From a virus, in IMG/VR virus record IMGVR_UViG_3300042549_004527, positions 1 through 43,959 of that record: a stretch of DNA of 43,959 nucleotides; one strand, 5' to 3'. Within the stretch, counting starts at the first letter, position 1. The number at the start of each line of letters is the position of its first letter. Below, in pieces: positions 1 to 43,959 of this stretch. The notes beneath the pieces are model-generated. The model saw nothing but the letters and a program-made list of their open reading frames with translations, searched no databases and had not been told where the DNA came from. The translations under genes were made by a program, and so were the position numbers.

Positions 1-1
1 A

Positions 2-103
2 CAGCTGGAAGCAGAAGGCTTTGACTGCTACGGTGACTCAGAGTTGAAATCAAATCGTTTCGAAGCTGATGAGGATCAGCATGGTGAGGTGGTGGAGGCC
101 TGA
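2..103 (+). CDS. C-terminal end of an unidentified protein (partial)
   Basis: An open frame enters from the left edge and stops at TGA 101-103, leaving 33 codons. The visible tail is acidic (runs of E and D, one Cys) and ends in GEVVEA. The last codons and the stop lie in the first copy of a 16-bp tandem repeat, so the protein terminus may have been set by repeat growth. Too little is visible to assign a family, and the frame could be coincidental. Confidence 0.4.
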   Translation, partial: QLEAEGFDCYGDSELKSNRFEADEDQHGEVVEA

Positions 104-144
104 GGTGGTGGAGGCCTGAGGTGGTGGAGGCCTGAGGTGGTGGG
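85..144. repeat. 16-bp tandem repeat, about 3.75 copies
   Basis: The unit TGAGGTGGTGGAGGCC occurs in three exact copies (85-100, 101-116, 117-132), followed by a partial fourth copy that decays into GGGGTGGTG. The array is G-rich on the plus strand, unlike the AT-rich remainder, and overlaps the stop codon of the partial gene to its left. Confidence 0.9.
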
Positions 145-157
145 GTGGTGTCACTCC

Positions 158-183
158 GCACTGTTGCATTAGCGCAACAGTGC
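158..183. terminator. Perfect 10-bp hairpin, possible terminator
   Basis: GCACTGTTGC (158-167) pairs perfectly with GCAACAGTGC (174-183) around the loop ATTAGC. It lies 55 bases after the stop of the left-edge gene. No T-run follows on either strand, so it is not a canonical intrinsic terminator. A processing site or protein-binding site is equally possible. Confidence 0.4.
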
Positions 184-429
184 AACAAGCCTCAAAACCC
201 CACCCCTGTTAGACTAGATCACCAGGGGTACAGATCTCCAACTCTCTAAAATTTTGCGCGGCAATTTTTTGGCTACTGTAGACCAATTCTGGGCTGTTTT
301 GTACCTAATGTGTGTACACTGTAAAAACGACCCCCCAATCTAAATTTCACTGGTTAAAAATTTTTGCGCTAAATTTTTTTTGCCCCCTACTATGTGAATC
401 TTGTACACTACATAGGGATTCACTTGATT

Positions 430-437
430 TATAAATA
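430..437 (+). promoter_or_regulatory. T4-type late promoter
   Basis: A perfect TATAAATA box lies 38 bases before the ATG at 476. With T4 spacing the transcript would start near 443 and carry a leader of about 33 nt. Confidence 0.75.
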
Positions 438-475
438 GTGTGTATATAAAACTCACTCTAGGATACGCTATTGTC

Positions 476-982
476 ATGAACTCTTACCATTTTACCATTA
501 CACAACTTGTTACTGAAGATCGATTGGGCTACGAACGTGTAGTCACTAAGATCTATTTTAACATGACCGCACAGGATTCAACTGGGCTTGTTCGTACACA
601 ACTAGCGGACAGTGTGGTTTTACCCATTGGAGATCTTGCACAACAACAGTTCGTCAGCTTTGAGCAGATCACTAAAACTCAAGCTACTGAATGGTTAAAC
701 TCAGTGCTAGACACATCAACCATTGACGCATATAGATCTAGACTGGATGCAGAGTTGATTAGACTAACTGATGCCATGTCAGTTAAAACAACCTTGGTAA
801 CTCACTTGCCTTGGGATGATGTAGTGGAAGGGGTTTTAACCATACCCGATCAACTGTTAATACCCGCAGTTGCTGCCAGTTTAACACCCGCTACATCCAC
901 TGATCATCCGGGCTGTTATCTACTCAATCCAGACGGCAGCTTGAAGATTCTGGAAAGCATTGTAGATCCCACAGTGGAATAA
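476..982 (+). CDS. Hypothetical late phage protein, 168 aa
   Basis: I do not recognise this protein with certainty. The first half is rich in beta-branched residues and looks like a small beta fold. The middle (IDAYRSRLDAELIRL) is helical and is followed by THLPWD, a layout seen in small tail-associated proteins of many myoviruses (possibly the DUF7936 type; unverified). The frame is open back to GTG 440, but that codon lies 2 bases after the TATAAATA box, so ATG 476 is preferred. A weak AGGA lies about 12 bases upstream. It is the only gene of its transcription unit and converges on the nucleotidase gene. The perfect late box suggests late expression and perhaps a virion role. Confidence 0.65.
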   Translation: MNSYHFTITQLVTEDRLGYERVVTKIYFNMTAQDSTGLVRTQLADSVVLPIGDLAQQQFVSFEQITKTQATEWLNSVLDTSTIDAYRSRLDAELIRLTDAMSVKTTLVTHLPWDDVVEGVLTIPDQLLIPAVAASLTPATSTDHPGCYLLNPDGSLKILESIVDPTVE

Positions 983-1041
983 TATGTTGGGCTTTAATAG
1001 AGCCTGAAATTTCTTTTTTACCGCGTCGCGCTTCGCGCTCT

Positions 1042-1545
1042 TCAGGCGGGTGCCGGACCTAGTGTCTCTTCCAACCACAGCCTACAAGCGGGCCAATCTG
1101 TGTATATGTGTGCTCTGCCTCCGGCTCGGATCCATTCTTCACAGTTGCTACGGCGGTCATCGATTAGGATGTCCTCGGCGCTCTTGCAGTGCATATACTT
1201 CTCGTAGCTGTAGGGACCAAGGAATACTGGTATATGGGGGAAGTGTTGTCTAGCCCACTCATGCTTGTCGGGAATGGCCCAGGGCGTGTCGTTCAAGTGT
1301 GGAATGGCACTGAGGAAACCCAGACCACAGTGACGTTTAACTGCATAGTTGGTAACCCAATTGACCAATTCATCTGCGCCCTCTTTCTTGGGCAGATTGC
1401 GGTACATGCGGGGTGCTTGCTTGAGTGTGGCCCAAACGTGATCGGGCAACATCTGTCCCTGTACCCACGTGGGTTCGTTTAGATAAACTCGGGCAAAGCC
1501 CAACCAATCAGCGACCACATCGTCCATATCCAAATAAATGTTCAT
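1042..1545 (-). CDS. 5'(3')-deoxyribonucleotidase-like HAD phosphatase
   Basis: The protein is 167 aa and of HAD superfamily NT5C type. Such enzymes dephosphorylate nucleoside monophosphates. The nucleophile motif DMDDV is at residues 6-10, motif II Ser is in FLSAIP (78-82), and the acidic motif ILIDDR (127-132) is followed by NCEEWIRAGG, typical of the family. Length is normal for the compact phage members. Its start overlaps the end of the upstream glycosyltransferase-like gene by 4 bases, so the two are cotranscribed. The role is probably adjusting nucleotide pools during replication, but the substrate cannot be read from sequence. Confidence 0.8.
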   Translation of the reverse strand: MNIYLDMDDVVADWLGFARVYLNEPTWVQGQMLPDHVWATLKQAPRMYRNLPKKEGADELVNWVTNYAVKRHCGLGFLSAIPHLNDTPWAIPDKHEWARQHFPHIPVFLGPYSYEKYMHCKSAEDILIDDRRSNCEEWIRAGGRAHIYTDWPACRLWLEETLGPAPA

Positions 1546-2249
1546 AATTCTATTCCATAATGTTGGGCAGTTTCTTTGCCGTGAAATCCCAGGCTCCGTT
1601 TGAACCAGGGGTTTGAGTAGCTTTCACTACACTCAATTGACCACTGATGTGCCAATTCAACAGGTGCCCATTTTAGTTTGTAGTGTTCTTGTAGATACTG
1701 GCGATAGGGGCCAGCCAGTAGGTTGTCTTCATTAAGTCCGTCGCGATTGTTGGGACTGTAGTACTTGGGGTCAAGATCGGGCCATCCATCTACTCGGTAG
1801 CTGGGTTGCCAGTCAACCAGTGCGTCATAGAGTCTGCGGCTACGCAAGCTGAATCCACCATTGCCTACCTGCTCTTCAGGGGGACCCCACCATAGCCAGG
1901 GAGCACCAATATAATCATAGTTGAGGAATTCATCGGTCCATGCTGCCTTGTTGACTGCATATCCATCGTTCTGCACAATGATGTTGAAGTCAGTTTCCAC
2001 TACACTGGGCAGTAGTCTTAAGGTAATCCAACTGTACCAGAGATTAAACTGATCCCGTAAAGGCAGGCAATCCCGTACTCGAACCCATTGTGTGGGCACT
2101 GAAAATTCCACTGGACAGGGATAGTTGCTGACCCAATAGACTTTGCTAGCGGGTGTGCAGAGCAGGGTGCTTTTAATAGCACGAATTGCAGCCTCTGGTG
2201 CCCTAGTTTCCACCACGGCAATTGAAATAGTTTTTGTTGATTGTGTCAT
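1542..2249 (-). CDS. DUF5672-type glycosyltransferase-like protein
   Basis: The family signatures are visible: IIVQNDGYAVN, then LNYDYIGAPWLWWG and VGNGGFSLRSRRLYDALVD, and later a downstream acidic NEDN. DUF5672 proteins are predicted GT-A-like sugar transferases of unknown acceptor. A GTG at 2261 would add four residues (MYYI), but it falls upstream of the transcription start predicted from the sigma70-like promoter, so ATG 2249 is chosen (235 aa). No clear Shine-Dalgarno is present and the leader would be only about 9 nt. Possible roles are glycosylating phage DNA, a virion protein or a host surface molecule. I cannot decide between these. Confidence 0.7.
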   Translation of the reverse strand: MTQSTKTISIAVVETRAPEAAIRAIKSTLLCTPASKVYWVSNYPCPVEFSVPTQWVRVRDCLPLRDQFNLWYSWITLRLLPSVVETDFNIIVQNDGYAVNKAAWTDEFLNYDYIGAPWLWWGPPEEQVGNGGFSLRSRRLYDALVDWQPSYRVDGWPDLDPKYYSPNNRDGLNEDNLLAGPYRQYLQEHYKLKWAPVELAHQWSIECSESYSNPWFKRSLGFHGKETAQHYGIEL

Positions 2250-2264
2250 AATGTAGTACACACA

Positions 2265-2293
2265 AGTATACTAGATCTGACTGGAAATTGCAA
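2265..2293 (-). promoter_or_regulatory. Sigma70-like promoter for the nucleotidase/glycosyltransferase pair
   Basis: On the minus strand TTGCAA (2288-2293) and TATACT (2265-2270) are separated by exactly 17 bases. Predicted start is near 2258, about 9 nt before ATG 2249. This suggests host-polymerase (early) expression. Confidence 0.6.
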
Positions 2294-2297
2294 CTGA

Positions 2298-2984
2298 TTA
2301 GATGCTGAGGTCTTGATCTTTAAGTGCCAAAATGGCCTGCATTAGACTGCTGATTACACCCAGGTTACGCAGAGTCTTATAGACTAGGTTTTCGTGGGCC
2401 CATTCACCGTTGCGAGCCAGGGCATCTTTACGATATTGACTCAGCTGTGTTTTGTATTCTTCCAGCTGGTCCAAATCTCTAGTTTGAACAACAGTGTTCA
2501 GTCGTTCCAACCAAATCTGCACGTCACGTATTAGATCTTCGTCCCGTACTTCTGCTTCTGAACGATCTGGTTTTCGAAGCCACTGATCCTGCATGATACT
2601 GTAGGCTGCGCCATGAGCCTGTTTGTCAGTATCCTCTACATATACTTCCACTGGAACACCGTGTACTGTGATAGTATGACGCTGCTTCCATAATTTACGC
2701 TTGGTATCAAATAGGTCCGCTACAGGTTGATCGCATTTAACTTCGGTGTAGGGCACAATAAGATGTAGATCTAAATCACTGTGGATACTGTAGTTATAAT
2801 TGGCTTGACTGCCCGTTACCTGCACATCAACTAGGGGCGCATCAAATTCTAAAAATTCAAAGAATTCTTTGGCAATGCGAAATAATGCAACCTGTACTTC
2901 TGGGTGCATGGTGTGATCCTCGGTCCAAATTTTTGGATTAAGGGTATCGTGTTGATCTATAAGGGCTGCATCTAACTTGGACAT
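2298..2984 (-). CDS. Pol-beta superfamily nucleotidyltransferase
   Basis: The 228-aa protein carries the nucleotidyltransferase fold signature: TGSQANYNYSIHSDLDLHLI, with the GS pair at 58-59 and metal-binding D70 and D72. The third acidic position is probably in VEVYVED (112-118). A helical C-terminal half follows. Family members transfer NMP groups to RNA ends, small molecules or proteins; the acceptor here is unknown. It is preceded by a perfect late promoter only 6 nt from the ATG, so the transcript is predicted to be leaderless. It is divergent from the AlgH-like gene across a 27-bp gap. Confidence 0.75.
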   Translation of the reverse strand: MSKLDAALIDQHDTLNPKIWTEDHTMHPEVQVALFRIAKEFFEFLEFDAPLVDVQVTGSQANYNYSIHSDLDLHLIVPYTEVKCDQPVADLFDTKRKLWKQRHTITVHGVPVEVYVEDTDKQAHGAAYSIMQDQWLRKPDRSEAEVRDEDLIRDVQIWLERLNTVVQTRDLDQLEEYKTQLSQYRKDALARNGEWAHENLVYKTLRNLGVISSLMQAILALKDQDLSI

Positions 2985-2990
2985 ATCAGA

Positions 2991-2998
2991 TATTTATA
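2991..2998 (-). promoter_or_regulatory. T4-type late promoter (leaderless)
   Basis: A perfect TATAAATA on the minus strand, with 6 nt to ATG 2984. It abuts the plus-strand box at 3000-3007, making a divergent late-promoter pair inside 27 bp. Confidence 0.75.
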
Positions 2999-2999
2999 C

Positions 3000-3007
3000 G
3001 GTAAATA
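3000..3007 (+). promoter_or_regulatory. Probable T4-type late promoter (leaderless)
   Basis: GGTAAATA lies with only 4 nt to ATG 3012. It matches TAAATA exactly but not the first two bases of the consensus. No room exists for a Shine-Dalgarno sequence. Confidence 0.5.
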
Positions 3008-3011
3008 CATC

Positions 3012-3581
3012 ATGCTACTGAACAACTATAAAGGCAAACTGCTAATTGCACAGCCCAAATGCGATAGTAATTTCTTCAAAGAAAGTGTGGTGTTAATAAC
3101 TAGACACAACAGCTACGGCGCCTGGGGAATTATTATCAATAAGCCCGTGCCCGATCCCAGCTGCGATCTAGTAGATATATTTGAGCATATCGGGATGGAT
3201 AATGCAGTGGGCGTAAATGCTCCGTTGTACGTCGGTGGTCCTATAGAACGAAATCGAGTATGTCTAGTACATTCAAATGATTGGTCATCTAGCAGTACTT
3301 TGGAAATATCCCCGGAGTTGTCAGTTACCACTGATATAAGCGTACTGGCAGCAATATCACAAGGAATCGGGCCAATGTATTATCGCACCTGTTGTGGAGT
3401 TAGTAGTTGGGGACCAAATCAACTTGAAGGCGAGATGAAGGGGCAAGCCCCGTGGACTCCTAAGCATCGATGGTTAGAAATCCAGGGCACTGAAAAAAAT
3501 GTATTTGAGACAGAACCAACACTTCAATGGAACAGCTTGCTAACGCAGGCAGTTGAATTAGAAGTTAAAGAGTGGTTTTAA
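3012..3581 (+). CDS. AlgH/UPF0301 family protein
   Basis: The 189-aa sequence follows the bacterial AlgH (DUF179) family from end to end: YKGKLLIAQP near the N-terminus, then FFKESVVLI and GAWGIIINKP, the YVGGPIERNRVCLVHS block, and a C-terminal SSWGPNQLEGEM box ending in APW. The length matches bacterial members (about 185-190 aa). The biochemical function of AlgH is unsettled in bacteria. A phage-borne copy could have been acquired from a host. The 3' end overlaps the gp41 gene by 4 bases, tail to tail. Confidence 0.8.
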   Translation: MLLNNYKGKLLIAQPKCDSNFFKESVVLITRHNSYGAWGIIINKPVPDPSCDLVDIFEHIGMDNAVGVNAPLYVGGPIERNRVCLVHSNDWSSSSTLEISPELSVTTDISVLAAISQGIGPMYYRTCCGVSSWGPNQLEGEMKGQAPWTPKHRWLEIQGTEKNVFETEPTLQWNSLLTQAVELEVKEWF

Positions 3582-5053
3582 TCTTTTTCGCTATTCAAAT
3601 TAGCCAGCATTGCTCGAATCTTTGCTCCACCTAGTTCTGCCTTAACTTTCGGCGCACCGGCTCCCTTAGTTGGGTCCACTTCAAAAATTTCTCCAGTTTC
3701 CGGATCGGTAGTAGTGCTTACTGTGCTGGTCCTTTTTAGGTTTGCAATCAAATTGCTGCCAGCAGTAGGTCGTCCACCGCCCTGACTTAGACTACGGTTG
3801 TCTTCCTCTTCTCCTAGATCTAGAATACGCAGGGTTTCTACATTGAACTCTAGATCAACCTTTTGCCCAACTCCTGATGACGAGCGTGTCTTCATAAACT
3901 GGATTTGATAGCGTCCACGTTCCTTCATAGCCCTAGAAGTAAAGATACCAATTACATTATCTGCCGTCATAATCTTACTCAAACCACCTGAGATATGACT
4001 GTGATCAAACTCAATTTCTTCAACAGCACTACGGTTCAACTGTGACGCTGTAACTGTAATACATTGTGTTTCCATAGCCAAATTTCGAATCTCTTCAGAT
4101 ACGTATTTGTCTTTAACAAACAGATCGCTAGGACTTACCTTCACACTTAAAGGCATCATTAAATCGAGGTAATCTATTAAGATTACATCTGGTTTCACGC
4201 CTTTTTTGACCTGATATTCCTTCAAATAGGCTCGAATATCGTTACAATTTTTACCTGAGGGCATATACTTGACTTGCATACTTCCCGCATTTCTAGCGGT
4301 CATTTTAACCTTCAATTCCACATCATCTAAGTTCTTAAAGATCTCTCTAGTACCAATACCAGTCATCATAGAATCCAGTCGCATAGCAACCAATCCTTCA
4401 CTAAGTTCAAATGTAAGATACAATACATTCAATCCGGCCAGTGCCCAGTTTACACCTAAGTTGGCTAAGAACAAACTCTTGCCGCCACCTGAACCGGCAC
4501 AGAAAATATTCAATTCACCACGGTTAAAACCACCATACAATTTCTTATCAATACTAGGCCATCCGGTACTAACTTGTCCATTACCATCTTTTAATTTTGA
4601 CAGTCGTGCTCTAGGATCTTCAAAATAATCTGTACCCATGTCCTTGTTCAAGCTGATCTGAATAGCGTCCTTAATCAGTTTCTCAACTGGACCATAATCT
4701 CCAGCTTCTAGTAAATCACTAGATTCAATAATAGCTCTCTCTAATCCTTTGTGACGACTAAAGTTTTCGAACTCATTCATTAACCACTCGTAGTTTTCCT
4801 TGGGCAATACTGCTGGAGCAAATTGACTTCGGGTAGAAGCATTAACAATATTTGCTTCTGGCATTACTTTGTATTCATCTACATATTTGGTAATAAATGT
4901 TGCGGCATCTTGTAATCTCTGATCAAAGTTAAGCGGATCAAAAATGTTCTGGCAGCGTACAAATGTTTCTGCATCACTAAGAAACATTTCTATGTATAAC
5001 TTCTGTACTTCATAGTCATAATTAGGTTTTAGGGTTTTATCTTTTTTATTCAT
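3578..5053 (-). CDS. 41: Replicative DNA helicase (T4 gp41, DnaB family)
   Basis: This 491-aa hexameric helicase unwinds the lagging-strand template and works with primase. The RecA-like core has Walker A GSGGGKS at 187-193 and a Walker B/DnaB-type segment ILIDYLDLM near 290-298; SQLNRSAVEE further on is the DnaB H4-like region. The N-terminal 140 residues are the helical collar domain. Length is close to T4 gp41 (475 aa). Its start overlaps the end of the primase gene by 8 bases, coupling the two primosome subunits. The C-terminal 80 residues are low-complexity, possibly the gp61 or gp59 interaction tail. Confidence 0.93.
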   Translation of the reverse strand: MNKKDKTLKPNYDYEVQKLYIEMFLSDAETFVRCQNIFDPLNFDQRLQDAATFITKYVDEYKVMPEANIVNASTRSQFAPAVLPKENYEWLMNEFENFSRHKGLERAIIESSDLLEAGDYGPVEKLIKDAIQISLNKDMGTDYFEDPRARLSKLKDGNGQVSTGWPSIDKKLYGGFNRGELNIFCAGSGGGKSLFLANLGVNWALAGLNVLYLTFELSEGLVAMRLDSMMTGIGTREIFKNLDDVELKVKMTARNAGSMQVKYMPSGKNCNDIRAYLKEYQVKKGVKPDVILIDYLDLMMPLSVKVSPSDLFVKDKYVSEEIRNLAMETQCITVTASQLNRSAVEEIEFDHSHISGGLSKIMTADNVIGIFTSRAMKERGRYQIQFMKTRSSSGVGQKVDLEFNVETLRILDLGEEEDNRSLSQGGGRPTAGSNLIANLKRTSTVSTTTDPETGEIFEVDPTKGAGAPKVKAELGGAKIRAMLANLNSEKD

Positions 5054-6038
5054 TGATGCTTTCTAGTTTTTTCTTCAGTAAATTAATTTTTATCTCTCCG
5101 TGAATACGGTAGTGTATAATTGTGGTTAATACATATAGCCGGCCATATCTTTTCACAGCGTCAGCAACATCTTTAATATCATCTGCCCAAGGTGGCAAAC
5201 TAACACTCCAATTGTTTGCTATTGCTGCCTTGAGCAGTACTGCTCCTGGCTTATCTTTATCAGGAACAATGATAACTTCCTTACCTAATACATTCAGTCT
5301 AGTGCATTGTGTCTGATTAGGTTCATTGTGCATGAATGCAACTCCATCAATTGCAATTGCGTCAAATTGGCCTTCAACTCCGATAACAAATTCTCGATTG
5401 TCAGTCTGACGATCTATGTTAAAAACATATCCAGGCTGTGCATCTGTTAGATACTTTGGCTTGCCGTCTTTAATTTTTCTACCTGTGTATCCTACAATTT
5501 TCCCTTCATTGTAGAATGGAATTATAACTCTATCACGAAATCCAGGAGTTGCACTCCAATGCCAATCATACCACTCATAATCCATTCCGCGGTCTAGCAA
5601 ATAGTTAATTACTGCTACTAAGTCAGGATCTTGACATCCTTCATTGACCCAAGCATTTATGCTTTTACATTCATCGGGTAATGGTTTTTCTACTAGATCA
5701 AGAATGATAGGTTTCTCGACCTTGGGCATATCTTCTTTATTCTTTAGGGCTTCGAGCCCTAATTTTTGTATCTCTATCTCCGGTAAACCTAGCCAGGATA
5801 GTATTGATTTCGTGTTCTTACTTAATAGCTTACCTGGTGACCATCCTGCTTTGAAATTACAGTTAAAGCAATGATACTGAAATCCATCATTGTTAAACAA
5901 CATGCCACCACGCTGGCGCTTGTCTTGCTTTTCTCCGTTATGGATACAACAAGGTGCGTTGAAACTTATCCACCCGCTGGGAGTAGCTTTTCGTTTCGGA
6001 GGTAAGATTGTTTGTACTGCTGCCTGTATCAGGTTCAT
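5046..6038 (-). CDS. 61: DNA primase (T4 gp61)
   Basis: The 330-aa DnaG-like phage primase makes RNA primers for Okazaki fragments. An N-terminal zinc module is visible (C30/C31, H33, then C57-x2-C60). The TOPRIM catalytic core has the conserved Glu in IGVEGQFDAIAI (E222) and the acidic pair in VPDKDKPG (D260, D262). Length matches T4 gp61 (342 aa). It lies directly upstream of gp41 and overlaps it. The next gene upstream is a late structural gene 10 bp away, so in the early phase this operon must be read from farther upstream or from an unrecognised promoter. Confidence 0.9.
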   Translation of the reverse strand: MNLIQAAVQTILPPKRKATPSGWISFNAPCCIHNGEKQDKRQRGGMLFNNDGFQYHCFNCNFKAGWSPGKLLSKNTKSILSWLGLPEIEIQKLGLEALKNKEDMPKVEKPIILDLVEKPLPDECKSINAWVNEGCQDPDLVAVINYLLDRGMDYEWYDWHWSATPGFRDRVIIPFYNEGKIVGYTGRKIKDGKPKYLTDAQPGYVFNIDRQTDNREFVIGVEGQFDAIAIDGVAFMHNEPNQTQCTRLNVLGKEVIIVPDKDKPGAVLLKAAIANNWSVSLPPWADDIKDVADAVKRYGRLYVLTTIIHYRIHGEIKINLLKKKLESINE

Positions 6039-6047
6039 GCAGTTAGT

Positions 6048-6899
6048 TTAACTTCTTAGCAATACTTTGTCAAAGTTTCCGGCGTAAGTAGTGTCATCGT
6101 TAAATCCAGTTTGTGGATTCTTAGCAGGAATATATCTAACTCTTAAGTGAGTGAAAATACCATTTGCACTCATATAATCTACACCAGTGAATCCGGTGTA
6201 TGTTCTACTTTGAAGAATCGCATAGTGGCCAAACGTAGTAGGACTATTATCCAATGTGCCTTCTAAGTATACTATTCCTCTAAAATTTCTCATGTAGAAT
6301 GCTGTAGACAATGTACCGTTTCTATTTTGAGAATCTGGATATATTCGAACATTACCAGTATTGTATTCCCACCATAATTTTCCAGCATCACTATTAAACA
6401 CTCGCTGGAAGGTCACAACTTCGATACTAGGTTTTGCCGCTGGGAAAACTTCTTCTTTTAATTCTAAGATACCCGGAACATCGTAATAAGTATTTGAATA
6501 CGTAGGATTCAAAGTACCATCTTCTTCTAACATAACAACAGAAAAATTGTAGGCTTTAGATTCCATATCTAATGTATCGCTGGCCGTAAAAATAACTTGA
6601 CCGAGGCCTTTAGATATGTAGGTGGTAGCAGAAGAGCCAGTATCGATAATATCAATATTCTTGCTTAAAATTAAACTTCTGTTTTCGCTAGTTTCATAAA
6701 CGTTAAGTACAAATGTAGAAGAGCTAACATCTAATCTTTTCTGATCCGAATTTTTGAATTGCAGTTGTACAGTGTTCTTAACACCTTTTTGAATTTTAAG
6801 AGGTCGCTGATACATAATTTGGTTTATTTCCTTATTATTGTCCAGATCTAGTGTTACATCGAACAAATTGGTATATAAATAGACTGGTAATTTCTGCAT
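6048..6899 (-). CDS. Putative virion/baseplate protein, BppU-like N-terminus
   Basis: The 283-aa protein is beta-rich. The first ~130 residues (LKIQKGVKNTVQLQFKNSDQ, then FVLNVYE, TASDTLDMESKAYNFSVVM) read like the BppU/upper-baseplate Ig-like domain common in phage adhesion proteins. The second half (YMRNFRGIVYLEGTLDN) has further beta repeats and no catalytic motif. A late promoter ends 5 nt before the ATG, so it is probably a leaderless late structural gene placed between the primase gene and a plus-strand gene. The family call is by pattern only. Confidence 0.55.
   Translation of the reverse strand: MQKLPVYLYTNLFDVTLDLDNNKEINQIMYQRPLKIQKGVKNTVQLQFKNSDQKRLDVSSSTFVLNVYETSENRSLILSKNIDIIDTGSSATTYISKGLGQVIFTASDTLDMESKAYNFSVVMLEEDGTLNPTYSNTYYDVPGILELKEEVFPAAKPSIEVVTFQRVFNSDAGKLWWEYNTGNVRIYPDSQNRNGTLSTAFYMRNFRGIVYLEGTLDNSPTTFGHYAILQSRTYTGFTGVDYMSANGIFTHLRVRYIPAKNPQTGFNDDTTYAGNFDKVLLRS
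6874..6881 (+). promoter_or_regulatory. T4-type late promoter inside the divergent gene
   Basis: A perfect plus-strand TATAAATA lies within the first codons of the minus-strand gene. Predicted start near 6887 gives a leader of about 34 nt before ATG 6921, much like the arrangement at 430-476. Confidence 0.6.
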
Positions 6900-6904
6900 A
6901 TAGG

Positions 6905-6912
6905 TATTTATT
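6905..6912 (-). promoter_or_regulatory. T4-type late promoter (leaderless)
   Basis: AATAAATA on the minus strand with exactly 5 nt (CCTAT) to ATG 6899. Confidence 0.7.
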
Positions 6913-6920
6913 AGAAATCA

Positions 6921-7304
6921 ATGACAACAAAAGAGAGCTTCCAAGAAAACTATCCTTTTATGACCTGCATCAAGTGTAATGATACAGAATATTTAGGTAT
7001 TATTATAAACTTCGATCAGCAAGTAACGAGTCTGTACGACTTTGCTGTGATTAACAATTCAGGTTACCAGAACTTATTTCTAGAATTAGGTGATGTTTGG
7101 TGGTGGGAATCAAATCGTAAAATACCCATTAACATTTTTCTTAAACAAGACATGTCTTCGTTTAAGCCTTATATTAAAACATTTAATACTAAGGATGTAG
7201 AAGTTGTATTCGGACCAACTGTCAATTTAGGCGATATCGCAGAAAAGCGAGTCAAACGTAAATCAATTCAACTGGTCCGAAATCCTAAGAAGGTTAGACC
7301 TTAA
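6921..7304 (+). CDS. Conserved hypothetical phage protein, 127 aa
   Basis: I do not recognise a named family. The protein has an N-terminal IKCNDTEYLGIIINFD segment, an aromatic patch LGDVWWWESNRKIPI near residue 60, and a basic tail (KRVKRKSIQLVRNPKKVRP) suited to nucleic-acid or acidic-surface binding. It is a lone plus-strand gene whose end overlaps the methyltransferase gene by 4 bases, tail to tail. The perfect late box upstream suggests late expression. Confidence 0.6.
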   Translation: MTTKESFQENYPFMTCIKCNDTEYLGIIINFDQQVTSLYDFAVINNSGYQNLFLELGDVWWWESNRKIPINIFLKQDMSSFKPYIKTFNTKDVEVVFGPTVNLGDIAEKRVKRKSIQLVRNPKKVRP

Positions 7305-7873
7305 AATACTCGTTTCAAGATAGTTAAACCACAGCAGTTTATATATCTATCTTTGAGAATCCATTGTGGATTCTCAGCTAAGAATTCTGTTACCGCAGGC
7401 CATAACCCTTTGCCTTCTGGGCCGGGTTTAACATAACAATCAAAATGTTCGCCTGTGCGTCGATCACCAAATACTGTAGTATCATGCATGATAATATATT
7501 TTCTAGCATAGTCGGCATGCAACTTTAGTTCTTGCTTTAGTTGTTCATAAATGTGCCATGTATCAATAAACAATAAATCTGTAGGTTCAATAACGGTACT
7601 AGGATTGCCAGTATCACCTATCCTGAAATGATAATCAACACCGTATGTCGGTGCTAGTGCTTTTGCTCTATCAACAGGACACTGTTCGGCATCATAAGAA
7701 ATTAATTTCTTAGGTCTTGCCAATAAGAATGCCCAGGTAGTTACTACACCCCGTACTCCCATCTCAGTAATGTGATCGCATTCCAATGCATGTTTGTAGA
7801 TAGTTTCCATGTGTTCATGGATATCGCCTGGGGTGTTTTTATTATAATTGTAATAATCGAAAATTGAGTCCAT
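7301..7873 (-). CDS. Class I SAM-dependent methyltransferase-like protein
   Basis: The 190-aa protein resembles Methyltransf_24/CmcI-like O-methyltransferases: glycine loop EMGVRGVVTTWAFL (residues 37-50), acidic residue at the end of strand 2 in LISYDAEQCP, then DLLFIDTWHIYEQLKQEL and KYIIMHDTTVFG, where D and H sit at the usual metal/catalytic region. The first glycine loop is less canonical than usual. The substrate is unknown; sugars are common substrates in this group. AGGAG lies 6 bases before the ATG. It is the last gene of the minus-strand run from UvsW, 9 bases after the Pol III alpha-like gene. Confidence 0.7.
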   Translation of the reverse strand: MDSIFDYYNYNKNTPGDIHEHMETIYKHALECDHITEMGVRGVVTTWAFLLARPKKLISYDAEQCPVDRAKALAPTYGVDYHFRIGDTGNPSTVIEPTDLLFIDTWHIYEQLKQELKLHADYARKYIIMHDTTVFGDRRTGEHFDCYVKPGPEGKGLWPAVTEFLAENPQWILKDRYINCCGLTILKRVF

Positions 7874-7882
7874 GTTTTTCTC

Positions 7883-8446
7883 CTAAGTAATGTTCTCGCA
7901 AATTAAATTCATTTGCACCACGATTGCTTGAGCATAAGCAACTGCATGTGCCTTCTTAAAGAAGTATTCGTCGCTTGCAGGTTTTTGCCAAACCTCGCTG
8001 TTTACAGTATCCCAATCTTGTCCGATTAGATAACGCTTTGCAGGTCGAATCATAGCTAATACCGCAGCCAGTTGTTCCACACTTGTCGGCTGCATCTGTC
8101 TTAAAATAGATCCGTGCCCGTTAACGTGAAACAACAAATTAACAAAATCGTCCTGAGTAAGTAGTTCCCATATTGGACTGGTATCCATTAATTTATTAAG
8201 GTGTCCCTCGTCTCTGATGCCATTGTATATGCCTACGTTTAAGAAATCTATCTTAAAGTAGCCGCGGGTTTCTGCTTCTTCGTATGCAATAGAAGATAGT
8301 TTAGTTAAAGGATTGTACGGGATAGAATGACAATATACGCCAGTATTGTGCTTTTTATAAATGCCATTTTCTATCCTGCTAGCAGGTATGTGTTTGATAA
8401 TAGATAAGATTTTATCTCTATCTGCAAAATCGATATCAATATCCAT
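7883..8446 (-). CDS. Minimal DNA polymerase III alpha (C-family) palm-like protein
   Basis: The 187-aa protein aligns by eye with the catalytic palm of bacterial DnaE/PolC but is a fraction of their length. MDIDIDF (residues 1-7) matches PDIDxDF, with D4 and D6 at the two metal-ligand positions. HNTGVYCHSIPYNPLTKL matches the KHAGGVVIAP-type segment. YFKIDFLNVG (63-72) matches KFDFLGL, which carries the third catalytic Asp (D67). AAVLAMIRPA and FFKKAHAVAYAQA (162-174) match the ALxRPG and KSHSAAYA motifs. PHP, most of fingers, beta-binding and OB domains are absent. It starts in a TAATG overlap with the zinc-finger gene. Activity is uncertain; it may be an enzyme, accessory factor or relic, though intact motifs argue against decay. 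Confidence 0.6.
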   Translation of the reverse strand: MDIDIDFADRDKILSIIKHIPASRIENGIYKKHNTGVYCHSIPYNPLTKLSSIAYEEAETRGYFKIDFLNVGIYNGIRDEGHLNKLMDTSPIWELLTQDDFVNLLFHVNGHGSILRQMQPTSVEQLAAVLAMIRPAKRYLIGQDWDTVNSEVWQKPASDEYFFKKAHAVAYAQAIVVQMNLICENIT

Positions 8447-9141
8447 TATTCAATTCCTGCTTCTTTACAAATTTCTTTAACTAATGCTACGTCTGCCGGT
8501 ACTGCCTTGAATTTCTTAAGCCAGAAAGGCAAATCAAAAGCCGGAGCTATCATGTCAAGCTGATCATTGTTAAATTTATTTAAGAGCTCTTTCCCACCTC
8601 GGCAATTTAATAGTAGCCACGGACTTATTTTTCCGTTACGTATGTCATGTACTGCTCTGTTAAGATTGACGTAATTAAAATAATGATTAAATTCCGCTTG
8701 ACTAATATCGCCCCATTCCATCATTGTTTGAATACTACGTTGCACCGCAGACTCAACTGGTTCTGCTTTAAGCATATCAAATAGGTATGAATCATACAGT
8801 TCATCTCTACACCAGTGGTCAAGTTTAACTCCGCTCTTAATAACGTAATCCATAAACTTTTCTGGATAAAGCGGTAACACATTGTTTATGAAACTGCCAA
8901 ATTTAACAAATGCATTGTAATACGGACTCTTACAAAAATCTTCATAAGTCTTATCTTTCTTAGCAGCCTGCGTCATTCTAAAAAATTTGTTAAACGCCAT
9001 GAAACCTGCCTGCACCCGCTTCTCATCCTTCTGCATAGCCCTACGTTTGTTTTCGCACATGTGAGCATACAGAGTTTTTTCTTTCATAAAACTCTTGCTA
9101 CAATGTACACAATTAAAAGGTTGATCTGCCAACGCTATCAC
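8446..9141 (-). CDS. Conserved phage protein with N-terminal zinc finger, 231 aa
   Basis: An N-terminal C2HC/C2H2-like finger (C11-x2-C14, H27, C29) is followed by a basic helix and a ~190-residue helical region with many aromatics and no enzymatic motif. The family is found in T4-like marine phages, as far as I recall, without known function. Its neighbours are the Pol III alpha-like gene (TAATG overlap at its 3' end) and the 150-aa gene (4-base overlap at its 5' end). The finger and the context suggest a DNA- or RNA-binding role in replication. Confidence 0.65.
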   Translation of the reverse strand: MIALADQPFNCVHCSKSFMKEKTLYAHMCENKRRAMQKDEKRVQAGFMAFNKFFRMTQAAKKDKTYEDFCKSPYYNAFVKFGSFINNVLPLYPEKFMDYVIKSGVKLDHWCRDELYDSYLFDMLKAEPVESAVQRSIQTMMEWGDISQAEFNHYFNYVNLNRAVHDIRNGKISPWLLLNCRGGKELLNKFNNDQLDMIAPAFDLPFWLKKFKAVPADVALVKEICKEAGIE

Positions 9142-9590
9142 TCGTATTCTTTCCGTTGTTTTTTGTCAAATCCCATCTTATCAAACAACTCTTCTTTATC
9201 TTTCTTATCCATCAATGATGCCATTAGACGAACTTCATCCATTTTCATTGCAGGATACAATTCGCACAAAAGTTTTTCAATTTTAACTGCTTTTGTTTTT
9301 TTACCTGCTGCAAGATAAGGATGATATGCCGACATACCAACACCGACTGCCGCAAATAATTTCCACAATAGAGCCTTATGATTCTTACTCAATGTCCAGT
9401 GATTTTTGTTAACCAGTTCATTGGTCATTTCAAGGAAATGTTCTTGAACGTCTCGGTCACCTTGGCAACTTGCAGTATATCGCAATAAAATAAATGGAGC
9501 AAATGATTTCTTTTCTTCAGCAGTTAGGTTATCATAAAAATCATATTCTTTATGATCAACTGCCTTTAGTTCACGTTTAATATCGAGCAT
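9138..9590 (-). CDS. Conserved phage protein, possibly gp62-like clamp-loader subunit
   Basis: The 150-aa helical protein contains FILLRYTASC, then NELVNKNHWTLSKNHKALLW, HPYLAAGKKTKAVKIEKLL and a C-terminal DEVRLMASLMDKKDKEELFD with a closing MGF. The order (R near an early aromatic helix, N..N, later lysine-rich helix, final short helix) recalls the small clamp-loader subunit gp62 of T4-like phages, but I see no decisive motif and gp44 is not in this window. It lies 1 base from the upstream 102-aa gene and overlaps the zinc-finger gene. Confidence 0.55.
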   Translation of the reverse strand: MLDIKRELKAVDHKEYDFYDNLTAEEKKSFAPFILLRYTASCQGDRDVQEHFLEMTNELVNKNHWTLSKNHKALLWKLFAAVGVGMSAYHPYLAAGKKTKAVKIEKLLCELYPAMKMDEVRLMASLMDKKDKEELFDKMGFDKKQRKEYE

Positions 9591-9591
9591 G

Positions 9592-9900
9592 TTACCAATC
9601 TAAAGTATTTGAAGAACCCGGGTTGTCCGAGCCTTCTTTACTAATGTAATATAATATTTTAACACGATCTAATGCCTTTTGTAAAGTGGGATTTGTCCGG
9701 GCAGCACGATGAATCTCACCCCATAGCTTTGAATCCATAATGTGTTCGTGTAATGGTCTGCCGTCGGCAGTGCGAGGGTCTATTTTATTTTCATAATGAT
9801 ATCCCACAACTGATCGTTCAGTCTCGCCTTCTCGACGAGCGTATACGGTATCGTCTACACGTTCGTATATCAGTTTAACATTTGGAGTAAGTGATCCCAT
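9592..9900 (-). CDS. Conserved T4-like phage protein, 102 aa
   Basis: The start MGSLTPNVKLIYERVDDTVY and the following YARREGE resemble a small family that I recall from T4-like cyanophages and pelagiphages beside UvsW. The C-terminal half is helical (LWGEIHRAARTNPTLQKALD) and the tail is Ser/Gly-rich. The function is unknown. Spacing to both neighbours is 1 base, so it belongs to the UvsW operon. Confidence 0.65.
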   Translation of the reverse strand: MGSLTPNVKLIYERVDDTVYARREGETERSVVGYHYENKIDPRTADGRPLHEHIMDSKLWGEIHRAARTNPTLQKALDRVKILYYISKEGSDNPGSSNTLDW

Positions 9901-9901
9901 A

Positions 9902-10405
9902 TTACCAGCATTTTGTGTAGTCTACTAACTCACATTGTCTACTAACTTCTTTTACAAAATATGCACACAACGGATTGTCGCCGGCGTGTAATGGTGTGCA
10001 TAATAACTGGCCTGGTTTCATTTTAGGAAAATACCATTTTACATCTTGGTAGACATTTACAATATCAATTTCATGAAACTCTGGTCTAAAACTTCCTAAA
10101 GGATTAAAACAGTATGCCTTAAAACCTCTATCATTTAAGCTAGTAATAGGAAGAATCTCCATATCAGGACCTTCTGGATCTCCAACAATACAACACCAGT
10201 CTAACGGCATTGTGATTTCATGGTCGCCTATTTTTAACACTACTGCCGGGCCTGTGAAACTTTCTAAAAATATAAGTGGAATATAAAAATAATCTGGATT
10301 ATTATTATCACTATTATCTAAAACAGCGAATCTAATGTCCTCTTCAATCTCATCTGGAAGATCGTTGAGGAACATTGTTTTATTGTCTAACGTTAAAATT
10401 TGCAT
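9902..10405 (-). CDS. Conserved T4-like phage protein, 167 aa
   Basis: Notable segments are FLNDLPDEIEEDIRFAVLDN, MPLDWCCIVGD, ITSLNDRGFKAYCFNPL, DVKWYFPKMKPGQLL and a terminal YFVKEVSRQCELVDYTKCW. I recall the same motif order in proteins beside UvsW in marine T4-like phages, always without assigned function. No catalytic motif is evident. It starts on the last base of the UvsW gene (TAATG-type overlap), implying coupled translation. Confidence 0.65.
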   Translation of the reverse strand: MQILTLDNKTMFLNDLPDEIEEDIRFAVLDNSDNNNPDYFYIPLIFLESFTGPAVVLKIGDHEITMPLDWCCIVGDPEGPDMEILPITSLNDRGFKAYCFNPLGSFRPEFHEIDIVNVYQDVKWYFPKMKPGQLLCTPLHAGDNPLCAYFVKEVSRQCELVDYTKCW

Positions 10406-11868
10406 TATTGATATTTTACCTTTTGAATCTCGAACGGATACTTTGCGTCCTTGTAGAATTTCTTACGCTCTGTAAGATGTCGCTTTGCATATTTGGTCGC
10501 TCCGGTAATGTCCCAGATTTGTACAAAGTCTTTATCGTCAGCTTTTCTAATGCCGCGGCCGATACTTTGTATAACTCTAACAAAGCTCTTTCCGGGTTCC
10601 AGAAGAACCAGATTAAAAATACGAGGAATATTAATACCCACAGCGGCCACACCGTAAGTCGCCACAATAATCTTATTAGTACTAGTTTTAATTTCGTCAT
10701 ATTCTTCTTTTCTATCTTTTGTTTTAACTTTGCCAGAGATAAACACACTGTCGGGTAAATTTTCCACAAGGAATTCACCCGACTCAATTCTGTCTACTAA
10801 CACTAGTGTATTACCAGACTCGGCTATCCCGTCAACCAAATTGGCAATATATTTCATACGCTTTTCATCTGTAACCAAATATTTTAATTCTTCGGGATAT
10901 CCACTAAACTCTTTCCATTCAGCAGTTTGAATAACCTGCACATGACACGATGACAACACTCCTGCTTCTTGCAATTCGTGAGCCTTAACCTGATGAACAA
11001 CTTCTCCCAAACTTGCACGAATGCTTTGAAATTCGTGGTCTGCTTTAGGAACTGTTCCAGTTAATCCCCAGCGAATAGGTGCCTTGGCAAGATTCTTTGT
11101 TAACAAGTTTTTTAATACATCGGCTTTGGCCATGTGTACTTCATCAACCATAACGCATTGTACATTATCTAACAATTCTGCAAGACGTAACACCTTCTCT
11201 TCGCCGTCAAATTCTTTAGAACCTTTGTCTAAAATATTCAAACTTTGCCAAGTGCAAATAGTGTGTGTTTTATCAAGATTCTTTCGGTCACCGTAGTAAA
11301 CGCCCACGTCTAATCCACAGTTAACAAAGTCTTCTTCAGTTTGTTCAACTAGTGACTTGTTAGGAACAATGGTTATTGTTCGACCGTATTTTTCACAGAT
11401 TTTCGCCAAAGTTGCGGTGGTAATTGTCTTGCCAAACCCTGTGGCAATTTCTTGAATGCATTGCGGATTCTCAAGAAATTTATTGATAACTTCGACTTGG
11501 TCGCCGCGTAATCTAATCTTATCGCCGGCAAACCGATGACCTACAGGCCACGTTTGATCACCCCAAAAATCCTCTAAAATTTGGTCAAATTCTAGGTTAG
11601 GACTAGTACGCAAATCTTCTACATCAATGTTATAATTTCGTTTTTCAAGCTCTTCTAGTACCTGTCCTAACATGCTAAGATACGTTGTTCCGCCAAGACC
11701 GAAAAAACTGATAGCACCGTCCCATCGACCTAATTTATAGCTAGGCCTATAGCGAGCAGTAGGGTCTTCATACTTAAATTTCTTAACTAACTGTTTTCGC
11801 GTGTCCAGGTCAAGACCTTCTATCTTGATGTTAACTTCATCACGAATAATAATTTTACAGCTCGACAA
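10405..11868 (-). CDS. uvsW: UvsW helicase (fork regression/recombination)
   Basis: The 487-aa SF2 helicase has Walker A ATGFGKT (142-148), DEVH box (242-245), motif III LTGTVP (269-274) and motif VI QSIGRGIRK (434-442). The N-terminal ~110 residues contain GRWDGAISFF, the UvsW DNA-binding domain. In T4, UvsW regresses forks, branch-migrates Holliday junctions and unwinds R-loops to end origin-dependent replication. The start is TTG at 11866-11868, with AAGGA about 8 bases upstream, inside the end of the HARP-like gene (14-base overlap); the downstream in-frame ATGs are too internal. Length is close to T4 (503 aa). Confidence 0.9.
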   Translation of the reverse strand: MSSCKIIIRDEVNIKIEGLDLDTRKQLVKKFKYEDPTARYRPSYKLGRWDGAISFFGLGGTTYLSMLGQVLEELEKRNYNIDVEDLRTSPNLEFDQILEDFWGDQTWPVGHRFAGDKIRLRGDQVEVINKFLENPQCIQEIATGFGKTITTATLAKICEKYGRTITIVPNKSLVEQTEEDFVNCGLDVGVYYGDRKNLDKTHTICTWQSLNILDKGSKEFDGEEKVLRLAELLDNVQCVMVDEVHMAKADVLKNLLTKNLAKAPIRWGLTGTVPKADHEFQSIRASLGEVVHQVKAHELQEAGVLSSCHVQVIQTAEWKEFSGYPEELKYLVTDEKRMKYIANLVDGIAESGNTLVLVDRIESGEFLVENLPDSVFISGKVKTKDRKEEYDEIKTSTNKIIVATYGVAAVGINIPRIFNLVLLEPGKSFVRVIQSIGRGIRKADDKDFVQIWDITGATKYAKRHLTERKKFYKDAKYPFEIQKVKYQ

Positions 11869-13060
11869 AATCTGATTCCTTTAATGAGTAGTTAACGACA
11901 AAATTGTGATTTTTTAAGTAATTTGACAACGTATAGTGTACACCCGATATGCCTAAATTCAAAATTGATGAAAAATTTAACTTTGATTCGAGCAGCGGTT
12001 TAGGTATCTTTCCGCTGATAAAAACAATCTTAGTATCGGCATTAACAGGGTTATTCAGTTTTGTAGCCTTGACAAAATTGTTGCAATTTTTGCCAGTTTC
12101 TCCGTCTAAACGAAACAAAACAGTCATTTCTTCAGTTGAAATATTCATTTTTTGAATCATTTTTGTGCATATTTCTAAGTGGCGTAGCTCACTACCACCC
12201 GGTACTACAACCAGGCAAGGTAACGAATGTTTTAAGATAGTAATAATGTCAGAAAAAGTGGTTTTTTCCTTATCTATTGGAAATGTAGTGCTACTAGCGG
12301 TTGTTAAAAACTTATATAGCATTGGGTCTAATTCTAACTGATCCAATGCAATATCAATATCTTCAGCCCACGTAGTAATTCCATATTTTCTTGCCTCTAC
12401 CAATGTATCAACAAGATCAAAACCAGTCGGTTGTGGAATATTTGGTGTTGTATTTTTGAAAACAAACGTGTTGTCTTCAAACACTACCATGGGTATATAT
12501 TTTTCTAAGTTATTCTTCACATTGTCGACTTGAGTGGCAATGTCTTGGAATAGTTCATCTACAATGAACGAAGAATTTTGTAAATTATTTGAGATCCAAT
12601 CCACATTTTCTTCCCTCAAGTCAAAATCCCATGATCGACTATCTGGATTCCAATTAACATTATTTCCAGTATTAGATACAATCTTTTTATAGGTCTTAAT
12701 AGATGCAATACATTCTGCGTCAAATGGAAATATTACCGAAATAACTCGTTTAGTAGTATCACTGATTTTACGAACTACAATACTCCTATTAGAACTGATC
12801 ACTCTAGTGGGTAATCTAAATTGTGGATTGTTAACGAAGGGTGTTATGTCAGTTTGTAACGCTAAACTTAAAACGCGAAGATATTTTTTAACCAATCGAA
12901 TTGCTAGTGTACTTTGTTTTTCTGTAAAGCCATTGCCCATAATTACTTGCGTAGATAGGCTTTCGATTACTGTTCGATCAGCATGAAACAATTCAATCAG
13001 GTCAGCAAACATGTACTGGCCATCACTGTTTAATCTATTAATCAAGTCTTCTATATACAT
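11855..13060 (-). CDS. Protein with HARP-like segment, partner of UvsW
   Basis: The 401-aa protein has a helical N-terminus (1-75), then a segment (about 104-160) resembling the HARP module of SMARCAL1-type annealing helicases: VISVIFPFDAECIASIK, then VNWNPDSRSWDFDL and ENVDWI. The C-terminal third (about 270-390) reads like a degenerate RecA-like domain (LPCLVVVPGGSELRHLE, then TKIVFISGKIPKPLLES) without Walker A or DExH residues. The gene overlaps uvsW by 14 bases. My inference is that it loads or regulates UvsW at forks. A sigma70-like promoter sits directly upstream, so the mRNA would be nearly leaderless. Confidence 0.6.
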   Translation of the reverse strand: MYIEDLINRLNSDGQYMFADLIELFHADRTVIESLSTQVIMGNGFTEKQSTLAIRLVKKYLRVLSLALQTDITPFVNNPQFRLPTRVISSNRSIVVRKISDTTKRVISVIFPFDAECIASIKTYKKIVSNTGNNVNWNPDSRSWDFDLREENVDWISNNLQNSSFIVDELFQDIATQVDNVKNNLEKYIPMVVFEDNTFVFKNTTPNIPQPTGFDLVDTLVEARKYGITTWAEDIDIALDQLELDPMLYKFLTTASSTTFPIDKEKTTFSDIITILKHSLPCLVVVPGGSELRHLEICTKMIQKMNISTEEMTVLFRLDGETGKNCNNFVKATKLNNPVNADTKIVFISGKIPKPLLESKLNFSSILNLGISGVHYTLSNYLKNHNFVVNYSLKESDFVEL

Positions 13061-13067
13061 ACAAATT

Positions 13068-13096
13068 ATTATACACTAAAATAAAAAAGGATTCAA
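13068..13096 (-). promoter_or_regulatory. Sigma70-like promoter for the HARP-like/uvsW operon
   Basis: On the minus strand TTGAAT (13091-13096) is 17 bases from a perfect TATAAT (13068-13073). Transcription is predicted to start near 13061, right at ATG 13060. The -35 region lies inside the terminator hairpin of the upstream uvsY gene. Confidence 0.65.
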
Positions 13097-13111
13097 CCTC
13101 GAATCCTTTTT
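13084..13111 (-). terminator. Intrinsic terminator after uvsY
   Basis: AAAAAGGATTC (13084-13094) pairs perfectly with GAATCCTTTTT (13101-13111) around AACCTC. On the minus strand the 3' arm ends in T-runs. It overlaps the uvsY stop codon, ending the gp32-uvsX-uvsY transcript before the uvsW operon. The symmetric A/T flanks could work in both directions. Confidence 0.75.
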
Positions 13112-13571
13112 ATAAACTTGCATCTTCTAGGCCTGCTGTCCGGAGTTTTATAATATTACTCAATTGCCATTGTTTAATATCTAATCCCTTTATAATGCCT
13201 AACCATTGATTTCTTAAAAGTGCAAATTCATTGATAATTTTTTCCATATCAACTACATCGGCTTCACCGTCAACATATTTTTCGCAATCACGACTGCTTA
13301 ATACACGTTGATAGTTTTCTAGGAATTTTTTGAAGGCTTTTGAACGGACACGCCTTAATTCAATATTGAGGTATTCTAAAATAGCCTCAATTTCTTGTAA
13401 CTGATTAAATCTTTGTTCGACTAGACCTGGCAAAGCTGCACTAGATTTTTCTATGTTTCCATATACTTTAACTTCGCTCTTTGCTAGGACTAATTCGTTG
13501 TAATAATAATCAATACACGCAGGTAGATGAACAATGTCGTGACTTACCTTGGCATACCATTGAGACATCAA
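13110..13571 (-). CDS. uvsY: UvsY recombination mediator
   Basis: The 153-aa helical protein has the UvsY pattern seen in T4-like phages: RVLSSRDCEKYVDGEADVV in the middle and LLRNQWLGIIKGLDIKQWQL near the C-terminus, followed by LRTAGLEDASL. UvsY binds ssDNA, gp32 and UvsX and loads UvsX filaments. Length fits (T4: 137 aa). Order gp32-uvsX-81 aa-uvsY with short overlaps groups the whole presynaptic filament machinery in one transcript, ended by the terminator on its stop codon. Similarity is at motif level only. Confidence 0.75.
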   Translation of the reverse strand: MMSQWYAKVSHDIVHLPACIDYYYNELVLAKSEVKVYGNIEKSSAALPGLVEQRFNQLQEIEAILEYLNIELRRVRSKAFKKFLENYQRVLSSRDCEKYVDGEADVVDMEKIINEFALLRNQWLGIIKGLDIKQWQLSNIIKLRTAGLEDASL

Positions 13572-13813
13572 TAATCCTCATCTTCGATGCCACTTTCATC
13601 ATCCTCATCTTCGTATTCAGATTCCTCATCTACTACTGCTTTAATAGCAAGATCAAGATGAGGATCATATCCCATCACTGCTTCAAGTGCGGCAACTTCC
13701 ATGTCTTTACCTAATAGGTAATCAACATACTGATGTGCGGCAACTTCACGATTTTTCTCCGGAATGTACTCTCGAAAAGTATCCCAAACTTCTACAATTA
13801 AACTCTCGTCCAT
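13568..13813 (-). CDS. Small acidic conserved phage protein, 81 aa
   Basis: The protein has a helical start (VEVWDTFREYIPEKNREVAA), a short middle and a very acidic tail (EESEYEDEDDESGIEDEDY). Similar small acidic proteins occur between UvsX and UvsY in T4-like marine phages, as I recall. The acid tail could mimic DNA or bind a recombination protein, but this is speculation. It overlaps uvsY by 4 bases and uvsX by 1 base. Confidence 0.65.
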   Translation of the reverse strand: MDESLIVEVWDTFREYIPEKNREVAAHQYVDYLLGKDMEVAALEAVMGYDPHLDLAIKAVVDEESEYEDEDDESGIEDEDY

Positions 13814-14877
13814 TATGCCTCCTCAGTGACTTCTGCTGTTACTGGAACTACCGTTTCACCATTCTTGGAAATGTCTTCCATCATGATAGACAAGCCTTCC
13901 TTTTCATTGCGATCCCAAGCCTTGCGGAATTGTTTAATTACTTCGCCGTCAGTAGTTGTATAAACAAGACTATTGCCTTCTTTCTTTAACATACCTTTAG
14001 CTTCGAACAAATCAACCAATCCACTGAATGGACTCATGCCCGTTGTGTAAGGAATCTCAACTTGAACTGATTCAAACGGTTTCGCATAACGAGTTTTCAT
14101 AATCTTACAAGCTGCACGGATACCGTTAACAGTTGTAGTCTTATTACCATCAGCGTCAGTTTTTAGTTTGAGTTTCTTCATAGCAACTACAATAGAACTT
14201 GCATAAACAAATCCTTGGCCACCACTAATCTTGTCATCTGGATCAAACATATCCTGGCTTGCGTATGTGTGATTTGTACAAACCATACCGACATTCCACG
14301 AACCAAACATGTTTACGCAGTTACGAACAAGCGATGTAAGTGCTTTAGGTTTACGCCCCATGTCACCTTTCATTTCGCCTGCTTCGAACTGATTAACGTC
14401 TGTAGGAGTCAACAACATACCTAAAGAGTCAATAACAAACAATACCTTAGGACGAGTATCCTCGGGCATAACTTTGTATTCTTTCATGAATTCAGAGATG
14501 GTTTTTGCCACATCATCAATCATAGCCATGTTGAGTTTAAGAAGTTTATTTTCACTTGTATCAACACCTAGATCAAGCAACCACTTTTCATCAAGAGCGT
14601 TTTCACTGTCAACTAGAACAACATAAATGCCTTGTTCTTGTGCTGCCTTAATTATGTTTCCAGAGCAGATATATGATTTACCTGCACCAGATTCACCGGC
14701 AAAAACTGTTACTTTTCCCAAGGGGACTCCCTTAAAGAAGTCCCCTGAAATAAGATAGTTAAGCGCATAGTTACCAGTTGAGATCCAATCAGTTGGATCG
14801 TTAAAGCCAACACCTAGTCCGTCAATAGACTTGGTGATTGACTTTCTAAACTTAGAAATATCAAATGCTTTAGCCAT
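13813..14877 (-). CDS. uvsX: UvsX RecA-like recombinase
   Basis: UvsX forms filaments on ssDNA and catalyses strand exchange for recombination-dependent replication. Walker A GESGAGKS is at residues 61-68 from the chosen start, Walker B VLFVIDSLGM is near 147, and the L2-type region follows ISGGQGFVYASS. ATG 14877 is chosen over an in-frame TTG at 14889, because the sequence GGAGGTAGAT immediately before it is a near-perfect Shine-Dalgarno and the TTG lies within it. The product is 354 aa against T4's 391. It follows the gp32 gene by 12 bases. Confidence 0.93.
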   Translation of the reverse strand: MAKAFDISKFRKSITKSIDGLGVGFNDPTDWISTGNYALNYLISGDFFKGVPLGKVTVFAGESGAGKSYICSGNIIKAAQEQGIYVVLVDSENALDEKWLLDLGVDTSENKLLKLNMAMIDDVAKTISEFMKEYKVMPEDTRPKVLFVIDSLGMLLTPTDVNQFEAGEMKGDMGRKPKALTSLVRNCVNMFGSWNVGMVCTNHTYASQDMFDPDDKISGGQGFVYASSIVVAMKKLKLKTDADGNKTTTVNGIRAACKIMKTRYAKPFESVQVEIPYTTGMSPFSGLVDLFEAKGMLKKEGNSLVYTTTDGEVIKQFRKAWDRNEKEGLSIMMEDISKNGETVVPVTAEVTEEA

Positions 14878-14889
14878 ATCTACCTCCAA

Positions 14890-15885
14890 TTATTGTTTGC
14901 TACGATTGCGAATCATTGCAAGAATATCGGCTGCACGACCTGAAGCTTCACCACCAGGTGCCGGAGCGGCTGGCGGCGCAGGTGCGGAGAATGACTGTTC
15001 TGCGGCTTCAACATCTGCTTCCCAAGGTGCCGCTTCTGCTACCGGAGCAGGTGCTGGTTTTGTGGCTGCAGGAGCCGATTGCGCGGCGCCTGGCTTGGCA
15101 TTGTAACCTGCGGGTTTGTAATATTGACCCCAACGTTCCATATCAAATGCGTCACCATCAACTGATGCTTCAAACATTTCTTTGATAACTTTCAACTCAA
15201 CTTCAGTTGGCTTTTTAGGCAAAAAGTCTTTCAAGTTGAACAGCTTGTGCTGTGCAATTGCCGCATTTTCCACTTCTTCTAAAGCACGTTCACGACGAGC
15301 CCAGTTTGATGTAGAATAGTCTGCGTACCCACCTTTACTTGTCTTAGTAATACGGAAATCAGTACCACGGACATAGTCTGTTGGCAATTCTTCCATATCT
15401 GGATCAAGCAATGCGGCCTTGATAATGTTGAAAATCTGACTGCCGATGATGAATCGACGAATTGGATTCTCTGGTGACTTGTCTTCTTGTAGTTTCGAAT
15501 CAACTACAAAACCTTGGAAAAGGTAAGACTTCTTTTTCCAGTACTTACGACCCATTTCTTCCAAAGACTTGTCTTTGAACCATGGACGAACTTCAGTTAA
15601 TACTGGACATGTTTCACCCCACATTTCCATACATGGGACCTGCACAGTCACTGGCTTGGAATTGGTTTCACCTTTGACTCCGGCGAATGGCAATTTGATC
15701 ATTGCTCGTTCAATCCAGAAAAAAGTGTTCGATGCATCGCCATCGGGCAAGAAACGTACTGTAGCACTGCTACCTTCTTGAATGTTCCAATGGGGGTAAA
15801 TTGCGTTGTCTCCGCCAGTTGCGCCACTGCCGTTTTGTTGAGATGCTGCTTGAAGTTTTGCGCGAATTTCTGCTAACGTTGCCAT
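14890..15885 (-). CDS. 32: gp32 single-stranded DNA-binding protein
   Basis: The 331-aa SSB coats ssDNA and organises replication and recombination proteins. MATLAEIRAKLQ is the N-terminal cooperativity region. The OB core contains YPHWNIQEGSSATVRFLPDGD (30-50), VPCMEMWGETCPV with C85 and C93, and YWKKKSYLFQGFVV. The C-terminal 90 residues are an Ala/Pro linker ending in ADILAMIRNRSKQ, more basic than T4's acidic tail. AAGGA lies 8-9 bases before the ATG. The leader is about 75-90 nt and holds a hairpin at its 5' end. Long A/P linkers are typical of marine T4-like gp32 proteins. Confidence 0.9.
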   Translation of the reverse strand: MATLAEIRAKLQAASQQNGSGATGGDNAIYPHWNIQEGSSATVRFLPDGDASNTFFWIERAMIKLPFAGVKGETNSKPVTVQVPCMEMWGETCPVLTEVRPWFKDKSLEEMGRKYWKKKSYLFQGFVVDSKLQEDKSPENPIRRFIIGSQIFNIIKAALLDPDMEELPTDYVRGTDFRITKTSKGGYADYSTSNWARRERALEEVENAAIAQHKLFNLKDFLPKKPTEVELKVIKEMFEASVDGDAFDMERWGQYYKPAGYNAKPGAAQSAPAATKPAPAPVAEAAPWEADVEAAEQSFSAPAPPAAPAPGGEASGRAADILAMIRNRSKQ

Positions 15886-15950
15886 AATGTTTTTCCTTGA
15901 TAAATGTTTTATTATGCCTCTTTCTTAAAGCCTACTGACTAAAAGAAAAA

Positions 15951-15976
15951 CTGTGCATACGGTTAAGTATACACAG
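15951..15976 (-). promoter_or_regulatory. Hairpin in the gp32 leader, possible autogenous operator or attenuator
   Basis: On the minus strand CTGTGTATAC pairs with GTATGCACAG (9 Watson-Crick pairs and one G-U wobble) around TTAACC, followed by TTTTTCTTTTAG. A late transcript (start near 15974) would begin with this hairpin; a sigma70 transcript (start near 15959) would lack its 5' half. T4 gene 32 mRNA carries a 5' pseudoknot to which gp32 binds to repress itself, so an analogous operator is plausible. The following T-tract also allows an attenuator reading. Confidence 0.5.
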
Positions 15977-15994
15977 CTTTATTTATCACTGCAA
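15966..15994 (-). promoter_or_regulatory. Nested sigma70-like and T4-late promoters for gp32
   Basis: On the minus strand TTGCAG (15989-15994) and TATACT (15966-15971) are 17 bases apart. Inside that spacer lies GATAAATA (15980-15987), a good T4 late box. The operon could be served early by host polymerase and late by the phage late factor. Confidence 0.6.
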
Positions 15995-16029
15995 CCTAAA
16001 TGGCTAGCAAAATAGATTTATTTTGCCAA

Positions 16030-18501
16030 TTATTTTTTATAATTTACCAGTCTCATAATTGCTTCAAATGTCGAATCTTCTGGTAATTTTTCATCGTCGG
16101 ATTCGTGTCCACCTTTGATTAAGTCTTCTAATTCTAATGTTAGCTCATGTTGAACATCTTCGAACTCGTCATCTGTATTAAGGCCATGCTTTTGTGCAGT
16201 GTCCATAAACATTGCATGTAGTCCAGGAATGCCTTCGTCAAACAGGTCAGTTAGAGTAACTTCACCGTCGCTGTTGTAAAGTTGGTCTAGCACATACTTG
16301 GCCCAATTTGGAGTCATTTGTTCTGCGCTGTCGTCTTCATTAGTGCGAGGGCTACTCCAAACTTTGGCACCAGCTTTCTCATTTCTCTTATCAGTAGCTG
16401 CTTGAGCTGTCTGCTGACTTTGTTGTTTCTGTTTACGAACATACGCAGGAATTTGATCCATATCAGGACCTTCATGTACAGAAGTTGATAATTCTTTAAC
16501 TAATTGCTCTGCCATTTGGCCGGCTTCTTCGCCTAGCTCTTTTGTTACATGAGTAATAACACCTTCTTCTCCTCGGGGCCACGGACCAAGGCCTTGTTTT
16601 TTATGGTTTTTATTATACATACTATAAACCATTTCTGCAACGTCTCTAACAGACGGAGTCATACCGCCTGTATTTTCTGTTGGCATTTTTTCACCGGCGT
16701 CTGCAGGTTGTGCAGTTCCTTTGTATCCAAATTCTTTAGCAGCTTCTGGGTCATCTTTATCTAGCCATGCTAGTATAGTGTCTTTAGGATCTGCATCTGT
16801 ATTAACTTTTGATAATTCTTCTAATGCTGCTTCTAACTCGTCGTCAAAAATACCAATGCCTTGTAGCGCATCAATTGCACTACGTCCAGCTTCGTCTAGT
16901 GTTAAGCCACCGTCGATCAATTCTTTTAGTTGTGCTAATGTATCTGGTTCCAGTCTACCTTCTTCAACTCGGTCAGCCCATTCAACAAAGTCTTCGATAC
17001 TTTCTGCTGCACTCCTAGGCTTAGGTTGAGCAACTACACCTTGTGGTTGTTGAGCCGCTTGATATAGTTGAGGAAACTTGTTTCTAATATCAATGATAGC
17101 ATCTTTTACTGTTCGACCTGTTTCATCTGATACTTCTTTACCAAGCACTGCACGATTCTGTTTAACATAGGCTAAAATATTTTTAATGGTAGTTTCGTCG
17201 CCCCTTACTAGATCAAATGCATATGCTCCGTCACCATGTGGGCGTAGGGCTTGTTCCCATTGTGCATAGTCTTGCTCTGCTGCCGGATCCATTCCACCTT
17301 CACCCATTGCGCCTTTAATTGCGTCTTCAGCATCACTACCTAATTCTGCTCCGGCCAATGCACCTCTAGGACTTTTAGTTGCAAACGCACCAATGGCGCC
17401 GCCAACTGCTCCTCCAGCAATTCCTTCTTCTGTTGGGCATTCGCATTTGCTTTCAGCCATTCCACAACCTTCGCAAGTAGAATCTTTGCCTTCGCCTACA
17501 AATTCTTCAAGGTCCACTTCGCCGGCCTCGTGCATGATTTTATGAATTAACGGAAAGTATTGTGCTAGATCTTCTCTGAAAGAACTAACAGTAAATGCAT
17601 TTTTATAATCTTCCATAGTGGCTTGATCCATTTGCATATCGCCCTTATTTGGAACAAATGACTCTGACCATTTTTCATAATAAGTTTGGTTGCACATGCC
17701 TTCTACAGTACGTCTTAACATTTCCAACTTGCCATTTGTCTTAGCAGCAATTTCGTTAACACGCTCATTCATTCCATCAGGCTTACCAATGTGACGCTTG
17801 AACGAAGTTAATTGCATAATTTCTTCGCTCATCTCAATAATGTTATTGCCAATATCATCATACGGCTTACCACCGTTTGCAACGTGACGTTGCATTGCCT
17901 TGGCGCCGGCAATGTGAATAAATGGATACTTGAATCGTTCGCCTTCACTGTTCTCAATATACAATGCTTTGATATTATTTTTACGACTTCGCGCACCGGC
18001 CGTTTCATTTTCGATGCTCTCTTTATGTCTAGCAATAAGTTTAGTTTTTTCTAAAACTCTGTAACTTGTTTTTTTGCTTCCTTCAAATTTGGCAGATTCG
18101 CTCATGTTCATATTTTGATCCTTCGGGCCGTTAGCGGCTAGATATTGAAAATCGTTCTTGTTAAGATTGCTCTTTGTAATGTCTCTCGTGTCAAATCGTA
18201 ACAATCTACGTTTTGCAAACATTCTCATCTCACGTAAAAAATCGTACCATAATTCGTGAACAAAGTCGTTACTGTCTTCTAAAATGCCTTGGCTATAGAA
18301 AACTTTAAGAGTTCCTCGTTCGTTGATACTAATGCTTACGCGGCCAAGATTCTCACCTTCGACCACAAAGTCAAAGTCAAAAAATCTGGCTTCTTTTGGG
18401 TCGGTAGTAACGCCACCTTGCTCATCGCCCATTTCTAAATTTTGGAAGCGGCTGCGAATTTTGTCAAAAACGTCCTGGCTAATGATGTGAGTTGAATTCA
18501 T
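16030..18501 (-). CDS. Large acidic phage protein with glycine zipper, 823 aa
   Basis: I do not recognise a named family. The N-terminal ~330 residues look folded (FFDFDFVVEGENLGRVSISI, HELWYDFLREMRMFAKRRLL). Then come a Cys cluster C343-x2-C346 and C353-x-C355, a glycine-zipper hydrophobic stretch (GIAGGAVGGAIGAFATKSP, 360-378), and an acidic, Gln/Ala-rich tail with several helical acidic segments. It resembles the 364-aa protein on the other side of gp17 in its Gly-rich and acidic composition. A late promoter 5 nt before its ATG, overlapping the gp17 stop, marks it as late and probably leaderless. It could be an ejected or portal-proximal virion protein. Confidence 0.6.
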   Translation of the reverse strand: MNSTHIISQDVFDKIRSRFQNLEMGDEQGGVTTDPKEARFFDFDFVVEGENLGRVSISINERGTLKVFYSQGILEDSNDFVHELWYDFLREMRMFAKRRLLRFDTRDITKSNLNKNDFQYLAANGPKDQNMNMSESAKFEGSKKTSYRVLEKTKLIARHKESIENETAGARSRKNNIKALYIENSEGERFKYPFIHIAGAKAMQRHVANGGKPYDDIGNNIIEMSEEIMQLTSFKRHIGKPDGMNERVNEIAAKTNGKLEMLRRTVEGMCNQTYYEKWSESFVPNKGDMQMDQATMEDYKNAFTVSSFREDLAQYFPLIHKIMHEAGEVDLEEFVGEGKDSTCEGCGMAESKCECPTEEGIAGGAVGGAIGAFATKSPRGALAGAELGSDAEDAIKGAMGEGGMDPAAEQDYAQWEQALRPHGDGAYAFDLVRGDETTIKNILAYVKQNRAVLGKEVSDETGRTVKDAIIDIRNKFPQLYQAAQQPQGVVAQPKPRSAAESIEDFVEWADRVEEGRLEPDTLAQLKELIDGGLTLDEAGRSAIDALQGIGIFDDELEAALEELSKVNTDADPKDTILAWLDKDDPEAAKEFGYKGTAQPADAGEKMPTENTGGMTPSVRDVAEMVYSMYNKNHKKQGLGPWPRGEEGVITHVTKELGEEAGQMAEQLVKELSTSVHEGPDMDQIPAYVRKQKQQSQQTAQAATDKRNEKAGAKVWSSPRTNEDDSAEQMTPNWAKYVLDQLYNSDGEVTLTDLFDEGIPGLHAMFMDTAQKHGLNTDDEFEDVQHELTLELEDLIKGGHESDDEKLPEDSTFEAIMRLVNYKK

Positions 18502-18506
18502 AGCTG

Positions 18507-18514
18507 TATTTATT
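18507..18514 (-). promoter_or_regulatory. T4-type late promoter (leaderless)
   Basis: AATAAATA on the minus strand, then 5 nt (CAGCT) and ATG 18501. The box overlaps the stop codon of gp17. Confidence 0.7.
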
Positions 18515-20099
18515 AATAACTGCTGATGTAGATCGGCATGGGCATGTCATATTCTTCTAGCCCGCTGTGATCTCGCATTTTATCGTAAATTGTAGGGTCC
18601 CATTCTTGTAAAATTAGAACCATTCTCATAAGCAACAGTAATGCCGCTACTAGATCGTCGTGTTGCCCAGATTTAGCTTTGAATGTAATACCTGTAGCAA
18701 TGAAAGTTTTAAGTTCGCTAATTAAACTTTTGCTGTTAATGGTAATTTTTTTAGTCTCAATTAACTGTTTTAATTTAGCACATGCATTGAGTTTTGCGCT
18801 GTGAGTTGTATTAAACCCTTTGCGGAATCTTCGTACATGTCCCTTTTTTATTGGTTCGCTCAAGAATAATCCGGGAATTGTTTCTTCTCCTAATTCGTTA
18901 ATAGCAACTAACGCACTTTCTCCAACTGTGTTATTTTCTACACTGTAATAAATGCTGGCGTTTAATCCATCTTTGTTAAATTCGCCTTCTATATACTTGC
19001 ATAAATCTCTAAGAATACGAGCTTGCGCTTGCACAGGAGTAGCATTGTGATGCCATTCTGCTACTTGAATCATACTGGGTAGTTCTAAAATTTCAATAGC
19101 TGCAGGATCTCCACCAGTGCCTAAACTAGGGTCTAGTGCAATGATATATGTGCAAGATGTATCAACTTTTTTATACCATCGTGCTTGCCCCATCTTTAAT
19201 ATAGGTTCAATACCGTCTAAATTAGACAGTGTAATACTGTTAACTAACGTTTCGTCAAAGATCAAGAATTTACATTCGTGTTCTCGATCAAATCTTTCTG
19301 GACCAACTCGACTACGTTCAGTATCTGCCCATTCCTCATCTCGATCCGGGTGCTCATTCCAAATAGCCATGTACGGAGAAAATCCATTACGACCTACTGC
19401 CTGCAGATTTCCGTATTCGTCAAATCTTTTGTTTGCTTCGTTCCAAATCTGAGCAAATTGATCTTCGTCGCTGTTTGGAGTGCTTGTAATAATTGCTTTA
19501 CCGCCAGTTGCCAATGTAGGCGAGATGGACGTCCAGAATTCGACAGCAATATTGGGAGCAACATAGGCAAACTCGTCACAATATAGTAAGGAGATAGACA
19601 TACCTCGACCAGTAGTTTCAGTTGTTGTCTGGGCAACAATACGTGAGCCGTTATCGAACTCAATACTTTGTTTATTGTAACTAGTTACACCACATCTAAC
19701 AAAATCGGGACAAGTTTCGTATGCATATCGTAATCGTTGCATAATTTCTTGGGCACCTGTATATTTGTGTGCTGCAATTAGAATAGTTGCATCCGGTATA
19801 AACATTGCATACCATAACAAATAGCCAACCGCAGTAGTAGTTTTGCCCATTTGGCGACCTAGCATGTTTACGCTAAATCTATTCCCATGGTAACTATCTA
19901 ATAACTTGATCTGATAGGTAAACGGATCGTATTTGATCTTACCTTTTGTTGGATGTTGTATGTTAAAGAAGTTGCTTAAGAAATATGCAGGACCGGTTGC
20001 AGGATCTGCACAGGCCAACAGATGATTTACCTGATCTTCGGTATATCGCTGGGTAGCGTGGGCCTTCTTAACTAAATTGCCTTCTAAACTTTTTGCCAT
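18513..20099 (-). CDS. 17: Terminase large subunit (T4 gp17)
   Basis: The 528-aa packaging motor and nuclease translocates DNA into the prohead. The ATPase domain has Walker A GRQMGKT (81-87), Walker B LLYCDE with D175 and catalytic E176, and coupling motif ITSTPNS (204-210). The RNase-H-like nuclease has D323 in IIALDPSLGTGG, E388 in YSVENN and D481/D482 in GQHDDLVAA. Slightly shorter than T4 gp17 (610 aa), as usual for marine members. The ATG is 5 nt from a late box, directly after a strong terminator, so it starts its own transcription unit. Confidence 0.95.
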   Translation of the reverse strand: MAKSLEGNLVKKAHATQRYTEDQVNHLLACADPATGPAYFLSNFFNIQHPTKGKIKYDPFTYQIKLLDSYHGNRFSVNMLGRQMGKTTTAVGYLLWYAMFIPDATILIAAHKYTGAQEIMQRLRYAYETCPDFVRCGVTSYNKQSIEFDNGSRIVAQTTTETTGRGMSISLLYCDEFAYVAPNIAVEFWTSISPTLATGGKAIITSTPNSDEDQFAQIWNEANKRFDEYGNLQAVGRNGFSPYMAIWNEHPDRDEEWADTERSRVGPERFDREHECKFLIFDETLVNSITLSNLDGIEPILKMGQARWYKKVDTSCTYIIALDPSLGTGGDPAAIEILELPSMIQVAEWHHNATPVQAQARILRDLCKYIEGEFNKDGLNASIYYSVENNTVGESALVAINELGEETIPGLFLSEPIKKGHVRRFRKGFNTTHSAKLNACAKLKQLIETKKITINSKSLISELKTFIATGITFKAKSGQHDDLVAALLLLMRMVLILQEWDPTIYDKMRDHSGLEEYDMPMPIYISSY

Positions 20100-20104
20100 A
20101 TTAT

Positions 20105-20112
20105 TATTTACT
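20105..20112 (-). promoter_or_regulatory. T4-type late promoter (leaderless) for gp17
   Basis: AGTAAATA on the minus strand, then 5 nt (ATAAT) and ATG 20099. It begins one base after the T-run of the upstream terminator. Confidence 0.65.
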
Positions 20113-20141
20113 GAAAAAAATAGGCTCCGAAGAGCCTATTT
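20113..20141 (-). terminator. Strong intrinsic terminator with TTCG tetraloop
   Basis: On the minus strand AAATAGGCTC, loop TTCG, GAGCCTATTT: a perfect 10-bp stem with a C(UUCG)G loop and a run of Ts. It ends the transcript from the 364-aa gene and the structured region. Confidence 0.9.
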
Positions 20142-20226
20142 GGATTTAGGAAAATCTTCCTTTATCTTATGTCGATATTATCGACGTTTTGTTTGCAGCC
20201 CTTGCCAGGACTTACTCCCACTATCT
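20142..20226 (-). ncRNA. Structured intergenic RNA (candidate sRNA or structured 3' UTR)
   Basis: Between the stop of the 364-aa gene and the terminator the minus-strand RNA can form three more hairpins: AGTCC/GGGCT (197-212 region, one G-U), GTCGAT/ATCGAC (20171-20185, perfect, 3-nt loop) and AGGAA/TTCCT (20148-20161). With the terminator this makes a string of four stem-loops in about 115 nt. I see no credible coding frame. It may be a stable 3' fragment, a small RNA or a packaging-related site next to the terminase gene. Function unknown. Confidence 0.4.
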
Positions 20227-21321
20227 TTACTTCTTTAATCTACCGTCAGCTTCTGCCGACTTCAACATTGCCGCCCGGTCTGCATAGCTGCCACGCTTAA
20301 CATCTTTGGCTGCTGTCTTCTCGCCCGGTGTAGGATTCTTAACATGCTTTAATGCATCAAACTTTTCGCCTTTAGCTTCAGAAATGAAACTCTCATAGTC
20401 GGCAAATAACTTTGATGTAACGTCTTCCATAGGATTGCCGCGAGCTAATCCTGCCTGACGTTCTCTATGGTCGCCAGTATTTGGATCGTATGCCATTTTA
20501 TCGTTATCAAATTCTGGAACTTCTGTTGGATCTGCCGGCGTGTTATCAAGTGCTGGACCAGATACTGCATCAATTAACTTACGCATATCTTCACCAGATC
20601 CAGTCATTGCCTCATCTTCACCGTCGGACATACCTTTAGCTGCACCGTCTGCATCGCCATGAATAGCAGCACCTGCTAGTGCGCCGCCGACACCAGAAAT
20701 ATCAACTTCGCCAGCATCCGGTTCACTATCTGTTTCAAGAGCTTCGATGTCGTCACCAGCTGCACTACCGGCAGCATATCCCGCCATAGCACCTAATGGG
20801 CCTCCCATCATGCCTCCACCTACAGCACCAAGTGCGCCACCCATTAGACCTTCGTCTTCTGGTTGACCGTCTGCATCGTTGGCCATACCATCCGGAGCTG
20901 GCTCGTTCATGGTATCCATCATTTTCTTCATCTGGTCAGCGCCAGACATAGGAGGTGCCATAGTAATGCCGGTAGTTGGTTTATCCACTGGCATGTCGTG
21001 CGGAGTGACTTCTTTAACACCTGCTAGTGTCATAATGTTATTCAACATGTTTGCAACTTCGTCGCCTGTGGCGGCCGTTGCATTGATGCTGAAAGATGCA
21101 GGAGTGCCTGAGGTCCCCATTGGAGGAACCATTCCGCATTCTGCAATAGTATTTTTAACACCAGAAAGATATCGTAAGCTATCTACACTTAACTCTTCTG
21201 ATAAACTTTGTTGAACTGCTCGAACAGCAGCATCTGGGGCCACTGTGGGTTTAGCTTGAGCTACGTTAGGATTTTGACCATCCAACTCAGCTAAACGTTG
21301 TAATACATTAATCATTTTCAT
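20227..21321 (-). CDS. Putative head/internal protein with capsid-targeting-like N-terminus, 364 aa
   Basis: The N-terminus MKMINVLQRLAELDGQ contains LAE at residues 10-12, fitting the (L/I)-x-E cleavage rule of the T4 prohead protease gp21. Then come Ala/Pro/Met-rich segments, a long glycine zipper (158-189: GGALGAVGGGMMGGPLGAMA and onward), a second Gly/Ala stretch (209-220) and a strongly acidic middle and tail. No catalytic motif is present. AAGGAA precedes the ATG by 6 bases. It follows the 204-aa gene by 2 bases. Composition suggests a protein packaged in the head, perhaps membrane-active on ejection; this is inference. Confidence 0.55.
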   Translation of the reverse strand: MKMINVLQRLAELDGQNPNVAQAKPTVAPDAAVRAVQQSLSEELSVDSLRYLSGVKNTIAECGMVPPMGTSGTPASFSINATAATGDEVANMLNNIMTLAGVKEVTPHDMPVDKPTTGITMAPPMSGADQMKKMMDTMNEPAPDGMANDADGQPEDEGLMGGALGAVGGGMMGGPLGAMAGYAAGSAAGDDIEALETDSEPDAGEVDISGVGGALAGAAIHGDADGAAKGMSDGEDEAMTGSGEDMRKLIDAVSGPALDNTPADPTEVPEFDNDKMAYDPNTGDHRERQAGLARGNPMEDVTSKLFADYESFISEAKGEKFDALKHVKNPTPGEKTAAKDVKRGSYADRAAMLKSAEADGRLKK

Positions 21322-21323
21322 AA

Positions 21324-21938
21324 TTATTTCCTTGGATCTGCTGCCTGCATAACAGGGCTTTTTGTATTGCCGGTGGCGTCAGTATTGAACTTAGCTTTGG
21401 CAGCAGCCGTGCTATCACCTGTTCCGTTGCCTTCGGGAATTTCTTCCCCACGTTCACGTCTTTGTAACTTTAGAATTGAATTCAATTCTTTTACAAATCC
21501 GGTATTGTATTTGTCGCCATAAAAATCTTCACCGTTAATAGGAGCAGCTTCTTTATATTCGCTGTCTGTTAATAACGCTTCATTGTTTTTGTGTGTAGTC
21601 GCTTGATATTCTTCATACGGTTCGTCTGGTCTACGAACAACAAGACAGTTTTTGCTGATAGCCAATTCGCTTGCCAAGTATTCACTTAGTTCAAATTGTG
21701 TTGTTGGGTAATTTAGAGTTACTTCGTAAATACTGACTTCACTATTTTTTATAGTAGGGAAGTCTAATGGTAATTCTTGAATTGGAGTTTTGCCAGTTTT
21801 TTTGAAACTAGAAATTTCAAATCTGGAAAGTAACGATTCCATTGCCTTCTCTTGATCAGCTGACACATCGCCCGCTACTTTAACTCGAAAAGAGTAGGTC
21901 TTTTTAGATTCTGCAAGATGTTCTTTGAATGATCTCAT
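21324..21938 (-). CDS. Putative internal head protein with capsid-targeting sequence, 204 aa
   Basis: MRSFKEHLAE matches, position by position, the T4 internal-protein capsid-targeting sequence MKTYQEFIAE (K/R, T/S, Y/F, Q/K, E, then I/L-A-E), after which gp21 cleaves. The remaining ~190 residues look like one small folded domain (TYSFRVKVAGDVSADQEKAM, VSIYEVTLNYPTTQFELSEY), then a charged, disordered tail. If correct, this protein is carried in the head and probably injected with DNA. It has AGGAAA as ribosome-binding site and a late promoter at 21956-21963. Confidence 0.6.
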   Translation of the reverse strand: MRSFKEHLAESKKTYSFRVKVAGDVSADQEKAMESLLSRFEISSFKKTGKTPIQELPLDFPTIKNSEVSIYEVTLNYPTTQFELSEYLASELAISKNCLVVRRPDEPYEEYQATTHKNNEALLTDSEYKEAAPINGEDFYGDKYNTGFVKELNSILKLQRRERGEEIPEGNGTGDSTAAAKAKFNTDATGNTKSPVMQAADPRK

Positions 21939-21954
21939 TGTGGTTTCCTATGCA

Positions 21955-22431
21955 TTATTTATTCATATTTTTTAGTTTTTCGAGAATTGAGTTGCGATCA
22001 GTAATAACATATCCCTCGCCCTCAATCTCGTCACCCTTTTCACCGTGCTTCCTGTCAATAGCAAGTTTTTTAAGTTGTAGATCAACCATTTTTAACTTTT
22101 TATCTATTTTGTTAGTTTTTGCAGTAATTGCTGCATTTAACATTTGTCCAGCTACTTCGAACATCCTAGTACTGTAGCGGGCCTCTACATTCATGCCTAG
22201 ATCCATTAAATCGTCATACGCTTTTTCAGCCTTGGCTGCTAAGAAATCTAATTCAGCATCACTAATATCCCCAAGTCCTTTGACCCTAGGTAGTGCTGCG
22301 GAAATTTTGTCAAATTCTTCTAATTTATTCTGCAAATCAATAGTGGGCACAATTACTTCAGCAGGTGCGGGAGTATCGATTATTTCATCACCGGGTGATA
22401 TGTTTAACAATTCTTCGAGTTTCTTAGTCAT
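21955..22431 (-). CDS. 16: Probable small terminase subunit (gp16-like)
   Basis: The 158-aa protein has an acidic N-terminus (LLNISPGDEIIDTPAPAE, like T4 gp16 LLDISDL) and then a central antiparallel-helix region (AEKAYDDLMDLGMNVEARYS, EVAGQMLNAAITAKTNKIDK, LKMVDLQLKKLAIDRK), the organisation of T4 gp16. gp16 recognises DNA and stimulates gp17. Length matches T4 (164 aa). The position between gp4 and gp17, separated from gp17 by two likely head-protein genes, fits. The assignment rests on architecture and context, not a strong motif. Confidence 0.6.
   Translation of the reverse strand: MTKKLEELLNISPGDEIIDTPAPAEVIVPTIDLQNKLEEFDKISAALPRVKGLGDISDAELDFLAAKAEKAYDDLMDLGMNVEARYSTRMFEVAGQMLNAAITAKTNKIDKKLKMVDLQLKKLAIDRKHGEKGDEIEGEGYVITDRNSILEKLKNMNK
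21956..21963 (-). promoter_or_regulatory. T4-type late promoter with short leader
   Basis: AATAAATA on the minus strand overlaps the stop of the gp16-like gene. Predicted start near 21950 leaves about 12 nt, including AGGAAA, before ATG 21938. Confidence 0.65.
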
Positions 22432-22436
22432 AACCG

Positions 22437-22444
22437 TACTTATC
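22437..22444 (-). promoter_or_regulatory. Possible degenerate late promoter
   Basis: GATAAGTA on the minus strand sits exactly 5 nt (CGGTT) before ATG 22431, the same spacing as other late genes, but has one mismatch in the TAAATA core. No Shine-Dalgarno is present. Confidence 0.35.
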
Positions 22445-22883
22445 CTTTCTTTTTACCAGTATGGAAAATATCACTTTCGTTAATTATCCTAAACTTAATT
22501 CCCTGATTCTTACACCAGTTAGAAGCTGCTGCCCACTTTGCCATATTCTTGACATACTGTGCTTGGTTATACTGATTTTTTCCTACCTTTTCTAAGATAG
22601 TTTGATTAGCTGGTTTGATCTCAATTAGTTCTGCGTGTTTTTTTTGATTCTTATCTAAGTATACAATCAAAAAATCTGGAACATATACTGTATTTTTTCC
22701 TGTCAGCGGATCTTTATAGGGAATCTTAACTGATTCACTTGACCACTGTTGCACACTGGGATTGTGGTCGCAAAATTGCATAAAAGTTAATTCCCATGAA
22801 CTTCTATATAGTGGTGTTCTAGAACCTACATATTTTTCTGGGTTATCAATCTTATATTGACCTTTTGCGAATTTCAAACTCAT
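22440..22883 (-). CDS. 4: Head completion protein (T4 gp4)
   Basis: The 147-aa protein shows the gp4 pattern: TPLYRSSWELTFMQFCDHN, then SESVKIPYKDPLTGKNTVY, YVPDFLIVYL, ELIEIKPANQT and WCKNQGIKFRIINESD. The E...PDF...EIKP arrangement is that of a PD-(D/E)XK nuclease fold. In T4 gp4 (gp50/65) acts after packaging to complete the head and may trim or protect DNA ends. Length matches T4 gp4 (150 aa). It overlaps the 127-aa gene by 4 bases and is followed by the gp16-like gene. Confidence 0.85.
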   Translation of the reverse strand: MSLKFAKGQYKIDNPEKYVGSRTPLYRSSWELTFMQFCDHNPSVQQWSSESVKIPYKDPLTGKNTVYVPDFLIVYLDKNQKKHAELIEIKPANQTILEKVGKNQYNQAQYVKNMAKWAAASNWCKNQGIKFRIINESDIFHTGKKKG

Positions 22884-23263
22884 GCTAGGATGTTACGTTG
22901 TATTTCGTCAGCAGCACTAGGTGCTATATAAATTCCTAAACTACTAGTTTTGAATCTATTATAGTTTAAGATTTCGGCCACAAGCCCGCTAATTTCTAAA
23001 TTAGTTAATCCCGATAAACTGTCTATAATTTGCTGAGGATTAAAATTGTCTTTCTTTGCCTGTGTTAAAATTACTAGTGCAATAGACTCTGCGCTAGATG
23101 TTGAGAACCCTCTTTTTTCAAAAAAAGATTTAATTGATATTGTAAAATTATTATCTATATCAACTGGTGCATTAAAATATTGATCAAAATATTTTTTTGT
23201 AGGATCTGCACTATCTTGAGTTGTTTGCTGTATTGGCAGATTTGAATATATTTTATTTTCCAT
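22880..23263 (-). CDS. Conserved T4-like phage protein, 127 aa (probable virion/assembly)
   Basis: I do not recognise a named family. Residues 1-40 are polar; IKSFFEKRGFSTSSAESIAL and LVILTQAKKDNFNPQQIIDS form a helical core resembling a small Q/N-rich assembly factor; the C-terminus is RFKTSSLGIYIAPSAADEIQ. Its position between a tail-tube-like gene (1-base overlap) and gp4 suggests a structural or chaperone role. Confidence 0.55.
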   Translation of the reverse strand: MENKIYSNLPIQQTTQDSADPTKKYFDQYFNAPVDIDNNFTISIKSFFEKRGFSTSSAESIALVILTQAKKDNFNPQQIIDSLSGLTNLEISGLVAEILNYNRFKTSSLGIYIAPSAADEIQRNILA

Positions 23264-24441
23264 TAATTACTACTCCCACCTACATTTCTCGGGGTTGCTA
23301 GAGACACGCTATCAGATCCAATTTTTCTAAAAAAAGTGTTAACTGGATTTACTTGCTTAGTAACTATTTGGCCTGGAGTCGATCTATCCAAGTCAATTTG
23401 ATCAATTGTAGAACTTGCAGGGTTAGTAGCACCTCTTATAAGACTACTTGTTACTAAACTATATGCTTCTTGTTTAATTCCGGCCGCTGTTAGGCTTTTT
23501 GCATTTTTTGCAAGATTTTTTGTACTTATGGCAACATTTAACCAGTCACCAACACTTAACGAGCCTTCTTTATTAAACACTCCTAATATATCAGCTGATC
23601 CATTGAGCAGGCCACTAAGTCCTTTGCCGCCGCCGCCAAGTACAGACAGTGGACTAGGAGCATTATCGTAATGTATTGCATTGAAGCCTGGTTCTGTTTT
23701 AGTTACTGAAGAATTTCGTGTGTCGTAGTAAACTGCCTCGTATGCTACTGTCATTTTAGCATCTAATAGTCGGTTTCCACTAGTTTGATCTAGTTGAGAG
23801 TGGGCCCATTCTGTAATGATAGGATTTATTAACGTGACTGAACTATATTTTCGTCTGTTTAATAAAAATATTTTTATGTAACTAAAAAATGGTTCAGTCT
23901 GACCGTTGTTTAATCCGTATGCATATGCTCGATTATCATATTCAGATAATTCCTGATATGCTTCAGGAATTACTGACATTGTTTTTGACAATGAATTAAA
24001 TCCGGTGTACCTAGAATCAGCATAATAGTATTGATAATAGTTTTTCCACAAATCAGTAATAATGTTATCCATGTCATCATGGAATGTAATACTAATGGGA
24101 TTGTAGGTTATCTTACTTTGAACTACAGTCTTTTTGTTGTATTGATTTAGAGTCTCTGTTGCAACAGAAAATCTAGGAAGGTCTGCAGATTTTGCTAGTA
24201 GGCCTAATTTTCCCCTTGATCGTTTATACCAAGTGTCGTCGAGAGCTGCAAAAATTGTTTTATCGTGTAGTTTGGGATTTAATCCAATTTCGATAAAATA
24301 GGTCCAGCCCGCTTTAGGAGCCATGCCGTAGTAATTGTCTTGATACAATCTGGCGGCATGTTTATAATCTCTAAGATAACCGTCGTTACCAAAAAGGCCT
24401 CCGGCAAAGCCGCTAAGGAATTGTGTAAAAGCATTTGACAT
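23263..24441 (-). CDS. Tail-tube/baseplate-associated structural protein, 392 aa
   Basis: The core (AGWTYFIEIGLNPKLHDKTI, KSADLPRFSVATETLNQYNK, NPISITFHDDMDNIITDLWK) has the order seen in gp19-type tube-fold proteins and in a conserved marine T4-like protein that may correspond to gp48/gp54 (tube cap or initiator). The N-terminus has a short Gly/Phe-rich stretch and the C-terminal 150 residues are Ser/Gly-rich. It starts 5 nt after a late box, so a leaderless late mRNA is predicted. I cannot separate a gp48 from a gp54 assignment by reading alone. Confidence 0.6.
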   Translation of the reverse strand: MSNAFTQFLSGFAGGLFGNDGYLRDYKHAARLYQDNYYGMAPKAGWTYFIEIGLNPKLHDKTIFAALDDTWYKRSRGKLGLLAKSADLPRFSVATETLNQYNKKTVVQSKITYNPISITFHDDMDNIITDLWKNYYQYYYADSRYTGFNSLSKTMSVIPEAYQELSEYDNRAYAYGLNNGQTEPFFSYIKIFLLNRRKYSSVTLINPIITEWAHSQLDQTSGNRLLDAKMTVAYEAVYYDTRNSSVTKTEPGFNAIHYDNAPSPLSVLGGGGKGLSGLLNGSADILGVFNKEGSLSVGDWLNVAISTKNLAKNAKSLTAAGIKQEAYSLVTSSLIRGATNPASSTIDQIDLDRSTPGQIVTKQVNPVNTFFRKIGSDSVSLATPRNVGGSSN

Positions 24442-24446
24442 AACAA

Positions 24447-24454
24447 TATTTATG
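24447..24454 (-). promoter_or_regulatory. T4-type late promoter (leaderless)
   Basis: CATAAATA on the minus strand, then exactly 5 nt (TTGTT) and ATG 24441. Confidence 0.7.
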
Positions 24455-24473
24455 TCAAATAAATTAGCAAAAA

Positions 24474-25121
24474 TTAAGGTAATAGTTGTTGGTACATTTC
24501 TAGAACTGCTTCTCTAGTAGGACCTAAATAATCATTGTTTATAACTGAAAAATTAATGGAATCTTTCCAAAACATTCTAAGTTCAGTGTCTGATTTACTT
24601 TCAATTTCTTTACCGTACGGAAAAAATGTCATATTTTCTAGTAATCCCATTTTTGGATATGCTACTAACTCGCCGTTCTTATGATCAAAAATCCACCTAT
24701 GATGGATTCCACCTTTGAAAGTATCTCGACGCTGTAGTTCGTAATATTTGCTAGGAACTGCAATAAATCCTTCTTTAGCAATTCGTGGCAGATATTTCAA
24801 TGCCGCCATAGGATATGCGATGTCCTCTAATGTATGTGTACAATTAACAAAATCAAATTTGCCATGTTCTTCTACATAGTTGAACAATTGAACCCAATCT
24901 TCGTAAGAATTCATATCACCTGCAAATGCATGTACATTTGGAATTTCAATAGGTCTTAGATCAAAAGTATGTGTTAAGTATTCTTGATTAAACGGATTGT
25001 GACTTGCACCAATATCTAATAATGTAAAATTGGAATTACGTTCTTTGAGATTTTTAACATGGTTAAGGACCTCAGAGCGTCCGTATAGTTCTTCTTTGTA
25101 GATATAAATCTGTTGCGACAC
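24474..25121 (-). CDS. Class I SAM-dependent methyltransferase, 215 aa
   Basis: The Rossmann fold is readable: TLLDIGASHNPFNQEYL (glycine motif I), TFDLRP at the end of strand 2, GDMNS, FDFVNCTHTLEDIAYPMAAL (motif IV and following helix) and AKEGFIAVPS. The second half (GGIHHRWIFDHKNGELVAYP) is like proteins that act on sugar or lipid-linked substrates, but the substrate is unknown. The start codon is GTG at 25119-25121 with GGAG 6 bases upstream. It sits between the tail tube and a tube-like gene, immediately after a terminator and without its own promoter. Confidence 0.75.
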   Translation of the reverse strand: MSQQIYIYKEELYGRSEVLNHVKNLKERNSNFTLLDIGASHNPFNQEYLTHTFDLRPIEIPNVHAFAGDMNSYEDWVQLFNYVEEHGKFDFVNCTHTLEDIAYPMAALKYLPRIAKEGFIAVPSKYYELQRRDTFKGGIHHRWIFDHKNGELVAYPKMGLLENMTFFPYGKEIESKSDTELRMFWKDSINFSVINNDYLGPTREAVLEMYQQLLP

Positions 25122-25137
25122 AATAATCTCCAGTCGT

Positions 25138-25167
25138 AAAAAAAGCGTGTATAGTAATTATACACGC
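25138..25167 (-). terminator. Intrinsic terminator after tail tube gene
   Basis: On the minus strand GCGTGTATA, loop ATTAC, TATACACGC, then seven Ts: a perfect 9-bp stem. It lies between gp19 and the methyltransferase gene, which therefore depends on read-through. Confidence 0.9.
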
Positions 25168-25192
25168 CTTTGTAGACCAGAGTCAACTGTGA

Positions 25193-25819
25193 TTAGCCAG
25201 TTGCTAGTGTTCTTGTAGTTCTGCCAATTGCAGCGCCGATACCGACTGGAGCACCCGAACCGTCAATCTGGACAGCATTGTCGTATTTGAAAGTCAGTGT
25301 AATGTCAATAGGGTCACTGCTAGAGTAATCAGTATTTGAGTACACACTGTTTTGGATATAACAACCGTACAATTCAAAAGTTTCTAAAACTTTTGGCTCG
25401 TTTGCGCCGTTTCCACCGTCTAAGATTTCAATGCGTGTTACAAATTTGTAGTCAATACCGCTAGCGGCAGAACTTTGTTCAAAGAAGTCAAATTGTTTCT
25501 GTAGCTGTTCGCCGACTAATTTGCTAACTTCATTAGAAACATCATCTCTTACAACTAAAGTAACATCAGACCATGTATAACGACCAGCATAATTAACTTT
25601 ACTGTTGTAAACATGTAGTTCAATATTATCAAACGACACTCCTGGACGAGTAATGTTCATTACTTGCTTTGTAAGCTCGGTTGTTGGTTTACTTACACCA
25701 AAATTTTCTAATGACACCCTGAAACGATATTTCAGTTTAGGCATCAATAGGCCCTGTGAAGTAGCACTCTGTCCGCTAGGAAGAGGTACTGTGAATTTAC
25801 TTAAACTAGAAATTGCCAT
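25193..25819 (-). CDS. 19: Tail tube protein (T4 gp19)
   Basis: This 208-aa protein assembles the inner tail tube. The gp19/tube fold is visible in LMPKLKYRFRVSLENFGVSK, VSFDNIELHVYNSKVNYAGR, WSDVTLVVRDDVSNEVSKLV and the closing PIDITLTFKYDNAVQ. T4 gp19 is 163 aa; this length is close to marine T4-like tubes. AAGGAG lies 8 bases before the ATG and a late box further upstream gives a leader of about 16 nt. It directly follows gp18 and is ended by a strong terminator, as expected for an abundant virion protein. Confidence 0.92.
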   Translation of the reverse strand: MAISSLSKFTVPLPSGQSATSQGLLMPKLKYRFRVSLENFGVSKPTTELTKQVMNITRPGVSFDNIELHVYNSKVNYAGRYTWSDVTLVVRDDVSNEVSKLVGEQLQKQFDFFEQSSAASGIDYKFVTRIEILDGGNGANEPKVLETFELYGCYIQNSVYSNTDYSSSDPIDITLTFKYDNAVQIDGSGAPVGIGAAIGRTTRTLATG

Positions 25820-25840
25820 CTAGATGCTCCTTGTTTACTA

Positions 25841-25848
25841 TATTTAAC
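25841..25848 (-). promoter_or_regulatory. T4-type late promoter with leader for tail tube
   Basis: GTTAAATA on the minus strand in the gp18-gp19 gap. Predicted start near 25835 leaves a ~16-nt leader carrying AAGGAG. Confidence 0.6.
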
Positions 25849-25850
25849 CA

Positions 25851-28800
25851 TTATCTGCCAGCTGCAATATCACCAGTGTTTTTCAAGCGTAGTGGAATGT
25901 AGATAAATTCAACTGCTTTAACTGGTTCAATAGCAATATCAACGTGTAATTCATTACGATCAATACGTGCCGGTGTGTTGTTTTGTTCATCACACTGTAC
26001 AATAAAGTCATAGATAGCTCGTTGACCCACTAGTTCAAGTAATAAACTCTCTGCTGATTGTTTAATTTCGTTGCGTGTAATTCTATCGTTTGGTTCAAAT
26101 AAGAACGGACGAGCTAGAAGATCTAATTGTCTACGTAAGTAAGCAATTAAACGAGATACATTGACTCTGTCTAACGAACTTGTACCTCTTGCGCGAGTCT
26201 TTTGTCCAAATACTACTAATCCTGCGCCTGGTAAGGTTGCAATAGGGTTAATCTTAACATCTTGTAAGACATTTCTAAGACTCTCTGGCAACGGACTTTG
26301 TACAAATTCACCATTCTTAACATAACCTACGGCTGTTGCATTATCAACACCACCACGTCGTGTACCGGCAGGTGCAAACCATGGATAACTTCTTTGGTCG
26401 CTGATAGCAATAGTACGTAGCATCATGTGACTTGCAGGAACAACAATGTTATTTCCGCTGTTGTCAGTTGTGAAACCGCTTGGGTAATACATAGCTAGAT
26501 ATTCGTCGTATGTAACTGAACCAGTTTCACCGTTGTCTAGAACAGTTGTACTTGAACCCCACGCACGTAGATCAGTTCCATTAGACGCTAATCTAAATGG
26601 TGTATCACCAATAACAAATGATGTTAATCCACGAGAAACATTTAAGGTAACCATGTTAGCAATTGCTTCCGGATAACCCGGAGTTGAAATTAAGTTAGCT
26701 ACTAATGTATCAGTGTCACGGATGCCTTCGTTAGTATTGATAGTGGCCTTTAATGACTTAACTACCATTCCGCGTTGGGCTTGTCTGCCAAATAATCCAC
26801 TACCATCGGCGTTATTACCAGTAGCATTTACCCAACGAGCAGTTGCATACGCTGGATCTCCCATAGTACCATCCATGACATCGTTGTTACTTCTGATGTT
26901 TAGGCCATTATTGGCAGTAATATCAATGTACTGAGAAACATAGCGTTTAACATTGTTTCCGCTACGACGAGTATTCCATAAACGCATACCTTGTGGATAC
27001 AATGCTGGATCAACGCAATCTGGGTCTATATAATTACTAACCAACAAGTCAACAATCGAAGCTGCGGTAGTTAAGTGACCATCTGTAGACCAACGAGCAT
27101 CGGCAAATACCCAACCGCTAGGACTAGTACTATCTGCTAAATCTTGTTTTACCCATTTAATTGTAGAAGAATTCCAAACATAAACATTCTGTCCGTATTT
27201 TTCTGGATCAGATGTGTCAATCCAAATATCTCCATCTACTAAAGGTGAACTGTCACTTTGACCAGTATCTTTATCAGGTTGAGTAGCTCTAATAATAGGA
27301 CCAGCTGGACTTGTATCTGGGAATGCAGATCTATATCCAACCCATGTAGTGCCGTTATGATATAAAATGTCGACTTCGTCTTGCACCGCAGAGTACCATA
27401 GTGTACCATCGGCGGGCGCCGAACTAGGAGATGTGCCGCTAAACACTACTGTCGATGTAAGAAGATCAATAGGTTTCCAATTGCTTACTCTTAAATCATA
27501 CGGAGAATGTTGTCCTTCTGGATATAAATTTGAAGCATATAATCCAAGGCCACTGTCATACAATCCAACATTTGTTAATGGAGCACCGTTGCCTTCTGTT
27601 AGATAAATCTCACCACCTAACTTGTGAGATAATTTTAGCACTCTTGTTGTAAAATCGTATTCGGAGGATACATTTATAAATCCAGCAGCAGATACTGCGG
27701 CTGCGAATCCGTCTACAGTGCTAGTTGTAATTGTAACTACTTTAGAAGACGCTAAGTTAGCACTGCCTGCAAGAGATTCAGTAACACTGAACGAGTCTCC
27801 TGGAGTAAAAACTACACCGTTAGCAACTGTAGTTGCTACTACTGTTGGAGACGTTGTTGTTCTTCTATAAATTCTAAAATCAGCAATTCCGGGTGCAGTA
27901 GAAGATCCGTATGTACCATCATCGATATTACTCTTAACAAATATTCTACCTGCTGCTAATGCAGTACCACCAGTATTATCTAATCCTGCAATAGCAGCAT
28001 GTGTCGATGTGTAAACTGGTGCAGCTATTGTAGACCAAGTCTTAGTAACACTGTTATAATATTTGACGGCCCAATCAGCACCATTATTTGGAGTAGTTGT
28101 TTTTACATACACGCTGCCTGTAGCAGAACCGTCTGTACCAAATTGTGGAAATTGGAAATGCGGTGCTACTGCAAGTTTTACTGCGCCATAAGTCATAGCA
28201 GTTAGTCCTAAGGTAGCTAGCGTGCCGGCAGTACCGTTAGCTAAAGTAATCTTACCATCAAATCCTGATATGTTATTAGAAATTGCAGTTGCATCTGCAT
28301 ATAGATACAATCGGACACCATCTGTTTTTGCGCCAACGCCAGCCTGCGGCATTTGTGAATTAATTGCTGTTGCAATATCGGCAGGCGTAGTACCTGTGAT
28401 AGTAATTTGTGTACCGTTAATAAAAAATGTAGAATTTCCTACCGGAGTACCAACTAAGCCAGTTGCAACTGGCCAGCTTGTCTGCCAGCAGTTACTTGTA
28501 AATGTGCTATTTGCAATTGGAGCACCAAAAGATGTTTCAACTGAAGATCCAACTTTTACCCATAAGTTGCTATCATTTTTGAACCACAGGGTGTTTTCGT
28601 TGTCAGATGTAACTACCATTGCATAAGAACCAATTATTCCAAAACTTGGAATAGGCTGGCCGCTTGTTTGCGATATAAGAGTGTCGTCATTGATAATCAA
28701 CGGTGTTTTATTTGTGAACACTTTTGATGCAGCATTCCATTCACTGACGCCAAATTTAGAAGATGCTGTATCTATCCAATATGCACCGGCATCTGGTTCG

Positions 28801-29180
28801 CCTTTTGGCTCAGACGTTTTCTGAACCAGTTCATTTAAGTCTAAATCTGCTCTAACAATATATGCTCTAGAGCTTACACCCAATGTACTGTACGCAGCTT
28901 GTAAGCCATATTCGTTTAATTCGCCAGCGTGAACTGCATTGCCGTTACTATCAGTATAGAAAAGTGGGGTACCAAAAGTGTCAGTTAAATCACGTTGACT
29001 TGTAATCGTCCAAACTTTTCCAATATTAGAAGCCAGTGTGCCGGGCGCGATTGTGCCGGACGGGGTGGACTTGTTTGCTTTAGTTGCAATAAAAATAATT
29101 GGTACGGTGCCAGGAATTGCGGTGTTATAAAAACTTTCGTCAACTACTGTAACTTGTACGCCCGGTGATGTTAATGCCAT
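25851..29180 (-). CDS. 18: Tail sheath protein (T4 gp18), unusually long
   Basis: The sheath polymer contracts to drive the tube into the cell. N-terminal MALTSPGVQVTVVDESFY with VPIIFIATKANK, and the conserved C-terminal part (about 700-1109, with SRGLTSFVIG, APAGTRRGGVDNAT and VFGQKTRARG) identify gp18. At 1109 aa it is far longer than T4 gp18 (659). The excess is an insertion of roughly residues 120-700 made of beta-rich modules, including several short W/Y-rich units (131-156, 195-211, 591-617, 649-679) that probably decorate the sheath surface. A GAGGAG ribosome-binding site lies 7 bases before the ATG, after a late promoter. Confidence 0.93.
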   Translation of the reverse strand: MALTSPGVQVTVVDESFYNTAIPGTVPIIFIATKANKSTPSGTIAPGTLASNIGKVWTITSQRDLTDTFGTPLFYTDSNGNAVHAGELNEYGLQAAYSTLGVSSRAYIVRADLDLNELVQKTSEPKGEPDAGAYWIDTASSKFGVSEWNAASKVFTNKTPLIINDDTLISQTSGQPIPSFGIIGSYAMVVTSDNENTLWFKNDSNLWVKVGSSVETSFGAPIANSTFTSNCWQTSWPVATGLVGTPVGNSTFFINGTQITITGTTPADIATAINSQMPQAGVGAKTDGVRLYLYADATAISNNISGFDGKITLANGTAGTLATLGLTAMTYGAVKLAVAPHFQFPQFGTDGSATGSVYVKTTTPNNGADWAVKYYNSVTKTWSTIAAPVYTSTHAAIAGLDNTGGTALAAGRIFVKSNIDDGTYGSSTAPGIADFRIYRRTTTSPTVVATTVANGVVFTPGDSFSVTESLAGSANLASSKVVTITTSTVDGFAAAVSAAGFINVSSEYDFTTRVLKLSHKLGGEIYLTEGNGAPLTNVGLYDSGLGLYASNLYPEGQHSPYDLRVSNWKPIDLLTSTVVFSGTSPSSAPADGTLWYSAVQDEVDILYHNGTTWVGYRSAFPDTSPAGPIIRATQPDKDTGQSDSSPLVDGDIWIDTSDPEKYGQNVYVWNSSTIKWVKQDLADSTSPSGWVFADARWSTDGHLTTAASIVDLLVSNYIDPDCVDPALYPQGMRLWNTRRSGNNVKRYVSQYIDITANNGLNIRSNNDVMDGTMGDPAYATARWVNATGNNADGSGLFGRQAQRGMVVKSLKATINTNEGIRDTDTLVANLISTPGYPEAIANMVTLNVSRGLTSFVIGDTPFRLASNGTDLRAWGSSTTVLDNGETGSVTYDEYLAMYYPSGFTTDNSGNNIVVPASHMMLRTIAISDQRSYPWFAPAGTRRGGVDNATAVGYVKNGEFVQSPLPESLRNVLQDVKINPIATLPGAGLVVFGQKTRARGTSSLDRVNVSRLIAYLRRQLDLLARPFLFEPNDRITRNEIKQSAESLLLELVGQRAIYDFIVQCDEQNNTPARIDRNELHVDIAIEPVKAVEFIYIPLRLKNTGDIAAGR

Positions 29181-29213
29181 TTGTAAATCTCCTCGATGGA
29201 TTATCGTTTGTAG

Positions 29214-29221
29214 TATTTAGT
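29214..29221 (-). promoter_or_regulatory. T4-type late promoter with leader for tail sheath
   Basis: ACTAAATA on the minus strand. Predicted start near 29208 gives a leader of about 28 nt carrying GAGGAG before ATG 29180. Confidence 0.6.
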
Positions 29222-29242
29222 GGTTTACTATTTTTTTACCAA

Positions 29243-29250
29243 GTTAAATA
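29243..29250 (+). promoter_or_regulatory. Probable late promoter for the HNH-like gene
   Basis: GTTAAATA on the plus strand, 3 nt before the ATG of a nine-codon mini-gene (29254) that runs into the HNH-like gene. Confidence 0.45.
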
Positions 29251-29253
29251 CAT

Positions 29254-29283
29254 ATGAAAAGGGCAAGAAAAGGGCGTGAATGA
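29254..29283 (+). CDS. Nine-codon mini-gene coupled to the HNH-like gene
   Basis: ATG 29254 opens MKRARKGRE and stops at TGA 29281-29283, overlapping the next ATG (29280) as ATGA. The peptide is very basic. It may act as a leader peptide that couples translation to the HNH-like gene, or the AGGGCG inside it may simply be that gene's ribosome-binding site. It could be incidental. Confidence 0.3.
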   Translation: MKRARKGRE

Positions 29284-29615
29284 GGAAACTATGTAAAAAA
29301 TGCGACAAACGGCCAGTTGCAATTAATTATTACAAGGAGGGGAAACCGTTCTATAGGTCAACATGTGACCACTGTGCTAGAGGCAGCAAGGAAGGATTAC
29401 CTAAATGGTACAAATCAGGATATCGTCAAAAAAATAAATGCGATAAGTGTGGATTCGCAAGTAAATATTTTCAACAGTTTAATGTGTTTCACATAGATGG
29501 AGATTTAGACAACTGTAGAATAACAAATCTTAAAACAGTATGCGCTAATTGTCAACGCATACTGCACGGTCTTAACTTACCGTGGAGACAGGGAGATTTA
29601 TCACCTGATTTTTAA
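29280..29615 (+). CDS. HNH-like zinc-binding protein, 111 aa
   Basis: The protein has three CxxC knuckles (C5/C8, C29/C32, C54/C57) and an HNH-type block: FHIDGDLDNCRITNLKTVC (70-88) with H71, N83 and C88-x2-C91. The final residue expected to be His in CxxCH is Gln here (CANCQ), so nuclease activity is uncertain; it may be a binding-only or divergent HNH. Similar small HNH-like genes are scattered in T4-like marine phages as mobile free-standing endonucleases. It is the only plus-strand gene between gp18 and gp1 and overlaps the gp1 gene by 44 bases, tail to tail, which fits a late insertion. Confidence 0.7.
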   Translation: MRKLCKKCDKRPVAINYYKEGKPFYRSTCDHCARGSKEGLPKWYKSGYRQKNKCDKCGFASKYFQQFNVFHIDGDLDNCRITNLKTVCANCQRILHGLNLPWRQGDLSPDF

Positions 29616-30225
29616 TAAACGAAAACAGTTCGTCGATAGTACCGTCATTAGGAATTGTAACATCAATATTGCCACCTACCCATGCTGTTTCACTAGCATG
29701 AATACCTAGTTGTTCGAGCCGTCTACGGCCTATACTCCATCCAATTGTTTGAGGGCCGGAATTAGCATTTACCGCATCTTGATACCAATCAGGATCATTT
29801 CCTCGAGTTACCCTAATAACTTTGCCACCTGCATTATGAATGGCTTTAATTTCATTAGGGAAACGCACATCACTAATAACGATATTATCGGTAGTTTTAC
29901 GCATTTTGTTTTCTACACTGGCAATCCAGATATCATCATGGAAGCCTTGGCGACATACTTCTGTACCCCAATATTGTAGTACCCATCGAGGTGTAAGTTT
30001 AGGCATGTTCAAGCGCTCTGCCCACCACGGATCTACTTGCTCTCGCCATTCACGTGCTTCTTTGGTACGACCTTCTAGCAAGGTACGATCCCATCCAAAC
30101 ACGTTTGCTACTGCATCTTTGAGTGTGTTGGCAAAACTGTCTCTACGGAATCCGTGAAAATTTACCAAATAATCTGCGGCAGTATCTTTGCCTGAACCAA
30201 TAAAACCAACGAATCCGATAATCAT
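29572..30225 (-). CDS. 1: Deoxynucleoside monophosphate kinase (T4 gp1)
   Basis: This 217-aa enzyme phosphorylates dNMPs to dNDPs for phage DNA synthesis. The P-loop GFIGSGKDT is at residues 7-15, followed by the LID-like helices and motifs shared with T4 gp1: SFANTLKDAVANVFGWDR, LLEGRTKEAREWREQVDPWW, WVLQYWGTEVCRQGFHDDIW and IVISDVRFPNEI. Length is near T4 (241 aa). AGGAG lies 6 bases before the ATG. It has a sigma70-like promoter (30246-30274), consistent with early expression despite its position among late tail genes. Confidence 0.9.
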   Translation of the reverse strand: MIIGFVGFIGSGKDTAADYLVNFHGFRRDSFANTLKDAVANVFGWDRTLLEGRTKEAREWREQVDPWWAERLNMPKLTPRWVLQYWGTEVCRQGFHDDIWIASVENKMRKTTDNIVISDVRFPNEIKAIHNAGGKVIRVTRGNDPDWYQDAVNANSGPQTIGWSIGRRRLEQLGIHASETAWVGGNIDVTIPNDGTIDELFSFIKNQVINLPVSTVS

Positions 30226-30245
30226 AGCATCTCCTGGGATACTAT

Positions 30246-30274
30246 AATTTACTATAATTCTATATAATTGTCAA
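30246..30274 (-). promoter_or_regulatory. Sigma70-like promoter for gp1
   Basis: On the minus strand a perfect TTGACA (30269-30274) is 17 bases from TAAATT (30246-30251), a weak -10. Predicted start is near 30239, giving a ~14-nt leader with AGGAG. Confidence 0.45.
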
Positions 30275-30281
30275 TAGTTTT

Positions 30282-31040
30282 TTAGCCAACTACAAAAGTA
30301 AGTGGTTTACCACCGTCTTTGTAATTAATTAGATCGAGTTCTAATTGTTCAATCTCAGCCTTGCCTTCAGCTTTTAGTGCAGTACCGTTAAGGGTTGTTC
30401 CACCTTGCGGACTAGCAATTGTTTGAAACTTTTCACGAGCATCACCTAACATGAGTTTACATGTTGCTAAGGCATAATCTTTTAACCAGATGCCAACGTA
30501 TGGGTCATTAAACAATGCAAAATCTGGTCTATGATTATACAACCACAGTAAAATTTCTTCTTGACCCCTCGGTCTTTGTAAGATAGTGATCTTCTTATTT
30601 GTAGCATTCCATATGAAGTCAATTTCACTACCAAACATTTTGCCTACTAGCTTTTGATAACTTGCAAATGCATAGTATGTTGCCAAGCCGCCCATATTAC
30701 TGGCACTTAACAAATAAGTGTTTGTATAAGCTAAGTTAAACGGTTCAAAAATTGTGCCGCCGCTGCCGCCACCTGTACGTGAGCCAATACTTCTACGAAA
30801 AATTTGTCGAACTTCCATTACTTCTGATGGAAGGATATATTCGTTAACATCTTGTTCTAATATTAAAAATCCATAACTTTCTTCTGTGCTAGCTTGACTT
30901 CTTTGACGAAATTTTGCCAATGCACGATCTATAGCAGTATTATAGTGCTTAGGATCTAGTTCTATATCAACCATGCCGTCACCTAGCATGTTTTTAATAT
31001 AATTAACTACTTCTTGTCTGGTGTTTTCTAGTTCGCTCAT
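30282..31040 (-). CDS. 13: Neck protein (T4 gp13)
   Basis: gp13 joins gp14 and the head vertex to form the neck to which the tail attaches. The 252-aa sequence has the helical pattern of T4-like gp13: IELDPKHYNTAIDRALAKFR, EYILPSEVMEVRQIFRRSIG, then YYAFASYQKLVGKMFGSEID and KITILQRPRG. Length is shorter than T4 gp13 (309), typical of marine relatives. It lies head-to-head with gp14 and its ATG is 5 nt from a late box, so a leaderless mRNA is predicted. Confidence 0.85.
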   Translation of the reverse strand: MSELENTRQEVVNYIKNMLGDGMVDIELDPKHYNTAIDRALAKFRQRSQASTEESYGFLILEQDVNEYILPSEVMEVRQIFRRSIGSRTGGGSGGTIFEPFNLAYTNTYLLSASNMGGLATYYAFASYQKLVGKMFGSEIDFIWNATNKKITILQRPRGQEEILLWLYNHRPDFALFNDPYVGIWLKDYALATCKLMLGDAREKFQTIASPQGGTTLNGTALKAEGKAEIEQLELDLINYKDGGKPLTFVVG

Positions 31041-31045
31041 ACGAA

Positions 31046-31053
31046 TATTTAGC
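31046..31053 (-). promoter_or_regulatory. T4-type late promoter (leaderless) for gp13
   Basis: GCTAAATA on the minus strand, then exactly 5 nt (TTCGT) and ATG 31040. It abuts the plus-strand late box for gp14. Confidence 0.65.
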
Positions 31054-31061
31054 TATAAATA
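31054..31061 (+). promoter_or_regulatory. T4-type late promoter for gp14
   Basis: A perfect TATAAATA with 8 nt to ATG 31070, directly adjacent to the minus-strand box for gp13. A leader of about 3 nt is predicted. Confidence 0.8.
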
Positions 31062-31069
31062 CTGTCACT

Positions 31070-32269
31070 ATGCCACGCTTATCACTATACCGCCCGGAAA
31101 AAGGCAACGATTTTAAGTTCATTGATCGCGCTATTAATGAGCAATTCCAAGTAGGTGGAACTGATGTACTACTTCACAAGTATTTAGGTCCAGTAAATCC
31201 CGACGTTGGAGAATCTACGCCAGGCGTTCCAGTGAATACTAATCCTATTGGAGAGCTAGGGATACAAGATTTAATATTTTTAGAAAATCGTGATAGACAT
31301 TACGCATCGGATGTGTATACTATTCGAGGCATTTATACAATGCAAGACATTGATTTTAACCTTAGTCAATTTGGATTGTTCTTGCAAAACGACAATATAA
31401 TGATTACATTTCATTTACAATCGACCGTAGATGCAATAGGTAGAAAATTAATGGCAGGCGATGTATTTGAGCTTCCTCACTTAAAAGACGAATATGCACT
31501 GGACGATGCAATGATTGCATTAAAACGATACTATGTTATAACTGAAATTTCTCGGGCGGCAGCTGGTTTCAGTCAAACTTGGTATCCGCACCTGCTACGA
31601 GCAAAATGTCAACCGTTAGTTGATAGTCAAGAATTCAAAGAAATTTTAGATGCGCCGGCCGGTGACGGAAACAAAACATTACGTGATGTAATCAGTACCT
31701 ACAATCAAAGCATCGAAATTAACAAAGCAATTATAGCTCAAGCTGAATTAGATGTTCCGTTGTCGGGATATACTACTGATAATTTATTTACAATTCCATT
31801 AAATGCAGACGGTACTGTAGATTATGCCGATACTTCTGAAGAAGATGTAACTACAGATTCTACCGGAATGGATGCAAGTGCTACATTAAACAACCCCGCA
31901 AAGAACTTATACGTGGGTTATTTGACAGATGATGCTAAAACTCCAAATGGTGCACCTTATACGTTTGGTACAGAATTTCCAGCTGGGCCTAGTAATGGGG
32001 CGTTTCATTTACGTACCGATTATTTTCCTAACAGACTGTTTAGATATGACGGTAGACGTTGGGTAAAATATGAAGACAACGTTAGAATGTCTTTGACAAA
32101 TTTAGGTACTGCCGAGACCGCTGCAGGCGGTGCTTACGCAGGCTTACCAGCAAGATTAAATCAAAAAAATACATTTGTTAACAATAACACCACTGCTACA
32201 ATTGCAGGCAAAGTTATTCAAGAAAAACAAGCATTGTCAAAAGCACTTAGACCAAAGGCAGATAATTAA
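31070..32269 (+). CDS. 14: Neck protein (T4 gp14)
   Basis: gp14 pairs with gp13 in the neck. The first 200 residues match T4-like gp14: MPRLSLYRPEKGNDFKFIDR, FQVGGTDVLLHKYLGPV, TMQDIDFNLSQFGLFLQND, LKDEYALDDAMIALKRYYV and QTWYPHLLRAKCQPLVDSQE. Residues 310-336 (GAFHLRTDYFPNRLFRYDGR and the WVKYED after it) form a W/Y-rich decoration unit like those in gp18 and the collagen-like fibre. At 399 aa it is longer than T4 gp14 (256 aa), the extra being this C-terminal part. It overlaps gp15 by 1 base (TAATG). Confidence 0.9.
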   Translation: MPRLSLYRPEKGNDFKFIDRAINEQFQVGGTDVLLHKYLGPVNPDVGESTPGVPVNTNPIGELGIQDLIFLENRDRHYASDVYTIRGIYTMQDIDFNLSQFGLFLQNDNIMITFHLQSTVDAIGRKLMAGDVFELPHLKDEYALDDAMIALKRYYVITEISRAAAGFSQTWYPHLLRAKCQPLVDSQEFKEILDAPAGDGNKTLRDVISTYNQSIEINKAIIAQAELDVPLSGYTTDNLFTIPLNADGTVDYADTSEEDVTTDSTGMDASATLNNPAKNLYVGYLTDDAKTPNGAPYTFGTEFPAGPSNGAFHLRTDYFPNRLFRYDGRRWVKYEDNVRMSLTNLGTAETAAGGAYAGLPARLNQKNTFVNNNTTATIAGKVIQEKQALSKALRPKADN

Positions 32270-33693
32270 TGAGCGATTACTTTTACGACGGTCAGGTAAA
32301 ACGATATCTGACACAATTTATGAGACTAATGAGCAACTTTAGTTACAAAGATGCTAAAGGTCAATTGGTGCAAATTCCTGTACGGTATGGTGATATGAAC
32401 AGACAGGTTGCTAATGTATTAAAGAAGAATAGCGAGAACGTTATTCAAAGTGCGCCATTTATTGCTTGCTATATTAAAGATTTACAACATGATCGAAATC
32501 GTATGCAAGATCCGTCGTTTGTTAGCAAAATGCAAATTAGAGAACGTGCATTCAACGAAGATACTCAGTCCTATACATCCTTACAAGGATCGGGGTATAC
32601 AGTAGAAAGGCTAATGCCTACCCCATATGTTGCCACGTTTTCGGCAGATTTGTGGACTACTAGTACTGATCAAAAATTACAAATTTGGGAACAAATTGTT
32701 GTATTTTTTAATCCTAGTTTAGAATTGCAAAGCACAGACAATTACATTGATTGGTCTAGTTTAAGTGTTGTGGAACTTACTAACCAAACATTTGAAACTC
32801 GCACAGTCCCCCAAGGATTAGAAAATGATATAAGTGTAGCAAGCCTACAATTTACTTGCCCTATCTGGATAAATCCGCCGGCTAAAGTTAAAAAATTAGG
32901 TATTATTACAAAAATTATTTCTAATGTTTTTGTAACAGATGCGGTAAACGGAGTTGTTGCAGAAGGAGCATACAAAGATATGTCATTAACAAGTCTGTTT
33001 ACTGGAGATTTAATGATAGGAAAAACTGTAGTAACACCTGGTAATTTTGGACTAGTGGTATTAAACAATGCTGCTTCTTTAATTCCTATCAAAGAATCAG
33101 TTGCAACCGATGAGGTATCTGTTGCCGATATTACTGGAAAACATAATTGGTTTGGAATTTTAGATCTTTATCCTGGAGAATTTAGAGCCGGATTAAGTCA
33201 AATTAGACTTAGTCAATCCGATGGATCAGAAATTGTTGCGTATGCTAGTCTTAATCCTCTAGATGATTTTTCAATGAGTTTGAATTTTGACAGCGACACT
33301 GTGCCTAGCAATACTATCATTGATACTCGAGGTACAGTCGATGCTATCATTGATCCTCAAAAATTTAACCCAACAAATAAAATTGCCGGAACTCGATACT
33401 TAATACTCGACGATATTAATCCTGATGCTAACACGTATCCAGGATACAATGGCGGCACTGCTTGGAAAAATCTTGACTTCTCGGACTTAACAGCGGCAGC
33501 TAATGATATTATTGAGTGGGACGGATCTAAGTGGACTGTATTATTCGATAGTACTACCTCAAGAACTTTAACTTATATAACTAATACATTCACTGGTATT
33601 CAATATAAATGGAGTAGCGTAGACGGCATATGGCAATGGTCTAAGAGCTACGAAGGCATTTATGATCCAGGAGCATGGCGTATAGTTTTATGA
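32269..33693 (+). CDS. 15: Tail sheath stabiliser/terminator (T4 gp15-like)
   Basis: gp15 caps the tail and stabilises the sheath before joining to the neck. N-terminal SDYFYDGQVKRYLTQFMRLM and IPVRYGDMNR match T4 gp15 (YFYNSSFRRYATLMGDLF, IPITYAS). The middle holds LMPTPYVATFSADLWTTSTD and EQIVVFFNPSLELQ, and a sheath-binding-like region. At 474 aa it is about 200 residues longer than T4 gp15 (272). The extra C-terminus contains W/Y-rich units (about 395-428 and 442-474). The stop overlaps the Nudix start as ATGA. Confidence 0.85.
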   Translation: MSDYFYDGQVKRYLTQFMRLMSNFSYKDAKGQLVQIPVRYGDMNRQVANVLKKNSENVIQSAPFIACYIKDLQHDRNRMQDPSFVSKMQIRERAFNEDTQSYTSLQGSGYTVERLMPTPYVATFSADLWTTSTDQKLQIWEQIVVFFNPSLELQSTDNYIDWSSLSVVELTNQTFETRTVPQGLENDISVASLQFTCPIWINPPAKVKKLGIITKIISNVFVTDAVNGVVAEGAYKDMSLTSLFTGDLMIGKTVVTPGNFGLVVLNNAASLIPIKESVATDEVSVADITGKHNWFGILDLYPGEFRAGLSQIRLSQSDGSEIVAYASLNPLDDFSMSLNFDSDTVPSNTIIDTRGTVDAIIDPQKFNPTNKIAGTRYLILDDINPDANTYPGYNGGTAWKNLDFSDLTAAANDIIEWDGSKWTVLFDSTTSRTLTYITNTFTGIQYKWSSVDGIWQWSKSYEGIYDPGAWRIVL

Positions 33694-34115
33694 GCACAAT
33701 AGTTTGTAGTGGTGGGTTATTTTTATCAAAAAAGACAAAAAGATTTCTTTTTTTGCTACGTAATAAAGGCAAAACTGCAGGAACTTGGGGGTTTGTTGGC
33801 GGAAAAAAAGAACCATGCGATCAAACGCCGTATGATACATTAACAAGAGAAATACACGAAGAAGTAGGTGTCATTCCTTCTATAGAAAAAATGATTCCAC
33901 TCGAACAGTATACAAGTCATGATCAAAAATTTAAGTATAACACTTATATTTTAATTGTCGATCATGAATTTATTCCAACATTAAATGACGAGCATGTATC
34001 TTACGCCTGGTGTGGATATAATGCATTTCCTAAACCGTTGCACCAGGGTGTAAAATCTAGTCTTAACAATAGATCTATTAAAGGTAAGTTAGAACTTATC
34101 CTAGACCTTATCTAA
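33690..34115 (+). CDS. Nudix hydrolase
   Basis: The Nudix box is visible as GGKKEPCDQTPYDTLTREIH followed by EEVGV, with the catalytic Glu residues of REIHEE. The part before RE is one residue longer than the canonical G-x5-E-x7-REUxEExGU and has Asp where the first Glu is expected, a mild deviation. An in-frame ATG at 33675 would lie inside the gp15 gene; the ATGA overlap at 33690 gives translational coupling and a MSTIVCSGGLFLSK start typical of the family, so it is preferred (141 aa). Possible substrates are modified dNTPs or nucleotide sugars. It follows two late genes, unusual for a nucleotide enzyme. Confidence 0.8.
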   Translation: MSTIVCSGGLFLSKKTKRFLFLLRNKGKTAGTWGFVGGKKEPCDQTPYDTLTREIHEEVGVIPSIEKMIPLEQYTSHDQKFKYNTYILIVDHEFIPTLNDEHVSYAWCGYNAFPKPLHQGVKSSLNNRSIKGKLELILDLI

Positions 34116-36236
34116 TTATAGAAAAGCTGTCAATGTTGACATTACAAACCAAGTATTGTTAGCTCTTAAAATTCTAATATTCTGAACTTCAATTCTGTTA
34201 GAGCCTGCGCTCGGTGCAGTACTCCATCGCAATATCTGAATTGCTCCATTAATTTGTACACCGCTTGCATAGTATCCAGTTGTTCCTTGATTAAGCACTA
34301 GCCTAATTTGATATTCTCGATTGTCTGTTGTAGGCATATTGGTAAACGATGCAGTAAAGTTTCCTGCAATACCAGAATGATAAAATACTTCGCTTAGTGC
34401 AAAATTATGTACTACTATCCCCGAAGCTGTAGTTAATGCAGTTACTAATTGAACAGAGTTTGCAGAAATAACTGATCCAGATATAGTTGCATTAGTCGAT
34501 ACAACTAATTGTTCTCCAACATATAGATTTCCGCCAATGCCAACACCGCCACCAACAACTAGTGACCCAGTCTGCGTACTAACAGCAGATGTAATGGTCG
34601 GTAATGTAACAGTTGTTAAACCTATGCCCATTAATGTATTTGTTAATGTTGACGAATCTTGTAATATACGTAGTGTACCAAAATGTGATACCATTACAAA
34701 TCCACTGCCACTACCGCTTAATCTAATTGCAGGACTTTGATTAATTCCTGAATTTTGCAAATCAAGACCGTATACTGCACTAGGTAAAATAACATTACTG
34801 GCAGTAGTTGCATTTACTCGAATAGTATCAAGAGTAGAACCATTGAATGTTAGATATTGACTAAATGTAGTTTCTCCTACATTAGATTGATACGGAATGC
34901 TGTTAGCAAGACCGTTGGCAATATTAGTTGAGGTGTTTGCAATTAACGCTAATGTTGCAGTACTTGCTAACACCGCATTAGTAGCAGTTCCGTATATGAT
35001 TCCGCCAATGTGTAAATCTTTAGTAATGCTAGCTCCGCCAGCAATTGTAAATGCGCCCGTTAAAATATTAGAAGAGTTAGTAAGACCAGTTACTTTAAGT
35101 TCGTTAGCAAATAGTTCTTCTCCAACATATAAATTTCTGCCAATGCCGGCTCCGCCTACAACAGTAAACGCTCCAGTAGCTGTGCTAAACGCATTAGAAT
35201 TATTAACAACAGTTGCAGTTGTAAATGCAGCAGACGACCGTACAGTAGCACCTACTGTTCCAGTTAGTGGGCCGTTAAGACCTGTGGCATATAATTGTCC
35301 AGCAATACCAATGCCGCCTGCAATTTGCAAAGCACCGCTAGTAGTAGAGGTCGATGCTGTAGTATCAGTAAATTGTCCAGATGTTCCTATTAACAGTTTG
35401 TTTAATGACCAACTGTCACTAGCCGATCTATATAAAATAGTAGGAGGTGTTGTTGGGCCTTCAATAGTAATTCCTGCCATATCAGAGGCTGTAGCATTTA
35501 GAGAACCTTTTGATAATGTAATGTTTTTATCTAAAATTTCTAAATTAGTAGAGTTTACAAAAGTAGTGTTTCCATTTACTTGAAAATTGCCTGCTACAAA
35601 TAAATCTCCACCAATGCCAACGCCGCCACCTACTACTACTGCTCCTGTAGAAGGAGAAGTACTTGTAGTAAGATTTGCTACTGTTAACTTAGTTTTATCA
35701 TAAGTGAAATCAGGTGAGAATGATGTAAAATTTGTACCTGTTTGAAACGGAATTTGCCATAGGCCACCACCTAATACATTAGTTGCTGTAATAGCATATG
35801 CAGATGTAATAGCAGCAGTTGATGTCCAAATTGGAGTAACACCGTTGCTCATTAAAATTGTGCCAGTATTTGCAATCCCAATAAATGCACTAATGTTTGG
35901 ACCTGATTGATAAACTAAACTTCCAGTTGTGCCACCAAGAATATTAATTGCAGTTGTTGCTGTAGAAATTGTGCCAGTAACAGTACCTGCAAATCTAACA
36001 CTGCCGCTAACATCGAGCGCACCGCCAACATATAAATTTTTACCAAAGCCGGCACCACCGGACACTACTAAATCTCCAGTGCTAGTATTAATAGCTTGAT
36101 TATTGCCGACTAGAAATAATCTATCCAACACATTATTAAAATCTCTGCGCCAGCTGTTAGTTGCAAGGGTATAATTATATTTTATACCGTTAATAATTGT
36201 TTGTTGGCCGTTGCTTGGGTTTAATGGAAATGACAT
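34116..36236 (-). CDS. Modular tail fibre/structural protein with GGxGIGGxLYV repeats
   Basis: The 706-aa protein is built on six imperfect copies of a ~25-residue beta unit, e.g. STGAVVVGGGVGIGGDLFV, TSGALQIAGGIGIAGQLYA and QTGSLVVGGGVGIGGNLYVG, separated by 50-100 residue spacers. Such repeats occur in long fibres of T4-like marine phages. The N-terminus (FPLNPSNGQQTIINGIKYNY) is an attachment-type segment. The C-terminal ~95 residues (VLNQGTTGYYASGVQING, then IEVQNIRILRANNTWFVMST) are a small beta head domain. It is cotranscribed with the collagen-like gene, 16 bases upstream; AGGAA precedes the ATG by 11 bases. Confidence 0.75.
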   Translation of the reverse strand: MSFPLNPSNGQQTIINGIKYNYTLATNSWRRDFNNVLDRLFLVGNNQAINTSTGDLVVSGGAGFGKNLYVGGALDVSGSVRFAGTVTGTISTATTAINILGGTTGSLVYQSGPNISAFIGIANTGTILMSNGVTPIWTSTAAITSAYAITATNVLGGGLWQIPFQTGTNFTSFSPDFTYDKTKLTVANLTTSTSPSTGAVVVGGGVGIGGDLFVAGNFQVNGNTTFVNSTNLEILDKNITLSKGSLNATASDMAGITIEGPTTPPTILYRSASDSWSLNKLLIGTSGQFTDTTASTSTTSGALQIAGGIGIAGQLYATGLNGPLTGTVGATVRSSAAFTTATVVNNSNAFSTATGAFTVVGGAGIGRNLYVGEELFANELKVTGLTNSSNILTGAFTIAGGASITKDLHIGGIIYGTATNAVLASTATLALIANTSTNIANGLANSIPYQSNVGETTFSQYLTFNGSTLDTIRVNATTASNVILPSAVYGLDLQNSGINQSPAIRLSGSGSGFVMVSHFGTLRILQDSSTLTNTLMGIGLTTVTLPTITSAVSTQTGSLVVGGGVGIGGNLYVGEQLVVSTNATISGSVISANSVQLVTALTTASGIVVHNFALSEVFYHSGIAGNFTASFTNMPTTDNREYQIRLVLNQGTTGYYASGVQINGAIQILRWSTAPSAGSNRIEVQNIRILRANNTWFVMSTLTAFL

Positions 36237-36252
36237 GATCTTTTATTCCTAA

Positions 36253-39200
36253 TTATCTTATGACGCATTCTACTAATCCGTCTGCACCATTTTCGAGAGC
36301 AAAAGCAAATGGGCGTTTACCATTATCAATGTTGCAACCACAACCAGTTGCTGTTGGCCAAATAGGTTCTCCCTTTTTAACACTACCTTTTACAAATACA
36401 GGAACACGCCCTAGTAATGCAATAGCTTGGCCTTCGGCTTTGCTGTTCATTACAACCGCAGGGTTTTCGCTGATAACACCTAATACATAACAATTGTTAT
36501 CAGTTACAATTGTAGCTTCTTTTTCGCCTCCAACCATTACCACTGTACCAATTGGGTATTCAACATCTGTTGCGTACACTTCTGCAACGTCTGCATATTC
36601 AGCGTACTGAGCAGTACCGTAATATTTTCTAGCATACACATCTCCGTAGGCACCGCCCCCAGCAGCTCGAACATACAATGGAGCTCCATCTAAGTAATAT
36701 CCAGAGCCGTTATGATACAAGAATTTACCGCTACTGTCAGCACCAAATCGTATAATACCCTGGTTAGAGGCTATGAAGTCACTAAAGTTTGTACGCAAGG
36801 CTGGACTGTTTAGATAGCCGCCGTCCCATGTAAAGTTTGCATTTCCAGTTATTACATTATTGGCATCTTTGTGTATAACTTGATTTGCAGATCCTACACT
36901 TAAATTGCCACCAGATCCCTGGAATCCCAAATCTCCGCGGCTACCTCGGAATCCTATACTACCAGTACTGCCTTGATATCCCGAACTACCTCTATAGCCA
37001 ACTTCACCGCGGCTTCCGATCGGACCAGTACTACCTCGATATCCAGGATCGCCGAGTACACCTTTGTCTCCGACAGACCCTCTAAAGCCTGCACCAGAAG
37101 AACCCTGGAAACCTAGATTACCTTGACTACCTTTATATCCTTCGCCCGAACTACCTTTATAGCCAGTTACGCCACGACTACCTAAATAACCAGTGTCTCC
37201 AGTACTACCTTGGTAACCATTTTGGCCAGCTGACCCTCTAAAACCAGCACTACCAGTGTATCCTGCGGATCCCCAGAATCCAAGAGAGCCGGTATAACCT
37301 GCACTACCTTGGAATCCAGCAAGTGCAGATCCAGTGAATCCGGTTACTCCTCGACTACCTTGGAATCCTGCTGATCCTAAGTAACCTTCACCAGAACTAC
37401 CACGGAATCCGGAACTGCCCCAATAACCGGAACTTCCCTGGAATCCTTGAGACCCACGGAATCCTTCGCCTGAACTACCTTGATATCCTAGCAGGCCGCG
37501 ACTACCTTGGAAGCCTCCACTACCATCATAACCAGTATTGCCTTGACTGCCTCTAAAGCCAGCAGATCCTGAGAATCCAATACCAGATGATCCCTGATAT
37601 CCTACTGAGCCCTGGAATCCCGAACTACCTCGGAATCCTTGACTACCTACGAATCCAATTAAACCAGGACTACCGACATAACCAGTACTACCAGTAAATC
37701 CCGAACTACCTCTATACCCTGCACTACCTCTGTAACCTTCACTACCAGTGTAACCGGCTGAGCCAGTAAATCCAGTTCCTTCAGATCCTTGATAACCGTC
37801 AAATCCACGACTACCTTTATATCCTACTGATCCGGTGAAGCCTTCACCTGCACTACCACGGAAGCCTTCACTGCCCTTGTAACCTTCACTACCTACGAAT
37901 CCTGAAAGACCTCTACTGCCGACATAACCTTCACTGCCTCGGAATCCTACTGATCCACCAAAGCCAGTTCCTGCACTACCTTGATATCCTTCACTTCCTC
38001 TATAGCCTTCACTTCCTCTATAGCCTTCACTACCAAGATATCCAGTTTCTCCTACGCTTCCTTGAAAGCCTTCGCTGCCTATAAACCCAGAACTACCTTG
38101 AGCACCAGTTGGGCCTAACAAACCCTGACTACCGCGGAAACCGGTAGATCCCATGTATCCTTCACGGCCTCTGGAACCAACAAAACCTGTTGCCCCAACA
38201 CTACCGCGGAAACCAGTTAATCCAATTCCGCCTGGGCTACCGACATATCCAAATCCTGGTGGTCCTTCACTACCGGCAAAGCCAATGCTACCTGTATACC
38301 CCTGACTACCTACAAAGCCTATACTTCCAGCAAAACCGTAACTACCACCATAACCTGCACTACCTATAAAACCGACACTGCCTGTAAAGCCTGCACCCCT
38401 ACTGCCTACAAAACCTACACTGCCTGTATAACCTTGACTGCCTGTAAAACCTTCGCTTCCAGCAAATCCGGCGCCCGCACTTCCTGTGAAGCCAACAGAT
38501 CCAACATATCCGGGAACTGTACTTCCAGATCCCACAAAGCCGACACTGCCTGCAAAGCCGACACTGCCTGCAAAACCGCTACTACCAACATATCCCGCCG
38601 AACCAGTGAAACTTTGACTACCGGTATATCCAATACTGCCTGTAAATCCTAGACTACCTATAAACCCTACAGATCCAGTATATCCTACACCTTCACTACC
38701 TGTAAATCCTCTGCTACCATCAAAGCCTCGACTACCTATAAAACCAACGCTGCCGACAAATCCAGGACTACCTACATAACCGATAGATCCAGTATAGCCT
38801 AGATCGCCTGAACTACCTACATAGCCTTCGCTACCTGCAAATCCACGGCTACCGCTGTATCCAAGTGAGCCAGTATAACCTGTTGCACCAATTGATCCGC
38901 CAAAACCTCTGCTACCGTTATAACCTATTTGACCAACTGCGCCAGCGCTACCAACAAAACCGGGATCGCCTTGACTGCCGCCGTAACCTTGACTACCTGA
39001 AAAACCTTTGCTACCGGTATATCCAGCACTACCAGTAAATCCAATTGGTCCTTGACTACCGTCGTATCCTCGTTGACCAAAACTACCAATGTAGCCTTGA
39101 CTACCTACAAAACCGTCGCTGCCAGTAAATCCAGTAATGCCGAGACTACCAGTATAACCTAAACTGCCGGTATATCCTACACTACCAGTATATCCTACAC

Positions 39201-40005
39201 TACCAGTATATCCAATGCCTTCCGATCCAGTATATCCTAAACTGCCAGTATATCCTTCGCTACCTGTGTATCCTGTACTACCTATAAATCCTTCGCTACC
39301 GGTATATCCTGTTAATCCAGTATTGCCTTGACTACCAGTATAACCAAGCTCACCTTTACTACCGGTGTAACCGAACGAGCCAGTATAACCAAATGATCCA
39401 GTCCATCCCTGAAGTCCTTGGCTACCGGTATAGCCACCAGCAGGTCCTTGTGGACCAATTGGGCCTTGACTACCGGTAAAACTTTGACTACCAGTAAATC
39501 CTGCAGTTGCTACGGTTGTTGAAAAGAACGGTCCAGTAACATCGACCCATACTAGCTGTGTATTATCGTTAATATACTCATAGTAAACATCATAGTTATA
39601 ATCGTACCATACATCACCTTCTCTTGCAATTGCAGCAGGAGGAGTAGATTGTGAATAAAAGTTAGGAATTCTATAACTTGGGCGGCCGCCATGATTAATA
39701 GGCAAGGTATTAGGTACCGTTAGACCTTGTAAAAATGTTGTTTCTGTACTGTCAACATATATCTGGCCGCCTGAACTTGCAGCCAGAGTAATATCTATAC
39801 CTACTTGAGCTTGTATAGTACCTGTGTTAAATTCTAAATTTCCTAAACTGCTAGCATATGTAGTACGCCAAACTTCATCAGTAATTAACGTATAGCCAGT
39901 ACTAGTTGACGGTGACGGTCCTAAGGCCGGTTGGGCGCCGTCGAGTTTAAGGAAATCCCCACTCCCGCCTTCGCGTTCAACTGACCCGTCTAATATATTA
40001 GGCAT
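36253..40005 (-). CDS. Giant collagen-like tail fibre, 1250 aa
   Basis: Residues ~1-168 form an attachment domain and include a W/Y-rich unit (EGDVWYDYNYDVYYEY, 129-144). Residues ~169-1033 are almost pure Gly-X-Y triplets in hexads of the form G-(Y/F)-x-G-S-x. The C-terminal ~217 residues form a head with YAEYADVAEVYATDVEYPIG and TVVMVGGEKEATIV, a domain common at the ends of phage fibres, sometimes linked to self-cleaving or trimerising heads. The start overlaps the 127-aa gene by 8 bases; GGAG lies about 6 bases before the ATG. A collagen trimer of ~860 residues would be a rod of the order of 240 nm if fully extended (0.29 nm per residue). Confidence 0.85.
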   Translation of the reverse strand: MPNILDGSVEREGGSGDFLKLDGAQPALGPSPSTSTGYTLITDEVWRTTYASSLGNLEFNTGTIQAQVGIDITLAASSGGQIYVDSTETTFLQGLTVPNTLPINHGGRPSYRIPNFYSQSTPPAAIAREGDVWYDYNYDVYYEYINDNTQLVWVDVTGPFFSTTVATAGFTGSQSFTGSQGPIGPQGPAGGYTGSQGLQGWTGSFGYTGSFGYTGSKGELGYTGSQGNTGLTGYTGSEGFIGSTGYTGSEGYTGSLGYTGSEGIGYTGSVGYTGSVGYTGSLGYTGSLGITGFTGSDGFVGSQGYIGSFGQRGYDGSQGPIGFTGSAGYTGSKGFSGSQGYGGSQGDPGFVGSAGAVGQIGYNGSRGFGGSIGATGYTGSLGYSGSRGFAGSEGYVGSSGDLGYTGSIGYVGSPGFVGSVGFIGSRGFDGSRGFTGSEGVGYTGSVGFIGSLGFTGSIGYTGSQSFTGSAGYVGSSGFAGSVGFAGSVGFVGSGSTVPGYVGSVGFTGSAGAGFAGSEGFTGSQGYTGSVGFVGSRGAGFTGSVGFIGSAGYGGSYGFAGSIGFVGSQGYTGSIGFAGSEGPPGFGYVGSPGGIGLTGFRGSVGATGFVGSRGREGYMGSTGFRGSQGLLGPTGAQGSSGFIGSEGFQGSVGETGYLGSEGYRGSEGYRGSEGYQGSAGTGFGGSVGFRGSEGYVGSRGLSGFVGSEGYKGSEGFRGSAGEGFTGSVGYKGSRGFDGYQGSEGTGFTGSAGYTGSEGYRGSAGYRGSSGFTGSTGYVGSPGLIGFVGSQGFRGSSGFQGSVGYQGSSGIGFSGSAGFRGSQGNTGYDGSGGFQGSRGLLGYQGSSGEGFRGSQGFQGSSGYWGSSGFRGSSGEGYLGSAGFQGSRGVTGFTGSALAGFQGSAGYTGSLGFWGSAGYTGSAGFRGSAGQNGYQGSTGDTGYLGSRGVTGYKGSSGEGYKGSQGNLGFQGSSGAGFRGSVGDKGVLGDPGYRGSTGPIGSRGEVGYRGSSGYQGSTGSIGFRGSRGDLGFQGSGGNLSVGSANQVIHKDANNVITGNANFTWDGGYLNSPALRTNFSDFIASNQGIIRFGADSSGKFLYHNGSGYYLDGAPLYVRAAGGGAYGDVYARKYYGTAQYAEYADVAEVYATDVEYPIGTVVMVGGEKEATIVTDNNCYVLGVISENPAVVMNSKAEGQAIALLGRVPVFVKGSVKKGEPIWPTATGCGCNIDNGKRPFAFALENGADGLVECVIR
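36907..39501 (-). repeat. Collagen-type 18-bp repeat array
   Basis: About 2.6 kb of imperfect repeats encode the G-(Y/F)-x-G-S-x hexads. The DNA is strongly periodic (9 and 18 bases), with exact duplications in places, e.g. GSEGYRGSEGYRGSEGYQGS. Such arrays change length easily by recombination and may be misassembled. Confidence 0.85.
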
Positions 40006-40381
40006 TCGCAGTCTCCAACACGCTCAATGTTACTTGAAATGTTCCAGAATTGACAGACCAACACCTAACACTATCCAAACTTTCAATAATCATTTTACCA
40101 GTAGTTAGTGCCGCAGCATTATATGCCGGTACTCTATAATTTGAAACCAATGGTGTAAATGTGTTAGCAGTTTGTCCGCCATTACCTTGTGCATCAGGTA
40201 GAACTGCTAATCTTCGATAGTGTCCAAAGTTAATTGCTTGTGTAGAAGATGTTATATTAGTAACCTGTGTCATTAAAATAATAGCGGTTGTGCCAATTGG
40301 CGCAGTATAAATGGTAGCAGTACTATTATTTGATATTACTGCTGTTTTTGTCTTGAATGTATTTAATGGTATTAATGCCAT
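39998..40381 (-). CDS. Small virion structural protein, 127 aa
   Basis: The 127-aa beta-rich protein has NFGHYRRLAVLPDAQGNGGQ in the middle and TGKMIIESLDSVRCWSVNSG near the C-terminus, ending in VTLSVLETANA. This reads like the small structural protein found beside fibre genes in T4-like marine phages. AAGGAAA lies 6 bases before the ATG. It follows the large repeat protein by 11 bases and overlaps the collagen-like gene by 8, so the three are one transcript. It may be a fibre-attachment or baseplate adaptor. Confidence 0.65.
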   Translation of the reverse strand: MALIPLNTFKTKTAVISNNSTATIYTAPIGTTAIILMTQVTNITSSTQAINFGHYRRLAVLPDAQGNGGQTANTFTPLVSNYRVPAYNAAALTTGKMIIESLDSVRCWSVNSGTFQVTLSVLETANA

Positions 40382-40392
40382 GGTATTTCCTT

Positions 40393-43300
40393 TTAGCCTC
40401 CTGCTTCAACAGCTAATATAAATGGAGTCATTTGTGCAAATAAACTCTTTGTAAACGTACGGCCTGATAGTACACCAGTTGCCTGACTAATAACTAATCC
40501 CGGTCCAATGCGGAAGTCACCGTTTTGGTCAGTTGATGTGAAGAACACTTTACCGTTATCAATTTGAATAACTTCTCTATTTTGTGCAGGGTCAACTCTA
40601 CCTACTTGAGGTAAACTACCATAGTTAGTTCCAGCGCCCACATATTCAAATGTATAACCCAGCGCACTCATATAACTTCTTTGATAAAAATTAATTGTTG
40701 AGCCATCTGGGAATAACAGAGGATTACGTACTTGATCTTCTAAACTAATAATGCAGTGTGTACCTGGTCTACTCCAATAGCTTAGTCCACTCATTACACT
40801 ATTATAGTTGCTGCCATTAGTTAAATCTAATATCAATCTATCAATGATCAATGCAGTATCTCTCTTACACTTATATGTTTGTGTAGGATTCATTACAAAT
40901 AATCCTTGATTAATTACTCGTTGTGTTACTTCTGCAACAATAAATTCTTTGTTAGCAGTCAATTGAGCAATAGCTTGACTAGCCTGCGGTGGCGGACTGC
41001 CAGTTTTTCTAGTTGCCGGAGCTGAATTTGGGCCACCACCTAATATAGAAATTAAATCAGTAAATCGGTCTGCAATAAATCCATTTGCTGCGGCACCAGA
41101 TGCATTACTTACATCCTGAATCACACCTAACTGTAGAGGGCCGCCAGGTGATAGTGTAGCGGCAACTACGTTCAATGTTAACGAAGTCATGAATATTAAC
41201 GCATCAGTTTCGGCGGTAGTTTGCCCTGGAATTGCACTTAACCCCGGTGTTATTGGCGTAGGAACTAATCTGCTACTTAATACATTATAGTATGCATTTC
41301 CAGTGAATAGTAACGTGAAGAAATTAGGATTAGCTATTTCGCCTCCACCAGATGTAAGAGCAGTACTAATTGTAACGGATTGGAAACTAATGTCTGTAAC
41401 TACTGTTCCAGTAGTTGCATACCGTACTCCTGCGCCGTCAGTAAAACTGCCAAACTGATCTCGAATATGAATAGTATTTCCAATTGCAATACCGTCTGTA
41501 TTAATATTCTCGATTTTAATTGTACCGGTAGATAATACAGCCATATTTGGTGCTGCATTTAAGAATCCTGGCAAGCCTTGATCATTAACATATAGTGTTT
41601 CAACAAAGTTTCCAGCGCCTGTAGTATCTGTCAAGACATATTTTGGCGGAATAACTTCCATTACTTGACCAATGTGAGGACGTTCATCTGTATCAGGAAT
41701 AAATGCTAACAATTCTGCATTTTGTGGCCAAAAACCATTTGGATAAAATTGTCCATTAGGAGTCTGTTCACCTGACTGTGCGAATGTTGGATACGCAGGA
41801 TTATATACAGTACCTTGGAAATCTAACCTTCCTTTACCTTTAGCAACTAAACAGAAGTCGCCAAAGTTTGCGTTACTGTTTGTAATTGATGCAATTCCGC
41901 CATCTGTAACTTCTACTGCGGTTGAACAGAAAATTGTAAACACAGAAACTAACTGTGCATAACCGTTATTAATAATATGTATGCCTCGGCCACCTTGATT
42001 TACCTGCGTAAATGCATCGTAAACAAAAGAATTAATTGGGCTGCGATCGCTTACAACTGCGCCATCGACTAAACTGCCACCCATTGAGCCGTTTGGATCT
42101 ACGGTTCTCTGTTTCCAATCTAACAGTTCTTGTGTAGTAAATTGGCTGTCTAATTTTGGAAATACAGCAGTCTCTCCAAAATATAAAGTTGCGTTAGTAG
42201 CTAGGCCAACAGTGGGAGTATCAATACCAATAGTATAAGTACTTCCTGTGTTAGAAACACTTGTAATTTTTGTAGCAATTCTAGTTTCATTGTTACTAAT
42301 ACCCGTTGATGCAAATAATCCTGACCCAACAAAAGTTGCAGGTGCAGCAGAAGGACCGTTTTGCATAATATTAGTAATAATGTCAAAGCTTCTGGCAACT
42401 GCGCCGGATGCAAATGCACCTCCGGCAAAATACGAGTTTGTAATTTGTTCAGTGCCGTTGCCACTAGTTCTTGATACTAGCGTATTTTGAATAATATCAA
42501 GAGCAATAGTTTTTGCTCTGTTTACAGCACCTACTGTTTGAGGAATTTGTCCATCAATGTAACTTCTAGTACCTAACCAATAACTAATACCTGCTTCAAC
42601 TGCTTTTGTAGTTCCGCCAAGAATTAAATCTTGCGTCACTGCATCAACAATTAATCCAGCGTCTCGTGAACATTTAGCTCTGTTGTAATCAAACGCAAAA
42701 AATTGATTTACATATGCTATTGTTTCAGCTTGTATAAATTCTCTGTTAGCATGAATAATTGCAGATGCATTAACTACATCAGTACTTGTACTTGCAATTA
42801 AAGAAATTGGACTTGGAGCAGATGCTACTGAAGTACCACTAGAAATAATAGTTGTAATTGTATTAATCTTACTAACTGCAACCGCAATAGTCGAAGTGTT
42901 TTGAGAAGATACACCATATACTTGTTTTTCAGTAGATTGGTATGGAGATACTGGAATACCTTTAATAATATCAGGTATGATAGTATGGATTCTATTGTAT
43001 GCCGCAATAGTTGCAGTAGTTTGACCGTATATTGCACTCGAGCCTGCATTAAATCCGTAGTAATAAACTCCACTTTGAATAGATTGTTTGTTTCCACCAT
43101 ATAACAAATCAAATGCTACGCTATCAATAATATATCCTGCATCTCGTTCGCACTTAACTCTGTCATATACCCAGCCAACTGTTTTATTGTAATCTACCCA
43201 AGATACAACTTCTTGTTGAATATAAACTTTGTTAGCAATTAATATATCAACAGCTTGTCTAACATCAATCTTAAATGATGGTTCAATTCCATTAGGTACA

Positions 43301-43959
43301 ATCTTATCAGTAACTCCGGATGTGCCAGTAGTAATAATATCTACCATTGCATCAAATTTAGTAGCTAATTCAATACCTTCGGCTTCTGTAGCAGCTGGTA
43401 AAGAAGTAATTTGAGTACCTGTTGAGAATCTTGGATTGCTAATATCGTTAACAAGGATCTTCTTACATAAATCTCTTGCATAGATAATTGCATTTGTAGT
43501 AGTTGTAACTTGTCCGGGAATTACAGTTCCAGTATTATTCCAGTATTGTAATCCTGCAAATGTGCTTTGGCTGTTTCCAGCTGTTGGAAATAACAAATCT
43601 AGAACAATTGCATCGACAATTAAACCAGCATCTCTACGACACTTGTTTTGATTATAAGAATGCGTTCTAAAGAATCTATCATTAACTCGAGCAACTACTT
43701 CTTCTCTAATAAATTCTTTATTTGCTTGTAAAATTGCAAATGCATTTTCAACATCAGTACTAGACACTCTTGTTAAACTAATCGGTTCTTTAGTAGTAAC
43801 TACACTAGGACCGGTAGTAATAACATTCAATATTATTCCTACTAAAGCTGCTAAGTCAATAGCTTCAGCAGATGTTGCTGCTGGAAGTGATATATCTTGA
43901 GAAACTTTTGTCTGTGTAGGAGTAATAATAATATTTTGTACTAGATCAGAAACAATATT
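40393..43959 (-). CDS. Large repeat-containing virion protein (partial, runs off right edge)
   Basis: The frame stays open without a stop from 40393 to the window end (1188 codons). An apparent TTG start at 43830 is internal, because the 43 codons before it continue in frame (VSQDISLPAATSAEAIDLAA resembles the internal segment ITSLPAATEAEGIELATKFD). Four related modules are built on ANKEFIxxEV, then KCxRDAGLIVDA, a short loop and GxxYW. The C-terminus (SALGYTFEYVGAGTNYG, VFFTSTDQNGDFRIG) matches segments common in structural proteins of T4-like marine phages. Each module has one Cys in the KC-RD motif. Function is unknown; baseplate or tail-fibre attachment is the best guess. Confidence 0.7.
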   Translation of the reverse strand, partial: NIVSDLVQNIIITPTQTKVSQDISLPAATSAEAIDLAALVGIILNVITTGPSVVTTKEPISLTRVSSTDVENAFAILQANKEFIREEVVARVNDRFFRTHSYNQNKCRRDAGLIVDAIVLDLLFPTAGNSQSTFAGLQYWNNTGTVIPGQVTTTTNAIIYARDLCKKILVNDISNPRFSTGTQITSLPAATEAEGIELATKFDAMVDIITTGTSGVTDKIVPNGIEPSFKIDVRQAVDILIANKVYIQQEVVSWVDYNKTVGWVYDRVKCERDAGYIIDSVAFDLLYGGNKQSIQSGVYYYGFNAGSSAIYGQTTATIAAYNRIHTIIPDIIKGIPVSPYQSTEKQVYGVSSQNTSTIAVAVSKINTITTIISSGTSVASAPSPISLIASTSTDVVNASAIIHANREFIQAETIAYVNQFFAFDYNRAKCSRDAGLIVDAVTQDLILGGTTKAVEAGISYWLGTRSYIDGQIPQTVGAVNRAKTIALDIIQNTLVSRTSGNGTEQITNSYFAGGAFASGAVARSFDIITNIMQNGPSAAPATFVGSGLFASTGISNNETRIATKITSVSNTGSTYTIGIDTPTVGLATNATLYFGETAVFPKLDSQFTTQELLDWKQRTVDPNGSMGGSLVDGAVVSDRSPINSFVYDAFTQVNQGGRGIHIINNGYAQLVSVFTIFCSTAVEVTDGGIASITNSNANFGDFCLVAKGKGRLDFQGTVYNPAYPTFAQSGEQTPNGQFYPNGFWPQNAELLAFIPDTDERPHIGQVMEVIPPKYVLTDTTGAGNFVETLYVNDQGLPGFLNAAPNMAVLSTGTIKIENINTDGIAIGNTIHIRDQFGSFTDGAGVRYATTGTVVTDISFQSVTISTALTSGGGEIANPNFFTLLFTGNAYYNVLSSRLVPTPITPGLSAIPGQTTAETDALIFMTSLTLNVVAATLSPGGPLQLGVIQDVSNASGAAANGFIADRFTDLISILGGGPNSAPATRKTGSPPPQASQAIAQLTANKEFIVAEVTQRVINQGLFVMNPTQTYKCKRDTALIIDRLILDLTNGSNYNSVMSGLSYWSRPGTHCIISLEDQVRNPLLFPDGSTINFYQRSYMSALGYTFEYVGAGTNYGSLPQVGRVDPAQNREVIQIDNGKVFFTSTDQNGDFRIGPGLVISQATGVLSGRTFTKSLFAQMTPFILAVEAGG
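40756..43731 (-). repeat. Four copies of an 'ANKEFI ... KCxRDAGLIVDA ... GxxYW' protein module
   Basis: Copies lie at about 43531-43731, 43045-43242, 42556-42756 and 40756-40959. Examples are KCRRDAGLIVDA, KCERDAGYIIDS, KCSRDAGLIVDA and KCKRDTALIIDR. The first three are ~490 bases apart. The fourth is ~1.8 kb further on, after a different beta-rich region. Confidence 0.7.

Follow-up and report, generated by a model that had tools for sequence, protein, structure and literature searches.

Late genes of certain uncultured freshwater phages, which form a lineage with distant kinship to T4, appear to be read from gp55-type promoters fused to their start codons, such that a fixed set of genes is predicted to yield leaderless mRNAs. 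This reading, to which we assign a probability of about 0.88, draws on the spacing between promoter box and start codon, its conservation, the lack of Shine-Dalgarno (SD) sites, the use of ATG, a pyrimidine at position -1, adjoining terminators, and a gp55 homolog. In the textbook picture of T4 late transcription, mRNAs carry leaders and SD sites; the promoters described here represent a new variation on that system. In the proposed arrangement, the box NNTAAATA would end 4-8 nt, and mostly exactly 5 nt, before the ATG, leaving the predicted mRNA leaderless or with a leader of at most a few nucleotides, and translation would begin at the 5'-terminal AUG with no SD site. The promoter would be fused to the ATG at the large terminase gene (TerL), at genes for several virion and adaptor proteins, and, in a relative, at the gene for the baseplate wedge protein gp25; the sheath and tube genes would retain leaders of ~10-30 nt with strong SD sites. 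Such fusion would also permit terminator-promoter-ATG junctions and divergent back-to-back promoters packed into 27-29 bp.

Distance from box to start codon

The window, i.e., the whole 43,959-base stretch of DNA that was analyzed, is a virus record that covers part of the genome of a distant T4 relative; it encodes a DnaB-type helicase, primase, UvsX, UvsY, a gp32-like single-stranded DNA-binding protein (SSB), TerL, tail sheath, tail tube, and a head-tail adaptor. Its candidate late promoters, with leadered ones given last for contrast, are as follows:

2985..2996, minus strand: late box TAAATA (2991-2996) and 6-nt spacer before the ATG of a 228-aa gene (2298-2984); back-to-back with the plus-strand promoter of the gene at 3012
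3002..3011, plus strand: late box TAAATA (3002-3007) and 4-nt spacer before the ATG of an AlgH-like gene (3012-3581; Pfam DUF179)
6900..6910, minus strand: late box TAAATA (6905-6910) and 5-nt spacer before the ATG of a virion structural protein (6048-6899)
18502..18512, minus strand: late box TAAATA (18507-18512) and 5-nt spacer before the ATG of an 823-aa virion protein (16030-18501)
20100..20141, minus strand: terminator hairpin (20141-20118), T run, TAAATA (20105-20110), and 5-nt spacer before the ATG of TerL (18513-20099)
22432..22442, minus strand: variant box TAAGTA (22437-22442) and 5-nt spacer before the ATG of a 158-aa gene (21955-22431)
24442..24452, minus strand: late box TAAATA (24447-24452) and 5-nt spacer before the ATG of a 392-aa tube-like protein (23263-24441)
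31041..31051, minus strand: late box TAAATA (31046-31051) and 5-nt spacer before the ATG of a 252-aa head-tail adaptor Ad2-like gene (30282-31040); back-to-back with the plus-strand promoter of the gene at 31070
31056..31069, plus strand: late box TAAATA (31056-31061) and 8-nt spacer before the ATG of a 399-aa virion protein (31070-32269)
21939..21961, minus strand: leadered box (21956-21961), 17 nt from the ATG of a 204-aa gene (start 21938)
25820..25846, minus strand: leadered box (25841-25846), 21 nt, with AAGGAG, from the ATG of tail tube gp19 (start 25819)
29181..29219, minus strand: leadered box (29214-29219), 33 nt, with GAGGAG, from the ATG of tail sheath gp18 (start 29180)

The original prediction had named these boxes, and every coordinate proved correct, namely, the 5-nt gaps at 6899, 18501, 20099, 24441, and 31040 (minus strand), the gaps of 6 nt at 2984 (minus), 4 nt at 3012 (plus), and 8 nt at 31070 (plus), and the distances of 33, 21, and 17 nt for the sheath, tube, and 204-aa genes. 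The degenerate box that it placed before the gene at 22431 is indeed TAAGTA at 5 nt; this box is the weakest-looking of all, yet it is kept in orthologs, in part because its TAA also terminates the head-closure gene upstream, an overlap seen at some 5-nt sites.

Of the window's 24 TAAATA boxes, five have their end exactly 5 nt upstream of the start ATG in an open reading frame (ORF) with 60 or more codons, against an expectation of 0.08 (binomial P ~1e-8). The total of 24 is itself lower than the 63 found in dinucleotide shuffles, an imperfect control given that the box contains a TAA stop. Across a comparison set of 112 related IMG/VR loci (1.4 Mb), the box-to-ATG distance is bimodal, with a spike at 5 nt (197 sites, about 114-119 of them distinct), near-absence at 9-16 nt, and a leadered class at 17-35 nt that falls into broad groups at 17-22 and 29-35 nt; spacings of 4, 6, and 7 nt account for 17, 44, and 46 sites, respectively. 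Distinct sites tallied by spacing number 20, 27, 29, and 8 at 4, 6, 7, and 8 nt, versus 140 at 5 nt. A distance peak in relatives had been set beforehand as a check on the original prediction, and it was found, sharp and at 5 nt, across the 112 loci. The variant TAAGTA has its own 5-nt peak in the clade. When k-mers were scanned by position, TAAATA at 5 nt was the top signal of the pooled clade (150 sites vs. 7.6 expected), ranking first in two of the large relatives (G001 and G006) and third in another (G002).

Orthologous sites are not independent, a problem avoided by tests within single genomes, which compare non-orthologous genes. Such 5-nt sites lie before different genes in G001 (10 vs. 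0.24 expected, P 7.5e-14), G002 (8 vs. 0.32, P 1.5e-9), and G006 (8 vs. 0.17, P 1e-11). The genomes are only ~40% G+C, and A/T-rich upstream regions might have brought TAAATA close to ATG by chance; this explanation has a negligible probability and is already refuted by the distance spike, the genome comparison, and the per-genome statistics, given that single-genome P values lie between 1e-8 and 1e-13 and that T4, PA5oct, and Atu_ph07 have higher A+T contents yet lack the peak. The corresponding counts are 3 (vs. 0.77 expected) in T4, 3 (vs. 1.6) in PA5oct, 2 (vs. 1.1) in Atu_ph07, and 0 in Syn9.

The best cultured match to TerL (~53% identity) lies among PA5oct-type jumbo phages and lacks the 5-nt class; a near-DNA search of window bases 1-20000 against a phage collection found no relative, and neither did a host search of TerL and the AlgH-like protein against GTDB genome contigs. 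A single tRNA was detected across three large relatives; the window has none.

Signatures and conservation of the leaderless-type starts

Core SD motifs occur in 1% of leaderless-type upstream regions (2% in shuffles) compared with 78% of leadered ones (9% in shuffles). The proposed absence of SD sites at close-box starts is thus borne out at shuffle level, and the two classes postulated under late expression both exist, each conserved by gene. Start codons at 5-nt sites comprise 119 ATG, one TTG, and no GTG. A pyrimidine (T or C) precedes the ATG at 98% of 5-nt sites versus 37% of the clade's leadered genes, as expected next to an initiating purine. Among orthologs of the Ad2-like gene, variability peaks in the spacer; the box and the T at -1 are nearly fixed. 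Two further features proved less informative: the clade's leadered promoters are purine-rich at several positions after the box, so that purine preference does not single out one initiating base, and CA-rich downstream sequence, considered as a translation aid, was dropped, as the clade showed no enrichment of it over leadered genes.

Substitutions are codon-patterned from codon 2 onward downstream of the ATG and not upstream of it, and codons 2-6 are constrained, with the third position most variable, in all five genes tested; the close-box ATGs are therefore most likely the true start codons. Were the true starts instead located downstream, behind hidden ribosome-binding sites, the genes would be leadered after all. 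No support for such starts was found, and they are very improbable given the protein-type constraint already present at codons 2-6, TerL homology that begins mostly at query residues 1-11 (among the cultured phages listed), and the coincidence of 5-nt starts with annotated CDS starts in the pelagimyophage HTVC008M.

The position of transcription initiation follows from T4 geometry. In T4, the late box runs from -13 (PMC2988020) and, being 8 bp long, ends at -6; with a 5-nt spacer, +1 then falls on the A of the ATG. From this geometry and the sequence signatures, we infer a transcription start on that A, though the start could lie 1-3 nt to either side in some genes. A stronger version of the latter view, in which initiation is scattered over a few positions and most mRNAs bear a 1-4 nt leader rather than none, is somewhat unlikely. 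Spacings of 4, 6, 7, and 8 nt do occur, and 93% of 7-nt sites have an A at position 4 after the box that may serve as an alternative start; nevertheless, the mode is sharp at 5 nt, and the base just before the ATG is likewise T or C at 6- and 7-nt sites, which fits a start on the A of the ATG.

The surroundings of the boxes also point to promoters. Terminators lie directly upstream of 28% of leaderless-type boxes versus 5% of leadered ones, and back-to-back promoter pairs, whose start codons are ~27-30 bp apart, number 12 distinct cases in the clade and one in the pelagimyophage set; none were found in T4, Syn9, PA5oct, or Atu_ph07. Start regions that are A/U-rich and free of structure are able to attract ribosomes even where an SD site is missing, and TAAATA could accordingly be a translation element on longer upstream transcripts rather than a promoter. 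This alternative is highly improbable, as other A/T hexamers scanned at the same positions gave no comparable peak, the same box recurs 17-35 nt before SD-bearing genes, a terminator (a hairpin and T run) adjoins the box at TerL and at many tube-like genes, relatives encode a gp55 homolog, and paired back-to-back boxes make little sense other than as promoters.

Membership in the leaderless-type class is conserved gene by gene. A box at 4-8 nt precedes the 823-aa virion protein in 43/43 distinct ortholog upstream regions, TerL in 40/43 orthologs, the 392-aa tube-like protein in 30/38, the Ad2-like adaptor in 12/14, and the 399-aa virion protein in 10/11 (mostly at 7 nt). Of the 25 distinct upstream regions listed for the 158-aa gene, 24 carry TAAGTA at 4-7 nt from the ATG and one carries TAAATA instead. 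Close boxes are found in none of 38 tail tube and none of 28 tail sheath orthologs, of which 27 and 23, respectively, have a box at 15-35 nt.

Late transcription machinery and comparison with known systems

In the window and its orthologs, the NNTAAATA box stands upstream of structural and packaging genes, the class served by T4 late promoters (gp55/gp33/gp45), with which the clade also shares the TAAATA core and, in relatives of the window, a gp55-family sigma factor (PMC2988020; PMC7892883). The latter was detected in G001 and G002 as a match to phrog_234 (E ~3e-26); the corresponding region is absent from the window fragment. Searches for gp33 (PF16805) and the gp45 clamp (phrog_223) succeeded in T4, Syn9, and HTVC008M and gave no match in the clade, and PF02916, a second gp45 model, matched T4 only. 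These non-detections may reflect sequence divergence, gp33 being a short, divergent protein and a divergent clamp being possible, in genomes that are possibly incomplete; of the T4 late machinery, sequence matches therefore support only the gp55 part for the clade. A phage-encoded ribosomal protein S21 (PF01165) was rejected as a cause of the leaderless-type class: it occurs in HTVC008M, PA5oct, and Atu_ph07 and is absent from the clade, and thus does not track with the class.

The leaderless class had been predicted to be unusual for T4-type phages, and T4 itself indeed lacks a 5-nt class; unlike in the clade, its strongest upstream signals in the k-mer scan are SD motifs. Cyanophage late promoters (S-PM2 and Syn9) present the same degenerate box, NATAAATA, upstream of structural genes (PMC2984593), but Syn9 has no 5-nt sites before ORFs, its boxes lying mostly 20-28 nt from the ATG. 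Relative to a reversed control, the pattern count is raised in the pelagimyophage Mosig (11 vs. 3) and slightly in P-HM2 (6 vs. 2), is near the control in KVP40, S-PM2, P-TIM68, and S-CAM3, and is zero in Cr30 and phiM9.

A parallel is offered by HTVC008M and Mosig, which infect Pelagibacter (SAR11) and display the same 5-nt class as the clade. In HTVC008M, TAAATA at 5 nt ranks second in the k-mer scan, and 12 such sites (vs. 0.64 expected) precede ORFs, including gp2, gp4, gp25, and gp3; capsid, sheath, and tube are SD-led. The sites in the annotated stretches examined match annotated CDS starts, gp2 and gp4 form a back-to-back pair, and a terminator-like T run precedes the box and ATG at 75559. 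The 5-nt peak, again with T at -1, recurs in relatives of HTVC008M. This branch nonetheless differs from the clade in having standard gp33, gp45, and gp55 and in a spacer that often reads GTANT.

Leaderless mRNAs of bacteria and of phage lambda (actinobacteria, Deinococcus, and lambda cI) resemble the clade's in their -10-type element ~10-12 bp upstream, lack of SD sites, and preference for AUG (PMC3160421; PMC9031893). A TA-like or -10-type signal at that distance is a published criterion for leaderless bacterial genes (PMC3160421), and initiation by 70S ribosomes on a 5'-terminal AUG is established (PMC9031893). The clade's class differs in being tied to a phage late-sigma promoter and in standing beside SD-led genes with the same box.

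Significance and division of gene products

Leaderless late mRNAs of T4-type phages are not reported in the open-access papers that our search found, nor is the 5-nt class described there for HTVC008M or Mosig. In phages whose hosts are aquatic bacteria, SAR11 among them, a T4-like promoter type seems to produce leaderless mRNAs on a systematic basis. If confirmed, these promoters would let leaderless and SD-led translation be compared inside one genome, in nature and with the promoter type kept constant; a cultured test system, HTVC008M or Mosig on Pelagibacter, is already at hand. They would likewise supply a simple rule for locating late promoters and correct start codons in metagenomic phages, where prediction failed earlier; a pelagimyophage study found late promoters not predictable by the method used for cyanophages (PMC7029224).

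The products of the two classes are split, TerL, the head-tail adaptor, and gp25 being leaderless-type versus leadered sheath and tube (in HTVC008M, gp2, gp4, gp25, and gp3 versus capsid, sheath, and tube), and this division suggests that the leaderless-type class yields a lower protein output suited to low-copy proteins. A tentative extension, which we consider possible though not probable, is that dosage is set by the choice between a box fused to the ATG (low output; packaging, adaptor, and baseplate proteins) and one set back behind an SD leader (for high output, as with sheath, tube, and the pelagimyophage capsid), that fusion may keep late mRNAs translatable by undissociated 70S ribosomes if host initiation is impaired, and that the arrangement perhaps had separate origins in the freshwater clade and in pelagimyophages. 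Both classes occur among orthologs of the 204-aa gene, which are divided between 20 leaderless-type (5-8 nt) and 20 leadered (17-23 nt) versions, the latter with added sequence between box and ATG that often contains a GGAAA-type element.

Placement of late boxes

The following upstream regions carry the T4-type late box TAAATA, or its variant TAAGTA:
2985-3011, both strands, intergenic gap of a divergent gene pair, two back-to-back complete late boxes
31041-31069, both strands, intergenic gap of a divergent gene pair, two back-to-back complete late boxes
22432-22442, variant late box TAAGTA and spacer, one gene
21939-21961, leadered late box upstream of the 204-aa gene

The start codons of both divergent pairs lie just 27-29 bp apart, and each gap holds two complete boxes; this arrangement is kept in relatives, and the pelagimyophage HTVC008M, from a separate branch, likewise has a back-to-back pair, at gp2/gp4. 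The TAAGTA variant, whose TAA is also the stop codon of the preceding gene, is conserved clade-wide at its one gene. Among relatives, the 204-aa gene is leaderless-type (5-8 nt from box to ATG) in some and leadered (17-23 nt) in others, a class switch that provides a natural experiment for comparing the two.

A sigma70-like box near a start codon

11855-13060, minus strand, 401-aa gene (upstream region 13061-13110)

Upstream of this gene, immediately preceded by a terminator hairpin, a sigma70-like TATAAT lies 7 nt from the ATG, and a Shine-Dalgarno is absent. Roughly half of the distinct upstream sequences from orthologs also retain TATAAT, at 5-7 nt from the ATG, so non-late promoters, too, may give rise to leaderless starts.

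Late machinery and box frequency

The large relatives G001 and G002 (loci L154-L170) encode a gp55-family late sigma, while searches of both for the gp33 (co-activator) and gp45 (sliding clamp) families returned no match; for late transcription the clade may use a different clamp or co-activator. Because TAAATA occurs 24 times in the window (1-43959) versus 63 in dinucleotide shuffles, less than half, avoidance of spurious late promoters is suggested, with the stop codon inside TAAATA as a confounder of this comparison. A short tandem repeat (unit GAGGTGGTGGAGGCCT) lies near the start of the window, at about 85-150.
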